Source of the DNA: Acidimicrobiales bacterium
GTDB lineage: Bacteria; Actinomycetota; Acidimicrobiia; Acidimicrobiales; MedAcidi-G1
NCBI GenBank assembly: GCA_028823445.1
Contig: JAPKBH010000009.1
Coordinates: 1 to 63,073, forward strand
DNA: 63,073 nt
Direction of reading: 5' to 3'
This document shows positions 1-63,073 of the stretch, piece by piece. Within the stretch, counting starts at the first letter, position 1. Each line of letters begins with the position of its first letter. The position numbers were made by a program, and so were the translations under genes. The notes beneath the pieces are model-generated. The model ran no database searches. It was not told where the DNA came from and saw only the letters and a list, made by a program, of their open reading frames with translations.

Positions 1-101
1 TCCGGCTGAAGTAGTAACTGAGGAGGCTCCGGCCGCTGAGGAAGCTCCGGCTGAAGTAGTAACTGAGGAGGCTCCGGCCGCTGAGGAAGCTCCGGCTGAA
101 G
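1..101 (+). repeat. 45-bp perfect tandem repeat in the rpsB tail
   Basis: Positions 1-45 and 46-90 are identical, and 91-101 begins a third copy. The unit is 15 codons, so copy-number change would keep the reading frame. The array probably continues to the left of the window. Confidence 0.95.
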
Positions 102-121
102 AAACCACCAAGGAGGCCTAG
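1..121 (+). CDS. rpsB: 30S ribosomal protein S2, C-terminal tail only (partial)
   Basis: Only the last 39 codons are in the window, ending with TAG at 119-121. They encode a Pro/Ala/Glu/Val-rich acidic tail ending in EETTKEA. The tail alone would not identify the protein. The call rests on position: it ends 2 bp before tsf, and rpsB-tsf is one of the most conserved bacterial gene pairs, while acidic extensions on S2 are known in Actinomycetota. No part of the conserved S2 fold is visible. The tail is built from perfect 15-residue repeats. Confidence 0.75.
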   Translation, partial: PAEVVTEEAPAAEEAPAEVVTEEAPAAEEAPAEETTKEA

Positions 122-123
122 TC

Positions 124-915
124 GTGGCCGACATAACTGCAAAAGAAGTAAAAGCGCTGCGTGACGCTACCGGCGCCGGAATGATGGATGCCAAAGGCGC
201 ACTGGTGGAAACCGGCGGCGACGCCGAAGCAGCGGCACAGTTATTGCGAGAAAAAGGTTTGGCTAAAGCGGCCAAACGAACTGACCGATCAAACATCGAA
301 GGTGCGGTGGCTCTTGCTGTAGAAGGCAACCGGGCCGCTTTGGTTCACATCAAGTGTGAAACCGATTTCTCCGCAAAATCAGATGGCTTCGTTGCTTTCG
401 TAAACGAGTTGGTAGCAGCAGTCTTGGCTGAAGGGCCATCGGCTATGGACGCCCGAGAGGCTGCCCTTGACGACCTACGTCTGTCGGTGAAAGAAAATAT
501 TGAAATAGGAAAGATTGAATTAGTAGATGCCAGCGAAGGCAACTTGATCGACACTTACCTACACGTCCAAGACGGCCGTGGAGTAAACGGGGTCATCGTT
601 GAAGGCTCCGGGGTAAGTCAAGAAGATCTTCACCAAATTGCTCTACACGTGGCCTTTGCTAAACCAGCGGCCTTAACCCGAGATGAAATTTCTGAAGAAG
701 CAATCGAAAAAGAACGAGCCGCTCTTTTGGAAATCACCAAAGCCGAAGGAAAACCTGAACAAGCTTGGGACAAGATCGTGGAAGGCCGGATGACCGGTTG
801 GTTCCGTGAATCAGTACTTCTTGATCAAGGGCTCCACGGCGACAAGGTAACTGTGCGAGACTCTGTGGGTGATGGCGAAATCGTTCAATTCAACCAGGCT
901 TACCTCGGAGGCTGA
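124..915 (+). CDS. tsf: Elongation factor Ts
   Basis: EF-Ts is the guanine nucleotide exchange factor that recharges EF-Tu with GTP. The 263-residue protein opens with the [20 protein letters not shown] stretch typical of the N-terminal domain, which contacts EF-Tu. The [16 protein letters not shown] signature follows near residue 80. Length is normal for forms with a full core. The GTG start at 124 lies 2 bp after the rpsB stop, and the AAGGAGG before it, inside the end of rpsB, is a strong ribosome binding site. It is cotranscribed with rpsB and pyrH. Confidence 0.97.
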
Positions 916-917
916 TC

Positions 918-1649
918 TTGTCTGATCGTCTTACCTCTCGCTGGGACAGAGTTCTTTTAAAAGTCTCTGGTGAAGCATTTGCTGGTGAAGATGGTTATGG
1001 CATCAACGGTGAGGTTGTCACCAAGATTGCTCAAGAAATAGCAGACGTCCGTCGCGACTTTGCTGTTGACCTTGCGGTGGTAGTGGGTGGTGGAAACATT
1101 TGGCGAGGCATGTCTGGTGCTGGTGCGGGCATGGACCGTGCTCAAGCCGACTACATGGGCATGTTGGCCACGGCCATTAACGCTTTGGCGCTCCAGGACA
1201 CCTTGGAACAATTAGGCCAACCCACTCGGGTGCAAACGGCTATTCATATGTCGCAGATTGCTGAGCCGTATATTCGCCGCCGAGCCATCCGCCACTTAGA
1301 AAAAGGCCGTGTGGTCATTTTTGCGGGAGGAACTGGAAACCCTTTCTTCACCACAGATACCGCAGCTGCTCTACGAGCGGTGGAGATGGAAGCACAAGTG
1401 GTGCTTAAAGGGTCGCATTCCGGCACCGACGGTATTTACACCTCAGACCCTCGCCTCGACTCGACGGCCACTAAAATAGACGAAATCAGCCACCTTGAAG
1501 TTGTCCAACAAGGGTTAAAAGCTATGGACACCACGGCCATTACTTTGTGCATGGATAATCAAATGCCCATCGTAATGTTTGACCTTATGGTCCCCGGCAA
1601 CGTGAGATCCATCCTTGCCGGTGAGTCGGTCGGTACGCTGGTTACCTAA
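918..1649 (+). CDS. pyrH: UMP kinase
   Basis: Hexameric bacterial UMP kinase of the amino-acid-kinase fold, phosphorylating UMP to UDP in pyrimidine synthesis. The 243 residues show the N-terminal nucleotide-binding [11 protein letters not shown], the glycine-rich [10 protein letters not shown] and the C-terminal TAITLCMDN region. The start is TTG at 918, with GGAGG at 907-911 suitably placed before it inside the end of tsf. It sits in the conserved tsf-pyrH-frr order. Confidence 0.97.
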
Positions 1650-1661
1650 CAAGGGGTGACG

Positions 1662-2231
1662 TTGAGTAACGAAATGATTCAAATGGTTCTCGAAGAGACC
1701 GAAGAGCGCATGACTGAGGCGGTGACGCATAGCCGTCGCGAGTTTTCTACCATTCGCACTGGTCGTGCTTCTTCTACGCTGGTTGAGCGATTGACCGTTG
1801 AGGCCTACGGCGTAGAAATGAAAATGTTGGAGTTGGCAAGCTTTGCGGTGCCAGAGGCCCGGCAATTGCTTATTACTCCGCATGACCCGGCCAATGTGGG
1901 AGCGGTAGAAAAAGCTATTATGAAAGCCGAATTGGGGCTCACCCCCAGTAACGATGGTCATGCGGTTCGCCTGACTTTTCCCGAGTTGACCGAAGAACGG
2001 CGTCGGGATCTGGTACGAATGGTAAACACCATGGCCGAAGACGGAAAGACTCGTCTCCGGGGTCAGCGGCGAAATGCCCGTAAAGACCTCGACGATATTT
2101 CCGACGATGGCGGGGTGTCAGAAGACGACATCAAGCATGCATCGCAACAACTCGATGACCTTATCCACCGATACGAAGCCGAAATTGATCAAGCCCGATC
2201 AGCAAAGGAAAGTGACTTACTTGAGGTGTGA
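1662..2231 (+). CDS. frr: Ribosome recycling factor
   Basis: RRF splits post-termination ribosomes together with EF-G. The protein has the three-helix-bundle signatures FSTIRTGRAS near residue 30, ITPHD in the middle, and LTEERRRDLVRM later. I chose TTG at 1662 (189 residues) because AAGGGG at 1651-1656 is 5 nt upstream. GTG at 1656 is in frame but overlaps that ribosome binding site and would add two residues. It follows pyrH by 12 bp. Confidence 0.96.
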   Translation: MSNEMIQMVLEETEERMTEAVTHSRREFSTIRTGRASSTLVERLTVEAYGVEMKMLELASFAVPEARQLLITPHDPANVGAVEKAIMKAELGLTPSNDGHAVRLTFPELTEERRRDLVRMVNTMAEDGKTRLRGQRRNARKDLDDISDDGGVSEDDIKHASQQLDDLIHRYEAEIDQARSAKESDLLEV

Positions 2232-2258
2232 GCCTTTTGTAGAGACCTGGGAGAACCA

Positions 2259-3530
2259 ATGAACGACCAACAAAACTTTGAAGAAATACGTATTTTGGGT
2301 TTAGAGCCCACCGAGGACGAGGTAGCCCCCGGGCGCTCGGTGTTCGGCGAGGGCTCAGCGGAAGAAGAATTACCGCATTGGACCGATACTCCGTCGGCCC
2401 CTCCGGAACAAGATAAATGGGCCGATTTAGTGGAAGAAGCCCCACGTTGGGCCGATGACGTGCCAACCGAACATGAATCGCAACAGCCGGTGGGCGAGGC
2501 AGGCGAGCCAGCCACTCTTTTCTTTGGTGAAGAAGCAACCGAAGCAGCGGCGGCGGTTAGCGGAGATTTCAACCCACCTTTGCTTCCACCAAATGAAGAA
2601 GCATTGCCGCCCGTGGACGCACCGGCACCAGTGGCCGAGGCCACACCGAAACGCCGTAGCGGAGGTGGCGGAGCCAAGCCTCGCAAACGTCCAGAAAAAT
2701 CTTCAGGCGGTGAGCGGGATATGCCCATGGCCATTGTCACCGGTCTCGGTTTGGCTGCTCTTGTTTTAGTGGCCTTCAAATTGGGTACCGGGGCCACCAT
2801 GGCCCTGTCTACGGTTATTTTGACCTTGGCCGCCGCCGAGTTTTTTATGGCGGTACGCCGTTCGGGTTACCAACCAGCTTCGCTGCTGGGCATAGTGGCG
2901 GTCGCCGCATTAAACCTCGGGGCGTATTGGCGTTTTGAAGCCGCCATACCAGTGGTGCTTATGCTCACCGTTTTGTTTACTTTCCTTTGGTACCTCACCG
3001 GTGTTGATCGAGATGCCCCGATGTTGAACGTATCGGTCACCCTTTTCGGTGTGCTCTACATCGGCTTGTTGGGCTCATTTATTGGACTCATGCTGAACGA
3101 TGTCAACGGCATCGGCATGCTTCTTGCTGCCGTATTAGCGGCGGTGGCTTACGACACCGGCGGACTGCTGGTGGGCCGTGTAGCAGGCCGTACGCCTTTG
3201 GCTGCGGTGAGCCCGAACAAAACTATGGAAGGCCTGCTGGGTGGCATGGCCGCATCCTTCGGGGTGACGGTGGTAATCACTGGGCAGATAACGCCTTTCG
3301 GCGACACCCCCGGCGACTTGGGTTCTGTGTTTGTCCTTGGGGTGGTGGCTGCCTTGGCAGCCCCGCTGGGCGACCTTTGCGAGTCCATGATTAAACGAGA
3401 CCTCGGCCTTAAAGACATGGGAAGCATCTTGCCGGGCCACGGCGGTTTGTTGGACCGTTTTGATGCTTTGCTCTTCGTTTTGCCGGCCACTTACTACACC
3501 GCTCGTTTGCTTAACTTGTTCGGGGGCTGA
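2259..3530 (+). CDS. cdsA: Phosphatidate cytidylyltransferase with an acidic N-terminal extension
   Basis: Makes CDP-diacylglycerol from phosphatidate and CTP at the membrane, feeding the PgsA encoded at 32768. The first ~150 of 423 residues are acidic and Pro/Ala-rich, probably disordered, ending in a basic stretch. Then come multiple hydrophobic helices. From about residue 377 the CDS family signature is complete: SMIKR, then LKD and LPGHGGLLDRFD. A GGGAGAACC ribosome binding site precedes ATG 2259. The long cytoplasmic extension is not needed for catalysis in the family and its role is unknown. Confidence 0.93.
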   Translation: MNDQQNFEEIRILGLEPTEDEVAPGRSVFGEGSAEEELPHWTDTPSAPPEQDKWADLVEEAPRWADDVPTEHESQQPVGEAGEPATLFFGEEATEAAAAVSGDFNPPLLPPNEEALPPVDAPAPVAEATPKRRSGGGGAKPRKRPEKSSGGERDMPMAIVTGLGLAALVLVAFKLGTGATMALSTVILTLAAAEFFMAVRRSGYQPASLLGIVAVAALNLGAYWRFEAAIPVVLMLTVLFTFLWYLTGVDRDAPMLNVSVTLFGVLYIGLLGSFIGLMLNDVNGIGMLLAAVLAAVAYDTGGLLVGRVAGRTPLAAVSPNKTMEGLLGGMAASFGVTVVITGQITPFGDTPGDLGSVFVLGVVAALAAPLGDLCESMIKRDLGLKDMGSILPGHGGLLDRFDALLFVLPATYYTARLLNLFGG

Positions 3531-3537
3531 CCCGAAG

Positions 3538-3559
3538 CCGCCTCGGCTTTTTGAGGCGG
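3538..3559 (+). other. Hairpin between cdsA and dxr
   Basis: CCGCCTC (3538-3544) pairs with GAGGCGG (3553-3559) around an 8-nt loop that contains a T run. It ends directly before the dxr -10 hexamer. It may close off cdsA transcripts or be incidental; there is no T tract after the stem. Confidence 0.45.
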
Positions 3560-3565
3560 TACGGT
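3560..3565 (+). promoter_or_regulatory. Putative leaderless -10 (TACGGT) for dxr
   Basis: TACGGT fits TAnnnT and ends 6 nt before ATG 3572, so transcription would begin at or next to the start codon. One of a recurring set in this window. Confidence 0.5.
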
Positions 3566-3571
3566 CTTGCT

Positions 3572-4729
3572 ATGTCTGTAACCTCTGTCGCTGTTCTCGG
3601 GTCTACGGGTTCTATCGGCACGCAAACCCTTGAGGTGGTTGCTGCTTGTCCAGAGGACTACGAGGTGGTTGCTTTAGGTGCGGCGTCGTCCATTGATTTG
3701 TTGGTTGAACAAGCAGAGCGCTTTCGCCCGAAAGTGGTGGCTTTGGCTGATCAAAGCCGGGCCACAGAACTGAGTGAGCGGGTACCGGCCGGTATCGAAG
3801 TTTTGGCTGGTCCGCAGGCTTTAGCCGAGGCTGCAGTTATCGCTGAGGTAGCCATTAACGGGGTGGTTGGTTTCGCTGGTTTGTCGGTCACTTTGGCGAC
3901 GTTGCTGGCCGGTCGCCGTTTGGGTTTGGCCAACAAAGAGTCGCTGATTGCCGCCGGGCCAGTAGTTCAGCGGGCTCGGGCTACTCCGGGAGCGGAGATC
4001 CTTCCGGTAGATAGCGAGCATTGCGCCATTCACCAATGTTTGCGGGCCAACGACAACCATGAGCGAGTAGCCAGCATTGTGTTGACCGCATCGGGTGGCC
4101 CTTTTCGAGGGCGGAGCGCCGCCGAGTTGGCCACCATTACTATTGAAGAAGCATTGGATCACCCCACCTGGTCAATGGGCCCAAAAATTACGGTTGATTC
4201 TTCGACCTTGATGAACAAAGGCCTTGAGGTAATCGAAGCCCGTGAGTTGTTTGGGGTGGGTTACGACCAAATTGATGTGGTGGTGCATCCGCAGTCCATT
4301 GTGCATTCCATGGTGACTTTCTCTGATGGAGCGACGATGGCTCAACTGTCGCTTCCCGATATGCGGCTCTGCATGGGTTACGCCTTGGCTTACCCCGACC
4401 GCTTAGACGTGCCCTTTGGGGCCATTGATTGGACGGAGCTTTCTCGTCTAGATTTCGAAGCACCAGATCGTGAAGCGTTCCCTTGTTTGGATTTGGCTTT
4501 TGCTGCGGGACGTTTGGGCGAAACAGCGCCGGCTTGGCTTAACGCCGCCAACGAAGTTGCTGTCCAAGCGTTTCTTGACGGAGCACTTTCTTGGGTGGGG
4601 ATTGGCGAGACCTTGAAAAAGATGCTGGAGGCTTGGCCCGGTAGTTCAGCCGATGGGGTAGAGGCAGTTCTTTTGGCCGATGAGCAATCTCGAACGGCCA
4701 CTCAAGATTTGATTAAGAAGGAAGCATGA
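3572..4729 (+). CDS. dxr: 1-deoxy-D-xylulose 5-phosphate reductoisomerase
   Basis: First committed step of the MEP isoprenoid pathway: DXP to 2-C-methylerythritol 4-phosphate with NADPH. The N-terminus has the Rossmann motif VLGSTGSIGTQT. The metal and substrate region reads PVDSEHCAI near residue 150 and is followed by ASGGPF and the MNKGLEVIEA motif. ATG 3572 (385 residues) starts right before the conserved motif and fits the -10 hexamer at 3560. A TTG at 3551 is in frame but would add seven unrelated residues. It overlaps rseP by 4 bp. Confidence 0.96.
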   Translation: MSVTSVAVLGSTGSIGTQTLEVVAACPEDYEVVALGAASSIDLLVEQAERFRPKVVALADQSRATELSERVPAGIEVLAGPQALAEAAVIAEVAINGVVGFAGLSVTLATLLAGRRLGLANKESLIAAGPVVQRARATPGAEILPVDSEHCAIHQCLRANDNHERVASIVLTASGGPFRGRSAAELATITIEEALDHPTWSMGPKITVDSSTLMNKGLEVIEARELFGVGYDQIDVVVHPQSIVHSMVTFSDGATMAQLSLPDMRLCMGYALAYPDRLDVPFGAIDWTELSRLDFEAPDREAFPCLDLAFAAGRLGETAPAWLNAANEVAVQAFLDGALSWVGIGETLKKMLEAWPGSSADGVEAVLLADEQSRTATQDLIKKEA

Positions 4730-6141
4730 CCGAAGAAAAGTTTGAACCGGCGGGATCTTCGCGCCGAGTCACGGCGTTATTGACCGTAGTGTTTTTAGGC
4801 TGGGCGGGCGGTGTTTCACTTTTGGTGGTGATTGGCGCTTTTGTGGTCATGTTGGCGTTGCACGAACTGGGACACCTTTTGGTTGCTCGCTGGTCGGGTA
4901 TGCAAGTTACTGAGTATTTCATTGGGTTTGGCCCGCGTATTTGGTCAATGCGTCGTGGTGAAACCGAATACGGGGTGAAGGCCATTCCTGCCGGCGCTTA
5001 CGTGCGCATTACCGGTATGTCCAGCATGGAAGAGGTAGCGCCGGTAGACGAGCATCGTTCTTTTCGGGCGCAGTCGTTTCCTCGCCGGGTAGCGGTGGCT
5101 TTCGCTGGTTCGGGGATGCAATTTTTGTTGGCTATTGCTTTGTTGACAGTTTTGTTCACCACCATTGGTCGCCCCGATAGTTCATCTTGGGAGGTCGGGG
5201 TGGTCGTTGAGGGTTCGACGGCCCAAAGCCTTGGGGTGGTAAGCGGGGACCAAGTAGAAAAAGTGGCTGGGGTATCGGTAGAAGATTTTGAAAAGTTTGG
5301 CGAGGTGGTGCGTGCTTCAATTGGCCATCTGGTTCCGTTCGAAATCAACCATGAAGGTACTTCGTTTGTGCGGACCGCCCGGTTGAACGAACGACTGACG
5401 GTCATCGGGGCCGCAGCGTTTGCTGGCTTGCAAGAAGGTGACCAACTGGTTTCTGTCGATCACGCCCCGGTGCGGTATTGGTCAGATCTTCCGGCGTCGT
5501 TGGAGGGGCAGGGGCCGGTACGGGTTGAGGCGCTGCGTTATGGCCAAGACACGGTGGTGCTAATGGTGGCGATCAATAAACTGCCCACCGAAGCTATGGC
5601 GGTAAGTGGTTTTTTTGGGGTTTCTCCGCAGCGACCACTGGTCACCGAAAATATTGTTTCGGCAACTGGCCAAGCAGTTTCTGAAGTAGCGGAATTGGTG
5701 GCTGCTTCTGCTAAAGCTTTGGTGAAGTTTTTCACTCCGGGGGGAATTGCCGATTTTGTTCGAGGCACGGTCAGCAGCGACGGGGGTGAAGCAGCGGATG
5801 GGGTGGCGTTAACTTCTGAAGATGAAAACCGACTGCTTTCTATTTATGGGGCGGCCCGGTTGGGGAGTGCAGCTTTCGAGTCGGGGATTTACCAGTTCAT
5901 CTGGTTCATGGTGCTTATCAATGTATTTATTGCGGTGTTTAACTTGGTACCTTTGTTGCCGTTCGACGGCGGACATATAGCGATCGCTATTTATGAGCGG
6001 TTGCGTTCCTTTGGCGGTCGCGATTATCGCGCTGATGCTTCAAAGTTGCTGCCGCTTACTTGGGTGGTGTTGATGTTTTTATTGTCGTTGTCTGCTCTGG
6101 CGCTTTTTCGCGACATCGTTGATCTCCCAGATTTTGGTTGA
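4726..6141 (+). CDS. rseP: Site-2 intramembrane zinc protease, RseP family (M50)
   Basis: Membrane metalloprotease that cuts substrates such as anti-sigma factors within the bilayer. The first helix carries the HELGH zinc motif at residues 46-50. The middle holds PDZ-like sequence, with VVVEGSTAQSLGVVSGDQV around residue 160. A C-terminal helix carries NLVPLLPFDGGH with the third ligand Asp. 471 residues is normal to slightly long. The ATG overlaps the dxr stop (ATGA), so the two are translationally coupled; dxr-rseP-ispG is a common order. Confidence 0.93.
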   Translation: MTEEKFEPAGSSRRVTALLTVVFLGWAGGVSLLVVIGAFVVMLALHELGHLLVARWSGMQVTEYFIGFGPRIWSMRRGETEYGVKAIPAGAYVRITGMSSMEEVAPVDEHRSFRAQSFPRRVAVAFAGSGMQFLLAIALLTVLFTTIGRPDSSSWEVGVVVEGSTAQSLGVVSGDQVEKVAGVSVEDFEKFGEVVRASIGHLVPFEINHEGTSFVRTARLNERLTVIGAAAFAGLQEGDQLVSVDHAPVRYWSDLPASLEGQGPVRVEALRYGQDTVVLMVAINKLPTEAMAVSGFFGVSPQRPLVTENIVSATGQAVSEVAELVAASAKALVKFFTPGGIADFVRGTVSSDGGEAADGVALTSEDENRLLSIYGAARLGSAAFESGIYQFIWFMVLINVFIAVFNLVPLLPFDGGHIAIAIYERLRSFGGRDYRADASKLLPLTWVVLMFLLSLSALALFRDIVDLPDFG

Positions 6142-6166
6142 GCTGTTGCAAACGAGAAGTAAGTCT

Positions 6167-6182
6167 CTTGCCTCGGGGCAAG
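6167..6182 (+). terminator. Short hairpin after rseP
   Basis: CTTGCC (6167-6172) and GGCAAG (6177-6182) form a 6-bp stem with a TCGG tetraloop, 26 bp after the rseP stop and upstream of the ispG -10. It has no T tract, so termination is only possible, not shown. Confidence 0.35.
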
Positions 6183-6194
6183 CCAGATAGCGGG

Positions 6195-6200
6195 TAGCCT
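6195..6200 (+). promoter_or_regulatory. Putative leaderless -10 (TAGCCT) for ispG
   Basis: TAGCCT ends 7 nt before ATG 6208, and no ribosome binding site is present between them. The layout matches leaderless transcription. Confidence 0.5.
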
Positions 6201-6207
6201 CAGCACT

Positions 6208-7437
6208 ATGGAGGTTCAATCCACTTTTCCCCGTCGTTCTACTCATCAGGTCATGGTGGGCGACGTCCCGGTGGGCGGTGGTGCGCCGATAAGCGTTCAG
6301 TCCATGACGGTGACAAAGACCGCCGATCATGAAGCTACTTTGCAGCAAATCTATGACCTCGCTATGGCGGGAGCAGACATTGTTCGCTGCACCTGTAACG
6401 AACCAGAAGCAGCCGAGGGGCTGGCGCGGATTGTTCCCCGGTCGCCGGTGCCCATTGTGGCCGACATTCATCACCAATACCGCATGGCGTTAGCCGCTTT
6501 GGAAGCTGGCGTGGATTGCTTACGCCTGAACCCAGGCAATATCCGTAAACCGGAGCACATCAAGGCGGTGGCTCGAGAAGCCAAAGACCGTGGTGTTCCG
6601 ATTCGCATCGGGGTAAACGGGGGGTCGTTGCATCCTGATTTGTACGCCAAATATGGCGACGTGGTGACCCCAGAAGCCATGGTGGAATCGGCACTTCAAG
6701 AGATCGGTTATTTCTCTGAGGTGGGTTTTGATCAGATAAAGATTTCGGTGAAGGCTTCGAGCGTGCCGTTGATGATTGATGCTTATCGGCAACTGGCTGA
6801 ACTCACCGAACACCCACTGCATTTGGGGGTCACCGAGGCTGGGCCATTGCCGGGTGGTTTGTTGAAATCCACGGCGGGTATTGCCACGTTGTTGGCGGAA
6901 GGTATTGGCGACACCATCCGTTATTCCCTTACTGCTGACCCTATTGAAGAGGCCAAAGCGGGACGCCAGTTGTTGGAGTCCATGGGCCTGCGGGAACGGA
7001 AAAACGTTGATTTGATTGCTTGTCCGAGTTGCGGCCGGGCCGAAATTGATGTGGTGGCGGTGGCCGAAGAAGCGCTGGCTGCTTTTGCTGATCGAGAGAT
7101 TCCGTTACAAATAGCCATCATGGGGTGCGTGGTCAACGGTCCCGGCGAAGCGCGTGATGCTGATTTGGGTATAGCGGCTGGTAATCACCGGGGACATTTG
7201 TTTATTAAGGGCCGCAATGCGGCGGTGGTTCCCGAAGATGAAATGGTTTCAACTTTGGTGGAGTGGGCAGATTTTATTATGGAACACGGCGCCGATGCGG
7301 CGCTTGCTCGAGTGGATGTAGATCGAGCGGAACGAGAGGCGGCCCGAGATCGTGATCGTTTGTTGGCTTCCCAGGGTGTAGACGCAAATGATTCTGGTAC
7401 CCGTATTGAAATGATTCGCCGCCACACCGAGGCCTAA
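6208..7437 (+). CDS. ispG: 4-hydroxy-3-methylbut-2-en-1-yl diphosphate synthase
   Basis: Penultimate step of the MEP pathway: reduces MEcPP to HMBPP using a [4Fe-4S] cluster. The N-terminal TIM barrel begins near PISVQSMT. The cluster ligands are Cys272 and Cys275 in ACPSCGR and Cys307 in MGCVVNGPGEA, with the fourth ligand Glu in the same GPGEA motif. The 409-residue length fits the short bacterial form. It follows rseP by 66 bp and probably has its own promoter. Confidence 0.97.
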   Translation: MEVQSTFPRRSTHQVMVGDVPVGGGAPISVQSMTVTKTADHEATLQQIYDLAMAGADIVRCTCNEPEAAEGLARIVPRSPVPIVADIHHQYRMALAALEAGVDCLRLNPGNIRKPEHIKAVAREAKDRGVPIRIGVNGGSLHPDLYAKYGDVVTPEAMVESALQEIGYFSEVGFDQIKISVKASSVPLMIDAYRQLAELTEHPLHLGVTEAGPLPGGLLKSTAGIATLLAEGIGDTIRYSLTADPIEEAKAGRQLLESMGLRERKNVDLIACPSCGRAEIDVVAVAEEALAAFADREIPLQIAIMGCVVNGPGEARDADLGIAAGNHRGHLFIKGRNAAVVPEDEMVSTLVEWADFIMEHGADAALARVDVDRAEREAARDRDRLLASQGVDANDSGTRIEMIRRHTEA

Positions 7438-7512
7438 TCGTTTTTGACCCTGGCCATGGGGTAGTCCCTAAGCCGATGGGTAGGTTTTTCTGTGGACGGG
7501 CGGGAAGTCCGG

Positions 7513-7518
7513 TATGCT
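7513..7518 (+). promoter_or_regulatory. Possible -10 (TATGCT) for the rimP-nusA-infB block
   Basis: TATGCT at 7513-7518 is the best -10-like hexamer in the 183-bp gap before rimP. No convincing -35 was found. It would give a leader of about 100 nt that includes the hairpin at 7552. Confidence 0.35.
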
Positions 7519-7551
7519 CTTCTGTTGCGTACATCGTGCAGTTTCTGACGA

Positions 7552-7575
7552 GGCGTGGGCTTGGCCCACGCCTTT
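7552..7575 (+). terminator. Strong hairpin in the ispG-rimP gap (terminator or leader attenuator)
   Basis: GGCGTGGGC (7552-7560) and GCCCACGCC (7564-7572) form a perfect 9-bp stem with a 3-nt loop, followed by TTTCTC. It could end ispG transcripts. If the -10 at 7513 is used, it lies in the rimP leader instead and could attenuate the operon. Confidence 0.55.
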
Positions 7576-7620
7576 CTCATTTGCTGCATTTAGGGCTAAA
7601 AGGACAACAAAGGAGGTGCC

Positions 7621-8151
7621 ATGGGAGTAATTGAACGAGTCGAAACCTTGGTGGCTCCGTTGTGCGACCGAGTAGGTGTCGAGCTTTTTGACCTGGAATA
7701 CGAAGGCGGCGTTGTTCGTCTGGTTATTGACCACCCTGATGGGGTTGGTATGGGCGCCATTGCCCAGTTAACTCGAGAAGTTTCTCGGGCCTTTGACCAC
7801 GAAGAACCTGTTCACGGCACTTACACCATTGAGGTAACGAGCCCCGGGTTGGAACGTTCCTTGAAAAAGCCTGGCCATTTTACTCGAGCTTTGGGCGAAA
7901 CAGTCACCATAAAAACTCAACCTGGGGTTGAGGGAGAGCGCCGTTTCGGCGGGGTTTTAGAGTCCAGCGACGAGACTACGGCCACCATACGTTTAGAAGA
8001 TGGGGTCACCCGCACGGTGGCATTCAGCGAGATTTTAAAAGCACGCACTGTTTTTGATTGGGCGCCTGAACCAAAAGGGCCCCGACGAACTGATGAACGA
8101 CCTGCATCAACTGGTGCCGGGTCATCTACGGAAAGCGAAGTGAAGCAATGA
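7621..8151 (+). CDS. rimP: Ribosome maturation factor RimP
   Basis: Assists 30S subunit assembly. The 176 residues show the N-terminal domain (GVELFDLEYEGG then LVIDHPDGVG), the linker YTIEVTSPGLERSLKKPGHF around residue 75, and a C-terminal SH3-like domain. AAAGGAGG just before ATG 7621 is a near-perfect ribosome binding site. It heads the rimP-nusA-ylxR-infB-rbfA-truB block and overlaps nusA by 4 bp. Confidence 0.95.
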   Translation: MGVIERVETLVAPLCDRVGVELFDLEYEGGVVRLVIDHPDGVGMGAIAQLTREVSRAFDHEEPVHGTYTIEVTSPGLERSLKKPGHFTRALGETVTIKTQPGVEGERRFGGVLESSDETTATIRLEDGVTRTVAFSEILKARTVFDWAPEPKGPRRTDERPASTGAGSSTESEVKQ

Positions 8152-9413
8152 ACTCCGAAATGATGGAAGCACTCCAAGCCCTCGCTGTGGATAGAGGGAT
8201 CTCTCCCGAAGCGCTTTTTGCCGCATTGGCCGACGCTTTAGAGTCGGCATACAAGCGCATGCCGGGCGCCGAAGAGTTCTCTTGGGTGACCATTGATTCT
8301 GAAACGATGGAGATTCGGGTATTTGCGCAAAAACTTGACGAAGAAGGTGAAGTTATTGGCGAAGAGTTTGAGGTTACTCCCGACAACTTTGGCCGAATTG
8401 CTGCCACCACGGCTCGACAAGTCATGGGGCAACGTATTCGCGAAGCCGAACGGGACCTTAAATACGAAGAATACGCAGGTCGCGAAGGCGACATCGTCAC
8501 CGGCCTTATTCAACAAACCGATGCTCGTTACACGCTGTTGGATCTCGGTCGAGTTGAAGCACTGCTCCCTCAAGCCGAACAAGTTCCCTTTGAACGCCCG
8601 GAAGCTAATACCCGCTTGAAGGCTTACATCGTAGAGGTTCGTAAGACCTCGAAGGGCCCACAAATTGTGGTGAGTCGCACCCATCCTGGGTTGATTAAAC
8701 GTCTCTTCGAACTTGAAGTTCCAGAAATCGCTGATGGAGTAGTAGAGATTCGTTCGTGTGCCCGTGAACCCGGGCATCGCACCAAGATTGCTGTGGGCTC
8801 CAACGACCCTCAGGTTGACCCTGTGGGCGCTTGTGTGGGGGCCCGAGGTGCTCGAGTTCGCATGGTGGTTAACGAGCTACGTGGCGAAAAAATTGACATC
8901 GTTCCTTTCTCGGAAGACCCCGCAGACTTCGTTATGAAAGCGCTGTCACCAGCCAAAGTCAACGAAGTATTGATTGACGAAGAAACTGGTACCGCCACGG
9001 TGATCGTGCCCGACTACCAGTTGTCGTTGGCCATTGGTAAAGAAGGGCAAAATGCTCGATTGGCGGCCCGGATGACTGGGTGGCGAGTGGACATTAAGAG
9101 CGAAACTCAGGTTGCCGAAGAGGCAGCCTTTGCCGCCACCGACTGGGCTGAAGGTGAATGGGTACTCGACGAAGAAACCGGTGAAAACGTTTGGAAGGCT
9201 GCTGACGGCGGCCAAGATGTGCTGGCCGGCGATTACGGCGGCAGTGCTGAAGAAGAAGAAAGTGCGGAAGCGGAGACCGAAGCCGAAACTGAACTAGAAA
9301 CTGAGGCAGAAGTCGAAACTGAAGCCGAGGTTGCTTCTGAAGCTTCCGATGAAGAGGTGGCTCCTGAAGCCTCTACAGAAGAAGCTCCCGCTGAAGAAAC
9401 CGAAGAGCAATAG
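8148..9413 (+). CDS. nusA: Transcription termination/antitermination factor NusA
   Basis: Binds RNA polymerase and nascent RNA, controlling pausing, termination and antitermination. Order: N-terminal RNAP-binding domain (1-~125), an S1 domain (from ~130, [18 protein letters not shown]), then two KH domains with [14 protein letters not shown] near residue 225 and [18 protein letters not shown] near 295. The last ~75 residues are an acidic Glu/Ala/Thr/Val tail. This resembles the tails of S2 and PNPase in the window. The ATGA overlap with rimP implies coupling. Confidence 0.97.
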
Positions 9414-9694
9414 CCGTCGGTCCACAACGAACATGCGTCGGGTGTCGACTGAAGAAGTCGGCGGTTGACCTTCAACGTTTGGCCTGGGACAGCGCAAAGC
9501 AACAATTGCGGATTGGGTCAAATGTCGGCGGCCGTGGAGCGTATCTTTGCCGCCAACAGTCGTGTTTAGCACAGGCCATAGAGCGTGATGCACTGAGTCG
9601 AGCCTTACGAACGACACTCCCTGAGGGAATATTCGCCGATTTGTTGAAGAGTTGGCTAGTAAAAGGTGACGGTTCCTCGGCCGAGAACGGGTGA
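9410..9694 (+). CDS. ylxR: YlxR-family (DUF448) nucleic-acid-binding protein, non-standard start
   Basis: Small basic protein normally encoded between nusA and infB. The frame reads RTCVGCR, then GRGAYLCR and a SRALR motif, which together are the family signature. The conserved RTCVGC lies at 9428-9445, yet no ATG, GTG or TTG occurs in frame between the upstream stop (9392-9394) and 9479. I place the start at ATA 9410, overlapping the nusA TAG, which gives [12 protein letters not shown] and 94 residues. A truncated start at TTG 9479 would lose the signature motif. A frameshift in the sequence is the other explanation. Confidence 0.8.
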
Positions 9695-9767
9695 ACAGGG
9701 TCGCTTCTGCGATAACGTCAGGCATTGGCTGTTTAGGCCATTTTCTATCGAAAGACTTAGAATCACC

Positions 9768-12566
9768 GTGGCGAGCAATATCCGCGTCTATGAATTGGCG
9801 CGAGAACTTGGAATGACCAATAAAGAGGTCGTGGATCTCTGTGGAACGCTGGGTATTGGCGTCAAGGGTCACTCATCGGGCATGCCCGAACCCCAAGCCG
9901 ACCGGGTGCGCCGTAAAGCAAAGCGTGAAGGCCTCACTCGTGAGGTGGTTGAAGAAGAACCAGAGCCGATTAAAGAGCCTGAACCAGCGCCCGAGCCTGA
10001 GCCTGAGCCTGAACCAGAGCCGGAACTAGAGCCTGAACTAGAGCCTGAACCAGAGCCGGAACTAGAGCCTGAACCAGAGCCGGAACTAGAGCCGGAACTA
10101 GAGCCTGAACCAGAGCCGGAACTAGAGCCAGAGGCTCAGCCTCCGGTTGTTGAAGAAGAAATAACCGAAGAAAAAGACACTTTGGTTGAACCCGAAGAGG
10201 CGCCTGCTGCGCCTATCCCACGAGTGATTTCTTCTAGCGGTTCATCCGCTCCACCGAAACCTGTTGTTGAGCCAGAAACTGTAGAAGTCAAAAAAGAAGA
10301 GCCGCCCGCTGCGGAAAAATCAGTAGTTCCTGACCCCGCAGAAAGGGTCGAACCGGCACCGCGTATGCCGCCTGCTGGGGCAACCCCTCCCATGTCGTCA
10401 ACGGGAAAACCTATTCCTCCGCCCCCCGGGCCACCTACTTCGAATAGTGGAAAACCTATTCCTCCTCCCCCCGGTATGGGTGGTCGGAGTACTGCAGAAC
10501 CTACGGGCGGTCCTCCGGGACGCCGTAATAGTCCTCCGCCAGCTGGACGTCGTCCGGCACCCGGTGGAGGCCCACGTGAATCGGTACCTGGTGCCGGTGT
10601 GCGCCCTGGTGGCGGACCCGGTGGAGGTCGCCCTGGCGGCCCAGGTGGCGGCCCAGGTGGCGGACGCCCCGGCGGCCCTGGCGGTCGGCGCCCACCACCT
10701 CGACGCAAAAAGCGCCGTCGTAGTCGTGAAGAACTACAACCGATGGGTACCCCGAACTACACCCCCGAAGATGCAGCAGTGCCGGAAGGCGAAGTGGTTG
10801 TTGAGCGTTCGAGCACCGCTCAAGAACTTGGCCCGAAGCTAAATCGTACCGCCGCAGACGTGGTGCGTTTCTTGATGCAGCAAGGTGAAATGGTTACCGC
10901 TACGCAGTCGCTCTCTGACGACATGATTGAACTCTTTGCTGCTGAAATTAGTGCGGAAATCCGCATGGTCGATTTGGGCGAAGAACAAGAAGTCGAGTTG
11001 CTTAAGTTGCTCGACGTCATTGACGATGAAGCCGACGATGAAGCAGCTCTACGTCCGCCGGTTATTACCGTCATGGGTCACGTAGATCACGGGAAGACAA
11101 AGCTTCTTGATCAGATCCGTAAGGCCAACGTGGTGGACGGCGAAGCGGGAGGAATCACCCAACATATTGGGGCCTACCAAGCCGAGCATGCGGGAAACAT
11201 GTTCACCTTTATCGATACTCCAGGTCACGAGGCCTTTACCGCCATGCGAGCCCGAGGTGCAGGAGCCACCGACATTGTCGTCTTGGTGGTAGCCGCCGAT
11301 GATGGGGTTATGCCCCAAACGGTGGAAGCCATTAACCACGCCAAATCTGCTGATGTGCCCATCGTGGTGGCTATTAATAAAATGGATCGTGAAAATGCTG
11401 ACGCAGATCGTGTCTTGGCGCAAATCGCTGAACACGAACTGGTGCCCGAATCTTGGGGCGGCGACACCGTAACGGTCGAGGTTTCGGCCTTGCAAAACAC
11501 GGGGATCGACGACCTTCTTGAAAACTTGCAGGTCATCGCCGAGGTAGAAGACCTCCGCGCCGACCCCGAAGGTCGTGCCCAGGGCGTAGTCCTGGAATCA
11601 AACCTTGACATTGGCCGTGGGCCGATGGCCACCATTTTGGTGCAACGAGGCACCCTTCGCGTCGGTGACCCTCTGGTGGCTGGTGCCGCTTGGGGCAAGG
11701 TCCGCGCCATGATCAACGACCAGGGCGAACAGGTTAAAGAAGCTGGCCCTTCTACGCCGGTTCAGGTACTGGGTTTGTCTGATGTGGCAGATGCCGGTGA
11801 AGGATTTGTGGTTGCTCCCAACGAAAAGATCGCCGGTCGAGTAGCCGACAAACGTGGCCACTGGCGTCGTCAGGCCAACATCGGCCGTGACGCCCACGCT
11901 CTTTCGGGCGGCGCTCGATTGGAAGACATTTTTGAGCAGATTCAAAAGGGCGAAGCAGCCAACTTGAACCTCATTGTCAAAGCTGATGTAAACGGCTCGT
12001 TGGAAGCGGTAATTGAGAGCCTGCGTAAGCTTGAACGTGAAGAAGTGCGCCTTTCTTTCGTACACCGCGGGGTTGGCGGTATCACCGAAAATGACATCCA
12101 ATTAGCGGCGGCCGCCAACGCCACCATTATTGGTTTCAATGTGCGTCCCGAACGCAAAGCTCGAGACTTTGCCCAAACGGAGAACGTAGAAATTCGTACT
12201 TACGAAATCATCTACAAACTGATTGAAGATATTGAATCCGCCATGGTCGGCATGTTGGCCCCCGAGTTTGAAGAAGTGGTCACCGGCGACGCAGAGGTTC
12301 GAGAAATCTTTACTGTCCCTCGAATTGGGCGTATCGCTGGTTGCCATGTTCAAAACGGCACTATTTCACGGGGCTCCAAAGTGCGCTTCTTGCGTGACGG
12401 GGCCATTATTTGGAAGGGCGATATCAAATCGTTGCGCCGTTTCAAAGAAGATGTGGCCGAAGTCCAAACCGGTTTCGAATGCGGTATCGGCCTCTCGGAT
12501 TTCCAAGACCTCAAGGCCGGCGATGTTATCGAAACCTATGAGGATCGGGAAATTCCCCGGGTTTAG
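9768..12566 (+). CDS. infB: Translation initiation factor IF-2
   Basis: GTPase that brings fMet-tRNA to the 30S subunit. I chose GTG 9768 (932 residues), since [12 protein letters not shown] is the usual IF2 N-terminus. An upstream in-frame start at 9666 would add 34 residues inside ylxR. Residues ~65-125 are Glu-Pro repeats, and ~200-320 are Pro/Gly/Arg-rich with many GGP and GGRP blocks. The GTPase domain starts with GHVDHGKT at about 437, then DTPGHEAF and NKMD. Domains II-IV follow. It is cotranscribed with nusA, ylxR, rbfA and truB. Confidence 0.97.
9961..10140 (+). repeat. Glu-Pro minisatellite inside infB
   Basis: Imperfect short repeats of GAGCCTGAACCAGAGCCGGA type, in multiples of 3 bp, encode runs of EPEPE and ELEPE. 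Several 12-30 bp stretches recur exactly, so this part can expand or contract without a frameshift. Confidence 0.9.
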
Positions 12567-12571
12567 ATCTT

Positions 12572-12955
12572 ATGGCTCGACAACCCCGCCGCTCTAGTCG
12601 TTCTACCCGTGGCTATGACCGCACCGACCGACTTAACGAACTGCTTCGGCGCATCCTGGCAGAAGAGCTTGAACACATTGATGACGATCGTCTTATTTTG
12701 GCCACCATCACCGGGGTGGTGACTGACCGAGACCTCAGCCAAGCCAAGGTTTACGTTTTAGGAAATGTCGAAGACGACGACTTGTTGAAGGCTTTCGAAG
12801 ATCACCGAAAACAATTGCAGCGAGCGATTGGCACGCAAACTCGTCTGCGCAGGGTGCCCCCGTTGCTTTTTATCACCGACGAAGTCAGTCGTTCCGCTGA
12901 CCGTATTGAAACTATTTTGCGTGAAATAAACGACGGTACGGATGAACAAGACTGA
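12572..12955 (+). CDS. rbfA: Ribosome-binding factor A
   Basis: KH-fold protein needed for maturation of the 30S subunit and 16S rRNA 5' end. The 127 residues show TDRLNELLRRILAEELEHI at the N-terminus, then DLSQAKVYV and a C-terminal LLFITDEVSRSADRIETIL, all typical of RbfA. It begins 5 bp after infB and overlaps truB by 14 bp. Confidence 0.95.
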   Translation: MARQPRRSSRSTRGYDRTDRLNELLRRILAEELEHIDDDRLILATITGVVTDRDLSQAKVYVLGNVEDDDLLKAFEDHRKQLQRAIGTQTRLRRVPPLLFITDEVSRSADRIETILREINDGTDEQD

Positions 12956-13814
12956 TCCGCCACCCAACGGCATTGCCATCATTGACAAACCGTCTGGGTG
13001 GACCAGCCACGATGTGGTGGCTAAATCTCGAGGAATCCTGGGCACCCGCAAAGTTGGCCATTCTGGCACTTTGGACCCCGATGCCACCGGAGTGCTGGTT
13101 TTGGGGGTTGGCAGGTCAACACGCCTGCTTAAATACCTGACTGGGCTTTCTAAACGCTATACCGGGCAAATTGTGCTGGGTGTAGAGACCTCAACGTTAG
13201 ATGCGGCCGGAGAAGTAACGGCAACTCATGACATGGCGGGGGTCACCCTCGAACAGGTCGTGGCGGCAGCCCAGCAATTTATTGGGGCGATTGAACAAAT
13301 CCCTCCCATGGTGTCGGCTATCAAAATAGGGGGCCGCCGACTTCACGAAATAGCTCGCGAAGGGGGCGAGGTTGAACGACCACCCCGGCCAGTCACCGTT
13401 TACCATTTTGAAATAGCCGCAACCGAAGATCCGCTGATTTTTGCTTGCGATGTGTCGTGCTCTTCGGGTACCTATATTCGTACTTTGGCTGCAGATGTAG
13501 GAACGGCTTTAGGGGGCGGCGCTCACCTCACCGGTCTGCGTCGCCTGGCGGTGGGCTCGTTTACCATTGACGAAGCCCACCCGTTAGAGAAACCAGTACT
13601 ACTTTCTGCGGCGACCGCGCTGAGGGATTTTTCTTCGGTCACGGTGTCTGAAGAAATTGCCCAAGCAGTAGCCCACGGCAAGGTGCTGGACCTCGACCTT
13701 CTTGGAGTAGACGGGGACGGCCCATGGGGGGTTCTCAACACCGATGGCGAGTTGCTGGCCGTTTACGAACCACACAAGGGTCGAGCGAAACCTTCCGTGG
13801 TGCTGGTCGGTTAG
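12942..13814 (+). CDS. truB: tRNA pseudouridine(55) synthase
   Basis: Converts U55 in the T-loop of tRNAs to pseudouridine. The N-terminus reads GIAIIDKPSGWTSHDVV. The catalytic motif is HSGTLDPDATG with Asp45. SCSSGTYIRTLAADVG near residue 170 is the second conserved block. 290 residues is usual. ATG 12942 lies inside the end of rbfA, so translation is coupled. Confidence 0.97.
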   Translation: MNKTDPPPNGIAIIDKPSGWTSHDVVAKSRGILGTRKVGHSGTLDPDATGVLVLGVGRSTRLLKYLTGLSKRYTGQIVLGVETSTLDAAGEVTATHDMAGVTLEQVVAAAQQFIGAIEQIPPMVSAIKIGGRRLHEIAREGGEVERPPRPVTVYHFEIAATEDPLIFACDVSCSSGTYIRTLAADVGTALGGGAHLTGLRRLAVGSFTIDEAHPLEKPVLLSAATALRDFSSVTVSEEIAQAVAHGKVLDLDLLGVDGDGPWGVLNTDGELLAVYEPHKGRAKPSVVLVG

Positions 13815-13825
13815 ACCGGTTCGGA

Positions 13826-13831
13826 TAGTCT
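13826..13831 (+). promoter_or_regulatory. Putative leaderless -10 (TAGTCT) for ribF
   Basis: TAGTCT ends 6 nt before GTG 13838, in the short gap after truB. No Shine-Dalgarno sequence is visible. Confidence 0.5.
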
Positions 13832-13837
13832 GCGCTC

Positions 13838-14785
13838 GTGGAAGTTCGCCGTACGTTGCAACCGGATCGACAGGATTCTCTTGGCACTGTGCTGACCATC
13901 GGCGCCTACGACGGGGTGCATTGCGGCCATCGAAAAGTTATTGCTGAGGTATGCCGACTCGCCGAGGAGCGCGGTTTGGGTTCAGCGGTGGTTACTTTCG
14001 ACCGGCACCCTGCCTCGGTGGTTCGCCCCGAGTCTGCGCCTTTGTTGCTGACCGACTTAGAACAAAAACTTGAGTTGCTGGCTGCTACTGGCGTTGACCA
14101 AACTCTAGTGGTGCCTTTTGACGAGCAACGGGCGGCCGAAACCGCCGAAGATTTTGTTAGCAACGTTTTGGTTGGGTGCTTGAAAGTGAAACTCATTGTG
14201 GTGGGCGAAGATTTTCATTTTGGTTTTCGCCGTTTAGGCAACGTGGCGCTGCTGCGTGAGATGGGCCAAGCGTTGGGTTTTGCCGTTACGGGTCTTGGCT
14301 TGGTGGGCATGGATGGGGAGCCGGCACGCGATCATGAACAAGTGTCGTCTACCTTCATTCGTCGTGCATTGGGCCGTGGCGACCTTGACCGAGCGAACGC
14401 CATGTTGGGCCGGCCTTACGAGGTGCGAGGCATAGTGTCTAAGGGAGACCAACGAGGCCGCACGTTGGGTTTTCCTACGGCCAACGTACGGGTTGGAGCG
14501 TCAATATTGTTGCCTGCTGATGGGGTGTATGCCGGCCGCGTTGAGCTTCCTTCAGGCGAGGTGCGAGACGCTGCGCTTTCTTTAGGTACCCGTCCACACT
14601 TTTTCACCGACGGCGACCTTTTACTGGAGGCGCATCTCATTGATTTTTCAGGTGACCTTTATGGCCAAGAAGTAAATGTTTCTTTTGAAAAGAATCTGCG
14701 CTTACAGCAAAAATTTGAAAGCCTTGAAGCGCTGGTCATGCAGCTAGAAAAAGATGTGGCCAGTGCAACACAGTGGCTTCAGTAA
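13838..14785 (+). CDS. ribF: Bifunctional riboflavin kinase / FAD synthetase
   Basis: Makes FMN from riboflavin and then FAD. The N-terminal adenylyltransferase domain has GAYDGVHCGHRKV (HxGH-type nucleotide motif). The C-terminal kinase domain has GRTLGFPTANV near residue 210. Length 315 is normal. The GTG start is supported by the -10 hexamer 6 nt upstream. It acts downstream of the ribE-ribBA-ribH products made at 16605-18930. Confidence 0.95.
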   Translation: MEVRRTLQPDRQDSLGTVLTIGAYDGVHCGHRKVIAEVCRLAEERGLGSAVVTFDRHPASVVRPESAPLLLTDLEQKLELLAATGVDQTLVVPFDEQRAAETAEDFVSNVLVGCLKVKLIVVGEDFHFGFRRLGNVALLREMGQALGFAVTGLGLVGMDGEPARDHEQVSSTFIRRALGRGDLDRANAMLGRPYEVRGIVSKGDQRGRTLGFPTANVRVGASILLPADGVYAGRVELPSGEVRDAALSLGTRPHFFTDGDLLLEAHLIDFSGDLYGQEVNVSFEKNLRLQQKFESLEALVMQLEKDVASATQWLQ

Positions 14786-15514
14786 ATGTCGGTTACCAAT
14801 GTGTTGCTGTTGCTGGGGGGCGGGCTTTTCGCCGGAGTAATTAACACCATGGCGGGCGGAGGCTCAATGCTTACGGTGCCGCTTTTGGTTATGGCTGGGG
14901 TGCCGGGGAATATCGCTAACGGCTCAAACCGGGTAGGGATTTTGGCCTCAACGGCGGCGGCCGCTACGGCTTTTCGTCGATTAGGTGTAGAAGGGCTTTC
15001 TCGGGTGACTCCGGTTCTTTTGCCGGTGGTAGCCGGTGCGCTGCTGGGGTCGTTTAGTGTTTCTTTGCTCTCGGACGAACTTTTTGAGAAAATTTTTGGG
15101 ATTCTTATGGTCCCGTTGTTGTTGCTGGCTTTACGGCCGCCCCGGGCCGCTTTAGGGTCCTGGTCTCTGCCAGCCACCGTGCTGGTGTTTTTTGGCATCG
15201 GCCTTTACGGTGGCGCTTTTCAGGTGGGGATCGGCTTGCTGCTGGTCCTCGCCCTTTCCCGATCTGGGATGGAGCTCGTCCTGGCTAACAACGTCAAAGT
15301 TTTGGTAGCGATGGCCATCAACGTGACGGCGCTCCCGGTGTTTATTTTGAACGGAAAAATCGCTTGGGGCCCGGCCTTGGTTTTGGCAGCAGGTTTTGCA
15401 GTGGGGGGTGCTTTGGGGGCTCGTTTTACCGTGACCGGTGGAGAGAAAGTGATTCGGCCAGTATTGGCCTTGGCGGTGCTGGCTCTCTCGGGACGCTTGC
15501 TTGGCCTTTATTGA
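14786..15514 (+). CDS. TSUP (TauE/SafE-like) membrane transporter
   Basis: Integral membrane protein of 242 residues with about seven to eight hydrophobic segments. The N-terminal half has AGVINTMAGGGSMLTVPLLV, the usual TSUP motif with conserved glycines, and a related half repeats after residue 120. Family members export or import sulfite, sulfonates or other small organic anions; the substrate cannot be read from sequence. ATG 14786 immediately follows the ribF stop. It converges with the aldolase gene, with 7 bp of 3' overlap. Confidence 0.85.
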   Translation: MSVTNVLLLLGGGLFAGVINTMAGGGSMLTVPLLVMAGVPGNIANGSNRVGILASTAAAATAFRRLGVEGLSRVTPVLLPVVAGALLGSFSVSLLSDELFEKIFGILMVPLLLLALRPPRAALGSWSLPATVLVFFGIGLYGGAFQVGIGLLLVLALSRSGMELVLANNVKVLVAMAINVTALPVFILNGKIAWGPALVLAAGFAVGGALGARFTVTGGEKVIRPVLALAVLALSGRLLGLY

Positions 15515-16269
15515 CGGTCAGCGAGTTCGTTTAGGGCTCCGGCGAAACTCGTATCGAGTGACCCAAGGTCTTCCACAATGGTGACAACTTTGAAACCTTG
15601 TTCAAAGCGCCGAGCAGCCAGTGCGGTGTTGGCGTGAATGCCGGGCACTACGCCATGGCGTTTGCAGGCCGCCACGATGGTGTCCAGGGCTTCATCGAAG
15701 GGTGATTCGCCGTCGTGGTTGCCGGGGCCAAGGCCCAAACTTGTTGAAAGGTCTGAAGGCCCGACATAGATGGCGTCAACGCCTTCCACGCTAAGGATGT
15801 CGTCTAAAGCATGAAGGGCTGAGGTGGTTTCAATCATGGGCAGGCACTGCACTCGTTCAATTACTTGGTCCACATAGGCGGGACCATAAATGGTGGCCGC
15901 TCGAGTCGGCCCGACACTGCGGATGCCTACTGGTGAATATCGGCAGGCCGCTACTGCTGCTTGGGCCTCAGCAGCCGAGTTGACCATGGGAACGATTACT
16001 CCGGTTGCTCCCGCATCTAAGGCCCAACCGATGATTCCTGTTTCGTTGCTGGGCACTCGAACCAAAGTGCGGGCAGCTTCTGGTCGAGCAGCGGTTAGCA
16101 AAGGAACCAAATCTTCTTTGGTGACGAGACCGTGTTGCATGTCTAAACAGAGGTAGTCAAAACCGGTGCGGGCCGCAAGTTCCACGGCCATGCTGGAAGG
16201 GGTTTTAATCCAACAACCAAGCGAGGTTTGGTCAGTGTTGAAGAGGAGGGGGAAAGAGTCGTAAGGCAT
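15508..16269 (-). CDS. HpcH/HpaI-family class II aldolase
   Basis: Metal-dependent pyruvate aldolase of the HpcH/HpaI (4-hydroxy-2-oxo-heptanedioate aldolase) family, 253 residues. Visible residues are the catalytic His in LDMQHGL (~45), Arg in TLVRVPS (~70), metal-binding Glu in MIETTSALHALDDI (~143) and Asp in YVGPSDLS (~168). Related enzymes cleave hydroxy-oxo acids from aromatic or sugar acid degradation; substrate here is unknown. It is transcribed alone on the minus strand. Confidence 0.88.
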   Translation of the reverse strand: MPYDSFPLLFNTDQTSLGCWIKTPSSMAVELAARTGFDYLCLDMQHGLVTKEDLVPLLTAARPEAARTLVRVPSNETGIIGWALDAGATGVIVPMVNSAAEAQAAVAACRYSPVGIRSVGPTRAATIYGPAYVDQVIERVQCLPMIETTSALHALDDILSVEGVDAIYVGPSDLSTSLGLGPGNHDGESPFDEALDTIVAACKRHGVVPGIHANTALAARRFEQGFKVVTIVEDLGSLDTSFAGALNELADRQ

Positions 16270-16275
16270 AAACAG

Positions 16276-16281
16276 ACCTTA
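16276..16281 (-). promoter_or_regulatory. Putative leaderless -10 (TAAGGT, minus strand) for the aldolase gene
   Basis: On the minus strand TAAGGT ends 6 nt before the ATG at 16269. Same spacing as in the other leaderless candidates. Confidence 0.5.
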
Positions 16282-16344
16282 CTCTCTGGGCGTAGACCAA
16301 CGAACACCGGCTACATGGTTTGGCGTCTTCTGGGATGGTTCCGC

Positions 16345-16350
16345 TAACAT
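16345..16350 (+). promoter_or_regulatory. Probable -10 (TAACAT) of the riboflavin operon
   Basis: TAACAT lies 15 nt before the 5' strand of the FMN riboswitch P1 stem, which would place the transcript start a few nucleotides before the aptamer. No clear -35 with a standard spacer. Confidence 0.4.
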
Positions 16351-16365
16351 GGGCTTTACAAAAGA

Positions 16366-16508
16366 ATCCTCGGGGTTGGGTGAAAGTCCCTACCGGCGGT
16401 GAGTGGCTTAAAGCCACAAGCCCGCGACCCTTTCAAAGCATTTATGCAGAGAAAGGTTGATCAGGTGTGAGTCCTGAGCCGACGGTTAAAGTCCGGATGG
16501 GAGAGGAT
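16366..16508 (+). promoter_or_regulatory. FMN riboswitch (RFN element)
   Basis: The conserved RFN core is present: GGGTGAAAGTCCC then ACCGGCGGT, AGCCCGCGACCC, a P5 region, TGATCAGGTGTGAGTCCTGA, and GCCGACGGTTAAAGTCCGGATGGGAGAGGA. The closing stem P1 is ATCCTC (16366-16371) with GAGGAT (16503-16508). It binds FMN and lowers expression of the riboflavin operon that starts at 16605. Confidence 0.97.
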
Positions 16509-16561
16509 GCAGAGCAAGTATTTGCCGACAGCCTTGGGCTGCCAGCAGGTGAACTTTGTGA

Positions 16562-16598
16562 TCTCTCCTTCCTTGTGGGCAATAACCAAGAAGGGAGA
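16562..16598 (+). promoter_or_regulatory. Expression platform: hairpin hiding the ribE ribosome binding site
   Basis: TCTC-T-CCTTC-C-TTG-T-G (16562-16577) can pair with CCAAGAAGGGAGA (16586-16598), giving 14 pairs with three single-base bulges. AAGGGAGA is the ribE ribosome binding site. CTCTCC in the 5' arm is also complementary to GGAGAG in the 3' strand of riboswitch P1, so aptamer folding and site release should be mutually exclusive. No T tract, so control is most likely at translation. Confidence 0.75.
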
Positions 16599-16604
16599 AA
16601 CCGA

Positions 16605-17243
16605 ATGTTTACGGGCATTGTAGAAGAACTGGGCATGGTCAGATCAGTCGTGTCCCAAGGCGCAGGATGCCGCTTAACGGTAAACGCCGAACTTGTTCTT
16701 TCTGAAGTGAAACTCGGTGATTCCATTTCGGTAAGCGGATGCTGTTTGACAGTGGTCGACTTTGGCGCCGACGAAAAAGGTTCGTGGTTCGCTGCGGACG
16801 CCGTGCCAGAAACGCTCGACCGGACAATTTTGGGCCAACTCTCAGTAGAAGATCTGGTCAACCTTGAACGCTCAATGCCCGCTAACGGTCGTTTCGGCGG
16901 CCATGTCGTCCAAGGCCACGTTGACGGGGTGATTCAGTTGAAAAAAGTTCAATCCCTGGACGATGGTTCTCAACGATTGACTTTTCATCTCCCAGAAATG
17001 TTGGCTGGGCAAATTGTCGAAAAAGGGTCGGTAGCGCTTGATGGCATCAGCCTGACCGTGGCCAGCGTCAACCACGATGAAGCATCTTTTGATATCGCGG
17101 TGGTTCCACATACTCTCGCCGTGACCACGCTTGGCCATAAAGTAAGAGGAGACTCGGTCAACGTTGAGGCGGACGTGTTCGCTCGCTACGTGGCAGGGCT
17201 ACTGAAAGCAAAATTCGTACAAGAAAACAAGGAGCAGGCCTAA
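16605..17243 (+). CDS. ribE: Riboflavin synthase, alpha subunit
   Basis: Dismutates two 6,7-dimethyl-8-ribityllumazines to riboflavin. The 212 residues form two homologous lumazine-binding halves. The first begins MFTGIVEELG, and the second is seen near ANGRFGGHVVQGHVDG, with a later KGSVALDGISLTV. ATG 16605 has AGGGAGA upstream and starts exactly at the family N-terminus. Upstream in-frame codons back to 16467 lie inside the riboswitch. It overlaps ribBA by one base. Confidence 0.97.
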   Translation: MFTGIVEELGMVRSVVSQGAGCRLTVNAELVLSEVKLGDSISVSGCCLTVVDFGADEKGSWFAADAVPETLDRTILGQLSVEDLVNLERSMPANGRFGGHVVQGHVDGVIQLKKVQSLDDGSQRLTFHLPEMLAGQIVEKGSVALDGISLTVASVNHDEASFDIAVVPHTLAVTTLGHKVRGDSVNVEADVFARYVAGLLKAKFVQENKEQA

Positions 17244-18469
17244 TGCCGTTAGCTGATATTTCTCAGGCCATCGAGGCTTACGCCCGAGGCGAATTTTTAG
17301 TAGTGGTGGACGACGAGGATCGCGAAAATGAAGGTGATCTTATTATTGCGGCTGACGCTATGACTCCAGAAAAAATGACGTTCATGATTCGTCATACCAG
17401 CGGGGTTATTTGTGCCCCCATGTCTGATGGCCGTGCTGACGAACTTGACCTTCCGTTAATGGTGGTTGATAACACCGAGTCAATGCGTACGGCGTTTACG
17501 GTGACCGTGGACCTTGTCGCCGGAACCAGCACTGGTATTTCAGCTGCTGACCGTTCAGCGACGGTTGTTGCCTTGGCGGACTCTGCCCGGGTGCGTAACG
17601 AGTTCGCTCGCCCGGGACATATTTTTCCTTTGCGGGCTCGAGTTGGTGGAGTATTAAAACGTGCAGGCCATACGGAGGCGGCTGTTGATCTCTGCGCTAT
17701 GGCCGACCGGGCGCCAGTGGGCGTGCTCTGTGAAATTGTGAACGACGATGGGTCCATGGCCCGGGTGCCGGATCTTGAAGTATTCGCAGAAGAACACGGA
17801 TTGCTTTTTATTACCATTGCCGACCTTATCCGCTACCGTCGCCGTCATGAAAAACTGGTGGAACATTTTGCGGCAGCGCGTATCCCAACTCGTTACGGCG
17901 ATTTCACCGCACACGCTTATCGCTCCACGCTGGACGAAGACGAGCATGTGGCTTACGTTTTGGGAGATTTAAGTACAGTTGATGCCCCATTGGTGCGGGT
18001 ACATTCTGAGTGTTTAACGGGCGACCTTTTGGGCTCGATCCGTTGCGACTGTGGATCGCAACTTGATGCGGCACTTGAAGGGATTGGTGAGGAAGGGGCA
18101 GGTGTCCTGGTTTACCTCCGAGGTCACGAGGGGCGTGGCATCGGCATAGCGCACAAGCTTCGGGCTTACGAACTTCAAGACGAGGGATACGACACGGTCG
18201 ATGCCAACTTGCAACAAGGCCTTCCTGTGGACTCGCGTGAATACGGGGTGGGCGCACAAATCCTTTCTGACCTTGGGGTAAGCAAAATGCGACTGATGAC
18301 AAACAACCCAGTGAAATACGGTGGGCTTGAAGGTTACGGGTTGGACGTGGTGGGGCGCGTGCCTTTACAGATCGAACCCAACCCCGAAAATATTCGCTAT
18401 CTCGAAACAAAACGAGAACGCCTCGGTCATTTTCTTGAAAATGGTGGGGACGAAACGGAGAGCGCATGA
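17243..18469 (+). CDS. ribBA: Bifunctional DHBP synthase / GTP cyclohydrolase II
   Basis: Fused enzyme that supplies both riboflavin precursors. The N-terminal domain (1-~200) converts ribulose 5-phosphate to dihydroxybutanone phosphate and has DDEDRENEGDLI and the RPGHIFPL region. The C-terminal domain opens the GTP ring and has HSECLTGDLLGSIRCDCGSQL with three zinc cysteines, then RGHEGRGIG. 408 residues. The ATG overlaps the ribE stop and the stop overlaps ribH. Confidence 0.97.
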   Translation: MPLADISQAIEAYARGEFLVVVDDEDRENEGDLIIAADAMTPEKMTFMIRHTSGVICAPMSDGRADELDLPLMVVDNTESMRTAFTVTVDLVAGTSTGISAADRSATVVALADSARVRNEFARPGHIFPLRARVGGVLKRAGHTEAAVDLCAMADRAPVGVLCEIVNDDGSMARVPDLEVFAEEHGLLFITIADLIRYRRRHEKLVEHFAAARIPTRYGDFTAHAYRSTLDEDEHVAYVLGDLSTVDAPLVRVHSECLTGDLLGSIRCDCGSQLDAALEGIGEEGAGVLVYLRGHEGRGIGIAHKLRAYELQDEGYDTVDANLQQGLPVDSREYGVGAQILSDLGVSKMRLMTNNPVKYGGLEGYGLDVVGRVPLQIEPNPENIRYLETKRERLGHFLENGGDETESA

Positions 18470-18930
18470 AAGAGTTAAATAATCCCTTAAACGGGGCCGG
18501 CCTTCGTGTCGCTTTGGTAGCAGGCCGGTTTAACGATGCCATTTCGCAGGAATTAATCCAGGGAGCCAAGGACCGTTTGGTTTCTCTCGCGGTCGAAGAC
18601 GAAAAGGTAACGTTAGCTTGGGTATCTGGTGCTTTCGAGATGCCGTTGGCTGCTCAGGCCATGGCAAAATCTGGCCAGTTTGATGCAGTGATTTGCCTTG
18701 GTGCGGTTATCCGCGGCGAAACCGCACACTTTGACTTTGTCGCTGGCGAAGCAGCATCAGGAATGATGCGAGTGGGCCTCGACACCGGGGTGCCGATAGT
18801 CTTTGGGGTACTCACCACCGACACTTTTGCTCAAGCTTTTGCTCGCGCAGGGGTCGATGAAGGCAACAAAGGCGCTGACTGCGCAGAAGCGGCTATAGAA
18901 ATGGTTCAACTGCTCAACGAAATGCGTTGA
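18466..18930 (+). CDS. ribH: 6,7-dimethyl-8-ribityllumazine synthase
   Basis: Condenses dihydroxybutanone phosphate with the aminopyrimidine to lumazine, the substrate of RibE. 154 residues with GRFNDAISQELIQGA, WVSGAFEMPLAAQA, CLGAVIRGETAHFD (catalytic His) and GVPIVFGVLTTDT, all family hallmarks. Last gene of the FMN-controlled operon. The operon lacks ribD, the deaminase/reductase of the same pathway. Confidence 0.97.
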   Translation: MKELNNPLNGAGLRVALVAGRFNDAISQELIQGAKDRLVSLAVEDEKVTLAWVSGAFEMPLAAQAMAKSGQFDAVICLGAVIRGETAHFDFVAGEAASGMMRVGLDTGVPIVFGVLTTDTFAQAFARAGVDEGNKGADCAEAAIEMVQLLNEMR

Positions 18931-18994
18931 TTCAAAACCAGAGATACACCAAAGGGTGGCATTTGCTGTGTTGCTGATAGCGTTACTCTTTGTG

Positions 18995-19015
18995 GGTAAC
19001 CCAATGTGGGTTATC
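18995..19015 (+). other. Hairpin between ribH and rpsO
   Basis: GGTAACCC (18995-19002) and GGGTTATC (19008-19015) pair over 8 bp (one G-T) with a 5-nt loop. There is no T tract. It may end the rib operon transcript. Confidence 0.4.
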
Positions 19016-19024
19016 TAGGGTCGG

Positions 19025-19054
19025 TTGCAACACCTCCGGCCCTCCGTATAGCTT
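19025..19054 (+). promoter_or_regulatory. Probable rpsO promoter
   Basis: TTGCAA (19025-19030) and TAGCTT (19049-19054) are separated by 18 bp. This would give a leader of about 45 nt before ATG 19106 with AGAGG as ribosome binding site. Confidence 0.45.
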
Positions 19055-19105
19055 TTGGTGACGCCTAGCGCGCCATAAAGCCGGGTCCGACACCCAGAGG
19101 TAACT

Positions 19106-19375
19106 ATGCCGACCAACCTACCCCCCAAGGCCAACACGATGGCCGAGCATCGCTTGCATGAGACCGATACCGGTTCTCCTGAAGTGCAGATTGCTTTGCT
19201 CAGCGACCGTATTAACCATCTCACCGAGCACCTGAAGGACCATAAAAAGGACCATCACAGCCGTCGAGGTTTGTTAATGCTGGTTGGCCGTCGTCGCCGG
19301 ATGCTTGACTACGTAAAGAAAAACGACGTTGAGCGCTACCGGAAGATTATTTCTGACCTGGGGCTACGGCGGTAA
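19106..19375 (+). CDS. rpsO: 30S ribosomal protein S15
   Basis: Primary 16S rRNA-binding protein. The 89 residues match the exact family length and show [39 protein letters not shown] and [12 protein letters not shown], the rRNA-contacting core. rpsO-pnp adjacency is conserved in bacteria. Confidence 0.98.
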
Positions 19376-19627
19376 CGCCACCTCTGATATCGGCGGCTTG
19401 CTGCCTTTTCGTCGGGTGCCTTATACGGGCACTGACAACTTCAAACGATGGTGCCGAATGATCGGCGGTCATCAGTGCCAGTTGCATGCAGCTCGGCGTA
19501 GCGGTCCACCCTGTTGGCTCGCCGCATCGGGAGGCATCCATCTGGAAACTGGGGGCTTCGCTTTATTCAACGCCACCGTAACTCTGCGAGGGAACGTCTC
19601 GCGCAGAATCGAAACACAAGGAAAATT
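19376..19627 (+). other. Leader region between rpsO and pnp
   Basis: 252 bp without a convincing gene. It holds a GTGCC/GGCAC stem (19416-19432) and a TCTGCG/CGCAGA stem (19583-19607) shortly before the pnp ribosome binding site. In other bacteria pnp leaders fold into hairpins cut during autoregulation; that role here is only inferred. Confidence 0.4.
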
Positions 19628-22039
19628 ATGACAACTGTCCAAACCGTCTCGCATACCTTTAGCGAGACCGACAAAACTATCTCTTTTGAGACCGGTCGAA
19701 TGGCTCGCCTTGCTGGCGGGTCAATTCTGGCCAAACTTGGTGACTCAACCGTATTGGTCACCGCTACCGGTGCAAAGTCACCTCGCCCCGGCGCTGACTT
19801 CTTCCCACTTACCGTGGACATTGAAGAACGCATGTACGCCGCAGGCAAAATACCCGGCTCGTTCTTCCGCCGTGAAGCACGTGCTTCTGAAGCAGCCATC
19901 TTGACCTGCCGCCTCATTGACCGCCCATTGCGTCCAATGTTCCCGGAAGGTTTCCGCAACGAAGTCCACATTGTGGGCACCGTCATGGGCGCCGATATGG
20001 AAAACCCATACGACGTGTTGGCTCTCAACGCTGCTTCGGCTGCTTTGATGATCTCTCCCGTCCCCTTTGACGGCCCCGTCGGTGCAGTACGCATCGCTTG
20101 GACGGCCGCTGGTGAATGGATTGCTCACCCAACCTACGAAGAGGGTTCCGACTCGGCTTTCGAAATGGTAGTTGCTGGTCGTTTGCTTGATGATGGCGAT
20201 GTTGCTGTCATGATGGTGGAAGCCGGCGGCACCGAAGCCACCTGGGAAATTTACGAAGGTGGAGCCGCCAAGGTTGACGAAGATGTTTTGGCCGATGGCC
20301 TGAACTTCTCTAAGACTTACATTCGTGAAGTTATTGAACTTCAGTTGGCTTTGGTCGAAGCAGTGGGCGGCGCAGAGAAAATGGAATTCTCGGTAACCAC
20401 CGACTGCTCCGAAGAAATCTTTGCTGCCGTTGATGCTGCAGGCCGTGAACGCATTGCCGCTACCCAAACGGTGGCCGACAAAGGCGAACGAGGCGCTGCT
20501 GAATCAGAAGTAAAAGCAGCATTGATCGCCGAATTGGCCGAACAGTTTGCCGACGTTGATGGCGCAGAACGCCAAATCGGTGGCGCTATTCGCTCGGTAA
20601 CCAAAGCCGTGGTGCGTCAACGCATCGTGGATGAAAAAATCCGTATCGATGGTCGGAGCCCCGGCGACATTCGTGAACTGTTTTCAGAGGTTGGCGTAGT
20701 AGCTACCTCGCACGGTTCTGGTTTGTTCCAGCGTGGCGAAACCCAGGTATTGAACTTCACCACCTTGGGTACCGGTCGCATGGACCAAATGATCGATGGT
20801 ATTGACCCCACCCAACGTAAACGTTTCATGCATCACTACAACTTTGCTCCGTTCTGTACCGGTGAAACCGGTTTTATGCGGGGCCCTAAGCGTCGAGAAA
20901 TTGGCCACGGTGCCTTGGCCGAGCGGGCATTGTTCCCAATCGTTCCGAGCTTTGACGAGTTCCCTTACACCTTGCGTTTGGTGTCTGAAGTTCTGGCCTC
21001 TAACGGTTCGAGCTCCATGGGTTCGGTTTGCTCCGGCACGCTGTCCATGATGGATGCTGGTGTACCTATCAAGGCTCCGGTAGCGGGCATCGCCATGGGC
21101 TTGGTTGTTCATGACGGCGAGTACGTCACCTTGACCGACATTTTGGGTGCGGAAGACGCATTCGGCGACATGGACTTCAAGGTGGCTGGTACCGCCGAGT
21201 TCGTGACTGCTTTGCAGCTCGATACCAAGATTGACGGTATCCCCGCTGAAGTGTTGGCTGACGCTTTAAACCAGGCCAAAGAAGCCCGGTTGAAGATTCT
21301 CAGCGTAATGGCTGAGGCCATTGGAGCTCCACGTGAAGACGTAGGCGAGCATGCGCCGAAGATCACCAGCTTTGAAATTCCGGTAGAAAAGATTGGTGAG
21401 GTTATTGGCCCCAAGGGTAAAATGATCAACACCATTCAAGCGGAAACAGGCGCTGAAGTAAGCGTGGACGATGACGGCATGGTGGGGGTTGTCTCAGTGG
21501 CTTCTTCCGATCGAGCCAAGGTTGACGAAGCAGTCCGTCAGGTCATGCTTATCGTTGATCCTCCAACTGCTGAAGTTGGTGCGGTGTACCCGGGCAAGGT
21601 GGTCAATATCACCAAGTTCGGCGCTTTTGTCAACATTCTTCCTGGCCGCGATGGCTTGTTGCATATCTCTAAGATCGGTGCCGGTAAGCGCATCGACCGG
21701 GTAGAGGATGTGCTTGAGTTGGGTCAAGACGTTGAGGTCGTTGTCGAAGACGTAGACCCCAACGGCAAGATTTCGTTGAAGATGGCCGGGGATGCTCCAG
21801 CCAAGGAAACGAAACCAGCTCCAGAAGCCCCAGCCGCTGAAGAAGCTCCGGCTTCCGAAGAAGCTCCAGTTGACGAAGCCAACGACGACTTTGATGATGA
21901 TGGCGATGCTCCTGAGGTAGTTGAAGCCAGCTTTGAAGATGCATTTACCGCTGAGATAGAAGGCGTGCATGGCGATCTTGGCCCTGCATCTTCTAACAAG
22001 CGTGGTGGTGGTGGCGGCCGACGTCGCCGTGACCGCTGA
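19628..22039 (+). CDS. pnp: Polyribonucleotide nucleotidyltransferase (PNPase)
   Basis: 3'-5' phosphorolytic exoribonuclease of mRNA decay. Start ATG 19628 (803 residues) has AAGGAAA upstream and precedes the first RNase PH core; the frame is open upstream but unrelated in sequence. Order: RNase PH 1 (with FFRREARASEAAILTCRLIDRPLRP), an alpha-helical linker, RNase PH 2, a KH domain (VIGPKGKMINTIQAETGAEV, ~600), an S1 domain (YPGKVVNITKFGAFVNILPG, ~655), then ~80 acidic Ala/Glu/Pro residues and a basic Gly/Arg end. Confidence 0.97.
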   Translation: MTTVQTVSHTFSETDKTISFETGRMARLAGGSILAKLGDSTVLVTATGAKSPRPGADFFPLTVDIEERMYAAGKIPGSFFRREARASEAAILTCRLIDRPLRPMFPEGFRNEVHIVGTVMGADMENPYDVLALNAASAALMISPVPFDGPVGAVRIAWTAAGEWIAHPTYEEGSDSAFEMVVAGRLLDDGDVAVMMVEAGGTEATWEIYEGGAAKVDEDVLADGLNFSKTYIREVIELQLALVEAVGGAEKMEFSVTTDCSEEIFAAVDAAGRERIAATQTVADKGERGAAESEVKAALIAELAEQFADVDGAERQIGGAIRSVTKAVVRQRIVDEKIRIDGRSPGDIRELFSEVGVVATSHGSGLFQRGETQVLNFTTLGTGRMDQMIDGIDPTQRKRFMHHYNFAPFCTGETGFMRGPKRREIGHGALAERALFPIVPSFDEFPYTLRLVSEVLASNGSSSMGSVCSGTLSMMDAGVPIKAPVAGIAMGLVVHDGEYVTLTDILGAEDAFGDMDFKVAGTAEFVTALQLDTKIDGIPAEVLADALNQAKEARLKILSVMAEAIGAPREDVGEHAPKITSFEIPVEKIGEVIGPKGKMINTIQAETGAEVSVDDDGMVGVVSVASSDRAKVDEAVRQVMLIVDPPTAEVGAVYPGKVVNITKFGAFVNILPGRDGLLHISKIGAGKRIDRVEDVLELGQDVEVVVEDVDPNGKISLKMAGDAPAKETKPAPEAPAAEEAPASEEAPVDEANDDFDDDGDAPEVVEASFEDAFTAEIEGVHGDLGPASSNKRGGGGGRRRRDR

Positions 22040-23313
22040 ACGCCTCGGCTAAACGGCCTCCGCTAGCGGGGGCCACGTTCAACGCCGACCAGGCAGTTGA
22101 ATTTACACAAATCGCTAACGGCCCGGGTGTGGTGTCAGAGCAGGTCTCTGATGCCCACTCGGTTGCCGTAGGCATTTGGGTAGGCATAGGTGCTCGTGAT
22201 GAAAAAGAACATCAAGTAGGCATCTCGCATTTTTTAGAACACCTGGTGTTTAAAGGCACCGAGGAGCGCACGGCGCGCTCTATTGCCGAGTTGGCCGATG
22301 CCACGGGCGGCGAGATGAACGCTTTCACCACTATGGAATACACGGCATTCTACGCCCGGTTTCCGGCCAACAAATTAGATTTAGCAATCGATTTGTTGGG
22401 TGACGTGTTGTGCCGGCCAGCGCTACGTGACAACGATATTGAAACCGAACGCCAAGTCATTTTGGAAGAACTCCATTTGGCTATTGATGACCCCACCGAT
22501 GCGTTGTTCGGCTTGTTGCATGAAGGGTTGTTTCCGCAACACCCGTTGAGTCGCGAGGTTATTGGCACCGAAAATTCGGTGACCGCCATTGACCGTTCGT
22601 CGTTAACGGATTTTCATGACCAGTGGTACCGGGGCCCTAACTTGGTGGTGGCAGCCGCCGGGGCAGTAGACCACCAGTACCTCGTGGAGCGCTTTGGCCA
22701 AGTATTTGCCGATCGGCAAGGCGGGGTTTCGCCGGTGCGCTCTCAACCGACGCTGGCTCCGGTAGTTGGTGCTACCTTGCAGCGGCCCATTGAGGCCACC
22801 CATTTGGCTTGGGGCTGGCTGGGCGCTTCACGGCTAGACCCTCGCCGCTACGCCCTTACCTTGGGGGTACACATTTTAGGTGGAGGCATGTCCAGTCGCT
22901 TATTTCAAAAAGTGCGCGAAGAGCGTGGTTTGACTTACAGCGTGTTTGCTACCCGCGGTGTTTTCGAAGATGCCGGAGTGGTCAGCATTTATGCCGGCAC
23001 GGCGCCGGATCGGGCCGAAGAGCTTGCTGCGGTGGTAGCCCAAGAGGTGGCGGAGATTGCCGATCACGGGGTTACCGAAGAAGAGTTGGCTATTGCGCTC
23101 AGTGGTTTTGAAGGGTCATTGTTGTTGGGTCTCGAAGATACCGGAAGCCGGATGCGGCGTTTGGGCAGCAACCAATTGCTTACCGGTACGGTGATGCCTC
23201 TTGAAGAATTGGTTGAAGCTTTTCGTGCAGTGACGGTGGCCGAGATAAACCAGGCCCTGGCTGAAGTGTTTTCTGTAGATGCGGTAACTACCCAGGTAGG
23301 CCCAAACAGTTAA
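22036..23313 (+). CDS. M16-family zinc peptidase (processing-peptidase-like)
   Basis: Insulinase-type peptidase with the inverted zinc motif HFLEH and the distal Glu in EELHLAIDDPTDALF. The C-terminal half has GGGMSSRLFQKVREERGLTYSV, as in mitochondrial-processing-peptidase-like proteins often found next to pnp and dapB. Family-like sequence (VEFTQIANGPGVVSEQVSDAHSVAVG) extends upstream of the first standard start, GTG 22129. The frame is open back to CTG 22036, which overlaps the pnp stop, so I place the start there (425 residues). GTG 22129 would give 394 residues and a clipped first strand. Confidence 0.85.
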   Translation: MNASAKRPPLAGATFNADQAVEFTQIANGPGVVSEQVSDAHSVAVGIWVGIGARDEKEHQVGISHFLEHLVFKGTEERTARSIAELADATGGEMNAFTTMEYTAFYARFPANKLDLAIDLLGDVLCRPALRDNDIETERQVILEELHLAIDDPTDALFGLLHEGLFPQHPLSREVIGTENSVTAIDRSSLTDFHDQWYRGPNLVVAAAGAVDHQYLVERFGQVFADRQGGVSPVRSQPTLAPVVGATLQRPIEATHLAWGWLGASRLDPRRYALTLGVHILGGGMSSRLFQKVREERGLTYSVFATRGVFEDAGVVSIYAGTAPDRAEELAAVVAQEVAEIADHGVTEEELAIALSGFEGSLLLGLEDTGSRMRRLGSNQLLTGTVMPLEELVEAFRAVTVAEINQALAEVFSVDAVTTQVGPNS

Positions 23314-23342
23314 ACCATCCCGATGCTGGGGGCCGGTGCCGC

Positions 23343-23348
23343 TAGCCT
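23343..23348 (+). promoter_or_regulatory. Putative leaderless -10 (TAGCCT) for dapB
   Basis: TAGCCT ends 7 nt before ATG 23356. It supports that start over the in-frame ATG at 23323. Confidence 0.5.
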
Positions 23349-23355
23349 CGCTGGT

Positions 23356-24135
23356 ATGAGCAGGGAAACACAAAATCGTAGAATAGCCGTTTTGGGCGCC
23401 GCAGGCCGCATGGGAGCCACGGCGGTCGAAGCGGTACAAGCCGCCGAAAGCCTAGAGTTGGTGGCGGTGGCCGACCCTCAAGCGGCCGGGCAGTCTCTTC
23501 ATGGCTTGGCTATGGGGGCCGGGGTAGAAGATCTTTTAGCAGCCTCGCCGCAGGTAGTTATTGATTTCACGGTGGCCAAAGCGGCCCGTATCAACTTGCC
23601 GGTGCTGGCCAATGCTGGGGTGCATGCTGTGGTGGGCACTAGCGGCCTTAACGATGAGGATTTTGTTTCGTTCGCTGAAGTCTTTAACCAAAGCGCTTGT
23701 TTGGTGGTGCCGAACTTTGCTTTAGGGGCGGTACTGATGATGCGTTTTGCAGAAATGGCTGCGCCGTGGTTCGATACGGCGGAGATCATTGAGTTTCATC
23801 ACGATGCAAAAATTGATGCCCCTTCGGGGACTGCTATGGCCACCGTTGACCGTATGGCGGCCGCTTCGGCTGATTGGGCAGAGGATCCCACTGAGGTCGA
23901 GGTGTTGCCGGGGGCTCGAGGTGGGTTAGGTCCGGCTGATATTCGTGTACATGCGGTGCGCATGCGGGGCATGGTGGCCCACCAAGAAGTGCTTTTGGGG
24001 GCGACGGGCCAATCGCTGAGCATTCGCCACGACACAACCGACCGGTCATCGTTTATGCCGGGCATGGTTTTGGCCGCTCAACAGGTTGAAGGCACCGGTT
24101 TGACGGTGGGCCTCGACGCTTTGTTGGGCATTTAA
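23356..24135 (+). CDS. dapB: 4-hydroxy-tetrahydrodipicolinate reductase
   Basis: Second committed step of diaminopimelate/lysine synthesis, NAD(P)H-dependent. 259 residues from ATG 23356, which sits directly before the Rossmann motif VLGAAGRMG. VIDFTVAKAARINL follows. The catalytic segment is EFHHDAKIDAPSGTAMA. It works with DapA (25527), with SURF1 and a winged-helix gene in between. Confidence 0.95.
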   Translation: MSRETQNRRIAVLGAAGRMGATAVEAVQAAESLELVAVADPQAAGQSLHGLAMGAGVEDLLAASPQVVIDFTVAKAARINLPVLANAGVHAVVGTSGLNDEDFVSFAEVFNQSACLVVPNFALGAVLMMRFAEMAAPWFDTAEIIEFHHDAKIDAPSGTAMATVDRMAAASADWAEDPTEVEVLPGARGGLGPADIRVHAVRMRGMVAHQEVLLGATGQSLSIRHDTTDRSSFMPGMVLAAQQVEGTGLTVGLDALLGI

Positions 24136-24142
24136 CAAACTC

Positions 24143-24865
24143 ATGAGCCCGGGTTTTCGCCGCTTGCTGCGCCCCAAGTGGTTGGTTTGGCATGTGCTTA
24201 TTGGGGTGCTGTTGATTACCACGTTTAATCTTGGCTTTTGGCAATTGCGGCGCTTGGAGACGCGACAAACTTGGAACGCTCAGGTTGAGTTGCAGGGGGC
24301 GTTGCCGTCGGTAACGCTTGAAGAAGCGTTGGCGGGCCCACTCGACCAAGCGCTTTTCCGGCGGGTTTCGGCGACCGGAGAGTTTGATGAGATGGCGCAG
24401 GTTTATGTGGCTCATCGTTCGCAAAATGATTCGCCGGGGTTACATGTGGTGACCTTGCTGCGGGTAGATGGTGGTCTCGATGTGGTGGTTAATCGAGGGT
24501 TTGTGCCTCGCTTGACTTACCTCGAAGATGACCCGACGCTTTGGCCGGTGGCTCTGGGAGCGGTGGAAGTATCGGGTGTTTTGGTTGAGCAAACGATACG
24601 CAGCGGCGGGCTTGACGATGAGGTCATGGGTATTGACCTCATGGAGTTAAGTCAACGCTGGGGGGCATCAGTTGCTCCGTTTGTTCTGCAGGCCACCGAG
24701 GGGGCCAACGTGGACTGGTTGCCCGCACCTTTGCCCGAGCCAGACCTTTCGGACGGCCCGCATTTGGGTTACGCCTTACAGTGGTTTGCTTTTACCTTGG
24801 TGGGGGTGGTGGGTTACCCCCTGGCTATGGCCAATGTGGCTCGCCGGACCGAGGAGGTAGCGTAG
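24143..24865 (+). CDS. SURF1-family cytochrome oxidase assembly protein
   Basis: Membrane protein helping heme insertion in cytochrome c oxidase. 240 residues with a helix near the N-terminus (HVLIGVLLITTFNLGFWQLRRLETR), an extracytoplasmic middle with NRGFVP, and a second helix near the C-terminus (GYALQWFAFTLVGVVGYPLAM). This two-helix layout with W-Q-x-x-R and Q-W-F motifs is the SURF1 hallmark. It implies an aerobic respiratory chain. Confidence 0.88.
   Translation: MSPGFRRLLRPKWLVWHVLIGVLLITTFNLGFWQLRRLETRQTWNAQVELQGALPSVTLEEALAGPLDQALFRRVSATGEFDEMAQVYVAHRSQNDSPGLHVVTLLRVDGGLDVVVNRGFVPRLTYLEDDPTLWPVALGAVEVSGVLVEQTIRSGGLDDEVMGIDLMELSQRWGASVAPFVLQATEGANVDWLPAPLPEPDLSDGPHLGYALQWFAFTLVGVVGYPLAMANVARRTEEVA
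24858..24863 (+). promoter_or_regulatory. Putative leaderless -10 (TAGCGT) for the winged-helix gene
   Basis: TAGCGT ends 6 nt before ATG 24870 and overlaps the SURF1 stop region. This suggests the gene has its own promoter. Confidence 0.45.
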
Positions 24866-24869
24866 GGCT

Positions 24870-25505
24870 ATGGCATTTTCTAGCGAAGCAGAACTCTGTG
24901 TAATTCACAACTTGCGGGTAAAAGGGTTTGTGGACACCCCAGCCATTGTTGAGGTCACCGGGTTAGCCGAGACCGAGGTGCTGGGTTTTTTGCAGGCTTT
25001 CAAGGATGCCGAAGAGGTACGTCACCGTGAGGGACGAATGTCTGGTTGGATGCTTACCCCGCAGGGCCGAGCCCGCGGTCAGGCCATGGTGTCGGCGGAA
25101 CTCGAAGCAGCAGGAAGAAGAGACCAGGTGGCGGCTGCTTATCAAAGTTTTTTAGCGGTCAACCAAGGCTTTTTGTCACTTTGTACCGACTGGCAGCTGC
25201 GCACCGTAGACGGTGAACAAGTAGTCAACGATCATGCCGATGCGGCCCACGATGCGGCCGTTATTGAACGCTTAGGCGAAGCCGATGCGGTGGTGCAACC
25301 GGTTTGTGCTGTCTTGGCTGAAGCCTTTGAGCGTTTTGGCGACTACGGAAGCCGGTTTAGCGAAGCGCTGACCAAGGTGCGCAATGGTGACCATGATTGG
25401 TTTACCAAACCCATGATCGAGTCGTACCACACGGTGTGGTTCGAACTTCATGAGAACCTGTTGGCTACGCTCGGTATTGAACGAGCCAATGAATCTGCTG
25501 CCTAA
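24870..25505 (+). CDS. Putative winged-helix protein, function unknown
   Basis: 211 residues, soluble. Residues 1-~65 look like a winged helix: helices around AELCVIHNLRVKG and TPAIVEVTGLAETEVLGFLQAF, then a strand-turn-strand RHREGRMSGWMLTPQGRARG like MarR- or DUF-type wings. The rest is helical and acidic with no recognised catalytic motif. It could be a transcription regulator; no target is evident. It lies between SURF1 and dapA. Confidence 0.6.
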   Translation: MAFSSEAELCVIHNLRVKGFVDTPAIVEVTGLAETEVLGFLQAFKDAEEVRHREGRMSGWMLTPQGRARGQAMVSAELEAAGRRDQVAAAYQSFLAVNQGFLSLCTDWQLRTVDGEQVVNDHADAAHDAAVIERLGEADAVVQPVCAVLAEAFERFGDYGSRFSEALTKVRNGDHDWFTKPMIESYHTVWFELHENLLATLGIERANESAA

Positions 25506-25526
25506 CGTCCAAGAAGGAAGAATTTT

Positions 25527-26414
25527 ATGAAACCAAAATTTGGCCGGGTCATTACCGCCATGATCACCCCGTTTGCTGCTGATGGCTCGCTTGACGTTGA
25601 GGGTGCTCGTTCGTTGGCTCAGTGGTTGGTTGGACAAGGTAACGAGGCGTTGGTGCTGGCCGGCACTACCGGTGAGTCGCCCACCATTACTCAGGATGAA
25701 CAAATTGAACTAGTAGAAGCGGTAGTGGATGCCGTTGATGTGCCGATTATTGCCGGTGCGGGCAGCAACGACACTCGGTCGGCTATTGCTAATACGCAGC
25801 GTTGTGTAGATGCCGGGGCTCAAGCCATTTTGAGCGTGACCCCTTATTACAATCGCCCGTCGCAAGCTGGCTTGTTGGCCCACTTTGCCGAGGTGGCGGC
25901 CAGCACCGATTTGCCCATCATGCTTTATGACATTCCAGCCCGTACTGGCCGGGCGTTAGCTGCCGACACGATTTTGCAGTTGGCCGACGAGGTAGAGAAC
26001 ATTGTGGCGGTTAAAGATGCGGCCGGCGATGTGGCCAGCACGGCGCGTTTGATTGCGGCGGCCCCCGAAGGCTTTGAGGTGTATAGCGGTGAGGATTGTT
26101 TGACCTTGTCGCTGCTGGCCGTTGGTGCGGTGGGCACGGTGAGTGTGGCTTCGCATTGGGCTACCCCCGAAATGGTTGTCATGATGGATGCTTTTTTCTC
26201 TGGAGATACGGCTACGGCTCGGGCCACCAATCAGCGCATGATCCCGTCGTACGATTTTGAGTCGGGTGACCTTACCCCTAACCCCATACCCAGCAAAGCC
26301 ATGTTGAAGGTGTTGGGCTTGCCGGGCGGGGATTGCCGCTTGCCCATGGGCCCAGAGCCCGAGTGGTTGGCCGAACGAGCTCGAGCCGTTTTGGCCGGCT
26401 TGGGTCGGGCGTAG
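25527..26414 (+). CDS. dapA: 4-hydroxy-tetrahydrodipicolinate synthase
   Basis: Condenses pyruvate with aspartate semialdehyde, the first committed lysine/DAP step. TIM barrel of 295 residues with GTTGESPT (Thr pair of the proton relay), VTPYYNRPSQ (catalytic Tyr) and the Schiff-base Lys163 in AVKDAAGD. GAAGGAAG precedes ATG 25527. Followed by RNase J after 5 bp, as is common in Actinomycetota. Confidence 0.96.
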   Translation: MKPKFGRVITAMITPFAADGSLDVEGARSLAQWLVGQGNEALVLAGTTGESPTITQDEQIELVEAVVDAVDVPIIAGAGSNDTRSAIANTQRCVDAGAQAILSVTPYYNRPSQAGLLAHFAEVAASTDLPIMLYDIPARTGRALAADTILQLADEVENIVAVKDAAGDVASTARLIAAAPEGFEVYSGEDCLTLSLLAVGAVGTVSVASHWATPEMVVMMDAFFSGDTATARATNQRMIPSYDFESGDLTPNPIPSKAMLKVLGLPGGDCRLPMGPEPEWLAERARAVLAGLGRA

Positions 26415-26419
26415 CTTTA

Positions 26420-28075
26420 ATGACTAACCATGTAACGATCACCTTTTTAGGTGGCTTAGGACAAATCGGCCGCAACTGTGCTGCTTTAGAAAGCAATGGG
26501 CGCATAGTTATTTTGGATTGCGGCCAGTTATTTCCCGATGACTTGCCGGGTGTTGATGCGGTGTTGCCAGACTTTTCTTGGCTTATTGAGCGGGCGGACC
26601 GCATTGACGGTTGCATCGTGACCCACGCCCACGAAGACCACATTGGGGGCCTTCCGTATCTTTTGCGAGACATGGATGTGCCGATTTATGGTTCGAAGTT
26701 CACCCTGGGCATGATCAAAGGGAAGCTTAAGTTTGCCAACATTACTGGCACCGAAATGATCGAGGTCAAGGACCACGAACACCACAAGGTCGGCCCTTTT
26801 GATTGCGAGTTTTTACCGGTGACGCATTCAACCCCGAGTGGTTTGATGACCGTGTTCACCACCGATCAGGGTCTGATTGTGCATTCCAGCGATTTCAAGT
26901 TGGACCCCACCCCGGTAGATGGCCGTTTGACTGATTTGCCTCGGTTGAGGGAACTTTCTGCCGACCCGGGTATCCGTCTGTTGTTGGCTGATTCCACTAA
27001 TGCGGGGGCGGCGGGGGCTTCGGGTAGCGAGTCAGAAATCGGCCCAGTAATGGACCAAATTTTTGCCGATAACCATGGCAAGCGCATCATCGTGGCGGCG
27101 TTTTCGAGCCATATCCATCGTGTTCAGCAGATCGCTGATGCGGCTAAAGAAACGGGCCGCACTTTGGTGGTGATGGGGGCGTCGATGGTGCGCAACGTCA
27201 CTTTGGCTCGTGAGTTGGGCTTGTTGCGGGTGTCGGACAAAATGATTGCCACTGCAGAAGACATTGATGATCTTGACCCGGCGACCACTTGTGTGGTGTG
27301 TACTGGTTCGCAGGGCGAACCACGGGCTGCGTTGGCTTTAATGGCCCAGGGGCGGCATCGCTATTTAAAAATTACTGACCACGACACTGTGGTGTTTTCT
27401 TCGCACCCTATTCCGGGCAACGAGGCGGCGGTTTCGCGTTTGCAAAACGATCTGGCTCGACGGGGTGCCCGGTTGGTGCATAGCGGTCAACTCAACGTGC
27501 ATACCAGCGGTCATGGCAAACGTGAAGAGCTTGCGGCTTTGCATCAGGCGGTAGATGCCGAACTGTTTATTCCGGTTCATGGGGAGTATGCCCACTTGGT
27601 TTCGCACCACGAGTTGGCGTTAGAGCTCGGCATGAGCCCGGACCGGGTGTTGCGTTGTGTGGATGGCGACCAAGTGCAGTTAAGTGAAACTGGTCTTAAA
27701 AAGGTTGGCCAGGTGTCTGATCAGTGGATCATGATGGATGAACGAGGCAAGGCCCTAAGCGACGAGTTGGTGGAGGAGCGTCGTGCTGTTTCGGGTCAAG
27801 GTTTTGTGCTGATCCGCGTGGTGGTTGATGGCAAGAAGGGTGTGCTGGTTGAGCCTCCGTTTGTGACCTCTCGAGGTTGGGTAGAGCCCGGGGAACGCGA
27901 CGATTGGTCGCATGAAGTAGCCCAAGAGGTGACCGCGGCGATTGTTGAGGCGCTTGAAGACGGCGAACGTGACGCCCACAAGTTGGGGCGCAAAGCCCGT
28001 CGAGCAGCGGGCCAGTTGGTGGGGCAACGTACCGGCCGGAGGCCTTCGCTGGTGCCCGTAGTAGAAGTGCGCTGA
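26420..28075 (+). CDS. rnj: Ribonuclease J
   Basis: Metallo-beta-lactamase RNase with 5'-3' exo- and endonuclease activity in RNA decay. 551 residues from ATG 26420, which is right before the fold (NHVTITFLGGLGQIGRNC). Zinc residues are in THAHEDHIGG and later HSSDFKLDP. The beta-CASP insert runs through the middle (DSTNAG, then VAAFSSHIHRVQQI). The C-terminal domain includes PVHGEYAHL. In-frame codons upstream of 26420 lie within dapA. Confidence 0.95.
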   Translation: MTNHVTITFLGGLGQIGRNCAALESNGRIVILDCGQLFPDDLPGVDAVLPDFSWLIERADRIDGCIVTHAHEDHIGGLPYLLRDMDVPIYGSKFTLGMIKGKLKFANITGTEMIEVKDHEHHKVGPFDCEFLPVTHSTPSGLMTVFTTDQGLIVHSSDFKLDPTPVDGRLTDLPRLRELSADPGIRLLLADSTNAGAAGASGSESEIGPVMDQIFADNHGKRIIVAAFSSHIHRVQQIADAAKETGRTLVVMGASMVRNVTLARELGLLRVSDKMIATAEDIDDLDPATTCVVCTGSQGEPRAALALMAQGRHRYLKITDHDTVVFSSHPIPGNEAAVSRLQNDLARRGARLVHSGQLNVHTSGHGKREELAALHQAVDAELFIPVHGEYAHLVSHHELALELGMSPDRVLRCVDGDQVQLSETGLKKVGQVSDQWIMMDERGKALSDELVEERRAVSGQGFVLIRVVVDGKKGVLVEPPFVTSRGWVEPGERDDWSHEVAQEVTAAIVEALEDGERDAHKLGRKARRAAGQLVGQRTGRRPSLVPVVEVR

Positions 28076-28109
28076 CCGCTTCAGACAATTAATGGCGGGC
28101 ATCCCGCCG

Positions 28110-28132
28110 TTGTCACACGCTAGTGGTACCTT
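28110..28132 (+). promoter_or_regulatory. ftsK promoter: TTGTCACAC-N8-TACCTT
   Basis: TTGTCACAC at 28110-28118, 8 bp, then TACCTT at 28127-28132. The -10 ends 6 nt before GTG 28139, so the transcript would be leaderless. The same element with the same N8 spacing occurs at recA. Confidence 0.6.
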
Positions 28133-28138
28133 TAAACC

Positions 28139-30541
28139 GTGGTAAACCCTAAATCTTCGCGCCCCCCGGGGTCAAAAAAACCAGGCAAAACCGGGTCTCG
28201 GTCGACCAAAAGCAGTATCGCTGCGCAGCCCAACCGAAACCCGTTGTCTCGCCGCATGTTGCAGGCCGCTTTTGGGGGCCGAGGCGACGAAATGATGGGC
28301 TTGTTCTTGATCTTGGTGGGCCTGTTGGGTGTGCTTTCTTTGTATTTCGACAAAGCTGGGGTAGTGGGCCGGGGGTTAGAAAACGGCTTGGGGTGGTCTA
28401 TTGGGTTGACCAAAATGGTGCTTCCGGCAGCCATGGTGGGTCTGGGTTTCGCCATGTTTCAAGAGCGCCACGAAGTTGACGAACTCTCTAAACGCATCCC
28501 GGTCGGGCTTGGCTTGGCACTTATTAGCGTTACCGGTTTGCTGCATATGGCGCAGGGTCGCCCCGGTTTAAACGATGGCAGCGCTGCGTTGGGTAAAGCG
28601 GGTGGATTGCTGGGTCTGGTAGTTGGCGGCCCGTTAGAGGCTGCGGTGAGCCCTTGGGGAGCGGTTCCTGTTTTGTTGGCCTTGGGCTTTGTGGGGGTGG
28701 CCATCGTTACTGGGGTCACGGTGCGCGAAGCGGCTTCGGGCGTTATGAAGGTTTTGCGCCCCATGGGGCGGGTTATTCTCGACGGATTTAAAGACATTTT
28801 TACGGCTCCCGATGAACCAACCCCCACCATCAACTTGCCCGAATCAACTGATCCTCGGCCCGCTCCTCCAGAACCCGAACCAGAGCCTGAGGCTGCGCCA
28901 GAGCCCGCTCCGAAAGCGAAGAAACGTAAAGGCAAAGTGGCGCCCATAATGGGGGGCGAACAGCTCACCATTGAGTTGGGCCCTGCGGTGGCAGATTCTC
29001 CTTGGCGCTTGCCGTCTACCAAACTCTTGTCGCGAAGTGTGGCTCAGGACATAGATGCCAAAGCAGTCGAAGCACGCGGTGTCCGGTTGCAAGAAGCATT
29101 GGCTGCCCACGGGGTAGAAACCCGCCTTACCGATATGACGGTTGGCCCGACGGTGACCCGCTACGCCTTACAGTTGGGCGAGGGGGTCAAGGTGGCCCGC
29201 GTTACCAGCCTGAACAAAGACATCGCTTACGCTTTGGCGGCTGCCGATGTGCGTATTTTGGCCCCGATTCCTGGCCAGCAGGCCATTGGTATCGAGGTGC
29301 CGAACGACGACCGCGAGGTAGTGTCGCTCGGCGATATTTTGACCTCAAACGAAGCGGCCAAAGCCCGCCACCCCTTAGAAGTCGGGGTCGGGCGAGACAT
29401 CAAGGGCCAGTCGGTCATGGTGAACTTGGCCACCATGCCCCACATGCTTATTGCCGGGGCCACCGGCGCCGGAAAGTCTTCGTGCATTAACTCGTTGGTG
29501 ACCTCGATTTTGATGCGCAGCACCCCTGACCAGGTGCGCATGATTCTTATTGATCCAAAACGAGTTGAAATGGGCCAGTACGAAGGGGTGCCGCATTTGC
29601 TGACTGCTCCGGTGACCGACCCTCGTAAAGCAGCCAACGCTTTGAGTTGGGCGGTAAAAGAAATGGAACGCCGTTACGACCTGTTGTCAACTACTGGTTT
29701 CCGTGACATCACCGGTTATAACGCGTCTTATGATCGCGGCGATTTGCAGGCTCCACTGGGTCTGACCGACGATGAAGACGAGCCGGTGGTCTACCAGCGG
29801 TTGCCATTCATTTTGGTGGTGGTTGACGAACTTGCCGACCTCATGATGGTGGCGGCCCGCGACGTTGAAGATTCCATTTGCCGACTCGCTCAAATGGCTC
29901 GTGCGGTGGGTATTCACTTGGTAGTGGCGACGCAGCGACCGTCGGTCAACGTGATCACCGGGGTTATTAAAGCCAACATCCCGGCTCGCCTCGCTTTTGC
30001 TGTTTCTAGCTTGGCGGATAGTCGAGTTATTTTGGATCAACCAGGCGCTGAGCGCTTGGTAGGGAAGGGTGACATGTTGTTGCTGAGCCCCAGTTCGGGC
30101 ACGCCGCAACGTATTCAAGGGGCTTGGGTCGACGAAGAAGAGGTGCGCCAGGTGGTGGCGATTTGGGTCAAACAGGTCAAGGCTTTGGGCGACAATGCGC
30201 CGAGCGACGACGAAGCCGAAGTCACCGGCAAACTATCTTCTGGAGGTGGGGTTGCCTCATCAGGTGGGGACAGTATTACCGACAGCATCACTGCGAGCCC
30301 GCCTTCGGGGGGCAACAGCGACGATGAGCTTTTTGACCAAGCCCGCAAGTTGGTGGTGACTACCCAGTTGGGTTCTACCTCTATGTTGCAACGCAAGTTA
30401 CGGGTGGGGTTTGCTCGAGCAGGCCGGCTGATGGACTTGATGGAAGAGTCCGGGGTGGTGGGCCCTTCCACGGGCTCTAAGGCTCGAGAGGTTTTGATCT
30501 CTGAAGAAGATCTTGAAAACCTGATGGCCCAGGGCCTGTAA
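28139..30541 (+). CDS. ftsK: DNA translocase FtsK/SpoIIIE family
   Basis: Pumps DNA through the septum during division. 800 residues. A basic N-terminal stretch is followed by about four membrane helices (~50-190), a Pro/Glu-rich linker (~235-275), the alpha and beta motor domains with Walker A GATGAGKSS (~440) and Walker B VVVDELADLMM, then a C-terminal gamma winged helix (DQARKLVVTTQLGSTSMLQRKL). The start is GTG 28139. Only 63 bp separate it from rnj. Confidence 0.95.
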   Translation: MVNPKSSRPPGSKKPGKTGSRSTKSSIAAQPNRNPLSRRMLQAAFGGRGDEMMGLFLILVGLLGVLSLYFDKAGVVGRGLENGLGWSIGLTKMVLPAAMVGLGFAMFQERHEVDELSKRIPVGLGLALISVTGLLHMAQGRPGLNDGSAALGKAGGLLGLVVGGPLEAAVSPWGAVPVLLALGFVGVAIVTGVTVREAASGVMKVLRPMGRVILDGFKDIFTAPDEPTPTINLPESTDPRPAPPEPEPEPEAAPEPAPKAKKRKGKVAPIMGGEQLTIELGPAVADSPWRLPSTKLLSRSVAQDIDAKAVEARGVRLQEALAAHGVETRLTDMTVGPTVTRYALQLGEGVKVARVTSLNKDIAYALAAADVRILAPIPGQQAIGIEVPNDDREVVSLGDILTSNEAAKARHPLEVGVGRDIKGQSVMVNLATMPHMLIAGATGAGKSSCINSLVTSILMRSTPDQVRMILIDPKRVEMGQYEGVPHLLTAPVTDPRKAANALSWAVKEMERRYDLLSTTGFRDITGYNASYDRGDLQAPLGLTDDEDEPVVYQRLPFILVVVDELADLMMVAARDVEDSICRLAQMARAVGIHLVVATQRPSVNVITGVIKANIPARLAFAVSSLADSRVILDQPGAERLVGKGDMLLLSPSSGTPQRIQGAWVDEEEVRQVVAIWVKQVKALGDNAPSDDEAEVTGKLSSGGGVASSGGDSITDSITASPPSGGNSDDELFDQARKLVVTTQLGSTSMLQRKLRVGFARAGRLMDLMEESGVVGPSTGSKAREVLISEEDLENLMAQGL

Positions 30542-30553
30542 GGCTAGTTTCGC

Positions 30554-31486
30554 ATGGCTGTTCTTGTGTTGTTGTTGGGTTTAACGGTGTTGGCGTTGGC
30601 GGCTGACCAGTTTGTGTTGGGGGCGTCACGCTTAGCGCACCAAATGAATGTGCCCACCGTGGTTATGGGGGCGTTAATTCTGGGTTTCGGCACCAGCGCC
30701 CCGGAGTTTGTGGTTTCCACGTGGGCGGCTCGGCAAGGCGAAGTTAACCTCGGTTTGGGCAACATTGTGGGCTCAAACGTGGCTAACTTGACTTTGGTTT
30801 TGGGGGTAGCGGCGTTTATCCGCCCTATTACCGTGCCCACCGGCACCTTGTCCCGAGGGTTTTTGTCATTGGGTGGGGTGCTTATTTTCGCTGCTTTGGT
30901 GCAAAACGAAATGACCAACGGGCAAGGCTTAGTGTTGTTAGCGGTGTTTGTAATGTCCATGGTGTTGATGGTGCGTTTGCACACTGCTGAGGAAACCCCG
31001 CCGCCGGCTATTCCGGAAAGTAAGCGTTCCATTAGCCCTTGGTTGCGGGCCGGGGCCGGTTTGTTGGGCACTATGGCGGCTGCCCAAGTGGTGGTCGGTG
31101 CTTCTACGGACCTGATTGAAACACTCAACCTCTCGGGTGGGTTTGTGGGGTTTTCTATGGTGGCTTTGGGTACTTCTTTGCCTGAGTTGGTCACCGTGGG
31201 GGCTGCGGCTCGACGCAATGAGACGGGTTTGATTTTGGGCAACTTGCTGGGCTCAAACTTGTTTAACAGCTTGGCGGTGGGCGCCGGGTTGTTCTTGGCT
31301 GGCTCGGGAACGTTCAGCGATGTGTTTATGCAAACTAGGGGAGTGGCGGCCATGTTGGCGGTGGCTCTTTTGGCATTGTTGCTGATGGCGACTGGCCGGG
31401 TGGTGGGTCGTCGTGAAGGCGCAGTTTTGGTGCTGACTTATTTGGGCGTACTGGCTTACTTGGGCTTTAACGCTGCTTTGACGTAA
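30554..31486 (+). CDS. Sodium/calcium-type cation antiporter (CaCA family)
   Basis: Integral membrane exchanger, 310 residues and about ten helices in two inverted halves. The alpha-1 repeat has GFGTSAPEFVVS and GNIVGSNVANL; the alpha-2 repeat has ALGTSLPELVTV and GNLLGSNLFNS. The acidic residues in both repeats bind the cation. It resembles YrbG; the true ion is not determined. It follows ftsK by 12 bp. Confidence 0.9.
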   Translation: MAVLVLLLGLTVLALAADQFVLGASRLAHQMNVPTVVMGALILGFGTSAPEFVVSTWAARQGEVNLGLGNIVGSNVANLTLVLGVAAFIRPITVPTGTLSRGFLSLGGVLIFAALVQNEMTNGQGLVLLAVFVMSMVLMVRLHTAEETPPPAIPESKRSISPWLRAGAGLLGTMAAAQVVVGASTDLIETLNLSGGFVGFSMVALGTSLPELVTVGAAARRNETGLILGNLLGSNLFNSLAVGAGLFLAGSGTFSDVFMQTRGVAAMLAVALLALLLMATGRVVGRREGAVLVLTYLGVLAYLGFNAALT

Positions 31487-31512
31487 TCCGGGGGTCGAGG
31501 CCAGTTGGGCCG

Positions 31513-31518
31513 TAACCT
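31513..31518 (+). promoter_or_regulatory. Possible -10 (TAACCT) for rimO
   Basis: TAACCT ends 8 nt before ATG 31527, slightly longer than the usual gap of 6-7 nt. A nearly leaderless transcript is possible. Confidence 0.35.
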
Positions 31519-31526
31519 AAAGAATC

Positions 31527-32771
31527 ATGACTGCTTCTACCTACCATTTGGTGACCTTGGGTTGCCCAAAAAATGAGGTGGATTCCGACAAGTTGGTGGG
31601 CTTGTTCACCCAAGACGGCATGCAACCCACCGATCGTCCTGAAGATGCGGACCTAATCGTAGTGAATACCTGCGCTTTTATCGAAGAGGCTCGCCAGGAG
31701 TCCATCGACACGGTGTTGGCCCTTGATGATTTGCGGCAAGCCGGAGCCAAACTAGTGGTGACTGGTTGTTTGGCCGAGCGTTACGGCGATGATCTGGCGG
31801 CTTCGTTGCCTGAGGTGGATCGGGTAGCGGGGTTTGGGGTGCCGGTTACTTTGGGCCAGCGAACATCAGGGCAGGCGCTGCCTTCTTTCGACTTGTTGAA
31901 CTTGCCTCGGCCGGCTTCGGAGCGTCCGTGGGCTTACGTAAAAATCGCTGAGGGTTGCGATCGGGCTTGCGGGTTTTGTGCCATTCCGAGTTTTCGGGGG
32001 CCGCAACGCAGCCGAACCATTGCTGACATTGTGGCTGAAACGCAGGCTTTGCAAGTACATGAGGTGGTGTTGGTGGCTCAAGACCTGGCGGCTTTTGGCC
32101 GAGATCAAGGAGTGGGGGAGCGGGCCATCGTGCCGTTGGTTAAAGCGGTGTCTGAGGTAGCGCAGCGGGTGCGTTTGTTGTACCTCTACCCGTCGGACCT
32201 TAGCGACGAGTTGATTGACACTATTTGTGCTACCGGGGTGCCTTATTTTGATCTCTCGTTGCAGCATGTGTCGCCGCCGTTGTTGCGGGCCATGAAGCGC
32301 TGGGGCAACGGCGAAAAGTTTACGGAGCGCATGAAGGTTATTCGTCAGCGTGAGCCGGAGGCGGTGTTTCGCTCGAACTTTATTGTGGGTTACCCGGGCG
32401 AAACCGAAGAAGACCAGGATGCTTTGTTGGCTTTTATTGAAGAAGCCCAACTGGATTGGTGCGGTTTTTTCTCGTATTCGGCAGAGGAGGGTACTTATGC
32501 GGCGGGCTTGGACGGGGCACCGGAGGCGGAGTTGGTAGCGGAGCGTTTGCGTGAACTCTCGGAGGTGCAAGATGCTATTACGGCCCAGCGGCGAGATGCG
32601 TTGATCGGCCAGCCGGTAGAGGTTTTGGTGGATGAACCGGGGGTGGGGCGCACTTGGCGTGAGGCGCCAGAAATTGACGGGATCGTGCAGGTAAACGAGG
32701 ATCTCCCCGTGGGTACGGTGGCAACGGTTACGGTTACTGGTGCGTTGGGCCCCGACTTGGAGACAGCATGA
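31527..32771 (+). CDS. rimO: Ribosomal protein S12 methylthiotransferase RimO
   Basis: Radical-SAM enzyme adding a methylthio group to an Asp of S12. 414 residues. The N-terminal cluster domain has Cys in TLGCPKNEVDSD, VVNTCAF and VTGCLAERY. The radical SAM motif is CDRACGFCAIPSFRGPQRSR. A C-terminal TRAM domain follows. LGCPKN rather than YGCQMN separates it from its paralogue miaB at 36390. It overlaps pgsA by 4 bp. Confidence 0.94.
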   Translation: MTASTYHLVTLGCPKNEVDSDKLVGLFTQDGMQPTDRPEDADLIVVNTCAFIEEARQESIDTVLALDDLRQAGAKLVVTGCLAERYGDDLAASLPEVDRVAGFGVPVTLGQRTSGQALPSFDLLNLPRPASERPWAYVKIAEGCDRACGFCAIPSFRGPQRSRTIADIVAETQALQVHEVVLVAQDLAAFGRDQGVGERAIVPLVKAVSEVAQRVRLLYLYPSDLSDELIDTICATGVPYFDLSLQHVSPPLLRAMKRWGNGEKFTERMKVIRQREPEAVFRSNFIVGYPGETEEDQDALLAFIEEAQLDWCGFFSYSAEEGTYAAGLDGAPEAELVAERLRELSEVQDAITAQRRDALIGQPVEVLVDEPGVGRTWREAPEIDGIVQVNEDLPVGTVATVTVTGALGPDLETA

Positions 32772-33340
32772 ATCTTTTTAAGCATTTTGGCACGGTGGTG
32801 AGCCCGCCGAACCTAGTGACCTTGTCGCGGCTGGCGCTTTCTCCGGTGTTGTTTGTCATTATTTTGGAAGCCCAGGACCGTCGTGGCGTGTCGTGGGGTG
32901 CTTTTTTGCTGGGGTTCATTCTTGGGCTCACCGATTACATGGACGGCTCGTTGGCTCGTCGAGCGGGCAAGGTCAGCCGATGGGGAGCTTTTTTAGATCC
33001 CCTTGCCGACAAGGTGGCGGTCATTGGGGCGGCGGTTTGTTTGGTGGCGGTAGATCGCTACACGTGGCTGCCGGTGATTTTGTTGGCCGTGCGTGAGGTG
33101 CTGATTACTTTTTATCGTTTGTGGTTTGCCCGCCAAGGGTTGGCAGTGCCGGCCCGCAAGTCGGCTAAAGCAAAAACTACGGTGCAGGGTTTGGCGCTCT
33201 TGGTAGCGGTTATCCCGTTGTTTGAAAACTTTGATTGGTTGGTGGAGGCCACCTTGTGGGCGGCGGTGGTGTTGACGCTGGTCACCGGATTGCAGTATTT
33301 GCTCGATGGCCGTAACGCCACCAACACCACAGGGGAGTAG
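32768..33340 (+). CDS. pgsA: CDP-alcohol phosphatidyltransferase, probable phosphatidylglycerophosphate synthase
   Basis: Membrane enzyme using CDP-diacylglycerol from CdsA. 190 residues. The full CDP-alcohol transferase motif is present: DGSLARRAGKVSRWGAFLD then PLAD (DG-x2-AR-x8-G-x3-D-x3-D). Helices surround it. Glycerol 3-phosphate as acceptor is inferred from similarity and from the pgsA-cinA-recA order common in bacteria. Confidence 0.88.
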   Translation: MNLFKHFGTVVSPPNLVTLSRLALSPVLFVIILEAQDRRGVSWGAFLLGFILGLTDYMDGSLARRAGKVSRWGAFLDPLADKVAVIGAAVCLVAVDRYTWLPVILLAVREVLITFYRLWFARQGLAVPARKSAKAKTTVQGLALLVAVIPLFENFDWLVEATLWAAVVLTLVTGLQYLLDGRNATNTTGE

Positions 33341-33346
33341 GTCGCG

Positions 33347-34585
33347 GTGCGCTGTGAAATCGTGGCCGTGGGTACAGAGTTGCTGTTGGGCCAGATTGTG
33401 GACACCAACTCGGCGTGGATTGGCGAGCAGTTGGCGTTAGCGGGCATTGATTGTTTGCGCCATGCGGCGGTGGGCGACAATGGGCAACGCATTCATGATG
33501 CGCTTTCTGAAGCCCTGGCCCGGGCCGATGCAGTAATCGTCACCGGCGGTTTGGGCCCTACCCAAGATGACATCACCCGCGAGGTGATTGCTGAGGTGAT
33601 GGGGGTCGGGTTGGAGCGTCAAGATTTTTTGGTGGAGCGGATTGAAAAAAGGTTTGCGGGCCGTGGCCGGCGTATGCCGGAGAATAATTTGCGTCAAGCC
33701 GATGTGCCGGTGGGGGCGGTGCCTATTGAACAAATGCCAGGAACGGCACCAGGGTTGGTGTGCCCGGTGGGCGACAAGGTTATTTATGCCGTCCCGGGGG
33801 TGCCCAGCGAAATGCGTGACATGGTGAACGGCACGGTGTTGCCTGATTTGATTTTGCGTTCGGGTTCTACGTCGGTTATCCGGTCTCGGGTGCTGCGTAC
33901 TTGGGGCGAGTCGGAGTCAGGTTTGGCCGAGTTGTTGGCTGAAGAAATTGTGCGCCTTGATGCTACGGGCGGCCCTACGTTGGCTTTTTTGGCCAGCGGT
34001 ATAGAGGGGTTGAAGGTACGGATTACCGCTAAGGGCGACACCGAGGAAGACACTTTGGCCATGTTGGCCGAAGAAGAGGTTCGGGTGCGGGCCATTATCG
34101 GTTCGGTGATTTTTGGGGTGGATGAGCAAAATATGGAGTCGGTGGTGTTGGACCTTTTGGTGGCTCAGGGCTTAACCATGGCTACGGCGGAGTCCATGAC
34201 CGGCGGCATGATTGGAGCGCGCTTAACTGAGGTGCCGGGGGCGAGCCGGGCTTTTGTGGGTTCGGTGGTGTCTTATGCCAATAGCGTGAAACATGATTTG
34301 TTGGGGGTGCCCGAGGGGCCGGTGGTTAGTGAGGCTGCGGTGCGAGCTATGGCCGCTGGGGTGTGTGAGGCAACCGGTGCGGATGTGTCGGTGGCGGTTA
34401 CTGGGGTGGCTGGCCCAGAGGCTCAAGAGGGCGTGGAACCGGGTGTGGTGTGGATAGCCACCAGCGTTGATGGGGTGACCGAAGCGGTGCAGGTGCGTTT
34501 TCCGTATGGCCGCACCATGACCAGGCAACTCACGGTTATTTCGGCGCTCAACATGCTGCGCCGGCGTTTAATTGACCGGGGTTAG
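33347..34585 (+). CDS. cinA: CinA-family nicotinamide-nucleotide amidohydrolase
   Basis: 412 residues in two domains. The N-terminal one is MoaB/MogA-like (EIVAVGTELLLGQIVDTNS, TGGLGPTQDD). The C-terminal one is the CinA deamidase (MATAESMTGGMIGARLTEVPGASRAFVGSVVSYAN), which recycles NMN. The GTG start at 33347 follows pgsA by 6 bp. cinA next to recA is conserved, although here msrB lies between them on the other strand. Confidence 0.93.
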   Translation: MRCEIVAVGTELLLGQIVDTNSAWIGEQLALAGIDCLRHAAVGDNGQRIHDALSEALARADAVIVTGGLGPTQDDITREVIAEVMGVGLERQDFLVERIEKRFAGRGRRMPENNLRQADVPVGAVPIEQMPGTAPGLVCPVGDKVIYAVPGVPSEMRDMVNGTVLPDLILRSGSTSVIRSRVLRTWGESESGLAELLAEEIVRLDATGGPTLAFLASGIEGLKVRITAKGDTEEDTLAMLAEEEVRVRAIIGSVIFGVDEQNMESVVLDLLVAQGLTMATAESMTGGMIGARLTEVPGASRAFVGSVVSYANSVKHDLLGVPEGPVVSEAAVRAMAAGVCEATGADVSVAVTGVAGPEAQEGVEPGVVWIATSVDGVTEAVQVRFPYGRTMTRQLTVISALNMLRRRLIDRG

Positions 34586-34595
34586 CGGTTAGTTT

Positions 34596-35000
34596 TTATT
34601 CGTCGGTTTCGAGGCGGATGGAAGCCGAGTTGATGCAGTAGCGGTCGCCGGTGGGGGTGGGGCCGTCGGGGAACACGTGACCCAGGTGGGCGCCGCAGTT
34701 GTGACACAAGGTTTCGGTGCGTAGGTACCCGGTGCTGCGGTCTTCGTTGGTGTCGACAATGTCGGGGCTTAATGGGGCATCAAAACTGGGCCACCCGCAG
34801 TCGGCGTCAAACTTAGTGCTGCTCGCAAAGAGGGCCTCGTCGCACACAATGCAGCGGTAGGTCCCGGCTCGGTTTTCGTCCCAGTAAATGCCGGTAAAAG
34901 GAGCTTCGGTGCCTGCCTCTTGAGTGCAAGCAAATTGCTGGCCGGTAAGCCGGTTGCGTAGTTGTTCGGTGGTTTCTTTGGGGGAGGGGGTGTCGTTCAT
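34596..35000 (-). CDS. msrB: Peptide methionine (R)-S-oxide reductase
   Basis: Repairs methionine R-sulfoxide. 134 residues from ATG at 35000. Zinc is held by CIVCD and CHNCG pairs; the substrate region has DCGWPSF and LGHVFPDGP; the catalytic Cys is in [13 protein letters not shown] two codons upstream is in frame, but the -10 hexamer 6 nt before the ATG supports 35000. It is monocistronic, convergent with cinA. Confidence 0.95.
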
Positions 35001-35006
35001 GGCCAA

Positions 35007-35012
35007 AACCTA
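35007..35012 (-). promoter_or_regulatory. Putative leaderless -10 (TAGGTT, minus strand) for msrB
   Basis: On the minus strand TAGGTT ends 6 nt before the ATG at 35000. Confidence 0.5.
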
Positions 35013-35057
35013 CCTGTTTTAAAGAGTAAAGAAAAGAATTTGGCGAAATGCTTGCAA

Positions 35058-35071
35058 CGAACACCTGTTCG
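35058..35071 (+). promoter_or_regulatory. LexA box upstream of recA
   Basis: CGAACACCTGTTCG is a perfect CGAAC-N4-GTTCG palindrome, the SOS box type of Actinomycetota and Bacillota. It lies in the msrB-recA gap, about 30 bp upstream of the TTGTCACAC promoter element. Confidence 0.85.
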
Positions 35072-35102
35072 CAATTACGCTGTTGTTATTCGCAAGGGCA
35101 CA

Positions 35103-35125
35103 TTGTCACACCCCTCTACTAAGTT
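35103..35125 (+). promoter_or_regulatory. recA promoter element: TTGTCACAC-N8-TAAGTT
   Basis: TTGTCACAC (35103-35111) and TAAGTT (35120-35125) are 8 bp apart. Mycobacterial PafBC promoters (RecA-NDp) read TTGTCRGTG-N8-TAnnnT, so spacing and the first six bases match while the last three differ. The 14 bases TGTCACACCCCTCT recur exactly before the LysM gene. Confidence 0.55.
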
Positions 35126-35176
35126 TCTCTACGTAACAACTTCTCTTACCCCTCTACAAAAATAACGGAGTTAATC

Positions 35177-36310
35177 ATGGCAAAGAAAATGAACAAACCA
35201 CTTAAGACAGTTCCAGAAATTGGAGCAGATGCCGTAGGCCGCGGCAAGGCCCTCGACCTGGCCTTGAATCAGATTGAAAAGCAGTTCGGTACCGGTGCCG
35301 TCATGAAGATGGGCGACAAAGCCTCCATGGCTATCGAGACCGTCCCCACTGGCGCTTTGGCCCTCGACCTGGCTTTGGGTGTCGGTGGGTTGCCTCGGGG
35401 CCGTGTGGTAGAAATTTTCGGACCAGAAGGTTCAGGTAAAACCACCCTCGCCATCCACGTGGTGGCCGAGGCCCAACGCAACGGTGGCGTCTGTGCCTAC
35501 ATCGATGCAGAACACGCCATGGACCCGGTCTATGCCGCGGCCATCGGGGTCGACGTTGACTCCTTGCTCATTTCACAACCCGACACTGGTGAACAGGCAT
35601 TAGAAATTGTTGACATGCTGGTTCGTTCCGGTGCGTTAGATGTGATTGTTGTTGACTCGGTGGCCGCTTTGACCCCTCGGGCAGAAATTGAAGGCGACAT
35701 GGGCGACACCCACGTAGGCCTGCAAGCTCGTTTGATGTCGCAGGCTTTACGTAAGTTGGCAGCCAACCTAAACAAGTCCAACACCATCTGTATTTTCATC
35801 AACCAGTTGCGTGAAAAAATTGGCGTCATGTTCGGTTCTCCAGAGACCACCCCTGGTGGTCGGGCGCTGAAGTTTTACTCTTCGGTTCGTTTAGACATTC
35901 GTCGCATCGAAGCGTTGAAAGATGGTTTAGACATCGTGGGTAACCGCACTCGGGTCAAGGTGGTGAAGAACAAGGTAGCTCCGCCCTTTAAGCAAGCTGA
36001 GTTCGACATCATGTACGGCCAAGGTATTAGCCGAGAAGGTTCGGTTATTGACCTTGGGGTCGACCTCGACATCGTCAAGAAGTCTGGTGCTTGGTACACC
36101 TACGAAGGCGAGCAACTTGGCCAGGGTCGAGAAAACGCTAAGAAGTTCCTCTTTGATAACCCTGAGGTGATGATGGAAATCACTGACCGGGTGTGGCGTG
36201 AGGTGACTCCTGAAGTTGAAGAAGAAGAACCGGTTATGGAAGCAGAGGATGGAGCGGCAACCGATGAGTTCACCGCTGCTGACGATGTGCCCATCGCTAT
36301 TCAGGACTAA
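35177..36310 (+). CDS. recA: Recombinase RecA
   Basis: ATP-dependent strand exchange and co-protease for LexA. 377 residues with the P-loop GPEGSGKTT at 82-90, the Walker B region [19 protein letters not shown] and the L2-adjacent [27 protein letters not shown]. The C-terminus is an acidic tail of ~40 residues. ACGGAG precedes ATG 35177. No intein is present. It is preceded by a LexA box and a second damage-type promoter element. Confidence 0.98.
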
Positions 36311-36319
36311 CGCTGGCCG

Positions 36320-36351
36320 GTTGGCCTAACCGTGAGAGCGGTTAGGCCAAC
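36320..36351 (+). terminator. recA terminator-like hairpin
   Basis: GTTGGCCTAACCG (36320-36332) and CGGTTAGGCCAAC (36339-36351) form a perfect 13-bp stem with a TGAGAG loop, 9 bp after the recA stop. There is no T tract, as in many actinobacterial terminators. Confidence 0.75.
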
Positions 36352-36377
36352 GTGGTGGCCGCTGGGTGAGCGCGCCA

Positions 36378-36383
36378 TAACCT
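36378..36383 (+). promoter_or_regulatory. Putative leaderless -10 (TAACCT) for miaB
   Basis: TAACCT ends 6 nt before GTG 36390, after the recA hairpin. Confidence 0.5.
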
Positions 36384-36389
36384 AGTGGG

Positions 36390-37877
36390 GTGAGCGAAAC
36401 CCCTGAACTTCCTGCACCACGCACTTACTCCGTGCGTACCTACGGGTGTCAGATGAACGAACACGACAGCGAACGCATCGCTGGTTTGCTTGAAGCAGAC
36501 GGGCTTACCCGAGCGGCCTCTGAAGACGAGGCCGACATTATTGTGCTCAACACCTGTTGCATCCGTGAAAACGCCGACAACAAGCTCTACGGAGCGCTGG
36601 GCAACCTCAAGGTGCTCAAAGAAAAACGTCCTCACGTGCAAGTAGCGGTAGGCGGCTGTTTGGCGCAAAAGGACCGAGATTTAATCCAACAACGGGCCGG
36701 CCACGTAGATGTGGTTTTCGGTACCCACAATGTGCATCGAGCGGTCGAACTCTTAGACGAAGCACGACAAAATGGTTCGGTCATAGAGATACTTGAAGAA
36801 GTAGTGCGTGACGATGCTGAGTTGTTTCCGTCGGCCTTACCCACCCGGCGCGACGAGGACCACAGTGCTTGGGTGACTTTGCAAATAGGTTGCGACAATT
36901 CCTGTGCTTTTTGCATCGTCCCTTCGGTGCGGGGCCCAGAAATCAGCCGCCCCTTTGGCGAACTGGTGGCCGAGATGGAAGACCTATCTGGCGACGGGGT
37001 TACCGAAATAACCTTGTTGGGGCAAAACGTAAACTCTTATGGCCGTGACCTCACCTTACGTTTGCGGCCCGAGGCCCCTAGCGGCACCGACCAAATCGAA
37101 GCAGGTCAACTGTGGGCTCAAGACGAAGCCCGCCGCCCGCGCCCGTTGTTTGCTGACCTCTTACGGGCCGCCGGCCAAGTTGAGGGCATCGAACGGGTGC
37201 GCTTTGTCAGCCCTCATCCCAAAGATTTACGCCCAGAAACCATTGCCGCCATGGCCGAAGTGCCCGAGGTCTGCGAACACTTGCACTTGCCTTTGCAGTC
37301 GGGGAGCGACCGGGTGTTGGCGGCCATGCATCGCGGTTACACCGCTGAGCGTTATTTAGAACGACTAAACGAAGCCCGGGCCGCCATTGAAGACTTGGCT
37401 GTCAGCACCGACTTGATCGTGGGTTTTCCTGGCGAAACCGAAGACGATTTTGTAGAAACCTTGGCGCTAATAGCCGAAGTCGGTTTTGATGCTGCCTACA
37501 CCTATATTTTTTCGCCCCGACCGGGTACCGAGGCGGCAGAAATGACCGACCAGTTTGTTGACCATGCGGTGAGCGTGGACCGTTACGAACGATTGCGAAC
37601 GGTCTTGAGTCGATCATCGGCCCTTACCCATGCGGCCCGAGTGGGTCGGGTGGAGTCGGTGATCATCGGCGGACCGGCTAAGCGTGAACCTAATCAAGTA
37701 ACGGGCCGTACCCGTCAAAATAAGATGGTTAACTTGCCGGCGGCCCCTGGCTTGCGGGTGGGTGCTTATGCCGATGTTGAGATTATTGATGCGGGCAACT
37801 TTTACTTAATGGGAGAGTTGAAAGAAGTAACCGCCGACCCTCGCCATCGCCGGCGTATTCCGGTGGCCGCTGCTTAA
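36390..37877 (+). CDS. miaB: tRNA-2-methylthio-N6-dimethylallyladenosine synthase
   Basis: Radical-SAM methylthiotransferase acting on A37 of tRNA after MiaA. 495 residues. The cluster domain has YGCQMNEHDSER, LNTCCIRENA and GGCLAQ; the radical SAM motif is CDNSCAFCIVPSVRGPEISR; a C-terminal TRAM domain follows. Between residues ~225 and 255 an extra Arg/Pro/Glu-rich stretch interrupts the barrel compared with typical MiaB. miaA follows directly. Confidence 0.95.
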   Translation: MSETPELPAPRTYSVRTYGCQMNEHDSERIAGLLEADGLTRAASEDEADIIVLNTCCIRENADNKLYGALGNLKVLKEKRPHVQVAVGGCLAQKDRDLIQQRAGHVDVVFGTHNVHRAVELLDEARQNGSVIEILEEVVRDDAELFPSALPTRRDEDHSAWVTLQIGCDNSCAFCIVPSVRGPEISRPFGELVAEMEDLSGDGVTEITLLGQNVNSYGRDLTLRLRPEAPSGTDQIEAGQLWAQDEARRPRPLFADLLRAAGQVEGIERVRFVSPHPKDLRPETIAAMAEVPEVCEHLHLPLQSGSDRVLAAMHRGYTAERYLERLNEARAAIEDLAVSTDLIVGFPGETEDDFVETLALIAEVGFDAAYTYIFSPRPGTEAAEMTDQFVDHAVSVDRYERLRTVLSRSSALTHAARVGRVESVIIGGPAKREPNQVTGRTRQNKMVNLPAAPGLRVGAYADVEIIDAGNFYLMGELKEVTADPRHRRRIPVAAA

Positions 37878-37879
37878 TC

Positions 37880-38800
37880 ATGGTTGTCGCCAACGGCCAT
37901 TTAGTGATTCTGGGCACCACTGCTTCAGGTAAGTCTTCGTTAGCTTTTGCCTTGGCGCAACTGCGCCCAAACGTTGAGTTGGTTTCCATGGATTCCATGG
38001 CGCTTTATTGCCATATGAACATCGGTACCGCCACCCCTACGACAGAAGAGCAGGCGGCAGTGCCGCACCATTTAATTGATCTGGTGCCGCCCACCGAGGA
38101 GTTCACGGTGTCGGAATTTCAATCTGCCGCCCAGCAGGCCATTGCTGATATAGAAACACGGGGTAAGCGGGCAGTGTTGGTGGGCGGTACGGGCTTACAC
38201 GTTCGCTCAGTGGTCGACGATCTTGACATCCCGGGGCAGTTTCCTGAAACACGGGCTGAGTTAGAAACCGAAAGCGACACCGGGGTGTTGTATCAACGCT
38301 TGTTGACCCTTGATCCGCTGGCGGCCGGCCGTATGGAGCCCTCTAACCGGCGCCGGGTATTGCGGGCCTTGGAGGTCACGGTGGGGGCTGGACGGCCTTT
38401 TTCTGCCTTTGGCCCCGGCATAGATGCTTACCCGCCGACCCCCTTTACCCAGATCGGTCTGCGGCTCAGTCGAGAGCTCGTAGACCGGCGCATTGCCGAG
38501 CGCTACCAAAAACAACTCGATGAAGGTTTTCTCGAAGAAGTGGCTGCGGTCATGACTTTGGGTCCTTCTCGAACCGCTAAGCGAGCGTTGGGCTATCGCC
38601 AGTTGGCGGCACACCTTGATGGCCTCTGCACGCTCGAAGATGCGGTGGCCGAAGCGGTGCGTGATACCTGCCGCTTTGCTCGCCGTCAAGAACGCTGGTT
38701 TCGCCGCGACCCAAGAATCGAATGGCTTGATGTGCAAGAAAGTTCGCAAGAAGTGCTGGAAAAAGTGCTCTTGCGTTTTGACGAGTTGGCAAATCATTAA
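37880..38800 (+). CDS. miaA: tRNA dimethylallyltransferase
   Basis: Transfers a dimethylallyl group from DMAPP (a MEP pathway product) to A37 of tRNA. 306 residues with P-loop GTTASGKSS, VSMDSMALYCHMNIGTA and GGTGLHVRSVVDDL, then the ALGYRQL motif near the C-terminus. It starts 2 bp after miaB, so the two modifying steps are coexpressed. Confidence 0.95.
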   Translation: MVVANGHLVILGTTASGKSSLAFALAQLRPNVELVSMDSMALYCHMNIGTATPTTEEQAAVPHHLIDLVPPTEEFTVSEFQSAAQQAIADIETRGKRAVLVGGTGLHVRSVVDDLDIPGQFPETRAELETESDTGVLYQRLLTLDPLAAGRMEPSNRRRVLRALEVTVGAGRPFSAFGPGIDAYPPTPFTQIGLRLSRELVDRRIAERYQKQLDEGFLEEVAAVMTLGPSRTAKRALGYRQLAAHLDGLCTLEDAVAEAVRDTCRFARRQERWFRRDPRIEWLDVQESSQEVLEKVLLRFDELANH

Positions 38801-38842
38801 TCAACCACCCCAGAGGCTCGCCCAGAGGCCAGACTGTTAACT

Positions 38843-39640
38843 ATGCAGATCAGCCGCTACCACGGGTTAGGCAACGACTTCTTGATTGCCTTTGCCGAAA
38901 CGATCCCCAGTCAGGCGCCCGCTTTGGCGCGCCAGTTTTGTGATCGCTCCAGCCCGTGGGGAGCCGACGGCTTAGTGTTCGGCACCCCCGGTACCCAAAA
39001 CCAATACATGTTTTCTCTATTTAACGCCGACGGCGGTCGGGCCGAAGTAAGCGGAAACGGTTTGGCGTGCTTTGGCCACGCCTTGGCGAAAAAGCTTTCC
39101 GTTGATGATCTTTCTCTTGAAGTTGACACCACAGTCGGGCCGCGCTCCATAAAGGTAAACGGCGTTGCGAACCAAGATCAGGTAATGGCCACCGTGGGTA
39201 TGGGTCAGCCTCAAAAGGGCCCGGATTTTGCGGGGTTAAACCTTGACCTCGTGGGCTTCGGTGGGGGCCGTATGGATTCCGTAGATTTAGGTAACCCGCA
39301 TTTGGTGATCGAAGTTGACAACATAGATTCGGTTGATCTTGCGCAGGTGGGGCCAGCGGTAGAGGCCTTTTTTATGCCCACCGGTTGCAACGTGCATATT
39401 GTGCAAGCCCAAAACGCTAACGCCCTAAGCATGCGCCCCTGGGAGCGTGGTGTAGGGCTGACCGAGGCCTGTGGCACCGGGGCCACAGCTACTGCTTTGG
39501 TGGCGCACCGTTGGGGGTTAGTAGGCGGCGAGGTAGCGGTGTCTATGCCTGGCGGGGTGGCCAACATCACCGTAGAAGGCGAACCGACCTACCGTTGCCG
39601 GTCTACATTTGAAACAACCTTTGAGGTAGCTGATGGGTGA
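38843..39640 (+). CDS. dapF: Diaminopimelate epimerase, first active-site Cys replaced by Ser
   Basis: Interconverts LL- and meso-diaminopimelate with two Cys acting as acid and base. 265 residues starting with the typical HGLGNDFL. The second catalytic Cys is present as Cys210 in EACGTGATA. At the first site the usual CGNG reads SGNGLAC, so Ser70 replaces Cys, and Cys76 lies six residues on. Activity may use Ser70 or Cys76; I cannot tell. It overlaps hflX by 8 bp. Confidence 0.92.
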   Translation: MQISRYHGLGNDFLIAFAETIPSQAPALARQFCDRSSPWGADGLVFGTPGTQNQYMFSLFNADGGRAEVSGNGLACFGHALAKKLSVDDLSLEVDTTVGPRSIKVNGVANQDQVMATVGMGQPQKGPDFAGLNLDLVGFGGGRMDSVDLGNPHLVIEVDNIDSVDLAQVGPAVEAFFMPTGCNVHIVQAQNANALSMRPWERGVGLTEACGTGATATALVAHRWGLVGGEVAVSMPGGVANITVEGEPTYRCRSTFETTFEVADG

Positions 39641-41006
39641 CCAACCAACAGAAGAAACCGAAGAGCTTGATGAAGCGTTCGAAGGCGAACACCGGGGAGC
39701 GTTTGGCGAGTTCGGTGGCGAAAGCAGCGGTTTTATCGACCGGGCTTTTCGTGAGCGCATTGTGTTGGCTTCGGTAACTTTGTCGGGCGACAACATCGAA
39801 GAAGCCGAAGCGTCTTTAGACGAACTGGCTCGCCTGGTTGACACGGCAGGGGCCGACCCGGTGGCTCGGGTACAGCAAAACCGTTTATCCCCCGACCGAG
39901 CAACCTATGTGGGGAGCGGTAAAGCCGAAGAGATTCGCCAAATATCTGAGTCCCTAGATGCCGACACCGTGGTTTTTGATAACGAGTTGTCTCCGGCCCA
40001 ACAAGGTAATTTAGAAAAAATATTGAAACGCAGTGCTCTGGATCGCACAGCGGTCATCTTGGATATTTTCGCGCAGAACGCTTCGAGCCCGGAAGGTAAA
40101 GCGCAAGTCGAACTGGCTCAGTTGCGTTACCGGTTGCCGCGGTTGCGTCGTTCGGGACGTACTTTTTCTCAGCAAGCGGGCGGTATCGGCACCCGTGGCC
40201 CGGGTGAAACGCAACTCGAGGTAGACCGCCGTCGGCTTATGCGTCGCATCACTAAATTGGAAGGCAACTTAAAACAGTTACGCAAAAATCGGGCCACCCA
40301 ATCGAAGTCTCGCAAACGAACCAGCAACCGTGCGGTGGCCATCGTGGGTTACACCAACGCCGGAAAATCCACCTTGTTAAATGCGCTCACCGATGCCGGG
40401 GTGCTAGTAGAAGACCGTTTGTTTGCTACCTTGGATGCCACCACCCGACGCCTTGCCTTGCCCGGGGGCGAGGCCGTGTTTTTGACCGACACGGTGGGTT
40501 TTGTGCGCAAACTTCCCCATCAACTAGTGGAAGCCTTCACCTCAACGCTTGATGTGGTGGTTGATGCGGATCTTTTATTGCATCTCGTGGATTCCTCAGA
40601 CCCCGACCCTTCCGGCAGCATCAACGCCGTGCGCACCGTGTTAAAAGAAATTGGTGCCGACACGGTGCCGGAGGTTTTTGTCTTTAATAAAGCGGACCTT
40701 GACCCAGTGGCTGCTCAACAGTTGAAGGCCCGCGAACCGGGTTCGGTGGTGTGTTCGGCCACCACCGGCGAAGGCCTCGAAGATCTCTTGGAAGTGGTGG
40801 GTTCGCACCTTCGGCGTTTGACCCGCACCGTCGACCTGTTGATCCCTTTTGACCGCGGAGATATTTTGGCTCAAGTGCATCGGGAAGGCGAGGTAGTTGA
40901 CGAGACCAGCGGCAGCCAAGGCTGGCTGATACGAGCTCGTTTTGAAGAAGCTTCGGTGGGCCGGTTAGAAGAGTTCATCGACCCAGCAACAAAGACAAGC
41001 TCATGA
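39633..41006 (+). CDS. hflX: GTPase HflX
   Basis: Ribosome-splitting GTPase induced by stress. 457 residues: an acidic N-terminal extension (~40), the HflX domain (DPVARVQQNRLSPDRATYVGSGKAEEI, FDNELSPAQQGNLEK), a coiled region with GPGETQLEVDRRR, then the GTPase with G1 GYTNAGKST, G3 DTVGF and G4 NKAD. It lies between dapF and dapC with overlaps on both sides, as in other actinobacteria where dapF-hflX are linked. Confidence 0.95.
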   Translation: MGDQPTEETEELDEAFEGEHRGAFGEFGGESSGFIDRAFRERIVLASVTLSGDNIEEAEASLDELARLVDTAGADPVARVQQNRLSPDRATYVGSGKAEEIRQISESLDADTVVFDNELSPAQQGNLEKILKRSALDRTAVILDIFAQNASSPEGKAQVELAQLRYRLPRLRRSGRTFSQQAGGIGTRGPGETQLEVDRRRLMRRITKLEGNLKQLRKNRATQSKSRKRTSNRAVAIVGYTNAGKSTLLNALTDAGVLVEDRLFATLDATTRRLALPGGEAVFLTDTVGFVRKLPHQLVEAFTSTLDVVVDADLLLHLVDSSDPDPSGSINAVRTVLKEIGADTVPEVFVFNKADLDPVAAQQLKAREPGSVVCSATTGEGLEDLLEVVGSHLRRLTRTVDLLIPFDRGDILAQVHREGEVVDETSGSQGWLIRARFEEASVGRLEEFIDPATKTSS

Positions 41007-42124
41007 ATCGGTCGTCGGGTTTTGTGCCGCCTCCCATGCCTTTTGATGGGCAGAGCGCTTTACGTCAACAGGCAGAACTGTTGCCCGGTGGGGCCGTAGA
41101 TTTGTCTATCGGTACGCCGGTAGACCCCGTACCGGACCTCATCGCTGCGGTGCTGGCCGACCCAGACCCGGCCCGGCCTTACCCCACGTTGACTGGCCGA
41201 CGCATTATTGAAAACGCCATTGTCTCTTGGTTGGATAGCCGGCTAAATGTTTCCGTAACCCCAGCCGAAATAGGTACCTGCATCGGTACCAAAGAGTTAG
41301 TGGCGGGGTTGCCTCATCTGTTGAAACTCCGTGACCCTTCGCGGGACACTATTTTGTACCCCGAAGTGGCTTACCCTTCGTACGCCATGGGGGCAGCGCT
41401 AGCCGGGTGTCGTGCCGTGCCGGTGGCTATGGACGATCAGTGGCGGCTAGATGTTTCGAGCATTGACCCGCAAGATGCCCAACGGGCACTGGCTTTGTGG
41501 GTAAATACCCCGGGCAATCCGGCTGGCGGCCTTGACGATCTTGAAGAAGTTGCCGAATGGGGCCGCAGCAACGAGGTGCCGGTCTTTAGCGACGAGTGCT
41601 ACGTGGAGTTCACTTGGGATGGCCCTGCTCGTTCAATTTTGCATTATGGCCATCAAGGGGTGGTGGCGGTGCATTCGTTATCTAAGCGCTCCAATTTGGC
41701 GGGTTTGCGTTTTGGGTTTTACGCCGGTGATCAAGACCTGGTGAGTTATTTGCGAGAGACCCGCCGTCACCAGGGGTTAATGGTTCCGGGCCCTGCTCAA
41801 GCGGCGGCGGTGGTGGCTTTGGGCGACCAAGACCACGTGGCGGTGCAGCATCAGCGTTATTTGAACCGTTTGAACTTGTTGATTGAGGTGTTGGGGCAGA
41901 TGGGTGTGGAGGCTTGCTTGCCGGGGGGTTCGTTTTACCTGTGGGTGGCCGCACCGCAAGGAGATGCGGCGGGGTTAATTAACCGGTTGGCTCAAGAACT
42001 CGGGGTGGTCGCCACCTTGGGTGAAATCTACGGCGAACGTGGGGCAGGTTATGTTCGCTTGGCTGCGGTGGCCACCGACGAACGCTTGGCTTTGGTGGCT
42101 CAACGGGCCTCAGCCTTAAGTTAA
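41003..42124 (+). CDS. dapC: Succinyldiaminopimelate transaminase
   Basis: Class I PLP aminotransferase of the succinylase lysine branch. 373 residues. The PLP Lys is in HSLSKRSNLAGLRFGF. NTPGNPAGG and the C-terminal YVRLA (substrate Arg) fit the fold. The specific role is inferred from linkage: it lies directly before dapD and dapE. It overlaps hflX by 4 bp. Confidence 0.88.
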   Translation: MNRSSGFVPPPMPFDGQSALRQQAELLPGGAVDLSIGTPVDPVPDLIAAVLADPDPARPYPTLTGRRIIENAIVSWLDSRLNVSVTPAEIGTCIGTKELVAGLPHLLKLRDPSRDTILYPEVAYPSYAMGAALAGCRAVPVAMDDQWRLDVSSIDPQDAQRALALWVNTPGNPAGGLDDLEEVAEWGRSNEVPVFSDECYVEFTWDGPARSILHYGHQGVVAVHSLSKRSNLAGLRFGFYAGDQDLVSYLRETRRHQGLMVPGPAQAAAVVALGDQDHVAVQHQRYLNRLNLLIEVLGQMGVEACLPGGSFYLWVAAPQGDAAGLINRLAQELGVVATLGEIYGERGAGYVRLAAVATDERLALVAQRASALS

Positions 42125-42156
42125 ACAAATTGAACCCGTGGGGAGGGGCCGGAGGG

Positions 42157-42162
42157 TAGTCT
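42157..42162 (+). promoter_or_regulatory. Putative leaderless -10 (TAGTCT) for dapD
   Basis: TAGTCT ends 6 nt before ATG 42169 in the 44-bp gap after dapC. Confidence 0.5.
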
Positions 42163-42168
42163 CTGCCC

Positions 42169-42990
42169 ATGGCAGAACTCCAAGCACAAATAGAAGAACT
42201 CTGGGCTAATCGAGAAACGTTAGAGACTCAAGACACTGACGCCAATGCGATCATCAATGAGGCCGTGGGTTTGTTGGATTCCGGTGGCGCTCGGGTAGCC
42301 GAGCCGGGTCCTGATGAGGTGGTGGTCAATCAGTGGCTCAAACACGCCATCTTGTTGTTGTTTAAACAAGCACAAATGTCCACTATCGAGACACCGCCTT
42401 TTGAGTACGCCGACAAAATCCCGCTAAAAACTGACTTTGCCGCTCAAGGGGTGCGGGTGGTGCCCGGGGCGATTGCCCGGTGGGGCAGTTACTTGGCGCC
42501 CGGGGTCATCATGATGCCCAGTTTTGTCAACATCGGAGCATGGGTAGGAGAAAACACCATGGTCGATACCTGGGCCACCGTCGGGTCGTGTGCCCAAATT
42601 GGCCGCAACGTGCACCTTTCTGGTGGGGTAGGTATCGGTGGGGTGTTAGAGCCCGCCAACGCGGTGCCGGTAGTTATTGGCGACGAATGTTTAATTGGGA
42701 GTCGCTGCATTGTGGCCGAAGGTGCCCGAGTGGGCGAAGGCGTAGTACTGGGTGCGGGGGCGGTGCTGACCGCTTCTATTCCGGTTATCGATGCCGAAAC
42801 CGGCGAAGAAATTAGCCGAGGGGAGATCCCGCCGTGGTGCGTGGCGGTGCAGTCCACCCGGTCACGAGAGTTTGCCGGCGGCACCTTCGGTCTGCCTTGC
42901 GTGTTGGTCATTAAACGCCTCACCGAGGGGGAGCGCCACGATAAGTCGGCCCTTAACGATGTGCTGCGTAGCCACGGCGTGAGCACCTGA
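42169..42990 (+). CDS. dapD: Tetrahydrodipicolinate N-succinyltransferase
   Basis: Succinylates tetrahydrodipicolinate using succinyl-CoA. 273 residues: a helical N-terminal domain followed by a left-handed beta helix of hexapeptide repeats (from VRVVPGAIARWGSYLAPGVIMMPS through GENTMVDTWATVGSCAQIG to GDECLIGSRCIVAEGA). Length and motifs follow the type first known from proteobacteria rather than the mycobacterial form. Confidence 0.94.
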   Translation: MAELQAQIEELWANRETLETQDTDANAIINEAVGLLDSGGARVAEPGPDEVVVNQWLKHAILLLFKQAQMSTIETPPFEYADKIPLKTDFAAQGVRVVPGAIARWGSYLAPGVIMMPSFVNIGAWVGENTMVDTWATVGSCAQIGRNVHLSGGVGIGGVLEPANAVPVVIGDECLIGSRCIVAEGARVGEGVVLGAGAVLTASIPVIDAETGEEISRGEIPPWCVAVQSTRSREFAGGTFGLPCVLVIKRLTEGERHDKSALNDVLRSHGVST

Positions 42991-42994
42991 ACAG

Positions 42995-44053
42995 ATGGCC
43001 GACCTTTTAGCGCTTACTGCTCAACTGGTGGACATCCCGTCGGTTAGTTTCAACGAAGAAGATTTGGTGGCTTTTTTAGAAACCGAACTACGGGTTATCG
43101 GCGGGCTAACCGTTGACCGAGTGGGCGACAACTTGGTGGCCCGCACCACATTGGGGCGCCAGCATCGCCTAATTTTGGCTGGCCACACCGACACCGTGCC
43201 GGGCCAACAGGGCTCACGCATCGAAGGCGACACCTTGTGGGGTTTGGGCAGCACCGATATGAAAAGTGGGTTGGCGGTCATGTTGGAACTGGCCCGCACC
43301 GTGACTGAACCAGCGGTAGATGTCACCTACGTGTTCTATGCCTGCGAAGAAGTGGCCAGCGAACACAATGGTTTGCAACAACTTTTTACGGAGGCCCCCG
43401 AGTTATTGACGGGCGATGTAGCGATTTTGGGTGAACCCACCGACGGCATTATTGAGGCGGGTTGCCAGGGCACTATGCGTCTTGAGGTAACGCTGGGCGG
43501 GGTGCGGTCGCATTCGGCTCGCCCTTGGATGGGCCGTAACGCTATTCACCGGGCCGGGCCGTTGTTGGCCGCAGTGGCCGGTTATCAACACCGGGAACCT
43601 GTAGTGGATGGCTGCACTTATCGAGAGGCTTTGCAGGTGGTAAATATTTCGGGTGGGGTGGCCGGCAACGTGGTGCCCGATGCAGTGACTTTGTTGATTA
43701 ATCATCGCTATGCCCCCGACCGCTCAGCTGAACAAGCCGAAGCACATGTGCGTTCGGTGTTGGCCCCATTCTTAGAAGATGGTGACCAGGTGACGTTGGT
43801 GAATAATTCTCCGGCGGCCGCCCCCGGCTTAAATCACCCACTGCTAAGCGCATTGATTGGCCGCAACGATTTACCAGTTGAGGCCAAACTGGGGTGGACC
43901 GATGTGGCGTTTTTTTCTGGCCATGGGGTGCCAGCGGTTAACTTCGGCCCGGGGGACGCCACGCTGGCCCACACCAAAGATGAGCGGGTAGAACGAGCTC
44001 CGTTAGAAGCGACCTATGCCGCTTTGGTAGATTTGCTAACTCGAGGGGTTTAA
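42995..44053 (+). CDS. dapE: Succinyl-diaminopimelate desuccinylase
   Basis: Zinc peptidase-family (M20) enzyme releasing LL-diaminopimelate. 352 residues. Metal ligands are His64 and the base Asp66 in LAGHTDTVPG, Asp in GSTDMKSG, and the Glu pair in ACEEVAS. A dimerisation domain is in the middle (~170-280). It starts 4 bp after dapD and converges with lexA, sharing TTAA at the 3' ends. Confidence 0.94.
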   Translation: MADLLALTAQLVDIPSVSFNEEDLVAFLETELRVIGGLTVDRVGDNLVARTTLGRQHRLILAGHTDTVPGQQGSRIEGDTLWGLGSTDMKSGLAVMLELARTVTEPAVDVTYVFYACEEVASEHNGLQQLFTEAPELLTGDVAILGEPTDGIIEAGCQGTMRLEVTLGGVRSHSARPWMGRNAIHRAGPLLAAVAGYQHREPVVDGCTYREALQVVNISGGVAGNVVPDAVTLLINHRYAPDRSAEQAEAHVRSVLAPFLEDGDQVTLVNNSPAAAPGLNHPLLSALIGRNDLPVEAKLGWTDVAFFSGHGVPAVNFGPGDATLAHTKDERVERAPLEATYAALVDLLTRGV

Positions 44054-44679
44054 ACCTTGCGCATGACCGTGACCACTCGACCAAAGATGGTTACTTCGTG
44101 AGCGGGAAAACGCATTTCTTCAAAGGCCGGGTTTGACGGTATAAGTACTACCTGGTCGTCTTCCAACCGAAAGTGTTTGATGGTGGATTCATCGCCGGGA
44201 ATGCCGGCCACCACCAGGTCGCCGTTGTTGGCGGTTTTTTGAACATTAACGACGACAAAGTCACCGTCGAATATCCCGGCTTCAATCATAGATTCTCCGC
44301 GTACTCGAAGCATGAAGAGTTGGCCGTCGCCGGTGAACTCTGAAGGGAGAGCGATGGACTCTTCAATATTTTCGTGAGCCAGCACGTCGGTGCCGGCGGC
44401 CACGTCACCCACCAAGGGCACGTGTTGCACGGTGCCTTCGGACATGGGGGCACCGCTGTAGGGGTCGCGGCAAACTTTTAAAGCTCGTGGCCGGCTGGGG
44501 TCACGCTGCAAATAACTTTTTTCTTGCAAAGTAGAAAGGTGAGCATGGACCGTCGAAGGGGAGGTTAAACCAACGGCGGCACCAATTTCGCGCACGGTCG
44601 GTGGGAAACCTTTGTGACGTGTTTGGGAGTCAATGAACTCCAAAATCTGTTTTTGACGGTCTGTTAGGCCTGTATTCAT
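44050..44679 (-). CDS. lexA: SOS repressor LexA
   Basis: Represses DNA-damage genes until RecA triggers its self-cleavage. 209 residues from ATG 44679 (AAAGGA upstream). The N-terminal winged helix holds PTVREIGAAVGLTSPSTVHAHL. The cleavage site is Ala95-Gly96; the catalytic dyad is Ser130 in RGESMIEAG and Lys168 in STIKHF. Longer in-frame starts run through the operator region and are unlikely. It represses itself through the boxes at 44706-44782. Confidence 0.97.
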   Translation of the reverse strand: MNTGLTDRQKQILEFIDSQTRHKGFPPTVREIGAAVGLTSPSTVHAHLSTLQEKSYLQRDPSRPRALKVCRDPYSGAPMSEGTVQHVPLVGDVAAGTDVLAHENIEESIALPSEFTGDGQLFMLRVRGESMIEAGIFDGDFVVVNVQKTANNGDLVVAGIPGDESTIKHFRLEDDQVVLIPSNPAFEEMRFPAHEVTIFGRVVTVMRKV

Positions 44680-44705
44680 AGGGTTTTTCCTTTTGGGGTT
44701 GACAA

Positions 44706-44782
44706 CGAACGTATGTTCGGTAGAGTGTAGTCTATGACCGAACGCCTGTTCTCCGCACATATGTTCGCCGAACAAGCGTTCC
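44706..44782. promoter_or_regulatory. Cluster of four LexA boxes between lexA and the LysM gene
   Basis: Boxes: CGAACGTATGTTCG (44706-44719, perfect), CGAACGCCTGTTCT (44739-44752, one mismatch), CGCACATATGTTCG (44754-44767, one mismatch) and CGAACAAGCGTTCC (44769-44782, one mismatch). The last three start exactly 15 bp apart. They sit between two divergent genes and can control both. Confidence 0.85.
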
Positions 44783-44837
44783 ATGTCAAGGACCCTCTTG
44801 AAAAAAAGGCCTTTTGGGCTTTGGGGTCTTTTCGAGA

Positions 44838-44860
44838 ATGTCACACCCCTCTGAAAGGAT
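44838..44860 (+). promoter_or_regulatory. LysM-gene element: ATGTCACAC-N8-AAGGAT
   Basis: TGTCACACCCCTCT at 44839-44852 is identical to bases in the recA promoter. A degenerate -10 (AAGGAT, 44855-44860) at the N8 spacing ends 7 nt before ATG 44868. The AAAGGA here can also serve as ribosome binding site, so both readings are possible. Confidence 0.4.
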
Positions 44861-44867
44861 GTACGTC

Positions 44868-45233
44868 ATGACCGCTATTACTCACCTTCCTTCTTCACCA
44901 CTGGTGGCCTCTGGGTTACCTCTTTCTCCCGAGGTGTATCGTCGCCGCCGGTTGATGGTTTCTGTCTTGTTGGCCGTCACCGTGTTTGCCGTGTCAATGA
45001 TGGGCGGCGAGCTGTTGGGTCGAGTAACCGGTGTCCCTGGGTCAACGCCCGCCGGTGCTGCTGCGGAACCCGTGGTTTACGTGGTGCAACCGGGGGACAC
45101 GTTGTGGGCGATTGCTGAACGAATTTCCCCTCCTGGTCGAGACATCCGGTTTACGGTAGATCACCTCGAAGCGGTTAACGGGGGTTCTTTGTTGCGGCCG
45201 GGGCAGCGCTTGGTGCTTCCTTCCGGCTGGTAA
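44868..45233 (+). CDS. LysM-domain membrane protein, probable SOS-induced division suppressor
   Basis: 121 residues. A basic segment with RRRR is followed by one membrane helix (MVSVLLAVTVFAVSMMGGEL), an Ala/Pro linker and a C-terminal LysM domain (YVVQPGDTLWAIAERI) that binds peptidoglycan. A LysM protein divergent from lexA is the layout of Bacillus yneA and mycobacterial Rv2719c, SOS proteins that delay division; the function here is inferred from that. I chose ATG 44868 for its 8-nt spacing from AAAGGA. An in-frame ATG is at 44859. Confidence 0.82.
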   Translation: MTAITHLPSSPLVASGLPLSPEVYRRRRLMVSVLLAVTVFAVSMMGGELLGRVTGVPGSTPAGAAAEPVVYVVQPGDTLWAIAERISPPGRDIRFTVDHLEAVNGGSLLRPGQRLVLPSGW

Positions 45234-45260
45234 GAAAGGGTTCGTTTGTTTGCTGAATGC

Positions 45261-46007
45261 TCAGGCCGAAAGGTAACGACAGAACAGCAAACCATCTTCG
45301 GTGGTAAGCCCCGCCAGTTCAAACTCTTCCAGGCTTTCCAGCACCGGCCCGTTGATAAGGCCCGGCCCCTCGCCGCCAACCAGCAACGGAGACACGGTCA
45401 AGCAAAGTTCATCAACCAGCCCGGCGGCCGCCAGCTGATGGTTAAGCGAGGGTCCTCCTTCGCTCAAAACAATGCCGGCCCCTCGTTGGTGCAAGCCTTC
45501 CATGACCAAACTTGGGTCAACCAGTGGGCCAGGCAAAACCACTACCTCTGCTCGCCCAATAAAAGATTCACCCAGGGCGGCCGCTCCGTGGCTCGTGGTA
45601 AAAATAAGCGGCAACGGGTCTTCAGGTGGGTGGTCGGCAAAAAGAGCGCCCTGCGGGTCCAGGTCGCCACGGCCGGTCACCACGGCCAAACGGGCTCGGG
45701 GCGCTTGATGGCGGGCTGCTCGCCGTTGCGCCGCTTCAGGGTACGGAGTGCGAGGTGGCCGGTACCCCTCGGCTCGCACCGTACCGGCGCCCACCAAAAT
45801 GATGTCGGCCAGCGAGCGCAAGGTGCCCAAAACTTTTTGATCCGCTGGGTTTCCCAAACCACCGGAGGTGCCAGCAACGCTTATTGCCCCATCCAAAGAA
45901 GAAATCATGTTGACCATTACCCATGGCCGATTATTGGGGGTTGGGCGGGGTTGGTCGTAGACATCAAGCGGGTTTTGATCTTCGCCGGGGGGGAGGAGCT
46001 GTCGCAT
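45261..46007 (-). CDS. RibD C-terminal-domain (dihydrofolate-reductase-like) reductase
   Basis: 248 residues of the pyrimidine reductase family. Visible: WVMVNMISSLDGAISVAG, then ADIILVGAGTVRAEGYRPP (cofactor-binding) and LSEGGPSLNHQLAAAGLVDEL. It lacks the deaminase half of RibD. It could give the reductase step missing from the rib operon, or be one of the many paralogues of unknown substrate. ATG at 46007 is supported by the -10 hexamer 6 nt away; a TTG at 46058 is in frame. It converges with the LysM gene. Confidence 0.85.
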   Translation of the reverse strand: MRQLLPPGEDQNPLDVYDQPRPTPNNRPWVMVNMISSLDGAISVAGTSGGLGNPADQKVLGTLRSLADIILVGAGTVRAEGYRPPRTPYPEAAQRRAARHQAPRARLAVVTGRGDLDPQGALFADHPPEDPLPLIFTTSHGAAALGESFIGRAEVVVLPGPLVDPSLVMEGLHQRGAGIVLSEGGPSLNHQLAAAGLVDELCLTVSPLLVGGEGPGLINGPVLESLEEFELAGLTTEDGLLFCRYLSA

Positions 46008-46355
46008 ACCTAAACCGTACCTCGTTAAGGCTGTGGAGAACTTCTCCGATTTCCACAAGATTTACCTCTTTCAATCCACAGGGGAAGTTCCGTACGGTAT
46101 GGGTAGCGATCAGCGACGGGAGATTCCGGCATGACGCATCGGTGGGTTCTTTGAACAGCACTGATGTTAAGGCTCGGATCGGGGCCCTTAAAGGAGCCTT
46201 AAGAACAGCCTTTGACCTGGGTCTCCCGTCGCCGACCGCATCTTTTTTGGTATGGCCGACAAGTAGGGGTATTGGCTCTAAGGTGAAGACCCCTCTGGTC
46301 GCGGCGAGCAACAGAGAAATTACATTAAAACTTTTTGAAAGAAATTAGGAACAAC
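46008..46355 (+). other. Gap between the RibD-like gene and nrdJ
   Basis: 348 bp with no convincing gene on either strand. It holds the promoter of the RibD-like gene on the minus strand, a TACGGT on the plus strand at 46093-46098, and a 6-bp stem AGGGGT/ACCCCT (46265-46270 with 46289-46294). I looked for a cobalamin riboswitch and an NrdR box, since nrdJ depends on B12, and saw neither. Confidence 0.5.
46014..46019 (-). promoter_or_regulatory. Putative leaderless -10 (TACGGT, minus strand) for the RibD-like reductase
   Basis: On the minus strand TACGGT ends 6 nt before the ATG at 46007. Confidence 0.5.
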
Positions 46356-49121
46356 ATGACAGTAGGAACAGACCGAGGGGTATTGGGCTTCAAACGGTAT
46401 TTCACTTCACCCGATACCCACCCCTACGATTCGATTGAATGGGACACCCGAGACGCACGGCTTGTTGATCACCGTGATGGTTCGGTGGCCTTTGAACAAC
46501 TCGGCATTGAAGTGCCTTCTGATTGGTCGGTAAACGCCACCAATATTTTGGTCCAGAAATATTTTCGCGGCACGGTAGGTACCGAAGAAAGAGAATCTTC
46601 GCTTCGTCAGGTAGCCGACCGGGTGGTTGACACCATCACCAACTGGGGGCTCAAAGACGGGTATTTCGAAGATCAAGAAGAAGCAACTATTTTCTCCGAG
46701 GAACTCAAGTATCTCATCATCAACCAGCGTGCGGCTTTCAACTCGCCGGTCTGGTTCAACATCGGGGTAGCAGGCGTTCCTCAGCAAGCTTCGGCTTGTT
46801 TCATTTTGTCGGTCGATGACCAAATGAGTTCCATTCTGAACTGGTATGTCGAAGAAGGGACCATCTTTAAAGGTGGCTCCGGTGCGGGGGTAAACCTCAG
46901 CCGTATTCGTTCTTCACGAGAACTTCTCAAAGGTGGGGGAGAAGCCAGCGGTCCGGTCAGCTTTATGCGGGGTGCCGATGCCTCGGCTGGCACCATCAAA
47001 AGCGGAGGCAAAACCCGTCGGGCCGCCAAAATGGTTATTTTGGATGCCGAACACCCCGACATCGAAGAGTTCATTTGGTGCAAAGCCAAAGAAGAACACA
47101 AGATGAAAGCCTTGGAGGCCGCAGGCTTTGACATGAGCCTGAATGGCAAAGACATTCATTCGGTCCAGTTTCAAAACGCCAACAACTCCGTGCGGGTAAC
47201 CGATGATTTCATGGAAGCCGTAGAAGCCGACGGCGATTGGGATCTCACCGCTCGCACCGACGGCTCGGTGATCGAAACCGTTAAAGCCCGCCAACTCTTT
47301 CGCCAAATGTCGGAAGCCGCTTGGGAATGCGCCGACCCTGGTTTGCAATTCGATACCGCCATCAACCACTGGCACACCGCTTCTAACACCGGCCCCATTA
47401 CGGCCAGCAACCCGTGCAGTGAATATGTTCATTTGGATAACTCAGCTTGCAATTTGGCCAGCCTGAACCTCATGACCTTTCTTGACGATTCCGACCTCAA
47501 GGCCGGCATTGAAGCATTTGACATTGAGGGCTTTCGCCACGCCATAGAGTTGGTGTTCACCGCTCAAGATATTTTGGTTTCTAACGCTGATTACCCGACC
47601 GAAGCCATTGGTGAAACCACTCGAGATTTCCGCCAACTGGGCATGGGCTACGCCAACCTGGGTGCTTTGCTTATGGCCTTAGGTTTGCCTTACGACAGTG
47701 ACGAAGGTCGAGCAGTAGCAGCCTCGCTGACCTCGCTTATGACCGGACACGCCTACCGAACCTCGGCTCGTATCGCCGACCGTTTAGAACCATTTGCTGG
47801 TTTTGAAACCAACCGAGAGCCCACGTTGAAGGTCCTTGATCAGCATCGTGAAGCCGCCGAGTTGCTTGATGACGGGGTTGCTGAAGTTTTGGTTGCCGCC
47901 GGTCGTGAAGACTGGTTTGAGGCCTGCGCTTTGGCGCAACGAGTGGGAGTACGTAACAGCCAGGCCACGGTGCTGGCCCCCACCGGGACTATCGGCTTGC
48001 TCATGGACTGCGACACCACTGGAATCGAACCAGATTTCAGTTTGGTCAAGATGAAGCGCTTGGTAGGCGGCGGAACCATGTCCATCATCAACCAAACGAT
48101 TCCGCGAGCTCTTGCCCACTTGGGGTACGACCAAGACCAAGTAAAGACCATCACTGCGTTTGTTAATGAAAATCAAACGGTGGCTGGTTGCCCGCAACTC
48201 TCCGAAGAACACCAAGCAGTGTTCGCCACTTCGATGGGAGACAACTTCATTCACCATCTCGGCCACGTGCGCATGATGGGAGCAGTACAGCCGTTTTTGT
48301 CGGGAGCTATTTCTAAAACCTGCAACATGCCCGAAGGAGTAACCGTTGACGAAGTAGAAGAGCTCTACCTTGAGTCATGGAAACTCGGGCTAAAAGCAGT
48401 AGCTATTTATCGTGATAACTGCAAGTTGGGCCAGCCGCTTTCTACCGGTAAAGAAGCATCAACTCCGGCCACGGTGGCCGAAAACCTTGCCGCTGCACTG
48501 GCTGAACCAGTACGGCGCAAACTGCCCCGTACTCGGGTTTCTCGCACCTTCGAGTTTCGGGTAGCGGACTGCAAAGGGTGGGCCACCATTGGTGAGTACG
48601 AAGATGGGCGACCGGGCGAGATTTTTCTCCGTGTCTCTAAACAGGGCTCCACCATGGCTGGCATCATGGATGCTTTTGCCATCTCGTTGAGCCACGGTTT
48701 GCAATACGGCGTGCCGTTGCGGGCCTATGTTGAAGCCTTTACCGGTATGCGTTTTGAACCGGCGGGCATGACCGACGACCCAGATTTGCGTATCGCTTCA
48801 AGCATCATTGACTACCTTTTCCGCCGTTTGGCCGTGGAGTACCTCAGCGCTGAAGAACGTGCCGAGCTCAACATTTTGACCGTTGGCGAACGCACCCAAC
48901 AAACCTTGCCGGGAGTCATAGAGTCCGCCACCGCCACCATTCAGGGCTCTGAAGTACCAGCTGACCCACCAAGCGTGCCTTCGGCTTCGCAGTTGGCAGC
49001 CGAAATGAGCATGCGCCCCTCACAAGATGCCCCCATGTGCATGCAATGCGGGGTAGCGATGCAACGCGCTGGCTCGTGCTACGTGTGTATCGATTGTGGC
49101 TCCACCAGTGGGTGTTCTTAA
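46356..49121 (+). CDS. nrdJ: Vitamin B12-dependent (class II) ribonucleotide reductase
   Basis: Makes deoxynucleotides with adenosylcobalamin as radical source, independent of oxygen. 921 residues from ATG 46356 (AGGA upstream). Conserved blocks: FNSPVWFNIG, ASACFILSVDDQM, GGSGAGVNLSRIR, the NPCSEYVHLDNSACNL active-site loop and PTGTIGLLMDCDTTGIEPDF. The C-terminus has two CxxC pairs (CMQCG, CIDCG), which bind zinc or re-reduce the active site. tdk overlaps by one base, joining two deoxynucleotide supply routes. Confidence 0.96.
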   Translation: MTVGTDRGVLGFKRYFTSPDTHPYDSIEWDTRDARLVDHRDGSVAFEQLGIEVPSDWSVNATNILVQKYFRGTVGTEERESSLRQVADRVVDTITNWGLKDGYFEDQEEATIFSEELKYLIINQRAAFNSPVWFNIGVAGVPQQASACFILSVDDQMSSILNWYVEEGTIFKGGSGAGVNLSRIRSSRELLKGGGEASGPVSFMRGADASAGTIKSGGKTRRAAKMVILDAEHPDIEEFIWCKAKEEHKMKALEAAGFDMSLNGKDIHSVQFQNANNSVRVTDDFMEAVEADGDWDLTARTDGSVIETVKARQLFRQMSEAAWECADPGLQFDTAINHWHTASNTGPITASNPCSEYVHLDNSACNLASLNLMTFLDDSDLKAGIEAFDIEGFRHAIELVFTAQDILVSNADYPTEAIGETTRDFRQLGMGYANLGALLMALGLPYDSDEGRAVAASLTSLMTGHAYRTSARIADRLEPFAGFETNREPTLKVLDQHREAAELLDDGVAEVLVAAGREDWFEACALAQRVGVRNSQATVLAPTGTIGLLMDCDTTGIEPDFSLVKMKRLVGGGTMSIINQTIPRALAHLGYDQDQVKTITAFVNENQTVAGCPQLSEEHQAVFATSMGDNFIHHLGHVRMMGAVQPFLSGAISKTCNMPEGVTVDEVEELYLESWKLGLKAVAIYRDNCKLGQPLSTGKEASTPATVAENLAAALAEPVRRKLPRTRVSRTFEFRVADCKGWATIGEYEDGRPGEIFLRVSKQGSTMAGIMDAFAISLSHGLQYGVPLRAYVEAFTGMRFEPAGMTDDPDLRIASSIIDYLFRRLAVEYLSAEERAELNILTVGERTQQTLPGVIESATATIQGSEVPADPPSVPSASQLAAEMSMRPSQDAPMCMQCGVAMQRAGSCYVCIDCGSTSGCS

Positions 49122-49756
49122 TGGCTGTTCTGCGGTTTTCTTTTGGCACCATGGGGTCTGGAAAATCCACTTTGGCCTTACAAATCCATCACAACTTGGA
49201 TTCACGAGGGCTGCAAGGGTTGTTGTGTAGTCAGTTGGATCGAACCGACGGCAAAGTATCAAGCGCCCTTGGGGTTTCAGCCGATGCGGTAGAGGTGGGG
49301 CCACTGCTTAACCTTTTTGAACTAGCGGTAGCCATGAGTGACCGTGCTCACGGTCTGGACTACGTGATCTGCGATGAAGCGCAGTTTTACCGCCCGGAAC
49401 AAATAGAACAATTGGCCCGCGTGGTTGATGAACTTGATACTGATGTGTACGCCTTCGGTTTGTTGACGTCTTTTCAAGGGGTACTTTTTGAAGGTACCCA
49501 GCGTTTGCTTGAACTGGCTGACGAGTCAGTAGAGGTCCAAGTTGAGGCCCGATGCTGGTGCGGGACCCGCGCTACCCATAATGCTCGACTGGTAGATGGA
49601 GTACAGGTCTACGACGGCACGTTGATGGTGGTCGACAACCCCGACGATCAACAGGTGACGTACGAACTGCGCTGTCGCCGCCATTGGTTAACCGGCGACA
49701 GCGGCCCCGACGGTACCCAAGTGGTCGCCGCCCATGCCACGGCAAGCGCCCAATAG
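49121..49756 (+). CDS. tdk: Thymidine kinase
   Basis: Salvages thymidine to dTMP. 211 residues from ATG 49121, whose first base is the last base of the nrdJ stop. P-loop GTMGSGKST; DEAQFYRPEQ with the catalytic Glu; a lasso and zinc region with CWCGTRATHNAR and a further Cys in LRCRRHW. An in-frame start at 49037 lies inside nrdJ and is not used. It converges with the minus-strand cluster. Confidence 0.95.
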   Translation: MAVLRFSFGTMGSGKSTLALQIHHNLDSRGLQGLLCSQLDRTDGKVSSALGVSADAVEVGPLLNLFELAVAMSDRAHGLDYVICDEAQFYRPEQIEQLARVVDELDTDVYAFGLLTSFQGVLFEGTQRLLELADESVEVQVEARCWCGTRATHNARLVDGVQVYDGTLMVVDNPDDQQVTYELRCRRHWLTGDSGPDGTQVVAAHATASAQ

Positions 49757-49783
49757 TCTCTCCGTTGTTTCTACGCTAAAGGT

Positions 49784-50773
49784 TCATGTTTTCGCGCTAG
49801 ATAGCGACTGCACTGTTGACCAAACGGCATCTTCTACCGAAACGACATCAGGAACCTTCCGATTTGTGCCCGGCAGACGCGCCCCATCTTGGTTAGCGAT
49901 TGACTTAGCCAAGGTGCTGAGTTGCTCGGCAAAATCTTCATGAAAACCACTCGGGTCGATGACGATATAAAACTGCCCCAGATTATGGGGAGCACCTTCG
50001 GGGGTTTTAAGCGGCGGAACTTCAGCACTAAGTCGCGAACCGGTCAAAGCGCTGGCCAGTACTTCAACCATTAAACCAATGCCGTAACCCTTGTAGCCGC
50101 CGGCTGAAACCAACGAGCCCATCAAAGCTTCCTGAGGGTCGGTGGTGGGTTCTCCTTGAGCGTCAACGGCCCAACCCAAGGGGATGGTTTCTCCGGCGGC
50201 CGCCGCCATAGTTATTTTTCCTAAAGCCACGGCGCTGGTGCTGAAATCAAATTGAAAAGCCACCCCTCCACGCCCATCAGGCACCGCCATGGCAATAGGA
50301 TTCGTGCCTAAAACGGGTTCCGAACCGCCGGGGGGCGCTACTCGTGCCGAAGCGTTGGTGGCTCCGATGGCCAAGAACCCTTGCTGGGCGAGTTGCTCCG
50401 TGAAGTAACCCAGCGAGGTGCAGGTGTGGGTGTGTTCCAACGAAAAACCGCAAATACCGTTTTGTTTGGCGGCTTTTATGGCAGTGGGTAGGCCAGCGGC
50501 AAAAGCTGCTTGGGCGAAACCAAAATGGCCATCTACCCTTACCGCCCCGGGGCGGTCATGAGAAACGGTAGGGGCAACCATGCCGTCTACTCTTCCCGTG
50601 CGGAGTTGCTGGCAGTAGCTCTCGACGTAATACAGACCGCAAATACGGTTGCCATTTCCTTCGGCTACCCGCACCGCGTGGGCAACTTGGGTGGCTACTT
50701 GGCTGCTGGCCCCGTGAACCGTCAAGGCTTGTTGGGTGGTTTGCTCTATCTCGTTTAGCGAAATGGTCAACAT
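49784..50773 (-). CDS. LDH2/malate dehydrogenase-family (Ldh) NAD(P)-dependent oxidoreductase
   Basis: 329 residues from ATG 50773. The family fold is seen in NRICGLYYVESYCQQLRTGRV, GHFGFAQ, the HTHTCTSLGYF region (usual His-Thr/Ser-His), APPGGSEPVLGTNPIAMAVP and GGYKGYGIGLMVEVLASALTG. Members reduce 2-oxo acids such as oxo-malonate, sulfopyruvate, or cyclic imino acids. The substrate cannot be read. It is the last gene of the minus-strand cluster, 2 bp after its neighbour. Confidence 0.85.
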   Translation of the reverse strand: MLTISLNEIEQTTQQALTVHGASSQVATQVAHAVRVAEGNGNRICGLYYVESYCQQLRTGRVDGMVAPTVSHDRPGAVRVDGHFGFAQAAFAAGLPTAIKAAKQNGICGFSLEHTHTCTSLGYFTEQLAQQGFLAIGATNASARVAPPGGSEPVLGTNPIAMAVPDGRGGVAFQFDFSTSAVALGKITMAAAAGETIPLGWAVDAQGEPTTDPQEALMGSLVSAGGYKGYGIGLMVEVLASALTGSRLSAEVPPLKTPEGAPHNLGQFYIVIDPSGFHEDFAEQLSTLAKSIANQDGARLPGTNRKVPDVVSVEDAVWSTVQSLSSAKT

Positions 50774-50775
50774 GG

Positions 50776-51309
50776 TTAAGCCTCCACCGGTTGGTTGGCG
50801 TCGAGGGTCGCTTCTGCGGTAAGAAAAGATCGAGCGATCTCGCCTAATGAAACCCAAGTTGTTTTTTCTAAAGCAACTCCTTGGGCTAACGCTTGCTGCA
50901 TAACGTTTGGGGTACCGGAAGGGTTCGAACCGGCTACTAACTCAAGGCCCGGCACTAAGTCGGTGCCGGTTGCTGCGGCATTCTGATCTTCCCAAATGAA
51001 TCCTTGGTTTCCTCGCTCGTTAAGGAGTCGGGCCAGCAAAGCAAAGGGGATTGGGTTGGTCCAAGAGAATTGGTAGCGGTCCGACACCTGAAGTTCTTGT
51101 GCTTTTTTTAGGGTAGATACAAAAACTTCCGGGCCCTGAGTGACCAATTGAAGAAAAGCTTTTACCCCGTTCCCGTGGTGGACCTGACAATAAGTGATGT
51201 CTTGAGCGAGGCTGCTGGCCAAACTGGCTTCGCACGACAACACCTGGCTGGCTCGAGCAACCACGTCAACAATTTCACGAGGGGCCACCAGTACCAGGCC
51301 GGTGGTCAT
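50776..51309 (-). CDS. Protein of unknown function (possibly DUF3726-like)
   Basis: 177 residues, no signal peptide and no membrane segment. An N-terminal helical part (EIVDVVARASQVLSCEASLASSLAQDITYCQVHHGNG) loosely resembles the first helices of the adjacent LDH2-type protein. I suspect DUF3726, which I recall next to Ldh-family genes, but could not confirm it. Its ATG overlaps the M19-like stop, and it ends 2 bp before the dehydrogenase, so it likely works with both. Confidence 0.7.
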   Translation of the reverse strand: MTTGLVLVAPREIVDVVARASQVLSCEASLASSLAQDITYCQVHHGNGVKAFLQLVTQGPEVFVSTLKKAQELQVSDRYQFSWTNPIPFALLARLLNERGNQGFIWEDQNAAATGTDLVPGLELVAGSNPSGTPNVMQQALAQGVALEKTTWVSLGEIARSFLTAEATLDANQPVEA

Positions 51310-52256
51310 GCCATGACCTCCGCAAATATTCGCATCCAGTTACCGCCTAACACCGCTTGGCGTTCCGCCGGTAAAAACCCGGCATCTTCAAGTCCTGCCC
51401 CAAGCGATCCAAAGTCTTCGGGTCCTTGAAACCAGTCGGGCCATGGAGGAAAAGCCGGTACGGCATCAGGGTTTTCTGGCCGGTCCCAGCGGCCGTTGCG
51501 CATCCAGCCCAAAGCATTGGGCTCCCACCCCACTACGGCGTCGCTCCCAATAGCCACGTGCTCTATGCCGACGAGGTCCACGAGGTCGGCCATCATCTGC
51601 CCCCATGTTTGGCGAGGCACATCGGCTCCGCCCATGAAAAGTGGGTAGAGAGTGCAGCCGATTACCCCGTGATGCTCAGCGAGGACTTTTAACAAGTCGT
51701 CTGGCTTGTTGCGTGGGGAGTCGCAAAAACTAAACGGGTTTCCGTGGGTTACGGCCACCGGTTTAGTTGAAGCGGTAATGGCCTCAAGGCCGGTTCGGTT
51801 TCCTACGTGGGAGAGGTCGATGAGCACCCCAGCCTGGTTAAGAGCAGCAACCATGCGTTGGCCTACCCGGGTGAGGCCGCCATCTTGAGGTTCCCAACAA
51901 CTTGACCCTAAATGGTTGGCCACGTTGTAAGTGAGTTGCACAACTCGAATGCCGACGTCCGCAAAAATGCCGGCCATTTCGGGATCATCGCCCAGCATGG
52001 AACTATTTTGAAAACCCAAAAGGATGCCCAAGACGCCATCTTCTTTGGCGGCTTCCATTTCTTCGATGCTGCCCACGATGCGCACCAGGTCAGCGTTTTG
52101 GCGAGCAAAATGACGCCAGTCAGCGATACGAGTCATGGCCCCTGCGGTGTCTTCCCAAACCCCGCAGGTGGCGTGCACAATGTTTATGCCCCCCGAACGG
52201 ACTTGTTCAACAACCGAGCGATCCCAATTGTTTATTTCTAAGCCATCAATGATCAT
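51306..52256 (-). CDS. M19 (membrane dipeptidase)-like protein lacking key zinc ligands
   Basis: 316 residues from ATG 52256 with AGGAGAAAACA before it. The barrel is recognisable: IDLSHVG (His150), VTHGNPFSFCDSPRN (His171), a late IGSDAV. The usual DGHxD motif reads DGLEINN, and the bridging Glu position reads GFQNSS. So three of five zinc ligands appear lost. It probably is not a normal dipeptidase. It overlaps the unknown genes on both sides, so the four minus-strand genes form one operon. Confidence 0.85.
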   Translation of the reverse strand: MIIDGLEINNWDRSVVEQVRSGGINIVHATCGVWEDTAGAMTRIADWRHFARQNADLVRIVGSIEEMEAAKEDGVLGILLGFQNSSMLGDDPEMAGIFADVGIRVVQLTYNVANHLGSSCWEPQDGGLTRVGQRMVAALNQAGVLIDLSHVGNRTGLEAITASTKPVAVTHGNPFSFCDSPRNKPDDLLKVLAEHHGVIGCTLYPLFMGGADVPRQTWGQMMADLVDLVGIEHVAIGSDAVVGWEPNALGWMRNGRWDRPENPDAVPAFPPWPDWFQGPEDFGSLGAGLEDAGFLPAERQAVLGGNWMRIFAEVMA

Positions 52257-53955
52257 TGTTTTCTCCTGAAGGGCGAGGGGGCCAGACCCATTTGTCGTTA
52301 AGTCCGGTTGAAAGGTCGTCAAGGCGTGGAGCTCCTTGAAATAAGGTAACGCGCAGCCAGTCGGTGGATTGTGGGGTGAAGTTGTCCATACCGTACATTG
52401 CGAGCTGAAAACGTTGCAGGTTTAACGGCAGATGGTCTTGAGCGCAAACGTTGTCGCGGGCCTCGCCGTAAGGGCCGAGGTCGTCGACCAGTCGGTCAAT
52501 GGCTAGCCCATGGTGAGGAAATTCTTGGCGAAAGGTGTTCAGGGCCAGCACCGGGTTGGCCACCGTAAGGTCTTGTTCTAAACGGTGTAAACGCAGGAGA
52601 AGGTCAATGGGTACTTCACGGTGTTCGGGGTCTACGGAGCGACGGTTGGCTCGTCGTGGTTCGTCAGTGTTGTCAGAAACTGCCCACCAGCAATGGTCGG
52701 CATGCGAGTTTTTGACCCCGATTTCTTCTAGCCAAGAATATTTTTGTTCAAGAAGAGCGCAAGCTTCGCCGACCGTAAGGGCCGTGGACGGTGGGGAAGA
52801 TTCTTCGGTGAGGAGCAATTGGTCGATGAGCTCGTCGGGGGTTTGATCTAGTTCTAAAAGCAAGGACACGACGAGTTCGGTGGCTTCTGGGGGTTGTTGT
52901 TCGGACCAGCGGTAAAGAGCGTCGTAGGGGCGTGGTTCGCTTTTTATTTTGTCCCATGCCTCGGCCGCTTCTTGAACTCTTTGGGCGAGCCAATCTGGGC
53001 CGCGCCAAGGGTGGCGGTCTCCTCCACCTAGCGAAGAAAAATGCTGCGAAGCCCGCTTGAAACATTTTTCTAGGGTCAAGTTGTCTTGTGGCGACCCCGT
53101 TTTGCTGCGCACATTGGCCAGCGCTAATTCACGCACTCCGACCCAAGCGTTCATGATTTTGGGGTGGCGGACTGCCCAGGGAACTAGCCCTAAACCGGTG
53201 GCGTTGCCTACCCCAAAGAAGCACCGCCACTGTGGGTCGAAAGCCACCGCAGTTTCTGGGCTTTTGACTTGTGCACAGTGCTCAACGGTGTCAAAACCGA
53301 CTTCGCGAAATAGCCAGGCGGCGAGAAACTGTGCCCGATAGGGGGCAGCAAGTGGGTGGTCTTTTTCAAAACTCAAAAACGACCGTAAACCAAATTTACC
53401 GTTTCCGTAAAATGCCGTGCTACGCAGCAGGTACCCAGCGTCTGCCGCTTGGCCAACTGGTGGCTGACGACCGGCGGCGAGGTGTCCAACGATTTGATCG
53501 TAAAAGCGCACGCTGCGGTTGCCGCGAGCTAACACCAACACTCGGGGGTCGAAACGGCCGCGCTCTTGAGCAGGAACCTCGGTGGCCAGCAAAGCAAAAA
53601 GGTCATCGGTGAGCGGCCCTTCGATGAGCGCTGCAGAAATCTCCCAAGCATCAGCAACGACCCGATCGGTGTGTTGGGATTCGTCCAAAGTGGTGGTGAA
53701 GGCCACGAAATGAAAAAGGTATCCTTCGGCCTCTATGCGATAAACGAGATGGCCGCGGCCTTGATCGTCAAGATCGCTTGCTACCCGTTCACCTTGCCAC
53801 TGGCGGCCTTGGGCCCGTCGCAGCATTGAGCGGCTAAAACTCAGACGGGTTTGTCGAGTGGCCCCCAGCCATTGGGGGGTTGCCACCTGTTCCGCAGGGC
53901 GTAAATCACCAACTGTTTGCTCCAATAGTTCGTTGAGAGGCGGGGTGGTGGTCAC
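52246..53955 (-). CDS. 569-residue protein of unknown function
   Basis: First gene of the minus-strand cluster. No signal peptide or membrane helix. I do not recognise a family. Notable: a central aromatic/Gly stretch (STAFYGNGKFGLRSFLSFEK, ~190), Cys and His scattered without a clear metal motif, and several Trp. The GTG start is supported by the -10 hexamer 6 nt upstream. Its stop overlaps the M19-like gene by 11 bp, so translation is coupled. Confidence 0.8.
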   Translation of the reverse strand: MTTTPPLNELLEQTVGDLRPAEQVATPQWLGATRQTRLSFSRSMLRRAQGRQWQGERVASDLDDQGRGHLVYRIEAEGYLFHFVAFTTTLDESQHTDRVVADAWEISAALIEGPLTDDLFALLATEVPAQERGRFDPRVLVLARGNRSVRFYDQIVGHLAAGRQPPVGQAADAGYLLRSTAFYGNGKFGLRSFLSFEKDHPLAAPYRAQFLAAWLFREVGFDTVEHCAQVKSPETAVAFDPQWRCFFGVGNATGLGLVPWAVRHPKIMNAWVGVRELALANVRSKTGSPQDNLTLEKCFKRASQHFSSLGGGDRHPWRGPDWLAQRVQEAAEAWDKIKSEPRPYDALYRWSEQQPPEATELVVSLLLELDQTPDELIDQLLLTEESSPPSTALTVGEACALLEQKYSWLEEIGVKNSHADHCWWAVSDNTDEPRRANRRSVDPEHREVPIDLLLRLHRLEQDLTVANPVLALNTFRQEFPHHGLAIDRLVDDLGPYGEARDNVCAQDHLPLNLQRFQLAMYGMDNFTPQSTDWLRVTLFQGAPRLDDLSTGLNDKWVWPPRPSGENNDH

Positions 53956-53961
53956 GCACAG

Positions 53962-53967
53962 AACCTA
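53962..53967 (-). promoter_or_regulatory. Putative leaderless -10 (TAGGTT, minus strand) for the unknown cluster
   Basis: On the minus strand TAGGTT ends 6 nt before GTG at 53955. With the hexamer at 54018 it forms a pair of divergent promoters within 74 bp. Confidence 0.5.
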
Positions 53968-54017
53968 GTTGATAAACATTCTCTTGTTCTGCTCGGAAGC
54001 CGCACCGCTAAGCGAGG

Positions 54018-54023
54018 TACCCT
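54018..54023 (+). promoter_or_regulatory. Putative leaderless -10 (TACCCT) for the acyl-CoA dehydrogenase
   Basis: TACCCT ends 6 nt before ATG 54030. No ribosome binding site is seen. Confidence 0.5.
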
Positions 54024-54029
54024 GCTTAT

Positions 54030-55838
54030 ATGAGCGACTACCGACCTCCTCTTGCTGACATTCGACTGGCTTTGCAATCCATTAGTGATTTAGAAAGCAT
54101 TTGTAAGTTGCCGGGCTTTGACCATGTAGACCCCGAAACAATCGACGGGTTGCTTGATGAGTTTGGTCGTTTTGTGGCTGAGGTCGTTGCCCCGACCGAC
54201 CGGGTGGGCGACCTTGAGGGCTGTTCAGTAAAAGACGGAGTAGTTACCGTGCCCCAAGAGTTTCAGGTTGCTTGGGATCAGTTCGTAGCGGCTGGTTGGG
54301 GCACTCTTTCTCAAGACCCAGATTACGGGGGCGGTGGTTTTCCAAAAGTATTGCAAACCGTGGTGACAGAAATGTTGGGTTCAGCAAACCGCTCGTGGTC
54401 TATGGGTCCGATGCTGACCGTGGGGGCGGTCGAAGCGTTGCATGCTTTTGCCACAGAAGAACAAAAAGAAATATTCCTTCCAAAAATGATTACCGCAGAG
54501 TGGTCGGGCACCATGAACTTGACCGAACCGCAGGCCGGCTCTGACGTGGGGGCTTTAACAACCAAAGCAGAACCCAGCGAAGACGGCACCTGGCGTATTT
54601 TCGGCACCAAAATCTTTATCACCTTTGGCGAACACGAACTTGCTGAAAACATTATTCAAACCGTGCTAGCCCGCACCCCAAATAGCCCCCCGGGAACCAA
54701 AGGCATCTCGCTATTTATTGTGCCAAAATATTTGGTGAACGAAGATGGCAGTTTGGGAGAACGCAACGATTATCAGTGTCTTTCACTGGAACACAAACTT
54801 GGTTTACACGCCAGCCCAACTTGTGTGATGTCTTATGGGGAATCAGGCCAAGGCGCAGTGGGTTACCTCTTAGGTGAAGAACATCAAGGAATGCGTTACA
54901 TGTTCAAAATGATGAACAACGCTCGCCTCGGGGTAGGAGTGGAAGGCTTAGCGGTCACTGAGCGAGCTTTGCAACTGGCCTCCGACTACGCACAAGAACG
55001 AGTGCAAGGGCGAGCAGTAGGTAGCCCAGCCGGCCAGTCTTCGCCAATTATTGACCATGCCGATGTGCGGCGCATGCTGCTCACCATGAGGGCGTACACC
55101 GATGCCATGCGCAGCGTGCTATATCTCAACGCTTCTTGCTTAGATGTTGCAAATCGCCATGATGACCCGGCAGCAGCGCAAAAAGCTTCCGATAGGGCAG
55201 AGCTCCTTACCCCGATCTCCAAAGCTTGGTGCACCGATGTGGGTTGTGAGATGACCTCGTTGGGTATCCAAGTTCATGGTGGCTACGGGTATATCGAAGA
55301 AACTGGTGCCGCACAGCATTTCCGTGATGCACGCATTTCTCCGATTTATGAAGGCACCAATGGTATTCAAGCCTTGGACCTCATCGGACGTAAACTCCCC
55401 ATGAATGGGGGGCAGGTAATGAACGATCTGCTGACCGATATTGAAGCAACTATTAAACAGGCCGACCAGGCAGGCCCAGATTTTGCTGCCATGGTTGTTG
55501 GCTTAACCGATGCTTTGGCTGCCACACGAGAAGCTAATCAGTGGATCGCCGACCAAGGTACGGATCGTCCGAACGAGGTTATTGCTGGGGCCACCCCTTA
55601 TTTGCGCATGTTTGGTCAACTGGTCGGTGGTTGGCTGGTGGTGCGTCAAGCGCTTTTTGCCCAAGAAAAACTGGCCGACGGGGCCGGCGGTTCAGAGGCT
55701 GACCATTTGGCCAGCAAAATTGTTTTGGCCCGTTTTTATGCGCAACAATTGTTGCCGGTGGTGCGGGCGCAACTTTCGTCGGTGACTGCAGGTGCAGACG
55801 ACCTTTACGCCGTGCCGGCAGATGGGTTTGCTAACTAA
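54030..55838 (+). CDS. Acyl-CoA dehydrogenase, long form (DmdC/FadE-like)
   Basis: FAD enzyme forming an enoyl-CoA. 602 residues, about 200 more than classic forms. FAD/substrate motif NLTEPQAGSDVGAL; the catalytic Glu region GGYGYIEETGAAQHFRDARISPIYEGTNGIQ; a helical C-terminal extension. The N-terminus (YRPPLADIRLAL, then VVAPTDRVGDLEG) matches the group that includes 3-methylthiopropanoyl-CoA dehydrogenase DmdC. No dmdA or dmdB is nearby, so substrate is open. It overlaps lgt by one base. Confidence 0.88.
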   Translation: MSDYRPPLADIRLALQSISDLESICKLPGFDHVDPETIDGLLDEFGRFVAEVVAPTDRVGDLEGCSVKDGVVTVPQEFQVAWDQFVAAGWGTLSQDPDYGGGGFPKVLQTVVTEMLGSANRSWSMGPMLTVGAVEALHAFATEEQKEIFLPKMITAEWSGTMNLTEPQAGSDVGALTTKAEPSEDGTWRIFGTKIFITFGEHELAENIIQTVLARTPNSPPGTKGISLFIVPKYLVNEDGSLGERNDYQCLSLEHKLGLHASPTCVMSYGESGQGAVGYLLGEEHQGMRYMFKMMNNARLGVGVEGLAVTERALQLASDYAQERVQGRAVGSPAGQSSPIIDHADVRRMLLTMRAYTDAMRSVLYLNASCLDVANRHDDPAAAQKASDRAELLTPISKAWCTDVGCEMTSLGIQVHGGYGYIEETGAAQHFRDARISPIYEGTNGIQALDLIGRKLPMNGGQVMNDLLTDIEATIKQADQAGPDFAAMVVGLTDALAATREANQWIADQGTDRPNEVIAGATPYLRMFGQLVGGWLVVRQALFAQEKLADGAGGSEADHLASKIVLARFYAQQLLPVVRAQLSSVTAGADDLYAVPADGFAN

Positions 55839-56638
55839 TGAATATCTTTGCTTTTTTGCCGAGCCCCAGCCGTGGGTCAATCGATCTTGGCTTTTTAGAT
55901 TTGCGGGCCTACGGGATGATGATTGCCCTTGGGGTGGTGGCTGCGGTGTGGGTGGCACAAAAACGCTGGGTGGCCAAAGGCGGCCACGAGGATGACATTA
56001 CGGCTATCGCATCGTGGGCGGTGCCAGCAGGGTTAATTGGCGCCCGGGTTTATCACGTGGCTACCGATTGGAAGCGTTATCAAGGCAGTTGGGGCGATGC
56101 AGTAAAAATCTGGGAAGGCGGGTTAGGTATTCCGGGCGGGTTAGCGGCCGGAATAATTGTCGGAGTGTTGGTGGCTCGTAAACGCGGTATTTCCCCGTCG
56201 GGAATTCTGGATGCCGTCATTCCGAGTTTGCCTATAGCCCAAGCCATTGGCCGTTTAGGAAACTGGTTTAATCAAGAACTTTTTGGTGGCCCCACCGATT
56301 TGCCGTGGGGTTTAAAAATTGATGAAGCCCACCGCCCAACGGAATTCATGGATGTCGCTACTTTTCATCCCACGTTTCTTTATGAAGGGCTCTGGAACTT
56401 AGCTTTGGCTTGGTTTTTGATGCGGGTCGATGCTCGCCGGGTGCTCAAACCCGGGCACCTCTTAGGGCTCTGGATTTTCGGTTACGGCCTCGGCCGCCTG
56501 TGGGTGGAGGCCTTGCGCATTGATCATGCTTCGCTTATTGCTGGGGTGCGGGTCAACATATGGTTGAGCATGATTGCTTTAGCGGCTGGGGCTTTGATTA
56601 CTCTAAAGGGCCGTCAAAAGTTGGGTTCGGATAAGTGA
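55838..56638 (+). CDS. lgt: Phosphatidylglycerol-prolipoprotein diacylglyceryl transferase
   Basis: Membrane enzyme that lipidates the Cys of prolipoproteins with phosphatidylglycerol, the product line of CdsA and PgsA. 266 residues and about seven helices. The signature GRLGNWFNQELFG lies near residue 135. GGLGIPGGLAAG (~85) and RVYHVATDW (~65) are also conserved. ATG overlaps the upstream stop. Confidence 0.94.
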   Translation: MNIFAFLPSPSRGSIDLGFLDLRAYGMMIALGVVAAVWVAQKRWVAKGGHEDDITAIASWAVPAGLIGARVYHVATDWKRYQGSWGDAVKIWEGGLGIPGGLAAGIIVGVLVARKRGISPSGILDAVIPSLPIAQAIGRLGNWFNQELFGGPTDLPWGLKIDEAHRPTEFMDVATFHPTFLYEGLWNLALAWFLMRVDARRVLKPGHLLGLWIFGYGLGRLWVEALRIDHASLIAGVRVNIWLSMIALAAGALITLKGRQKLGSDK

Positions 56639-56639
56639 C

Positions 56640-57182
56640 ATGAACGAAAATGCCTCGCTGCATCGGCGCATAGACCGTACGTTTGCTTTTATCGACCTGT
56701 CTGGGTTCACGCATTTCACCGACACGGAAGGTGATGCGGCAGCTATGGAGATTCTTATCGGTTTTCGTGAAAGCGTGCGTCGCGTGGCTTCTGTGCGGGG
56801 GGTTCGCATCGCTAAATGGCTGGGCGATGGCGCAATGTTGGTGGGGGTAGAACCCGAACAAACGGTAGAGGCAGTGATCACTATGGAGATGCTTATTGAC
56901 TTCTCTCAGTCGCCACTACCCATGCGCGCTGGCATTGCTCGAGGCCAAGTGTTGTTGATCGATGGGGATGATCACGTGGGGGCCCCAGTCATCATGGCCT
57001 CAAGGCTTTGCAACCTTGCCGAACCTCACCAAGTGTTGGCTCCCGCTGATTTAGTGATGAGCCTGATGGTTAATACCGCAGCCCGAAAAATCGGACTGAG
57101 AAAAATCGATGGATTCAGCGAGCCGATTGAAGTGGTGCAACTTTCTTCGCTCCAAAGCCCCAAAAAAACTGACGAACAGTGA
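56640..57182 (+). CDS. Class III nucleotidyl cyclase domain protein
   Basis: Single cyclase domain of 180 residues, no membrane or sensor domain. Metal Asp19 in FIDLSGFT and Asp63 in KWLGDGAML, with Lys59 in the substrate position. In the transition-state motif (usually V-N-x-x-x-R) Asn is replaced by Ile118 while Arg122 is kept. It may cyclise ATP weakly or have lost activity. Starts 1 bp after lgt and overlaps the next gene by 4 bp. Confidence 0.82.
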   Translation: MNENASLHRRIDRTFAFIDLSGFTHFTDTEGDAAAMEILIGFRESVRRVASVRGVRIAKWLGDGAMLVGVEPEQTVEAVITMEMLIDFSQSPLPMRAGIARGQVLLIDGDDHVGAPVIMASRLCNLAEPHQVLAPADLVMSLMVNTAARKIGLRKIDGFSEPIEVVQLSSLQSPKKTDEQ

Positions 57183-57451
57183 CCCTGTTTGAAAAAGAAG
57201 TGGCTCGGGTGCTGGAAGGCTTGCAACCGGGCGAGGTGGTGGCTTACGGCGAGGTAGCGGCAGAAGCAGGTTTTCCGGGGGCGCATCGGGCCGTCGGGCG
57301 TTTTTTAAAAACCAACCCAGGTTTTGCTTGGTGGCGGGTTGTCACCGCTTCGGGCCGTTTGGTGCCGGGTTTAGAAAACGAACAAACCCGCCTTTTGCGT
57401 GCCGAAGGAGTAACCATCACCAACGGCCGCGTCGCCCCCGCTAGTTCGTGA
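57179..57451 (+). CDS. Alkyltransferase-like protein (ATL, MGMT-related)
   Basis: 90 residues, equal to the DNA-binding domain of O6-alkylguanine transferases. VVAYGEVAAEAGFPGAHRAVGRFLKTN is the helix-turn-helix part. In the active-site segment, normally PCHRV, it reads WWRVV, so the alkyl-accepting Cys is absent. ATL proteins bind alkylated guanine and flag it for nucleotide excision repair. GTG start overlaps the cyclase stop. Confidence 0.88.
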   Translation: MTLFEKEVARVLEGLQPGEVVAYGEVAAEAGFPGAHRAVGRFLKTNPGFAWWRVVTASGRLVPGLENEQTRLLRAEGVTITNGRVAPASS

Positions 57452-57452
57452 G

Positions 57453-57469
57453 GTGGGGTCAGACCCCAC
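57453..57469. repeat. Perfect palindrome GTGGGGTCAGACCCCAC
   Basis: 17-bp palindrome with A as centre, 1 bp after the ATL stop. As RNA it gives a 6-bp stem with a 5-nt loop. No T tract follows. Only this one copy was found in the window. It may serve as a terminator. Confidence 0.6.
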
Positions 57470-57561
57470 GTCACGGGTTAAGAAGCCGGGTCAAGGTGGC
57501 CTTGAGGTAGAGTAAAGAGCCTTTTGAGAAGTGTCGACTGCTGGATTGTTCGACCTCAGAA

Positions 57562-57618
57562 GGTTCGTCACCCATGAAGAGTGGTGGCGGTACCTGTCAG
57601 AGTGGCGGGTGACGAACC
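57562..57618 (+). promoter_or_regulatory. Long stem-loop in the DEAD-box helicase leader
   Basis: GGTTCGTCACCC (57562-57573) and GGGTGACGAACC (57607-57618) are a perfect 12-bp inverted repeat with a 33-nt loop, ending 31 nt before the helicase ATG. A TAGAGT at 57508-57513 is a candidate -10. Cold-induced helicases often have structured leaders; function here is inferred. Confidence 0.65.
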
Positions 57619-57649
57619 CGGTGACTTGGTCATCGAGAAATTAGGAAAC

Positions 57650-58819
57650 ATGTCCACCAATGAGTTCACGGCCCTCGGGGTAGATCCCGACATCGCCGAA
57701 GCCCTTGCCGAGCGAGGAATAACCTCGCCGTTCGATATTCAAACCATGACCATCCCCGACAGTTTGTCGCGGCGAGACGTTTGCGGAAAAGCTAAAACTG
57801 GTTCCGGAAAAACCTTGGCTTTTGGTATCCCTTGCGTTCAGCTCATGTCTAAAGCCCAACCCGGGCGGCCCACCGCACTTGCTTTGGTCCCTACCCGCGA
57901 GTTAGCGGTTCAGGTTTGTGCCGAACTAGAACCTTTGGCTGCTGTTCGTGGCTTGCGGGTGCAAGCTATCTACGGCGGCGCTCCTATTGAGAAACAAATC
58001 GCTGCCTTAAATAAAGGGGTGGAGTTCATTGTGGCTACCCCGGGCCGTTTGATCGACCTGATTGAACGAAAAGAAGTTTCGGTGGCCGCTTTAGAACTGG
58101 TCATTGTTGACGAAGCAGACCGGATGGCCGACATGGGCTTTATGCCCCAGGTTGAATGGGTTTTGCGAGGGGTAGAAGGAGAACACCAGACCATGTTGTT
58201 CTCGGCCACCCTCGACGGCATGGTGGGCAGCCTCATTAGCCGCTATCAAACCGACCCAGCTATGCACGAGGTGGCCTACGAAGAGGTATCAGTTAAAGAA
58301 ATGCAGCACCGTTTTTTAATCGTGCACGAAATGGATCGAATAAAAGTAGCGGCCACCATCATCAACGCTTCGAACCGCACCATTGTGTTTTCACGAACCA
58401 AATGGGGGGCCGACAAACTGGCGGCCAAACTAAACGATGCGGGGGTTTCTGCCGCTCCCATTCATGGAGATCTACGCCAATCTCAGCGAGAAAAATCTTT
58501 GAAAGATTTTGCTAGCGACAAAGCGCAAGCTCTGGTGGCTACCGATGTTGCGGCTCGCGGCATCCACATTGACGACGTTGATGTGGTGATTCACTACGAC
58601 CCACCTTCTGATGCAAAAACTTATGTGCATCGTTCGGGTCGGACTGCTCGAGCCGGCGAATCTGGTGTGGTGGTCAGTTTGGTCCTCTGGAACGAAGAGA
58701 TGGAAGTTCGGAAACTGATGCGTCGCTTAGGCATGAAACACCCCTTTGTGGAAATATTTTCCAACGATGAACGGCTAAAAGACCTTGCTGCTTGGGATCC
58801 CGCCGAGGATGCCGCTTAA
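57650..58819 (+). CDS. DEAD-box ATP-dependent RNA helicase
   Basis: Unwinds RNA, probably in ribosome assembly or mRNA decay with RNase J and PNPase. 389 residues, only the two RecA-like domains: Q motif, KTGSGKT (I), PTRELAVQV (Ia), ATPGRL, DEADRMADMGF (II), SATLDG (III), RGIHIDDVDVVIHYDPP (V) and HRSGRTARAG (VI). It lacks the long basic tail of DeaD or RhlE. ATG 57650 has AGGAAAC upstream; an in-frame GTG at 57581 lies in the stem-loop region. Confidence 0.93.
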   Translation: MSTNEFTALGVDPDIAEALAERGITSPFDIQTMTIPDSLSRRDVCGKAKTGSGKTLAFGIPCVQLMSKAQPGRPTALALVPTRELAVQVCAELEPLAAVRGLRVQAIYGGAPIEKQIAALNKGVEFIVATPGRLIDLIERKEVSVAALELVIVDEADRMADMGFMPQVEWVLRGVEGEHQTMLFSATLDGMVGSLISRYQTDPAMHEVAYEEVSVKEMQHRFLIVHEMDRIKVAATIINASNRTIVFSRTKWGADKLAAKLNDAGVSAAPIHGDLRQSQREKSLKDFASDKAQALVATDVAARGIHIDDVDVVIHYDPPSDAKTYVHRSGRTARAGESGVVVSLVLWNEEMEVRKLMRRLGMKHPFVEIFSNDERLKDLAAWDPAEDAA

Positions 58820-58829
58820 CCCCAGGCCT

Positions 58830-58854
58830 TTGGGCAGAGTAATTGTTTGCCCAA
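58830..58854 (+). terminator. Hairpin after the helicase gene
   Basis: TTGGGCA (58830-58836) and TGCCCAA (58848-58854) form a 7-bp stem with an 11-nt loop, 11 bp after the stop. No T tract. Confidence 0.4.
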
Positions 58855-58871
58855 CTGGGCGCTAAATGGCC

Positions 58872-58877
58872 TACACT
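58872..58877 (+). promoter_or_regulatory. Probable -10 (TACACT) of the metX-metY operon
   Basis: TACACT lies 8 nt before the riboswitch P1 stem, so transcription would begin nearly at the aptamer. Confidence 0.4.
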
Positions 58878-58885
58878 TTGGCCAA

Positions 58886-58995
58886 GACATTATGAGAGGT
58901 CCAGTTTCGGCTGGATCCGGCAACCTGGGACGGACACCCAAGGTGCCCGCTTGCCTTCTAGGCAAGGATGTGGCTCGTAAGAGCAACAAAGTGTC
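58886..58995 (+). promoter_or_regulatory. SAM riboswitch (SAM-I/IV-like)
   Basis: P1 is GACATT (58886-58891) with AGTGTC (58990-58995). Then come TATGAGAGG, P2 GGTCCAG/CTGGATCC, the diagnostic CCGGCAACC, a P3 GGG..CACC/GGTGCCC, a P4 CTTGCC/GGCAAG and a small GCTC/GAGC hairpin. It precedes methionine synthesis genes, as expected. The extra 3' hairpin fits SAM-I/IV or SAM-IV rather than classic SAM-I. No T tract follows, so translational control is likely. Confidence 0.85.
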
Positions 58996-59054
58996 CGGGG
59001 TCAGCAAATGCAGGCTCCCGGTCGCCGGGTTCTGGTGGTTCGTCTCACCAAAAC

Positions 59055-60284
59055 ATGACTGACCCCACCCACGGCATTTCTTCCGAGCCTGACTCGACTA
59101 AACCAGCCAGCAGTCGGCGTCTGCGTAGCGTCGACTTGCCGGTTACTGGTGCTTGGCAAAAGGGTGACCCGGTGGGCGACCGCCAGTTTGTGGTAATTAA
59201 CGAAGGGCGCCCGTTTGCTTTAGAAGGCGGCGGAACCCTCGACGAAGTCACCATGGCCTACGAAACCTGGGGCACTTTGTCGCCGCAAGCCGACAATGCG
59301 GTATTGGTGTGCCACGCTCTGACTGGCGATGCTCATGTCTTTGGTGAAGCCGGTAAAGGACACAAAACCCCTGGCTGGTGGAACGGCGTGGTCGGCCCAG
59401 GGCAAGCTTTGGACCCCGCTAAGCATTTCATTGTTTGTATCAACGTGTTGGGGGGTTGTCAGGGGTCAACCGGCCCCGCTTCGCCTAACCCAATAACCGA
59501 GTTGCCTTATGGCTCGGCTTTTCCGGTGGTCACAACCCGAGACATGGTCCGGGCTCAAGTTGGGGTAGCCGACCATTTGGGTATTGACCAATGGAAGTTA
59601 GTTATCGGCGGCTCAATGGGCGGAATGCAAGTTTTGGAATGGGGGATCATGTACCCCGACCGGGTGGGGGCGCTGGCTCCGCTAGCTACTGCTTTGGCGG
59701 CCAGTCCTTGGCAAATCGGTTGGAGCGCCGCCGGCCGCAACGCTTTGGTTTTGGACCCTCAGTTTCTTGGCGGCGACTATTACCAACAGGAACTTGGTCA
59801 AGGCCCGCATAACGGGCTGGCGGTAGCTCGTTCTATCGCTCAGATTCATTACCGTAGTGCGGGGTCTTTTTCTGAACGTTTTGGCCGAGAGGTAGCGAAC
59901 CCTCGCAGCATCTACGGCTTGTGGGACCAGTTTCAGGTGGAGTCTTATTTGGATTACCACGGCGAAAAACTGGTACGCCGTTTTGATGCCAACAGTTACT
60001 TGGTGCTTAACCGGGCCATGGATCTTCATGATGTGGCTCGCCAACGAGGAAGCGTGCACGAAGCCGTCTCAAGGGTGGCTCGGGTACCGGTAATGACCCT
60101 CAGCATTAGCTCTGACTTTTTGTATCCGGTAGAACAGCAAAAAGAAATTTACGAAGCAGTGCAAGCAATCGGCGGCCGATGCACGCAGTATGTGGTCGAA
60201 AACAATGATGGACATGACGGTTTTTTAACCGCTACCCATGAAGTGTCAACGCATATAAAGCATTTTTTGGAAGAGGTTTCCTAA
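59055..60284 (+). CDS. metX: Homoserine O-acetyltransferase (MetX family)
   Basis: Activates homoserine for methionine synthesis. Alpha/beta hydrolase of 409 residues from ATG 59055. Nucleophile Ser187 in GGSMGGMQ; Asp in SDFLYPVEQQ; His in NDGHDGFL. NVLGGCQGSTGP is typical. The acyl group (acetyl or succinyl) cannot be told for certain. In-frame codons upstream fall in the riboswitch. No clear ribosome binding site, but TGGTG/CACCA could pair just before the ATG. Confidence 0.93.
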   Translation: MTDPTHGISSEPDSTKPASSRRLRSVDLPVTGAWQKGDPVGDRQFVVINEGRPFALEGGGTLDEVTMAYETWGTLSPQADNAVLVCHALTGDAHVFGEAGKGHKTPGWWNGVVGPGQALDPAKHFIVCINVLGGCQGSTGPASPNPITELPYGSAFPVVTTRDMVRAQVGVADHLGIDQWKLVIGGSMGGMQVLEWGIMYPDRVGALAPLATALAASPWQIGWSAAGRNALVLDPQFLGGDYYQQELGQGPHNGLAVARSIAQIHYRSAGSFSERFGREVANPRSIYGLWDQFQVESYLDYHGEKLVRRFDANSYLVLNRAMDLHDVARQRGSVHEAVSRVARVPVMTLSISSDFLYPVEQQKEIYEAVQAIGGRCTQYVVENNDGHDGFLTATHEVSTHIKHFLEEVS

Positions 60285-61468
60285 TGGCAGAAAACAATGA
60301 ACAACCACTTGATTTGCGGACCCGTGCGGTTATGGCGGGTCGGGCAGAGGGCGAAAACTCATTGGCTCCGGTGCTCTACCCGTCGTCGGTCTTTACCTAT
60401 GACTCCGTAGAAGAAGGACAAAAACTTGCTACCTCGTTGGCTCCGGAACGCTTTTACACGCGTTACGGGAACCCCACCATTAATGCGTTTGAAGAAGCGG
60501 TGGCCGACCTCGAAGGGGCCGAAGCGGCTCGAGCGTTTTCGTCGGGCATGGGGGCCATGAGCACGGTGGTGCTGGGGCTGTGTTCTTCGGGCGACCATAT
60601 TGTGGCTCAGCGCCAAATCTATGCCGGGACACAGCTGTTGTTGCAATCGGTGTGCCCCCGTATGGGCATTGACGTGACGTTTGTGGACGGCACCGCAGAA
60701 GGTGCTTTTGCCGATGCGGTTATCCCCGGTAAAACGATGCTGGTTATTGCCGAAACGCCGGCTAACCCACGCCTAGATTTGGTGGACCTTGAAGCGCTGG
60801 GGGCGCTGAGTGGCCCTATGACCGTGGTGGATTCTACTTTTGCTACCCCGTTGGGTCAAAACCCGTTGGCTTTTGGGGTGGATTTAGTTTTGCATTCGGC
60901 CACCAAAGGCATAGCGGGCCACAACGACGCCACCATCGGGGTGGTGGCTGGTAGCCAAGAGTTGTTGGCTTGGTTGTGGAGTTTTGCCGTGTTGCACGGG
61001 GGTAATGCTTCGCCGTTTGATGCTTTGAATGCTCTTCGTGGTCTGCGTACCTTGGGGGTACGTCTTGACCAGCAAGCAGCCACGGCGCAGCATCTGGCGC
61101 AGTTTTTAGAAAGCAACCCGGGGGCTTGCGAGGTGCGGTACCCCGGTTTAGATTCTCACCCGCAACGAGCGTTGGCGCAGCGTCAGATGAACTCAAATGG
61201 CTCGTTGTTGACTTTTGATTTGGTGGGCGGCGCAGAGGCTGGCCAAAAGTTTGTAGAGGCTACGAAAATAGCTTGGCAAGCCACTTCGTTGGGAGGCCCA
61301 GAGACGTTGGTGACCCACCCGGCGAGCACTACCCATGTCAGCTTGACCCCTGAGGAACTTGCGCTTTCGGGTATTGGCTCGGGCACGGTGAGGGTGTCGT
61401 GTGGCCTTGAGCAGGTTGATGACTTGCAAGCTGATTTTGCGCAAGCGTTAGCGGCGGCTGAGGCGTAG
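60284..61468 (+). CDS. Cys/Met-metabolism PLP enzyme (O-acylhomoserine sulfhydrylase or cystathionine gamma-synthase)
   Basis: 394 residues. PLP Lys208 in LHSATKGIAGHND; YTRYGNPT near residue 65 and FSSGMGAMS bind the cofactor; the C-terminal RVSCGLE binds the substrate carboxylate. With MetX upstream and a one-base overlap, it uses acylhomoserine. Whether the sulfur donor is sulfide (MetY) or cysteine (MetB) is not clear; the length is nearer MetB/MetZ. Confidence 0.9.
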   Translation: MAENNEQPLDLRTRAVMAGRAEGENSLAPVLYPSSVFTYDSVEEGQKLATSLAPERFYTRYGNPTINAFEEAVADLEGAEAARAFSSGMGAMSTVVLGLCSSGDHIVAQRQIYAGTQLLLQSVCPRMGIDVTFVDGTAEGAFADAVIPGKTMLVIAETPANPRLDLVDLEALGALSGPMTVVDSTFATPLGQNPLAFGVDLVLHSATKGIAGHNDATIGVVAGSQELLAWLWSFAVLHGGNASPFDALNALRGLRTLGVRLDQQAATAQHLAQFLESNPGACEVRYPGLDSHPQRALAQRQMNSNGSLLTFDLVGGAEAGQKFVEATKIAWQATSLGGPETLVTHPASTTHVSLTPEELALSGIGSGTVRVSCGLEQVDDLQADFAQALAAAEA

Positions 61469-61473
61469 GCCCC

Positions 61474-62253
61474 GTGCCGGAGATTTTAGAAATTGAGGCG
61501 TATCGCCGATTAGCTGTTCAGGTGGTGGGCCGTACGGTGCGTTCGGTGCAGGCCCCAGATGCTTGGTTTATTAAAGGCGGTGCCACCCCAGAGTCGTTGT
61601 CGGCTGCTTTGGTGGGTCGCCGGTTTACCGCAGCGCGGCGTCTTGGCAAATTGTTGTTGTTGGATTCCGGCGGGCCTACTTTGGGGCTGCGGTTTGGTAT
61701 GACGGGTCGTTTGTTGGTGGATGGTCAGGCGGCTATTGAACATTTGGAATGGGGAAGCCGTCGGTTTAACCCGGCGTGGCACCGTTTTGGTTTGACGTTT
61801 ACTGGGGGCGGCCAGTTGATTATCGATGACCCTCGGCGCTTTGGTGGGGTAGAAATAGCTCCTGATGAAGCAGCCTTAGGCCCGGATGCGTGGACTCTGG
61901 GGGTTGGGGGTTTACGCCTGGCTTTGGCGGGCGGCCGGGGCCCCCTAAAAGCACGGTTGTTGGATCAATCTCGCATCGCCGGGTTGGGCAACTTATTGGT
62001 AGACGAAATGTGTTGGCGAGCCAGTTTGGACCCCTGCCGCCCTGCTGGTTCGTTGAGTGATCAAGAAAGCAGCGTGCTGGCGAGGGTTATGCGCCAGGTA
62101 CTAAACCAACTGGACAAACGAGGCGGCTCACATATGGGGGACTTGTTTGAACATCGCGGCCGAGGTGCTTGTTGCCCCCAAGATGGCCAGCCGTTGACTA
62201 AGACCACTATTGGTGGGCGAACCACGTGGTGGTGCCCTTTGCATCAGCAGTAG
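61474..62253 (+). CDS. Fpg/Nei-family DNA glycosylase with atypical zinc finger
   Basis: Base excision repair of oxidised bases. 259 residues with GTG start; the mature N-terminus Pro-Glu (PEILEIEAYRR) supplies catalytic Pro and Glu. Lys in RRLGKLLLL and the helix-two-turn-helix RIAGLGNLLVDEMCWRA are present. The C-terminal finger, usually four Cys, reads CCPQDG and CPLHQ, so one or two ligands look changed to Asp or His. Follows metY by 5 bp. Confidence 0.87.
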   Translation: MPEILEIEAYRRLAVQVVGRTVRSVQAPDAWFIKGGATPESLSAALVGRRFTAARRLGKLLLLDSGGPTLGLRFGMTGRLLVDGQAAIEHLEWGSRRFNPAWHRFGLTFTGGGQLIIDDPRRFGGVEIAPDEAALGPDAWTLGVGGLRLALAGGRGPLKARLLDQSRIAGLGNLLVDEMCWRASLDPCRPAGSLSDQESSVLARVMRQVLNQLDKRGGSHMGDLFEHRGRGACCPQDGQPLTKTTIGGRTTWWCPLHQQ

Positions 62254-62294
62254 TGGGTTTGTGGCACTACCCTGATGTTTCGGAGAGGGAACAA

Positions 62295-62750
62295 GTGGCT
62301 ATGAACCGTGGGGCAAAACGAACTTCAGGTAAGTTGGGCCTGGCCGCGGCGTTGCTTTTGCTGGGCCTATTTTTGCCTCCTTCGGTAGGGGCGCAAGTAA
62401 CTACCGTAGAGACGATTCCCCCTGCGGTAGATGCGGAGGGAAAAACCACCAGCGATCGGGTGAACGAAATTGTGTTGACTTTGCGCTTAATCGCCGGGGG
62501 AGTAGCGGTGGGTGCGGTCGGATTTTGGTGGCACACCCGCCCAGAACACCGTTTGCAAGCAGCGGTTGACCGGGGCGAGGTAGATGGCACCGTGTCGACG
62601 CCGAAACAGAAAAAACCGTTATTGCGAGAAAGTAATACTGAGCCGGTGGAACGAGCAGAGGTGAAATCTTCGAGTGATCTCCTTTCAAACTCTATGAGCC
62701 GTGAAGTGCCTGATAATGATGCTGACGAAGGAGCAACTAGTCATGTCTGA
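62295..62750 (+). CDS. Small membrane protein of unknown function
   Basis: 151 residues from GTG 62295 (GAGAGGGA upstream; ATG 62301 also possible). A signal-like segment (LGLAAALLLLGLFLPPSVGAQ) is followed by ~25 exposed residues, a second hydrophobic helix (IVLTLRLIAGGVAVGAVGFWW) and a charged cytoplasmic tail. A TACCCT at 62268-62273 could be its promoter. No family recognised. Confidence 0.75.
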   Translation: MAMNRGAKRTSGKLGLAAALLLLGLFLPPSVGAQVTTVETIPPAVDAEGKTTSDRVNEIVLTLRLIAGGVAVGAVGFWWHTRPEHRLQAAVDRGEVDGTVSTPKQKKPLLRESNTEPVERAEVKSSSDLLSNSMSREVPDNDADEGATSHV

Positions 62751-62919
62751 TGAGTTAGATGTTGAGGCCATGTTGGAGCGTTTTCGCGAACGTTCAGCTG
62801 CGGTACGAAACAGAAATTTGCCTCCTATCGGTGGGGATGAGCGAAAAATGTTTGTTGAGCAGGCGCAAAATGATTTTCAAGATTTTGCTATTATCGGCGA
62901 TGCCCAGTCGACTTTTTAA
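62743..62919 (+). CDS. Small acidic/helical protein of unknown function
   Basis: 58 residues from ATG 62743 with AAGGAG 9 nt upstream. It overlaps the preceding membrane protein gene by 8 bp, so the two are probably coexpressed. Sequence is hydrophilic and likely helical (DVEAMLERFRERSAAVRNRN), without Cys or a recognised motif. Confidence 0.7.
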   Translation: MSDELDVEAMLERFRERSAAVRNRNLPPIGGDERKMFVEQAQNDFQDFAIIGDAQSTF

Positions 62920-63018
62920 GATGGCGTGTTGACCTTGCGTATCAATTTAAGCCCGCCGGCCGACTCAACGTCGTAAGCGGCCGAATCGGCTTTTAGACCG
63001 ATAAGGTAACGACGCAAT
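62920..63018 (+). other. Gap before tRNA-Gly
   Basis: 99 bp. It holds a weak hairpin (GGCCG-AAT-CGGCT, about 62979-62991) followed by TTT, a possible terminator. No convincing tRNA promoter was identified. Confidence 0.3.
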
Positions 63019-63073
63019 GCGGACGTAGCTCAGCTGGTAGAGCATCACCTTGCCAAGGTGAGGGTCGCGGGTT
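63019..63073 (+). tRNA. tRNA-Gly (GCC), truncated by the window end
   Basis: The 5' acceptor strand GCGGACG, D-arm GCTC-AGCTGGTA-GAGC and anticodon arm TCACC-TTGCCAA-GGTGA (anticodon GCC) are complete. The sequence ends in the T arm (GCGGGTT). About 20 nt are missing. Confidence 0.95.

Follow-up and report, generated by a model that had tools for sequence, protein, structure and literature searches.

Three sites, upstream of ftsK, of recA and of a small LysM gene divergent from lexA, are very probably PafBC-type promoters in which the triplet CAC takes the place of the mycobacterial GTG; the genome's own PafB-PafC pair would read CAC and induce these genes upon DNA damage without LexA. Judged from sequence, the element is best described as a lineage variant of the PafBC promoter. 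The window, the whole 63,073 nt stretch of Acidimicrobiales DNA that was analysed, contains TGTCACAC exactly three times, always on the + strand (28111, 35104 and 44839), so that both the positions given in the first-pass annotation and its statement that no further copy occurs are exact. The corresponding 23-base matches are TTGTCACACGCTAGTGGTACCTT (28110–28132), TTGTCACACCCCTCTACTAAGTT (35103–35125) and ATGTCACACCCCTCTGAAAGGAT (44838–44860). The ftsK and recA promoters combine a CAC-form -26 element with a -10 hexamer as TTGTCACAC-N8-TACCTT and TTGTCACAC-N8-TAAGTT, respectively; the ftsK site is an exact match in the genome-wide pattern search, and the layout at recA recurs upstream of recA in relatives. 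The LysM-gene promoter reads ATGTCACAC-N8-AAGGAT and points away from lexA. The recA and LysM sites have in common the 14 bases TGTCACACCCCTCT, as had been reported. A shared TAnnnT hexamer had also been claimed; it is present at the ftsK and recA sites, but the LysM site carries AAGGAT at the -10 position.

The genes downstream are those named beforehand, namely one with FtsK domains, recA and a gene for a 121-aa LysM protein divergent from LexA. The DNA translocase gene ftsK (28139–30541, + strand; Pfam FtsK_SpoIIIE, FtsK_alpha, FtsK_gamma and FtsK_4TM) has its GTG start 6 nt past the -10 hexamer and is leaderless by prediction. The ATG of recA (35177–36310, + strand; Pfam RecA, 4.8e-141) lies 51 nt past the hexamer, and a match to the SOS-box pattern, CGAACACCTGTTCG, is found at 35058–35071 (+ strand); a LexA-type palindrome is located upstream of recA in many relatives as well. 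The LysM gene (44868–45233, + strand; Pfam LysM, 4.7e-8) starts with an ATG 7 nt past the hexamer. On the other side, lexA (44050–44679, − strand; Pfam LexA_DNA_bind and Peptidase_S24) was assigned an ATG start at 44679; its longest open frame reaches 44844, with the LexA_DNA_bind domain beginning at residue 58 of that long frame. Between the two genes are one exact SOS-box match (44706–44719) and three with one mismatch (44739–44752, 44754–44767 and 44769–44782), all on the + strand. Because recA and the LysM gene both have SOS-box matches in addition to the CAC element, the proposal would have them served by two damage pathways.

The LysM protein consists of a hydrophobic stretch, identified by eye, followed by one LysM domain. 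Its small size, putative membrane stretch, single LysM and position beside lexA make it ChiZ/YneA-like by layout. The arrangement has a published counterpart, since work on M. tuberculosis describes a PafBC box beside lexA that serves the rv2719c operon rather than lexA, and already lists TGTCAC-N10-TA-N3-T among three box variants, TGTC[GG/AG/AC] (PMC8151990). Likewise, the lexA / Rv2719c (ChiZ) region as described there has a small LysM gene divergent from lexA and one PafBC-type box aimed at the LysM gene; against the four SOS-box matches found here, M. tuberculosis has one for lexA and three others (PMC8151990, PMC4181829). Unlike in M. tuberculosis, no nrdR was found among the frames scanned behind the LysM gene, where a convergent open frame is followed by a class II ribonucleotide reductase.

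Statistics on the window alone were uninformative as a test of the motif. Three copies of TGTCACAC are reached in 31 of 100 shuffles, which speaks for a coincidence, and three matches to the full pattern with up to two mismatches are reached in 55 of 100. In the 1.93-Mb assembly, however, the pattern with at most one mismatch has 18 matches against 1 for its reversed form, and YTGTCRCAC-N8-TANNNT without mismatch has 11 against 0. That excess and the one across the order described below, together with the leaderless placement, the functions of the targets and the recurrence of the recA site in relatives, make it extremely unlikely that the three sites came together by chance. The GTG form has no match in this genome, so that the strict consensus TTGTCRGTG-N8-TAnnnT fails at its GTG triplet. 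The broad M. tuberculosis consensus TGTC(GG/AG/AC)-N10-TA-N3-T is matched exactly at 28110 and 35103, while the site at 44838 lacks the T of TA.

The placement of the sites is that expected of promoters. By our reading 16 of the 18 sites with at most one mismatch precede an open frame, with a spacing of +6/+7 in 12 cases. In 17 of the 18 the -10 hexamer keeps A as its second and T as its sixth base; no convincing gene lies behind the exception, L009. Among the 11 exact sites, eight have a start codon at +6/+7, against 18 of 533 TAnnnT hexamers in the window (p = 2.5e-10). This placement resembles that of leaderless promoters, the transcription start itself being deduced from the start-codon distance. 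If the transcripts are leaderless, the element would lie at about -26, since the start codon comes 6–7 bases past the -10-like hexamer. TGTCAC resembles some -35 elements of ECF-type sigma factors, and an element of an alternative sigma factor or of some activator other than PafBC was considered. However, with TTGTCA taken as the -35 hexamer, 11 bases would separate it from the -10 hexamer, a distance too short for a -35/-10 promoter and right for a -26 element.

A suitable regulator is present. Adjacent pafB and pafC genes lie directly behind the Pup ligase gene (pafA) in one run, which answers the suggestion that homologues be sought. Both proteins match the solved PafBC chains 7p5x, 9fnd and 6sj9 (PDB), and HTH_PafC, WYL, WCX and Pup_ligase score above the Pfam cut-off, the HTH of PafB being assigned by alignment to 7p5x and 6sj9 only; the pair has the wHTH-WYL-WCX make-up. 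The assembly contains no WYL match besides these two, which further argues against another activator. In mycobacteria, ssDNA on the WYL domains activates PafBC, the HTH of PafB binds the -26 element and that of PafC attaches to domain 4 of the housekeeping sigma factor, a mode of action termed sigma adaptation (PMC11804915, PMC8223512, PMC8151990). By analogy, ssDNA on the WYL domains would activate the PafBC found here, its PafB HTH would bind the CAC -26 element and its PafC HTH domain 4 of the housekeeping sigma factor, and PafBC activated by DNA damage would turn on all three genes (recA, ftsK and the LysM gene) independently of LexA.

The predicted targets are in keeping with this. Exact sites precede genes with Pfam matches to FtsK, RecA, LigA, UvrD, DnaX, RmuC and UPF0102/YraN; further targets are SSB behind ribosomal protein S6 (rpsF-ssb), a ComF-like phosphoribosyltransferase and a Y1 transposase, and sites with one mismatch add a second UvrD-type helicase and an RNase_T-type exonuclease. 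The question raised beforehand, whether genome matches fall at DNA repair genes, can thus be answered in the affirmative (recA, ligA and uvrD among them), and predicted targets of this kind, recA and repair genes, are those expected of a PafBC regulon. The sites are not random in the genome: most precede open frames, and genes of repair, recombination and replication form the largest known group. A pure competence regulon, considered for the ComF-like gene, yraN, ssb and recA, was rejected as the leading interpretation, since the promoter is also that of ligA, uvrD, dnaX, ftsK and the transposase, and since PafB explains it. A PafBC-type promoter with CAC for GTG had been proposed in the first-pass annotation, which named as refutations a motif equally common at unrelated genes or within coding sequence, or a genome lacking such a regulator; none of these held, and the comparisons support the proposal.

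The element is widespread among relatives. In the class (22 genomes) the CAC form has 71 matches against 5 for the control and the GTG form 5 against 5; YTGTCRCAC-N8-TANNNT is absent from seven of the 22. In the order (99 genomes) TGTCACACC-N7-TANNNT occurs in 81 genomes, with 418 matches against 3, and is absent from 18; a PafB match is found in 95 of the 99. Four relatives hold 40 exact sites, of which 30 were examined as loci. The CAC form is often extended to CACCC. Across 246 genomes of the phylum, the CAC, GTG and GAC forms together have 925 matches against 92 in the 167 genomes with a PafB match (threshold E 1e-6). In the 79 genomes without a PafB match at that threshold there was no clear excess (74 against 70). 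Clear excess of the motif is thus confined to genomes with a PafB match, although single genomes, such as G040, depart from this.

An element of PafBC layout lies upstream of recA in 67 of the 90 genomes examined, among 229 with a RecA match, against 1 of 90 reversed stretches. Among the 49 of 80 named recA loci examined, the same slot bears the GTG form in Streptomyces, Nocardia and Rhodococcus; genome G123 has CAC upstream of recA. A TGTC-type element before recA is absent in 5 of 20 genomes of the class; four of these five carry the core with one base changed. The dependence on PafB, together with the spacing, led to rejection of the alternative sigma factor; with a GTG form occurring in the same slot as well, an element belonging to another activator or to such a factor is considered very unlikely.

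The similarities with the mycobacterial system thus extend from the promoters (RecA-NDp, P1), which share the TGTCR core and the eight bases to TAnnnT, to a recA with an additional LexA box, a regulator pair beside the Pup ligase gene and a regulon of repair genes; among the differences is CAC here for GTG there. Among the M. tuberculosis variants the CAC form fits TGTCAC-N10-TA-N3-T with equal spacing (PMC8151990), yet there TGTCAC is one variant of a degenerate motif, whereas here CAC is the form in excess both genome-wide and order-wide. SiwR (PMC10693628) and DriD (PMC11804915, PMC12340889) are likewise WYL activators tied to genotoxic stress. Like PafBC, SiwR acts at -26, at a promoter with a conserved GGA triplet, but the target known for it is a single operon that has an imperfect palindrome (PMC10693628), and unlike the PafB-PafC pair both are described there as homodimers (PMC10693628, PMC11804915, PMC12340889). 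In the literature searched, mostly outside subscription papers, neither a CAC lineage variant nor a connection with the PafB residue discussed below was found. Where the motif letters occur in print, the matches listed were, by title, primers and unrelated work.

There are at least three lineage spellings, among them CAC, which other families of the phylum share; TGTGACACC is named as a fourth beside CAC, GAC and GTG. The search patterns were unequal, in that CAC and GTG required a pyrimidine before TGTC whereas GAC took any base there and a trailing C. Family f29 alone accounts for 277 of the 507 GTG matches, so that one family supplies much of the GTG excess. A triplet strictly fixed per lineage was ruled out by recA sites with GAC, TAC, CAG and CCC. 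Among 110 PafBs (from the 167 phylum genomes with a match; PafB was also read in 28 further genomes of the order, outside the residue table), the residue immediately preceding the first conserved arginine in the predicted recognition helix co-varies with spelling and ranks first of 305 alignment columns in this association. Arg mostly pairs with CAC, Lys and Gln pair with GAC, and Asn, Ser, Asp and Glu pair with GTG. The residue is Arg (R42) in the PafB studied here, Ser in M. smegmatis and Gly in A. aurescens. From the co-variation, R42 may help determine how the triplet that follows TGTCR is read.

There are exceptions. With Lys, CAC occurs in family f47 and genome G036, and GTG in G006 and G007; with Arg, family f20 has few CAC matches and G081 has three GTG and no CAC. 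His occurs with CAC or GAC, and in G134 (His) four GAC sites stand beside no CAC by the strict pattern and two TGTCACACC sites by the looser one. G134 is among the evidence for a second account, in which the promoter belongs to PafBC but its triplet is loosely read, CAC and GTG reflecting neutral drift and shared ancestry and the PafB residue having no role. M. tuberculosis tolerates TGTCGG, TGTCAG and TGTCAC forms (PMC8151990), GAC sites occur with Lys, Gln and His and also in Asn and Ser genomes, and the spelling changes only eight times on the tree. For Arg and CAC there are three independent pairs on well-supported branches (five on all), and the GTG side has one; no sign test on the tree is significant. 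The underlying count of dominant forms left out 40 of the 110 genomes, which had fewer than three matches or a tie. Independent switches are thus few, and shared ancestry may be the cause. Against loose reading, none of the 305 columns ranks above that of the residue, which sits within the recognition helix; Gln is paired with GAC twice, in separate parts of the tree; and where independent pairs differ, they follow the rule on average (for Arg and CAC, 1.8 with it, 0.0 against, 1.2 without difference). Loose reading is accordingly regarded as a serious possibility, if a somewhat improbable one.

A broader reading, which remains tentative and is given slightly less than an even chance, holds that a one-residue PafB code governs the -26 element of sigma-adapted promoters (Arg reading CAC, Lys or Gln GAC, and Asn, Ser, Asp or Glu GTG). 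CAC with Arg would then be the older and wider state in Actinomycetota, the mycobacterial GTG motif of the literature would be the derived state of one clade, and an HNH endonuclease gene family would have spread with the damage promoter in part of the class to which the window belongs. The co-variation offers a test of how a sigma-adapting activator reads the -26 element, confined to one residue and three bases.

What is known of a LexA-independent damage response comes mainly from mycobacteria. Should the PafBC-type reading of the CAC sites be true, the same activator would drive such a response across much of the phylum, in several promoter spellings, and searches with the published GTG motif would miss it in other lineages because the spellings differ, as in the present genome with its 11 CAC matches and no GTG match. 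It would also place ftsK, DNA ligase, UvrD, DnaX, RmuC, SSB and the ComF-like gene in a single predicted regulon, within a group known largely from metagenome assemblies.

The first-pass annotation placed a shared element before ftsK (28110–28132), recA (35103–35125) and the LysM gene divergent from lexA (44838–44860), and these are indeed the sole occurrences of TGTCACAC in the window. The window by itself is no proof, since at least as many TGTCACAC occurred in 31 of 100 shuffles of it; at two mismatches, its count of the long pattern was reached in 55 of 100. Across the organism's own assembly (1.93 Mb, 69 contigs, 95 % complete), the element exceeds its reversed control: 18 matches versus 1 for TTGTCACAC-N8-TANNNT with up to one mismatch, and 11 versus 0 for YTGTCRCAC-N8-TANNNT without mismatch (exact sites). 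The looser NTGTCRCACC-N7-TANNNT with one mismatch gave 26 versus 10; several of the sites it adds fall within open frames and resemble noise, and two precede DNA-metabolism genes.

The two WYL matches in the assembly are adjacent and represent PafB (301 aa) and PafC (327 aa), immediately behind the Pup ligase gene. Both match the RNA polymerase–PafBC chains of M. smegmatis (7p5x, 9fnd) as well as A. aurescens PafBC (6sj9). In M. smegmatis, ssDNA activates PafBC, with the helix-turn-helix of PafB engaging the −26 motif and that of PafC binding sigma domain 4 (PMC11804915); by homology, activation may be the same here. Among 246 phylum genomes, matches (control in brackets) numbered 266 (60) for the CAC spelling of the triplet after TGTCR, 507 (57) for the mycobacterial GTG and 226 (45) for GAC, with a few families carrying much of the weight (family f29 holds 277 of the 507 GTG matches). 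The 22 genomes of the organism's own class, Acidimicrobiia, gave 71 versus 5 for CAC and 5 versus 5 for GTG. Within the order, TGTCACACC-N7-TANNNT had 418 matches in 81 of 99 genomes, against 3 reversed, and 95 of the 99 had a PafB match. With presence defined as a match to the own PafB at E ≤ 1e-6, the phylum genomes with PafB (n=167) held 925 matches of all forms versus 92 in the control, and those without (n=79) 74 versus 70. This excess is the strongest evidence, correlational in kind, that PafBC may maintain the element. The proposed layout of a PafBC promoter with CAC in place of GTG agrees with the own-genome excess, the PafB–PafC pair and an element excess that tracks PafB matches. One genome without a PafB match at E 1e-6 (G040, locus L216, family f21) has four CAC matches and a GTG element before recA; an assembly gap is possibly responsible.

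An ATG or GTG opening at least 40 codons lies 6 or 7 bases behind the −10 hexamer (+6/+7) at 8 of the 11 exact sites, compared with 18 of 533 for all TAnnnT in the window (p = 2.5e-10). This spacing fits leaderless transcripts, which would place TTGTCACAC at about −26. Leaders are predicted for recA (start at +51) and rpsF-ssb (+147). By Pfam, the predicted targets comprise FtsK, RecA, RmuC, a UvrD helicase, an NAD-dependent DNA ligase, UPF0102/YraN, DnaX, whose start lies at +8, and ribosomal protein S6 with SSB behind it. Further targets are a homologue of staphylococcal nuclease, 189 bases away from its site, and a Pribosyltran protein that begins with a cysteine-rich stretch and by eye is ComF-like; one-mismatch sites of the looser pattern add an RNase_T-type exonuclease and another helicase of the UvrD type. 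Genes for DNA replication, recombination and repair make up the largest group of known function. Small frames starting at +6/+7 at five loci (L004, L007, L008, L013, L014) scored nothing above the Pfam cut-off; those of the last four, 62–101 aa, lie immediately 3′ of CAC promoters. L007 has a weak likeness, below cut-off, to an Rv0078B-type antitoxin and is followed by a frame that by eye resembles a nucleotidyltransferase. Among the 18 one-mismatch sites, no target behind L009 is convincing, and the L017 site overlaps with the long frame it would serve.

A mobile gene also lies under a predicted damage promoter in this genome, a Y1 (REP-type) transposase starting 6 bases behind a CAC promoter (L010). 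In four relatives (G016, G045, G091, G177; L307–L336), starts at +6/+7 follow 22 of 30 sites, many of these genes being paralogues. A single similarity cluster accounts for 17 of the 30 proteins behind exact CAC sites, and 16 of its 17 genes start at +6/+7. Of seven members scanned at E 0.001, six had matches to DUF222 and/or HNH endonuclease, one of these below the family cut-off. In G016, all nine loci read, out of 19 sites, belong to this cluster. It looks as if the DUF222/HNH family multiplies along with the predicted damage promoter. A LAGLIDADG endonuclease (L309) also lies behind a CAC promoter. HNH genes of the 13E12 family have been discussed as LexA targets in M. tuberculosis (PMC4181829).

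Between lexA and the LysM gene, SOS-box matches with up to one mismatch start at 44706, 44739, 44754 and 44769, and an exact match precedes recA at 35058; the entire window holds 7 at up to one mismatch versus 2.85 expected. In M. tuberculosis, a single SOS box controls lexA, while three others, and a PafBC box directed away from it, are tied to the neighbouring operon (PMC8151990). Four SOS matches with an outward PafBC-type box repeat this layout in the window. In M. tuberculosis, nrdR is named as part of one operon with Rv2719c (PMC4181829), whereas no nrdR was found among the frames scanned behind the window's LysM gene. A class II (B12-dependent) ribonucleotide reductase lies behind the region, at 46335–49121.

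The recA upstream region served as a yardstick. An nTGTC-N-triplet-N8-TAnnnT element occupies it in 67 of 90 genomes versus 1 of 90 when the same stretches are reversed, and in 61 of the 68 genomes where PafB was also read. The organism's RecA is nearest, among named records, to an Acidimicrobiales MAG (86 %) and Aquihabitans (79 %), pointing to Acidimicrobiia as the probable source class. Named records of Streptomyces, Nocardia and Rhodococcus carry GTG in the slot; Aquihabitans and two MAGs have CAC there, one Mycobacterium has TTGTCGGACCCC and a Gordonia TTGTCAGACCC. A record titled as a Bifidobacterium breve MAG (L024) has CAC before recA and a RecA ranking among Acidimicrobiia matches (76 %); its title looks wrong. 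In the own class (n=20), the slot holds CAC in 8, CAG in 4, GAC, GTG and TCG in one each and no such element in 5. Among the five without it, G031, G113 and G156 carry TGTGACACC there, in G113 with a weak −10, and G166 carries TGGCACACC. Before recA in the Lys-type families f26, f53 and f39 (L251, L248, L252, L264, L260, L241, L257), TGTCA with CCC, CTC, CTG or TCG is joined to a TATAAT box, possibly a further spelling.

Two outward-facing, strictly conserved arginines, R44 and R48, lie in the recognition helix of A. aurescens PafB, and M. smegmatis in which the two corresponding residues were changed showed the deletion phenotype (PMC6789036). The position just before the first conserved arginine is Ser in M. 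smegmatis and Gly in A. aurescens, but Arg (R42) in the own PafB; 28 newly added PafBs of the order have Arg (26) or His (2). Across 110 PafBs, matches (control in brackets) were CAC 167 (13), GTG 15 (10) and GAC 13 (4) with Arg (48 genomes); 19 (7), 28 (4) and 81 (6) with Lys (36); 9 (5), 258 (4) and 55 (1) with Asn (6); 6 (4), 107 (4) and 23 (2) with Ser (7); 3, 33 and 9 with Asp, Glu and Gly together (6); 1, 2 (1) and 12 with Gln (3); 12, 3 and 5 (1) with His (3); and a single CAC with Ala (1), the patterns being unmatched in that the base preceding TGTC had to be a pyrimidine for CAC and GTG but could be any for GAC, which needed a C behind. A dominant form in 70 genomes was CAC in 27 and GTG in 1 with Arg; GAC in 13, CAC in 3 and GTG in 2 with Lys; GAC in all 3 with Gln; CAC in 2 and GAC in 1 with His; and GTG in 18 of 18 with Asn, Ser, Asp, Glu or Gly, the Gly case by 3 versus 2 and 2. 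Fisher tests ignoring ancestry gave p < 1e-12, and among 305 alignment columns this one had the highest shuffle-corrected mutual information with form (0.919; next 0.875).

A PafB tree from a quick search with the helix left out, unrooted and with long branches in places, shows just 8 changes of form. Arg versus CAC yields 5 independent pairs when every branch counts and 3 on well-supported branches; on average 1.8 follow the rule, 0.0 oppose it and 1.2 show no difference. The GTG side yields one pair, and no sign test on independent pairs was significant. Genomes with strong GTG use fall into a single clade (SH-aLRT 99), which includes a Gln genome using mainly GAC (G204). Its nesting among Arg and Lys sequences suggests, on this unrooted tree, that CAC or another C-ending form is older than GTG. 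G134 (His) has GAC 4 versus CAC 0 and its sister G102 (Arg) CAC 2, GTG 1 and GAC 1, a weak contrast because G134 holds two TGTCACACC sites under the looser pattern. A class genome with His (G177, L140) has CAC 7 and GTG 3 with no control matches for either; its PafB is a possible dual reader.

The R44 position is Gly, Gln or Ala in 8 of the 110 PafBs, all from the window's order. Among PafBs without R44 are those of G031, G113 and G156, with TGTGACACC rather than TGTCACACC in the recA slot (L131, L130, L136; also L359, L365, L367, L368). Genome-wide, G031 holds 9 TGTGACACC-N7-TANNNT versus 0 in the control, and 3 TGTCACACC sites; the 99 order genomes hold 17 TGTGACACC matches versus 4. G091 (Gly) and G220 (Gln) retain TGTCACACC before recA. 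That R44 marks a second contact setting the spelling is a lead, not a result. The sites in the window are likely PafBC-type promoters, as predicted from sequence, in a lineage-specific spelling and with a candidate reading rule that can be tested.
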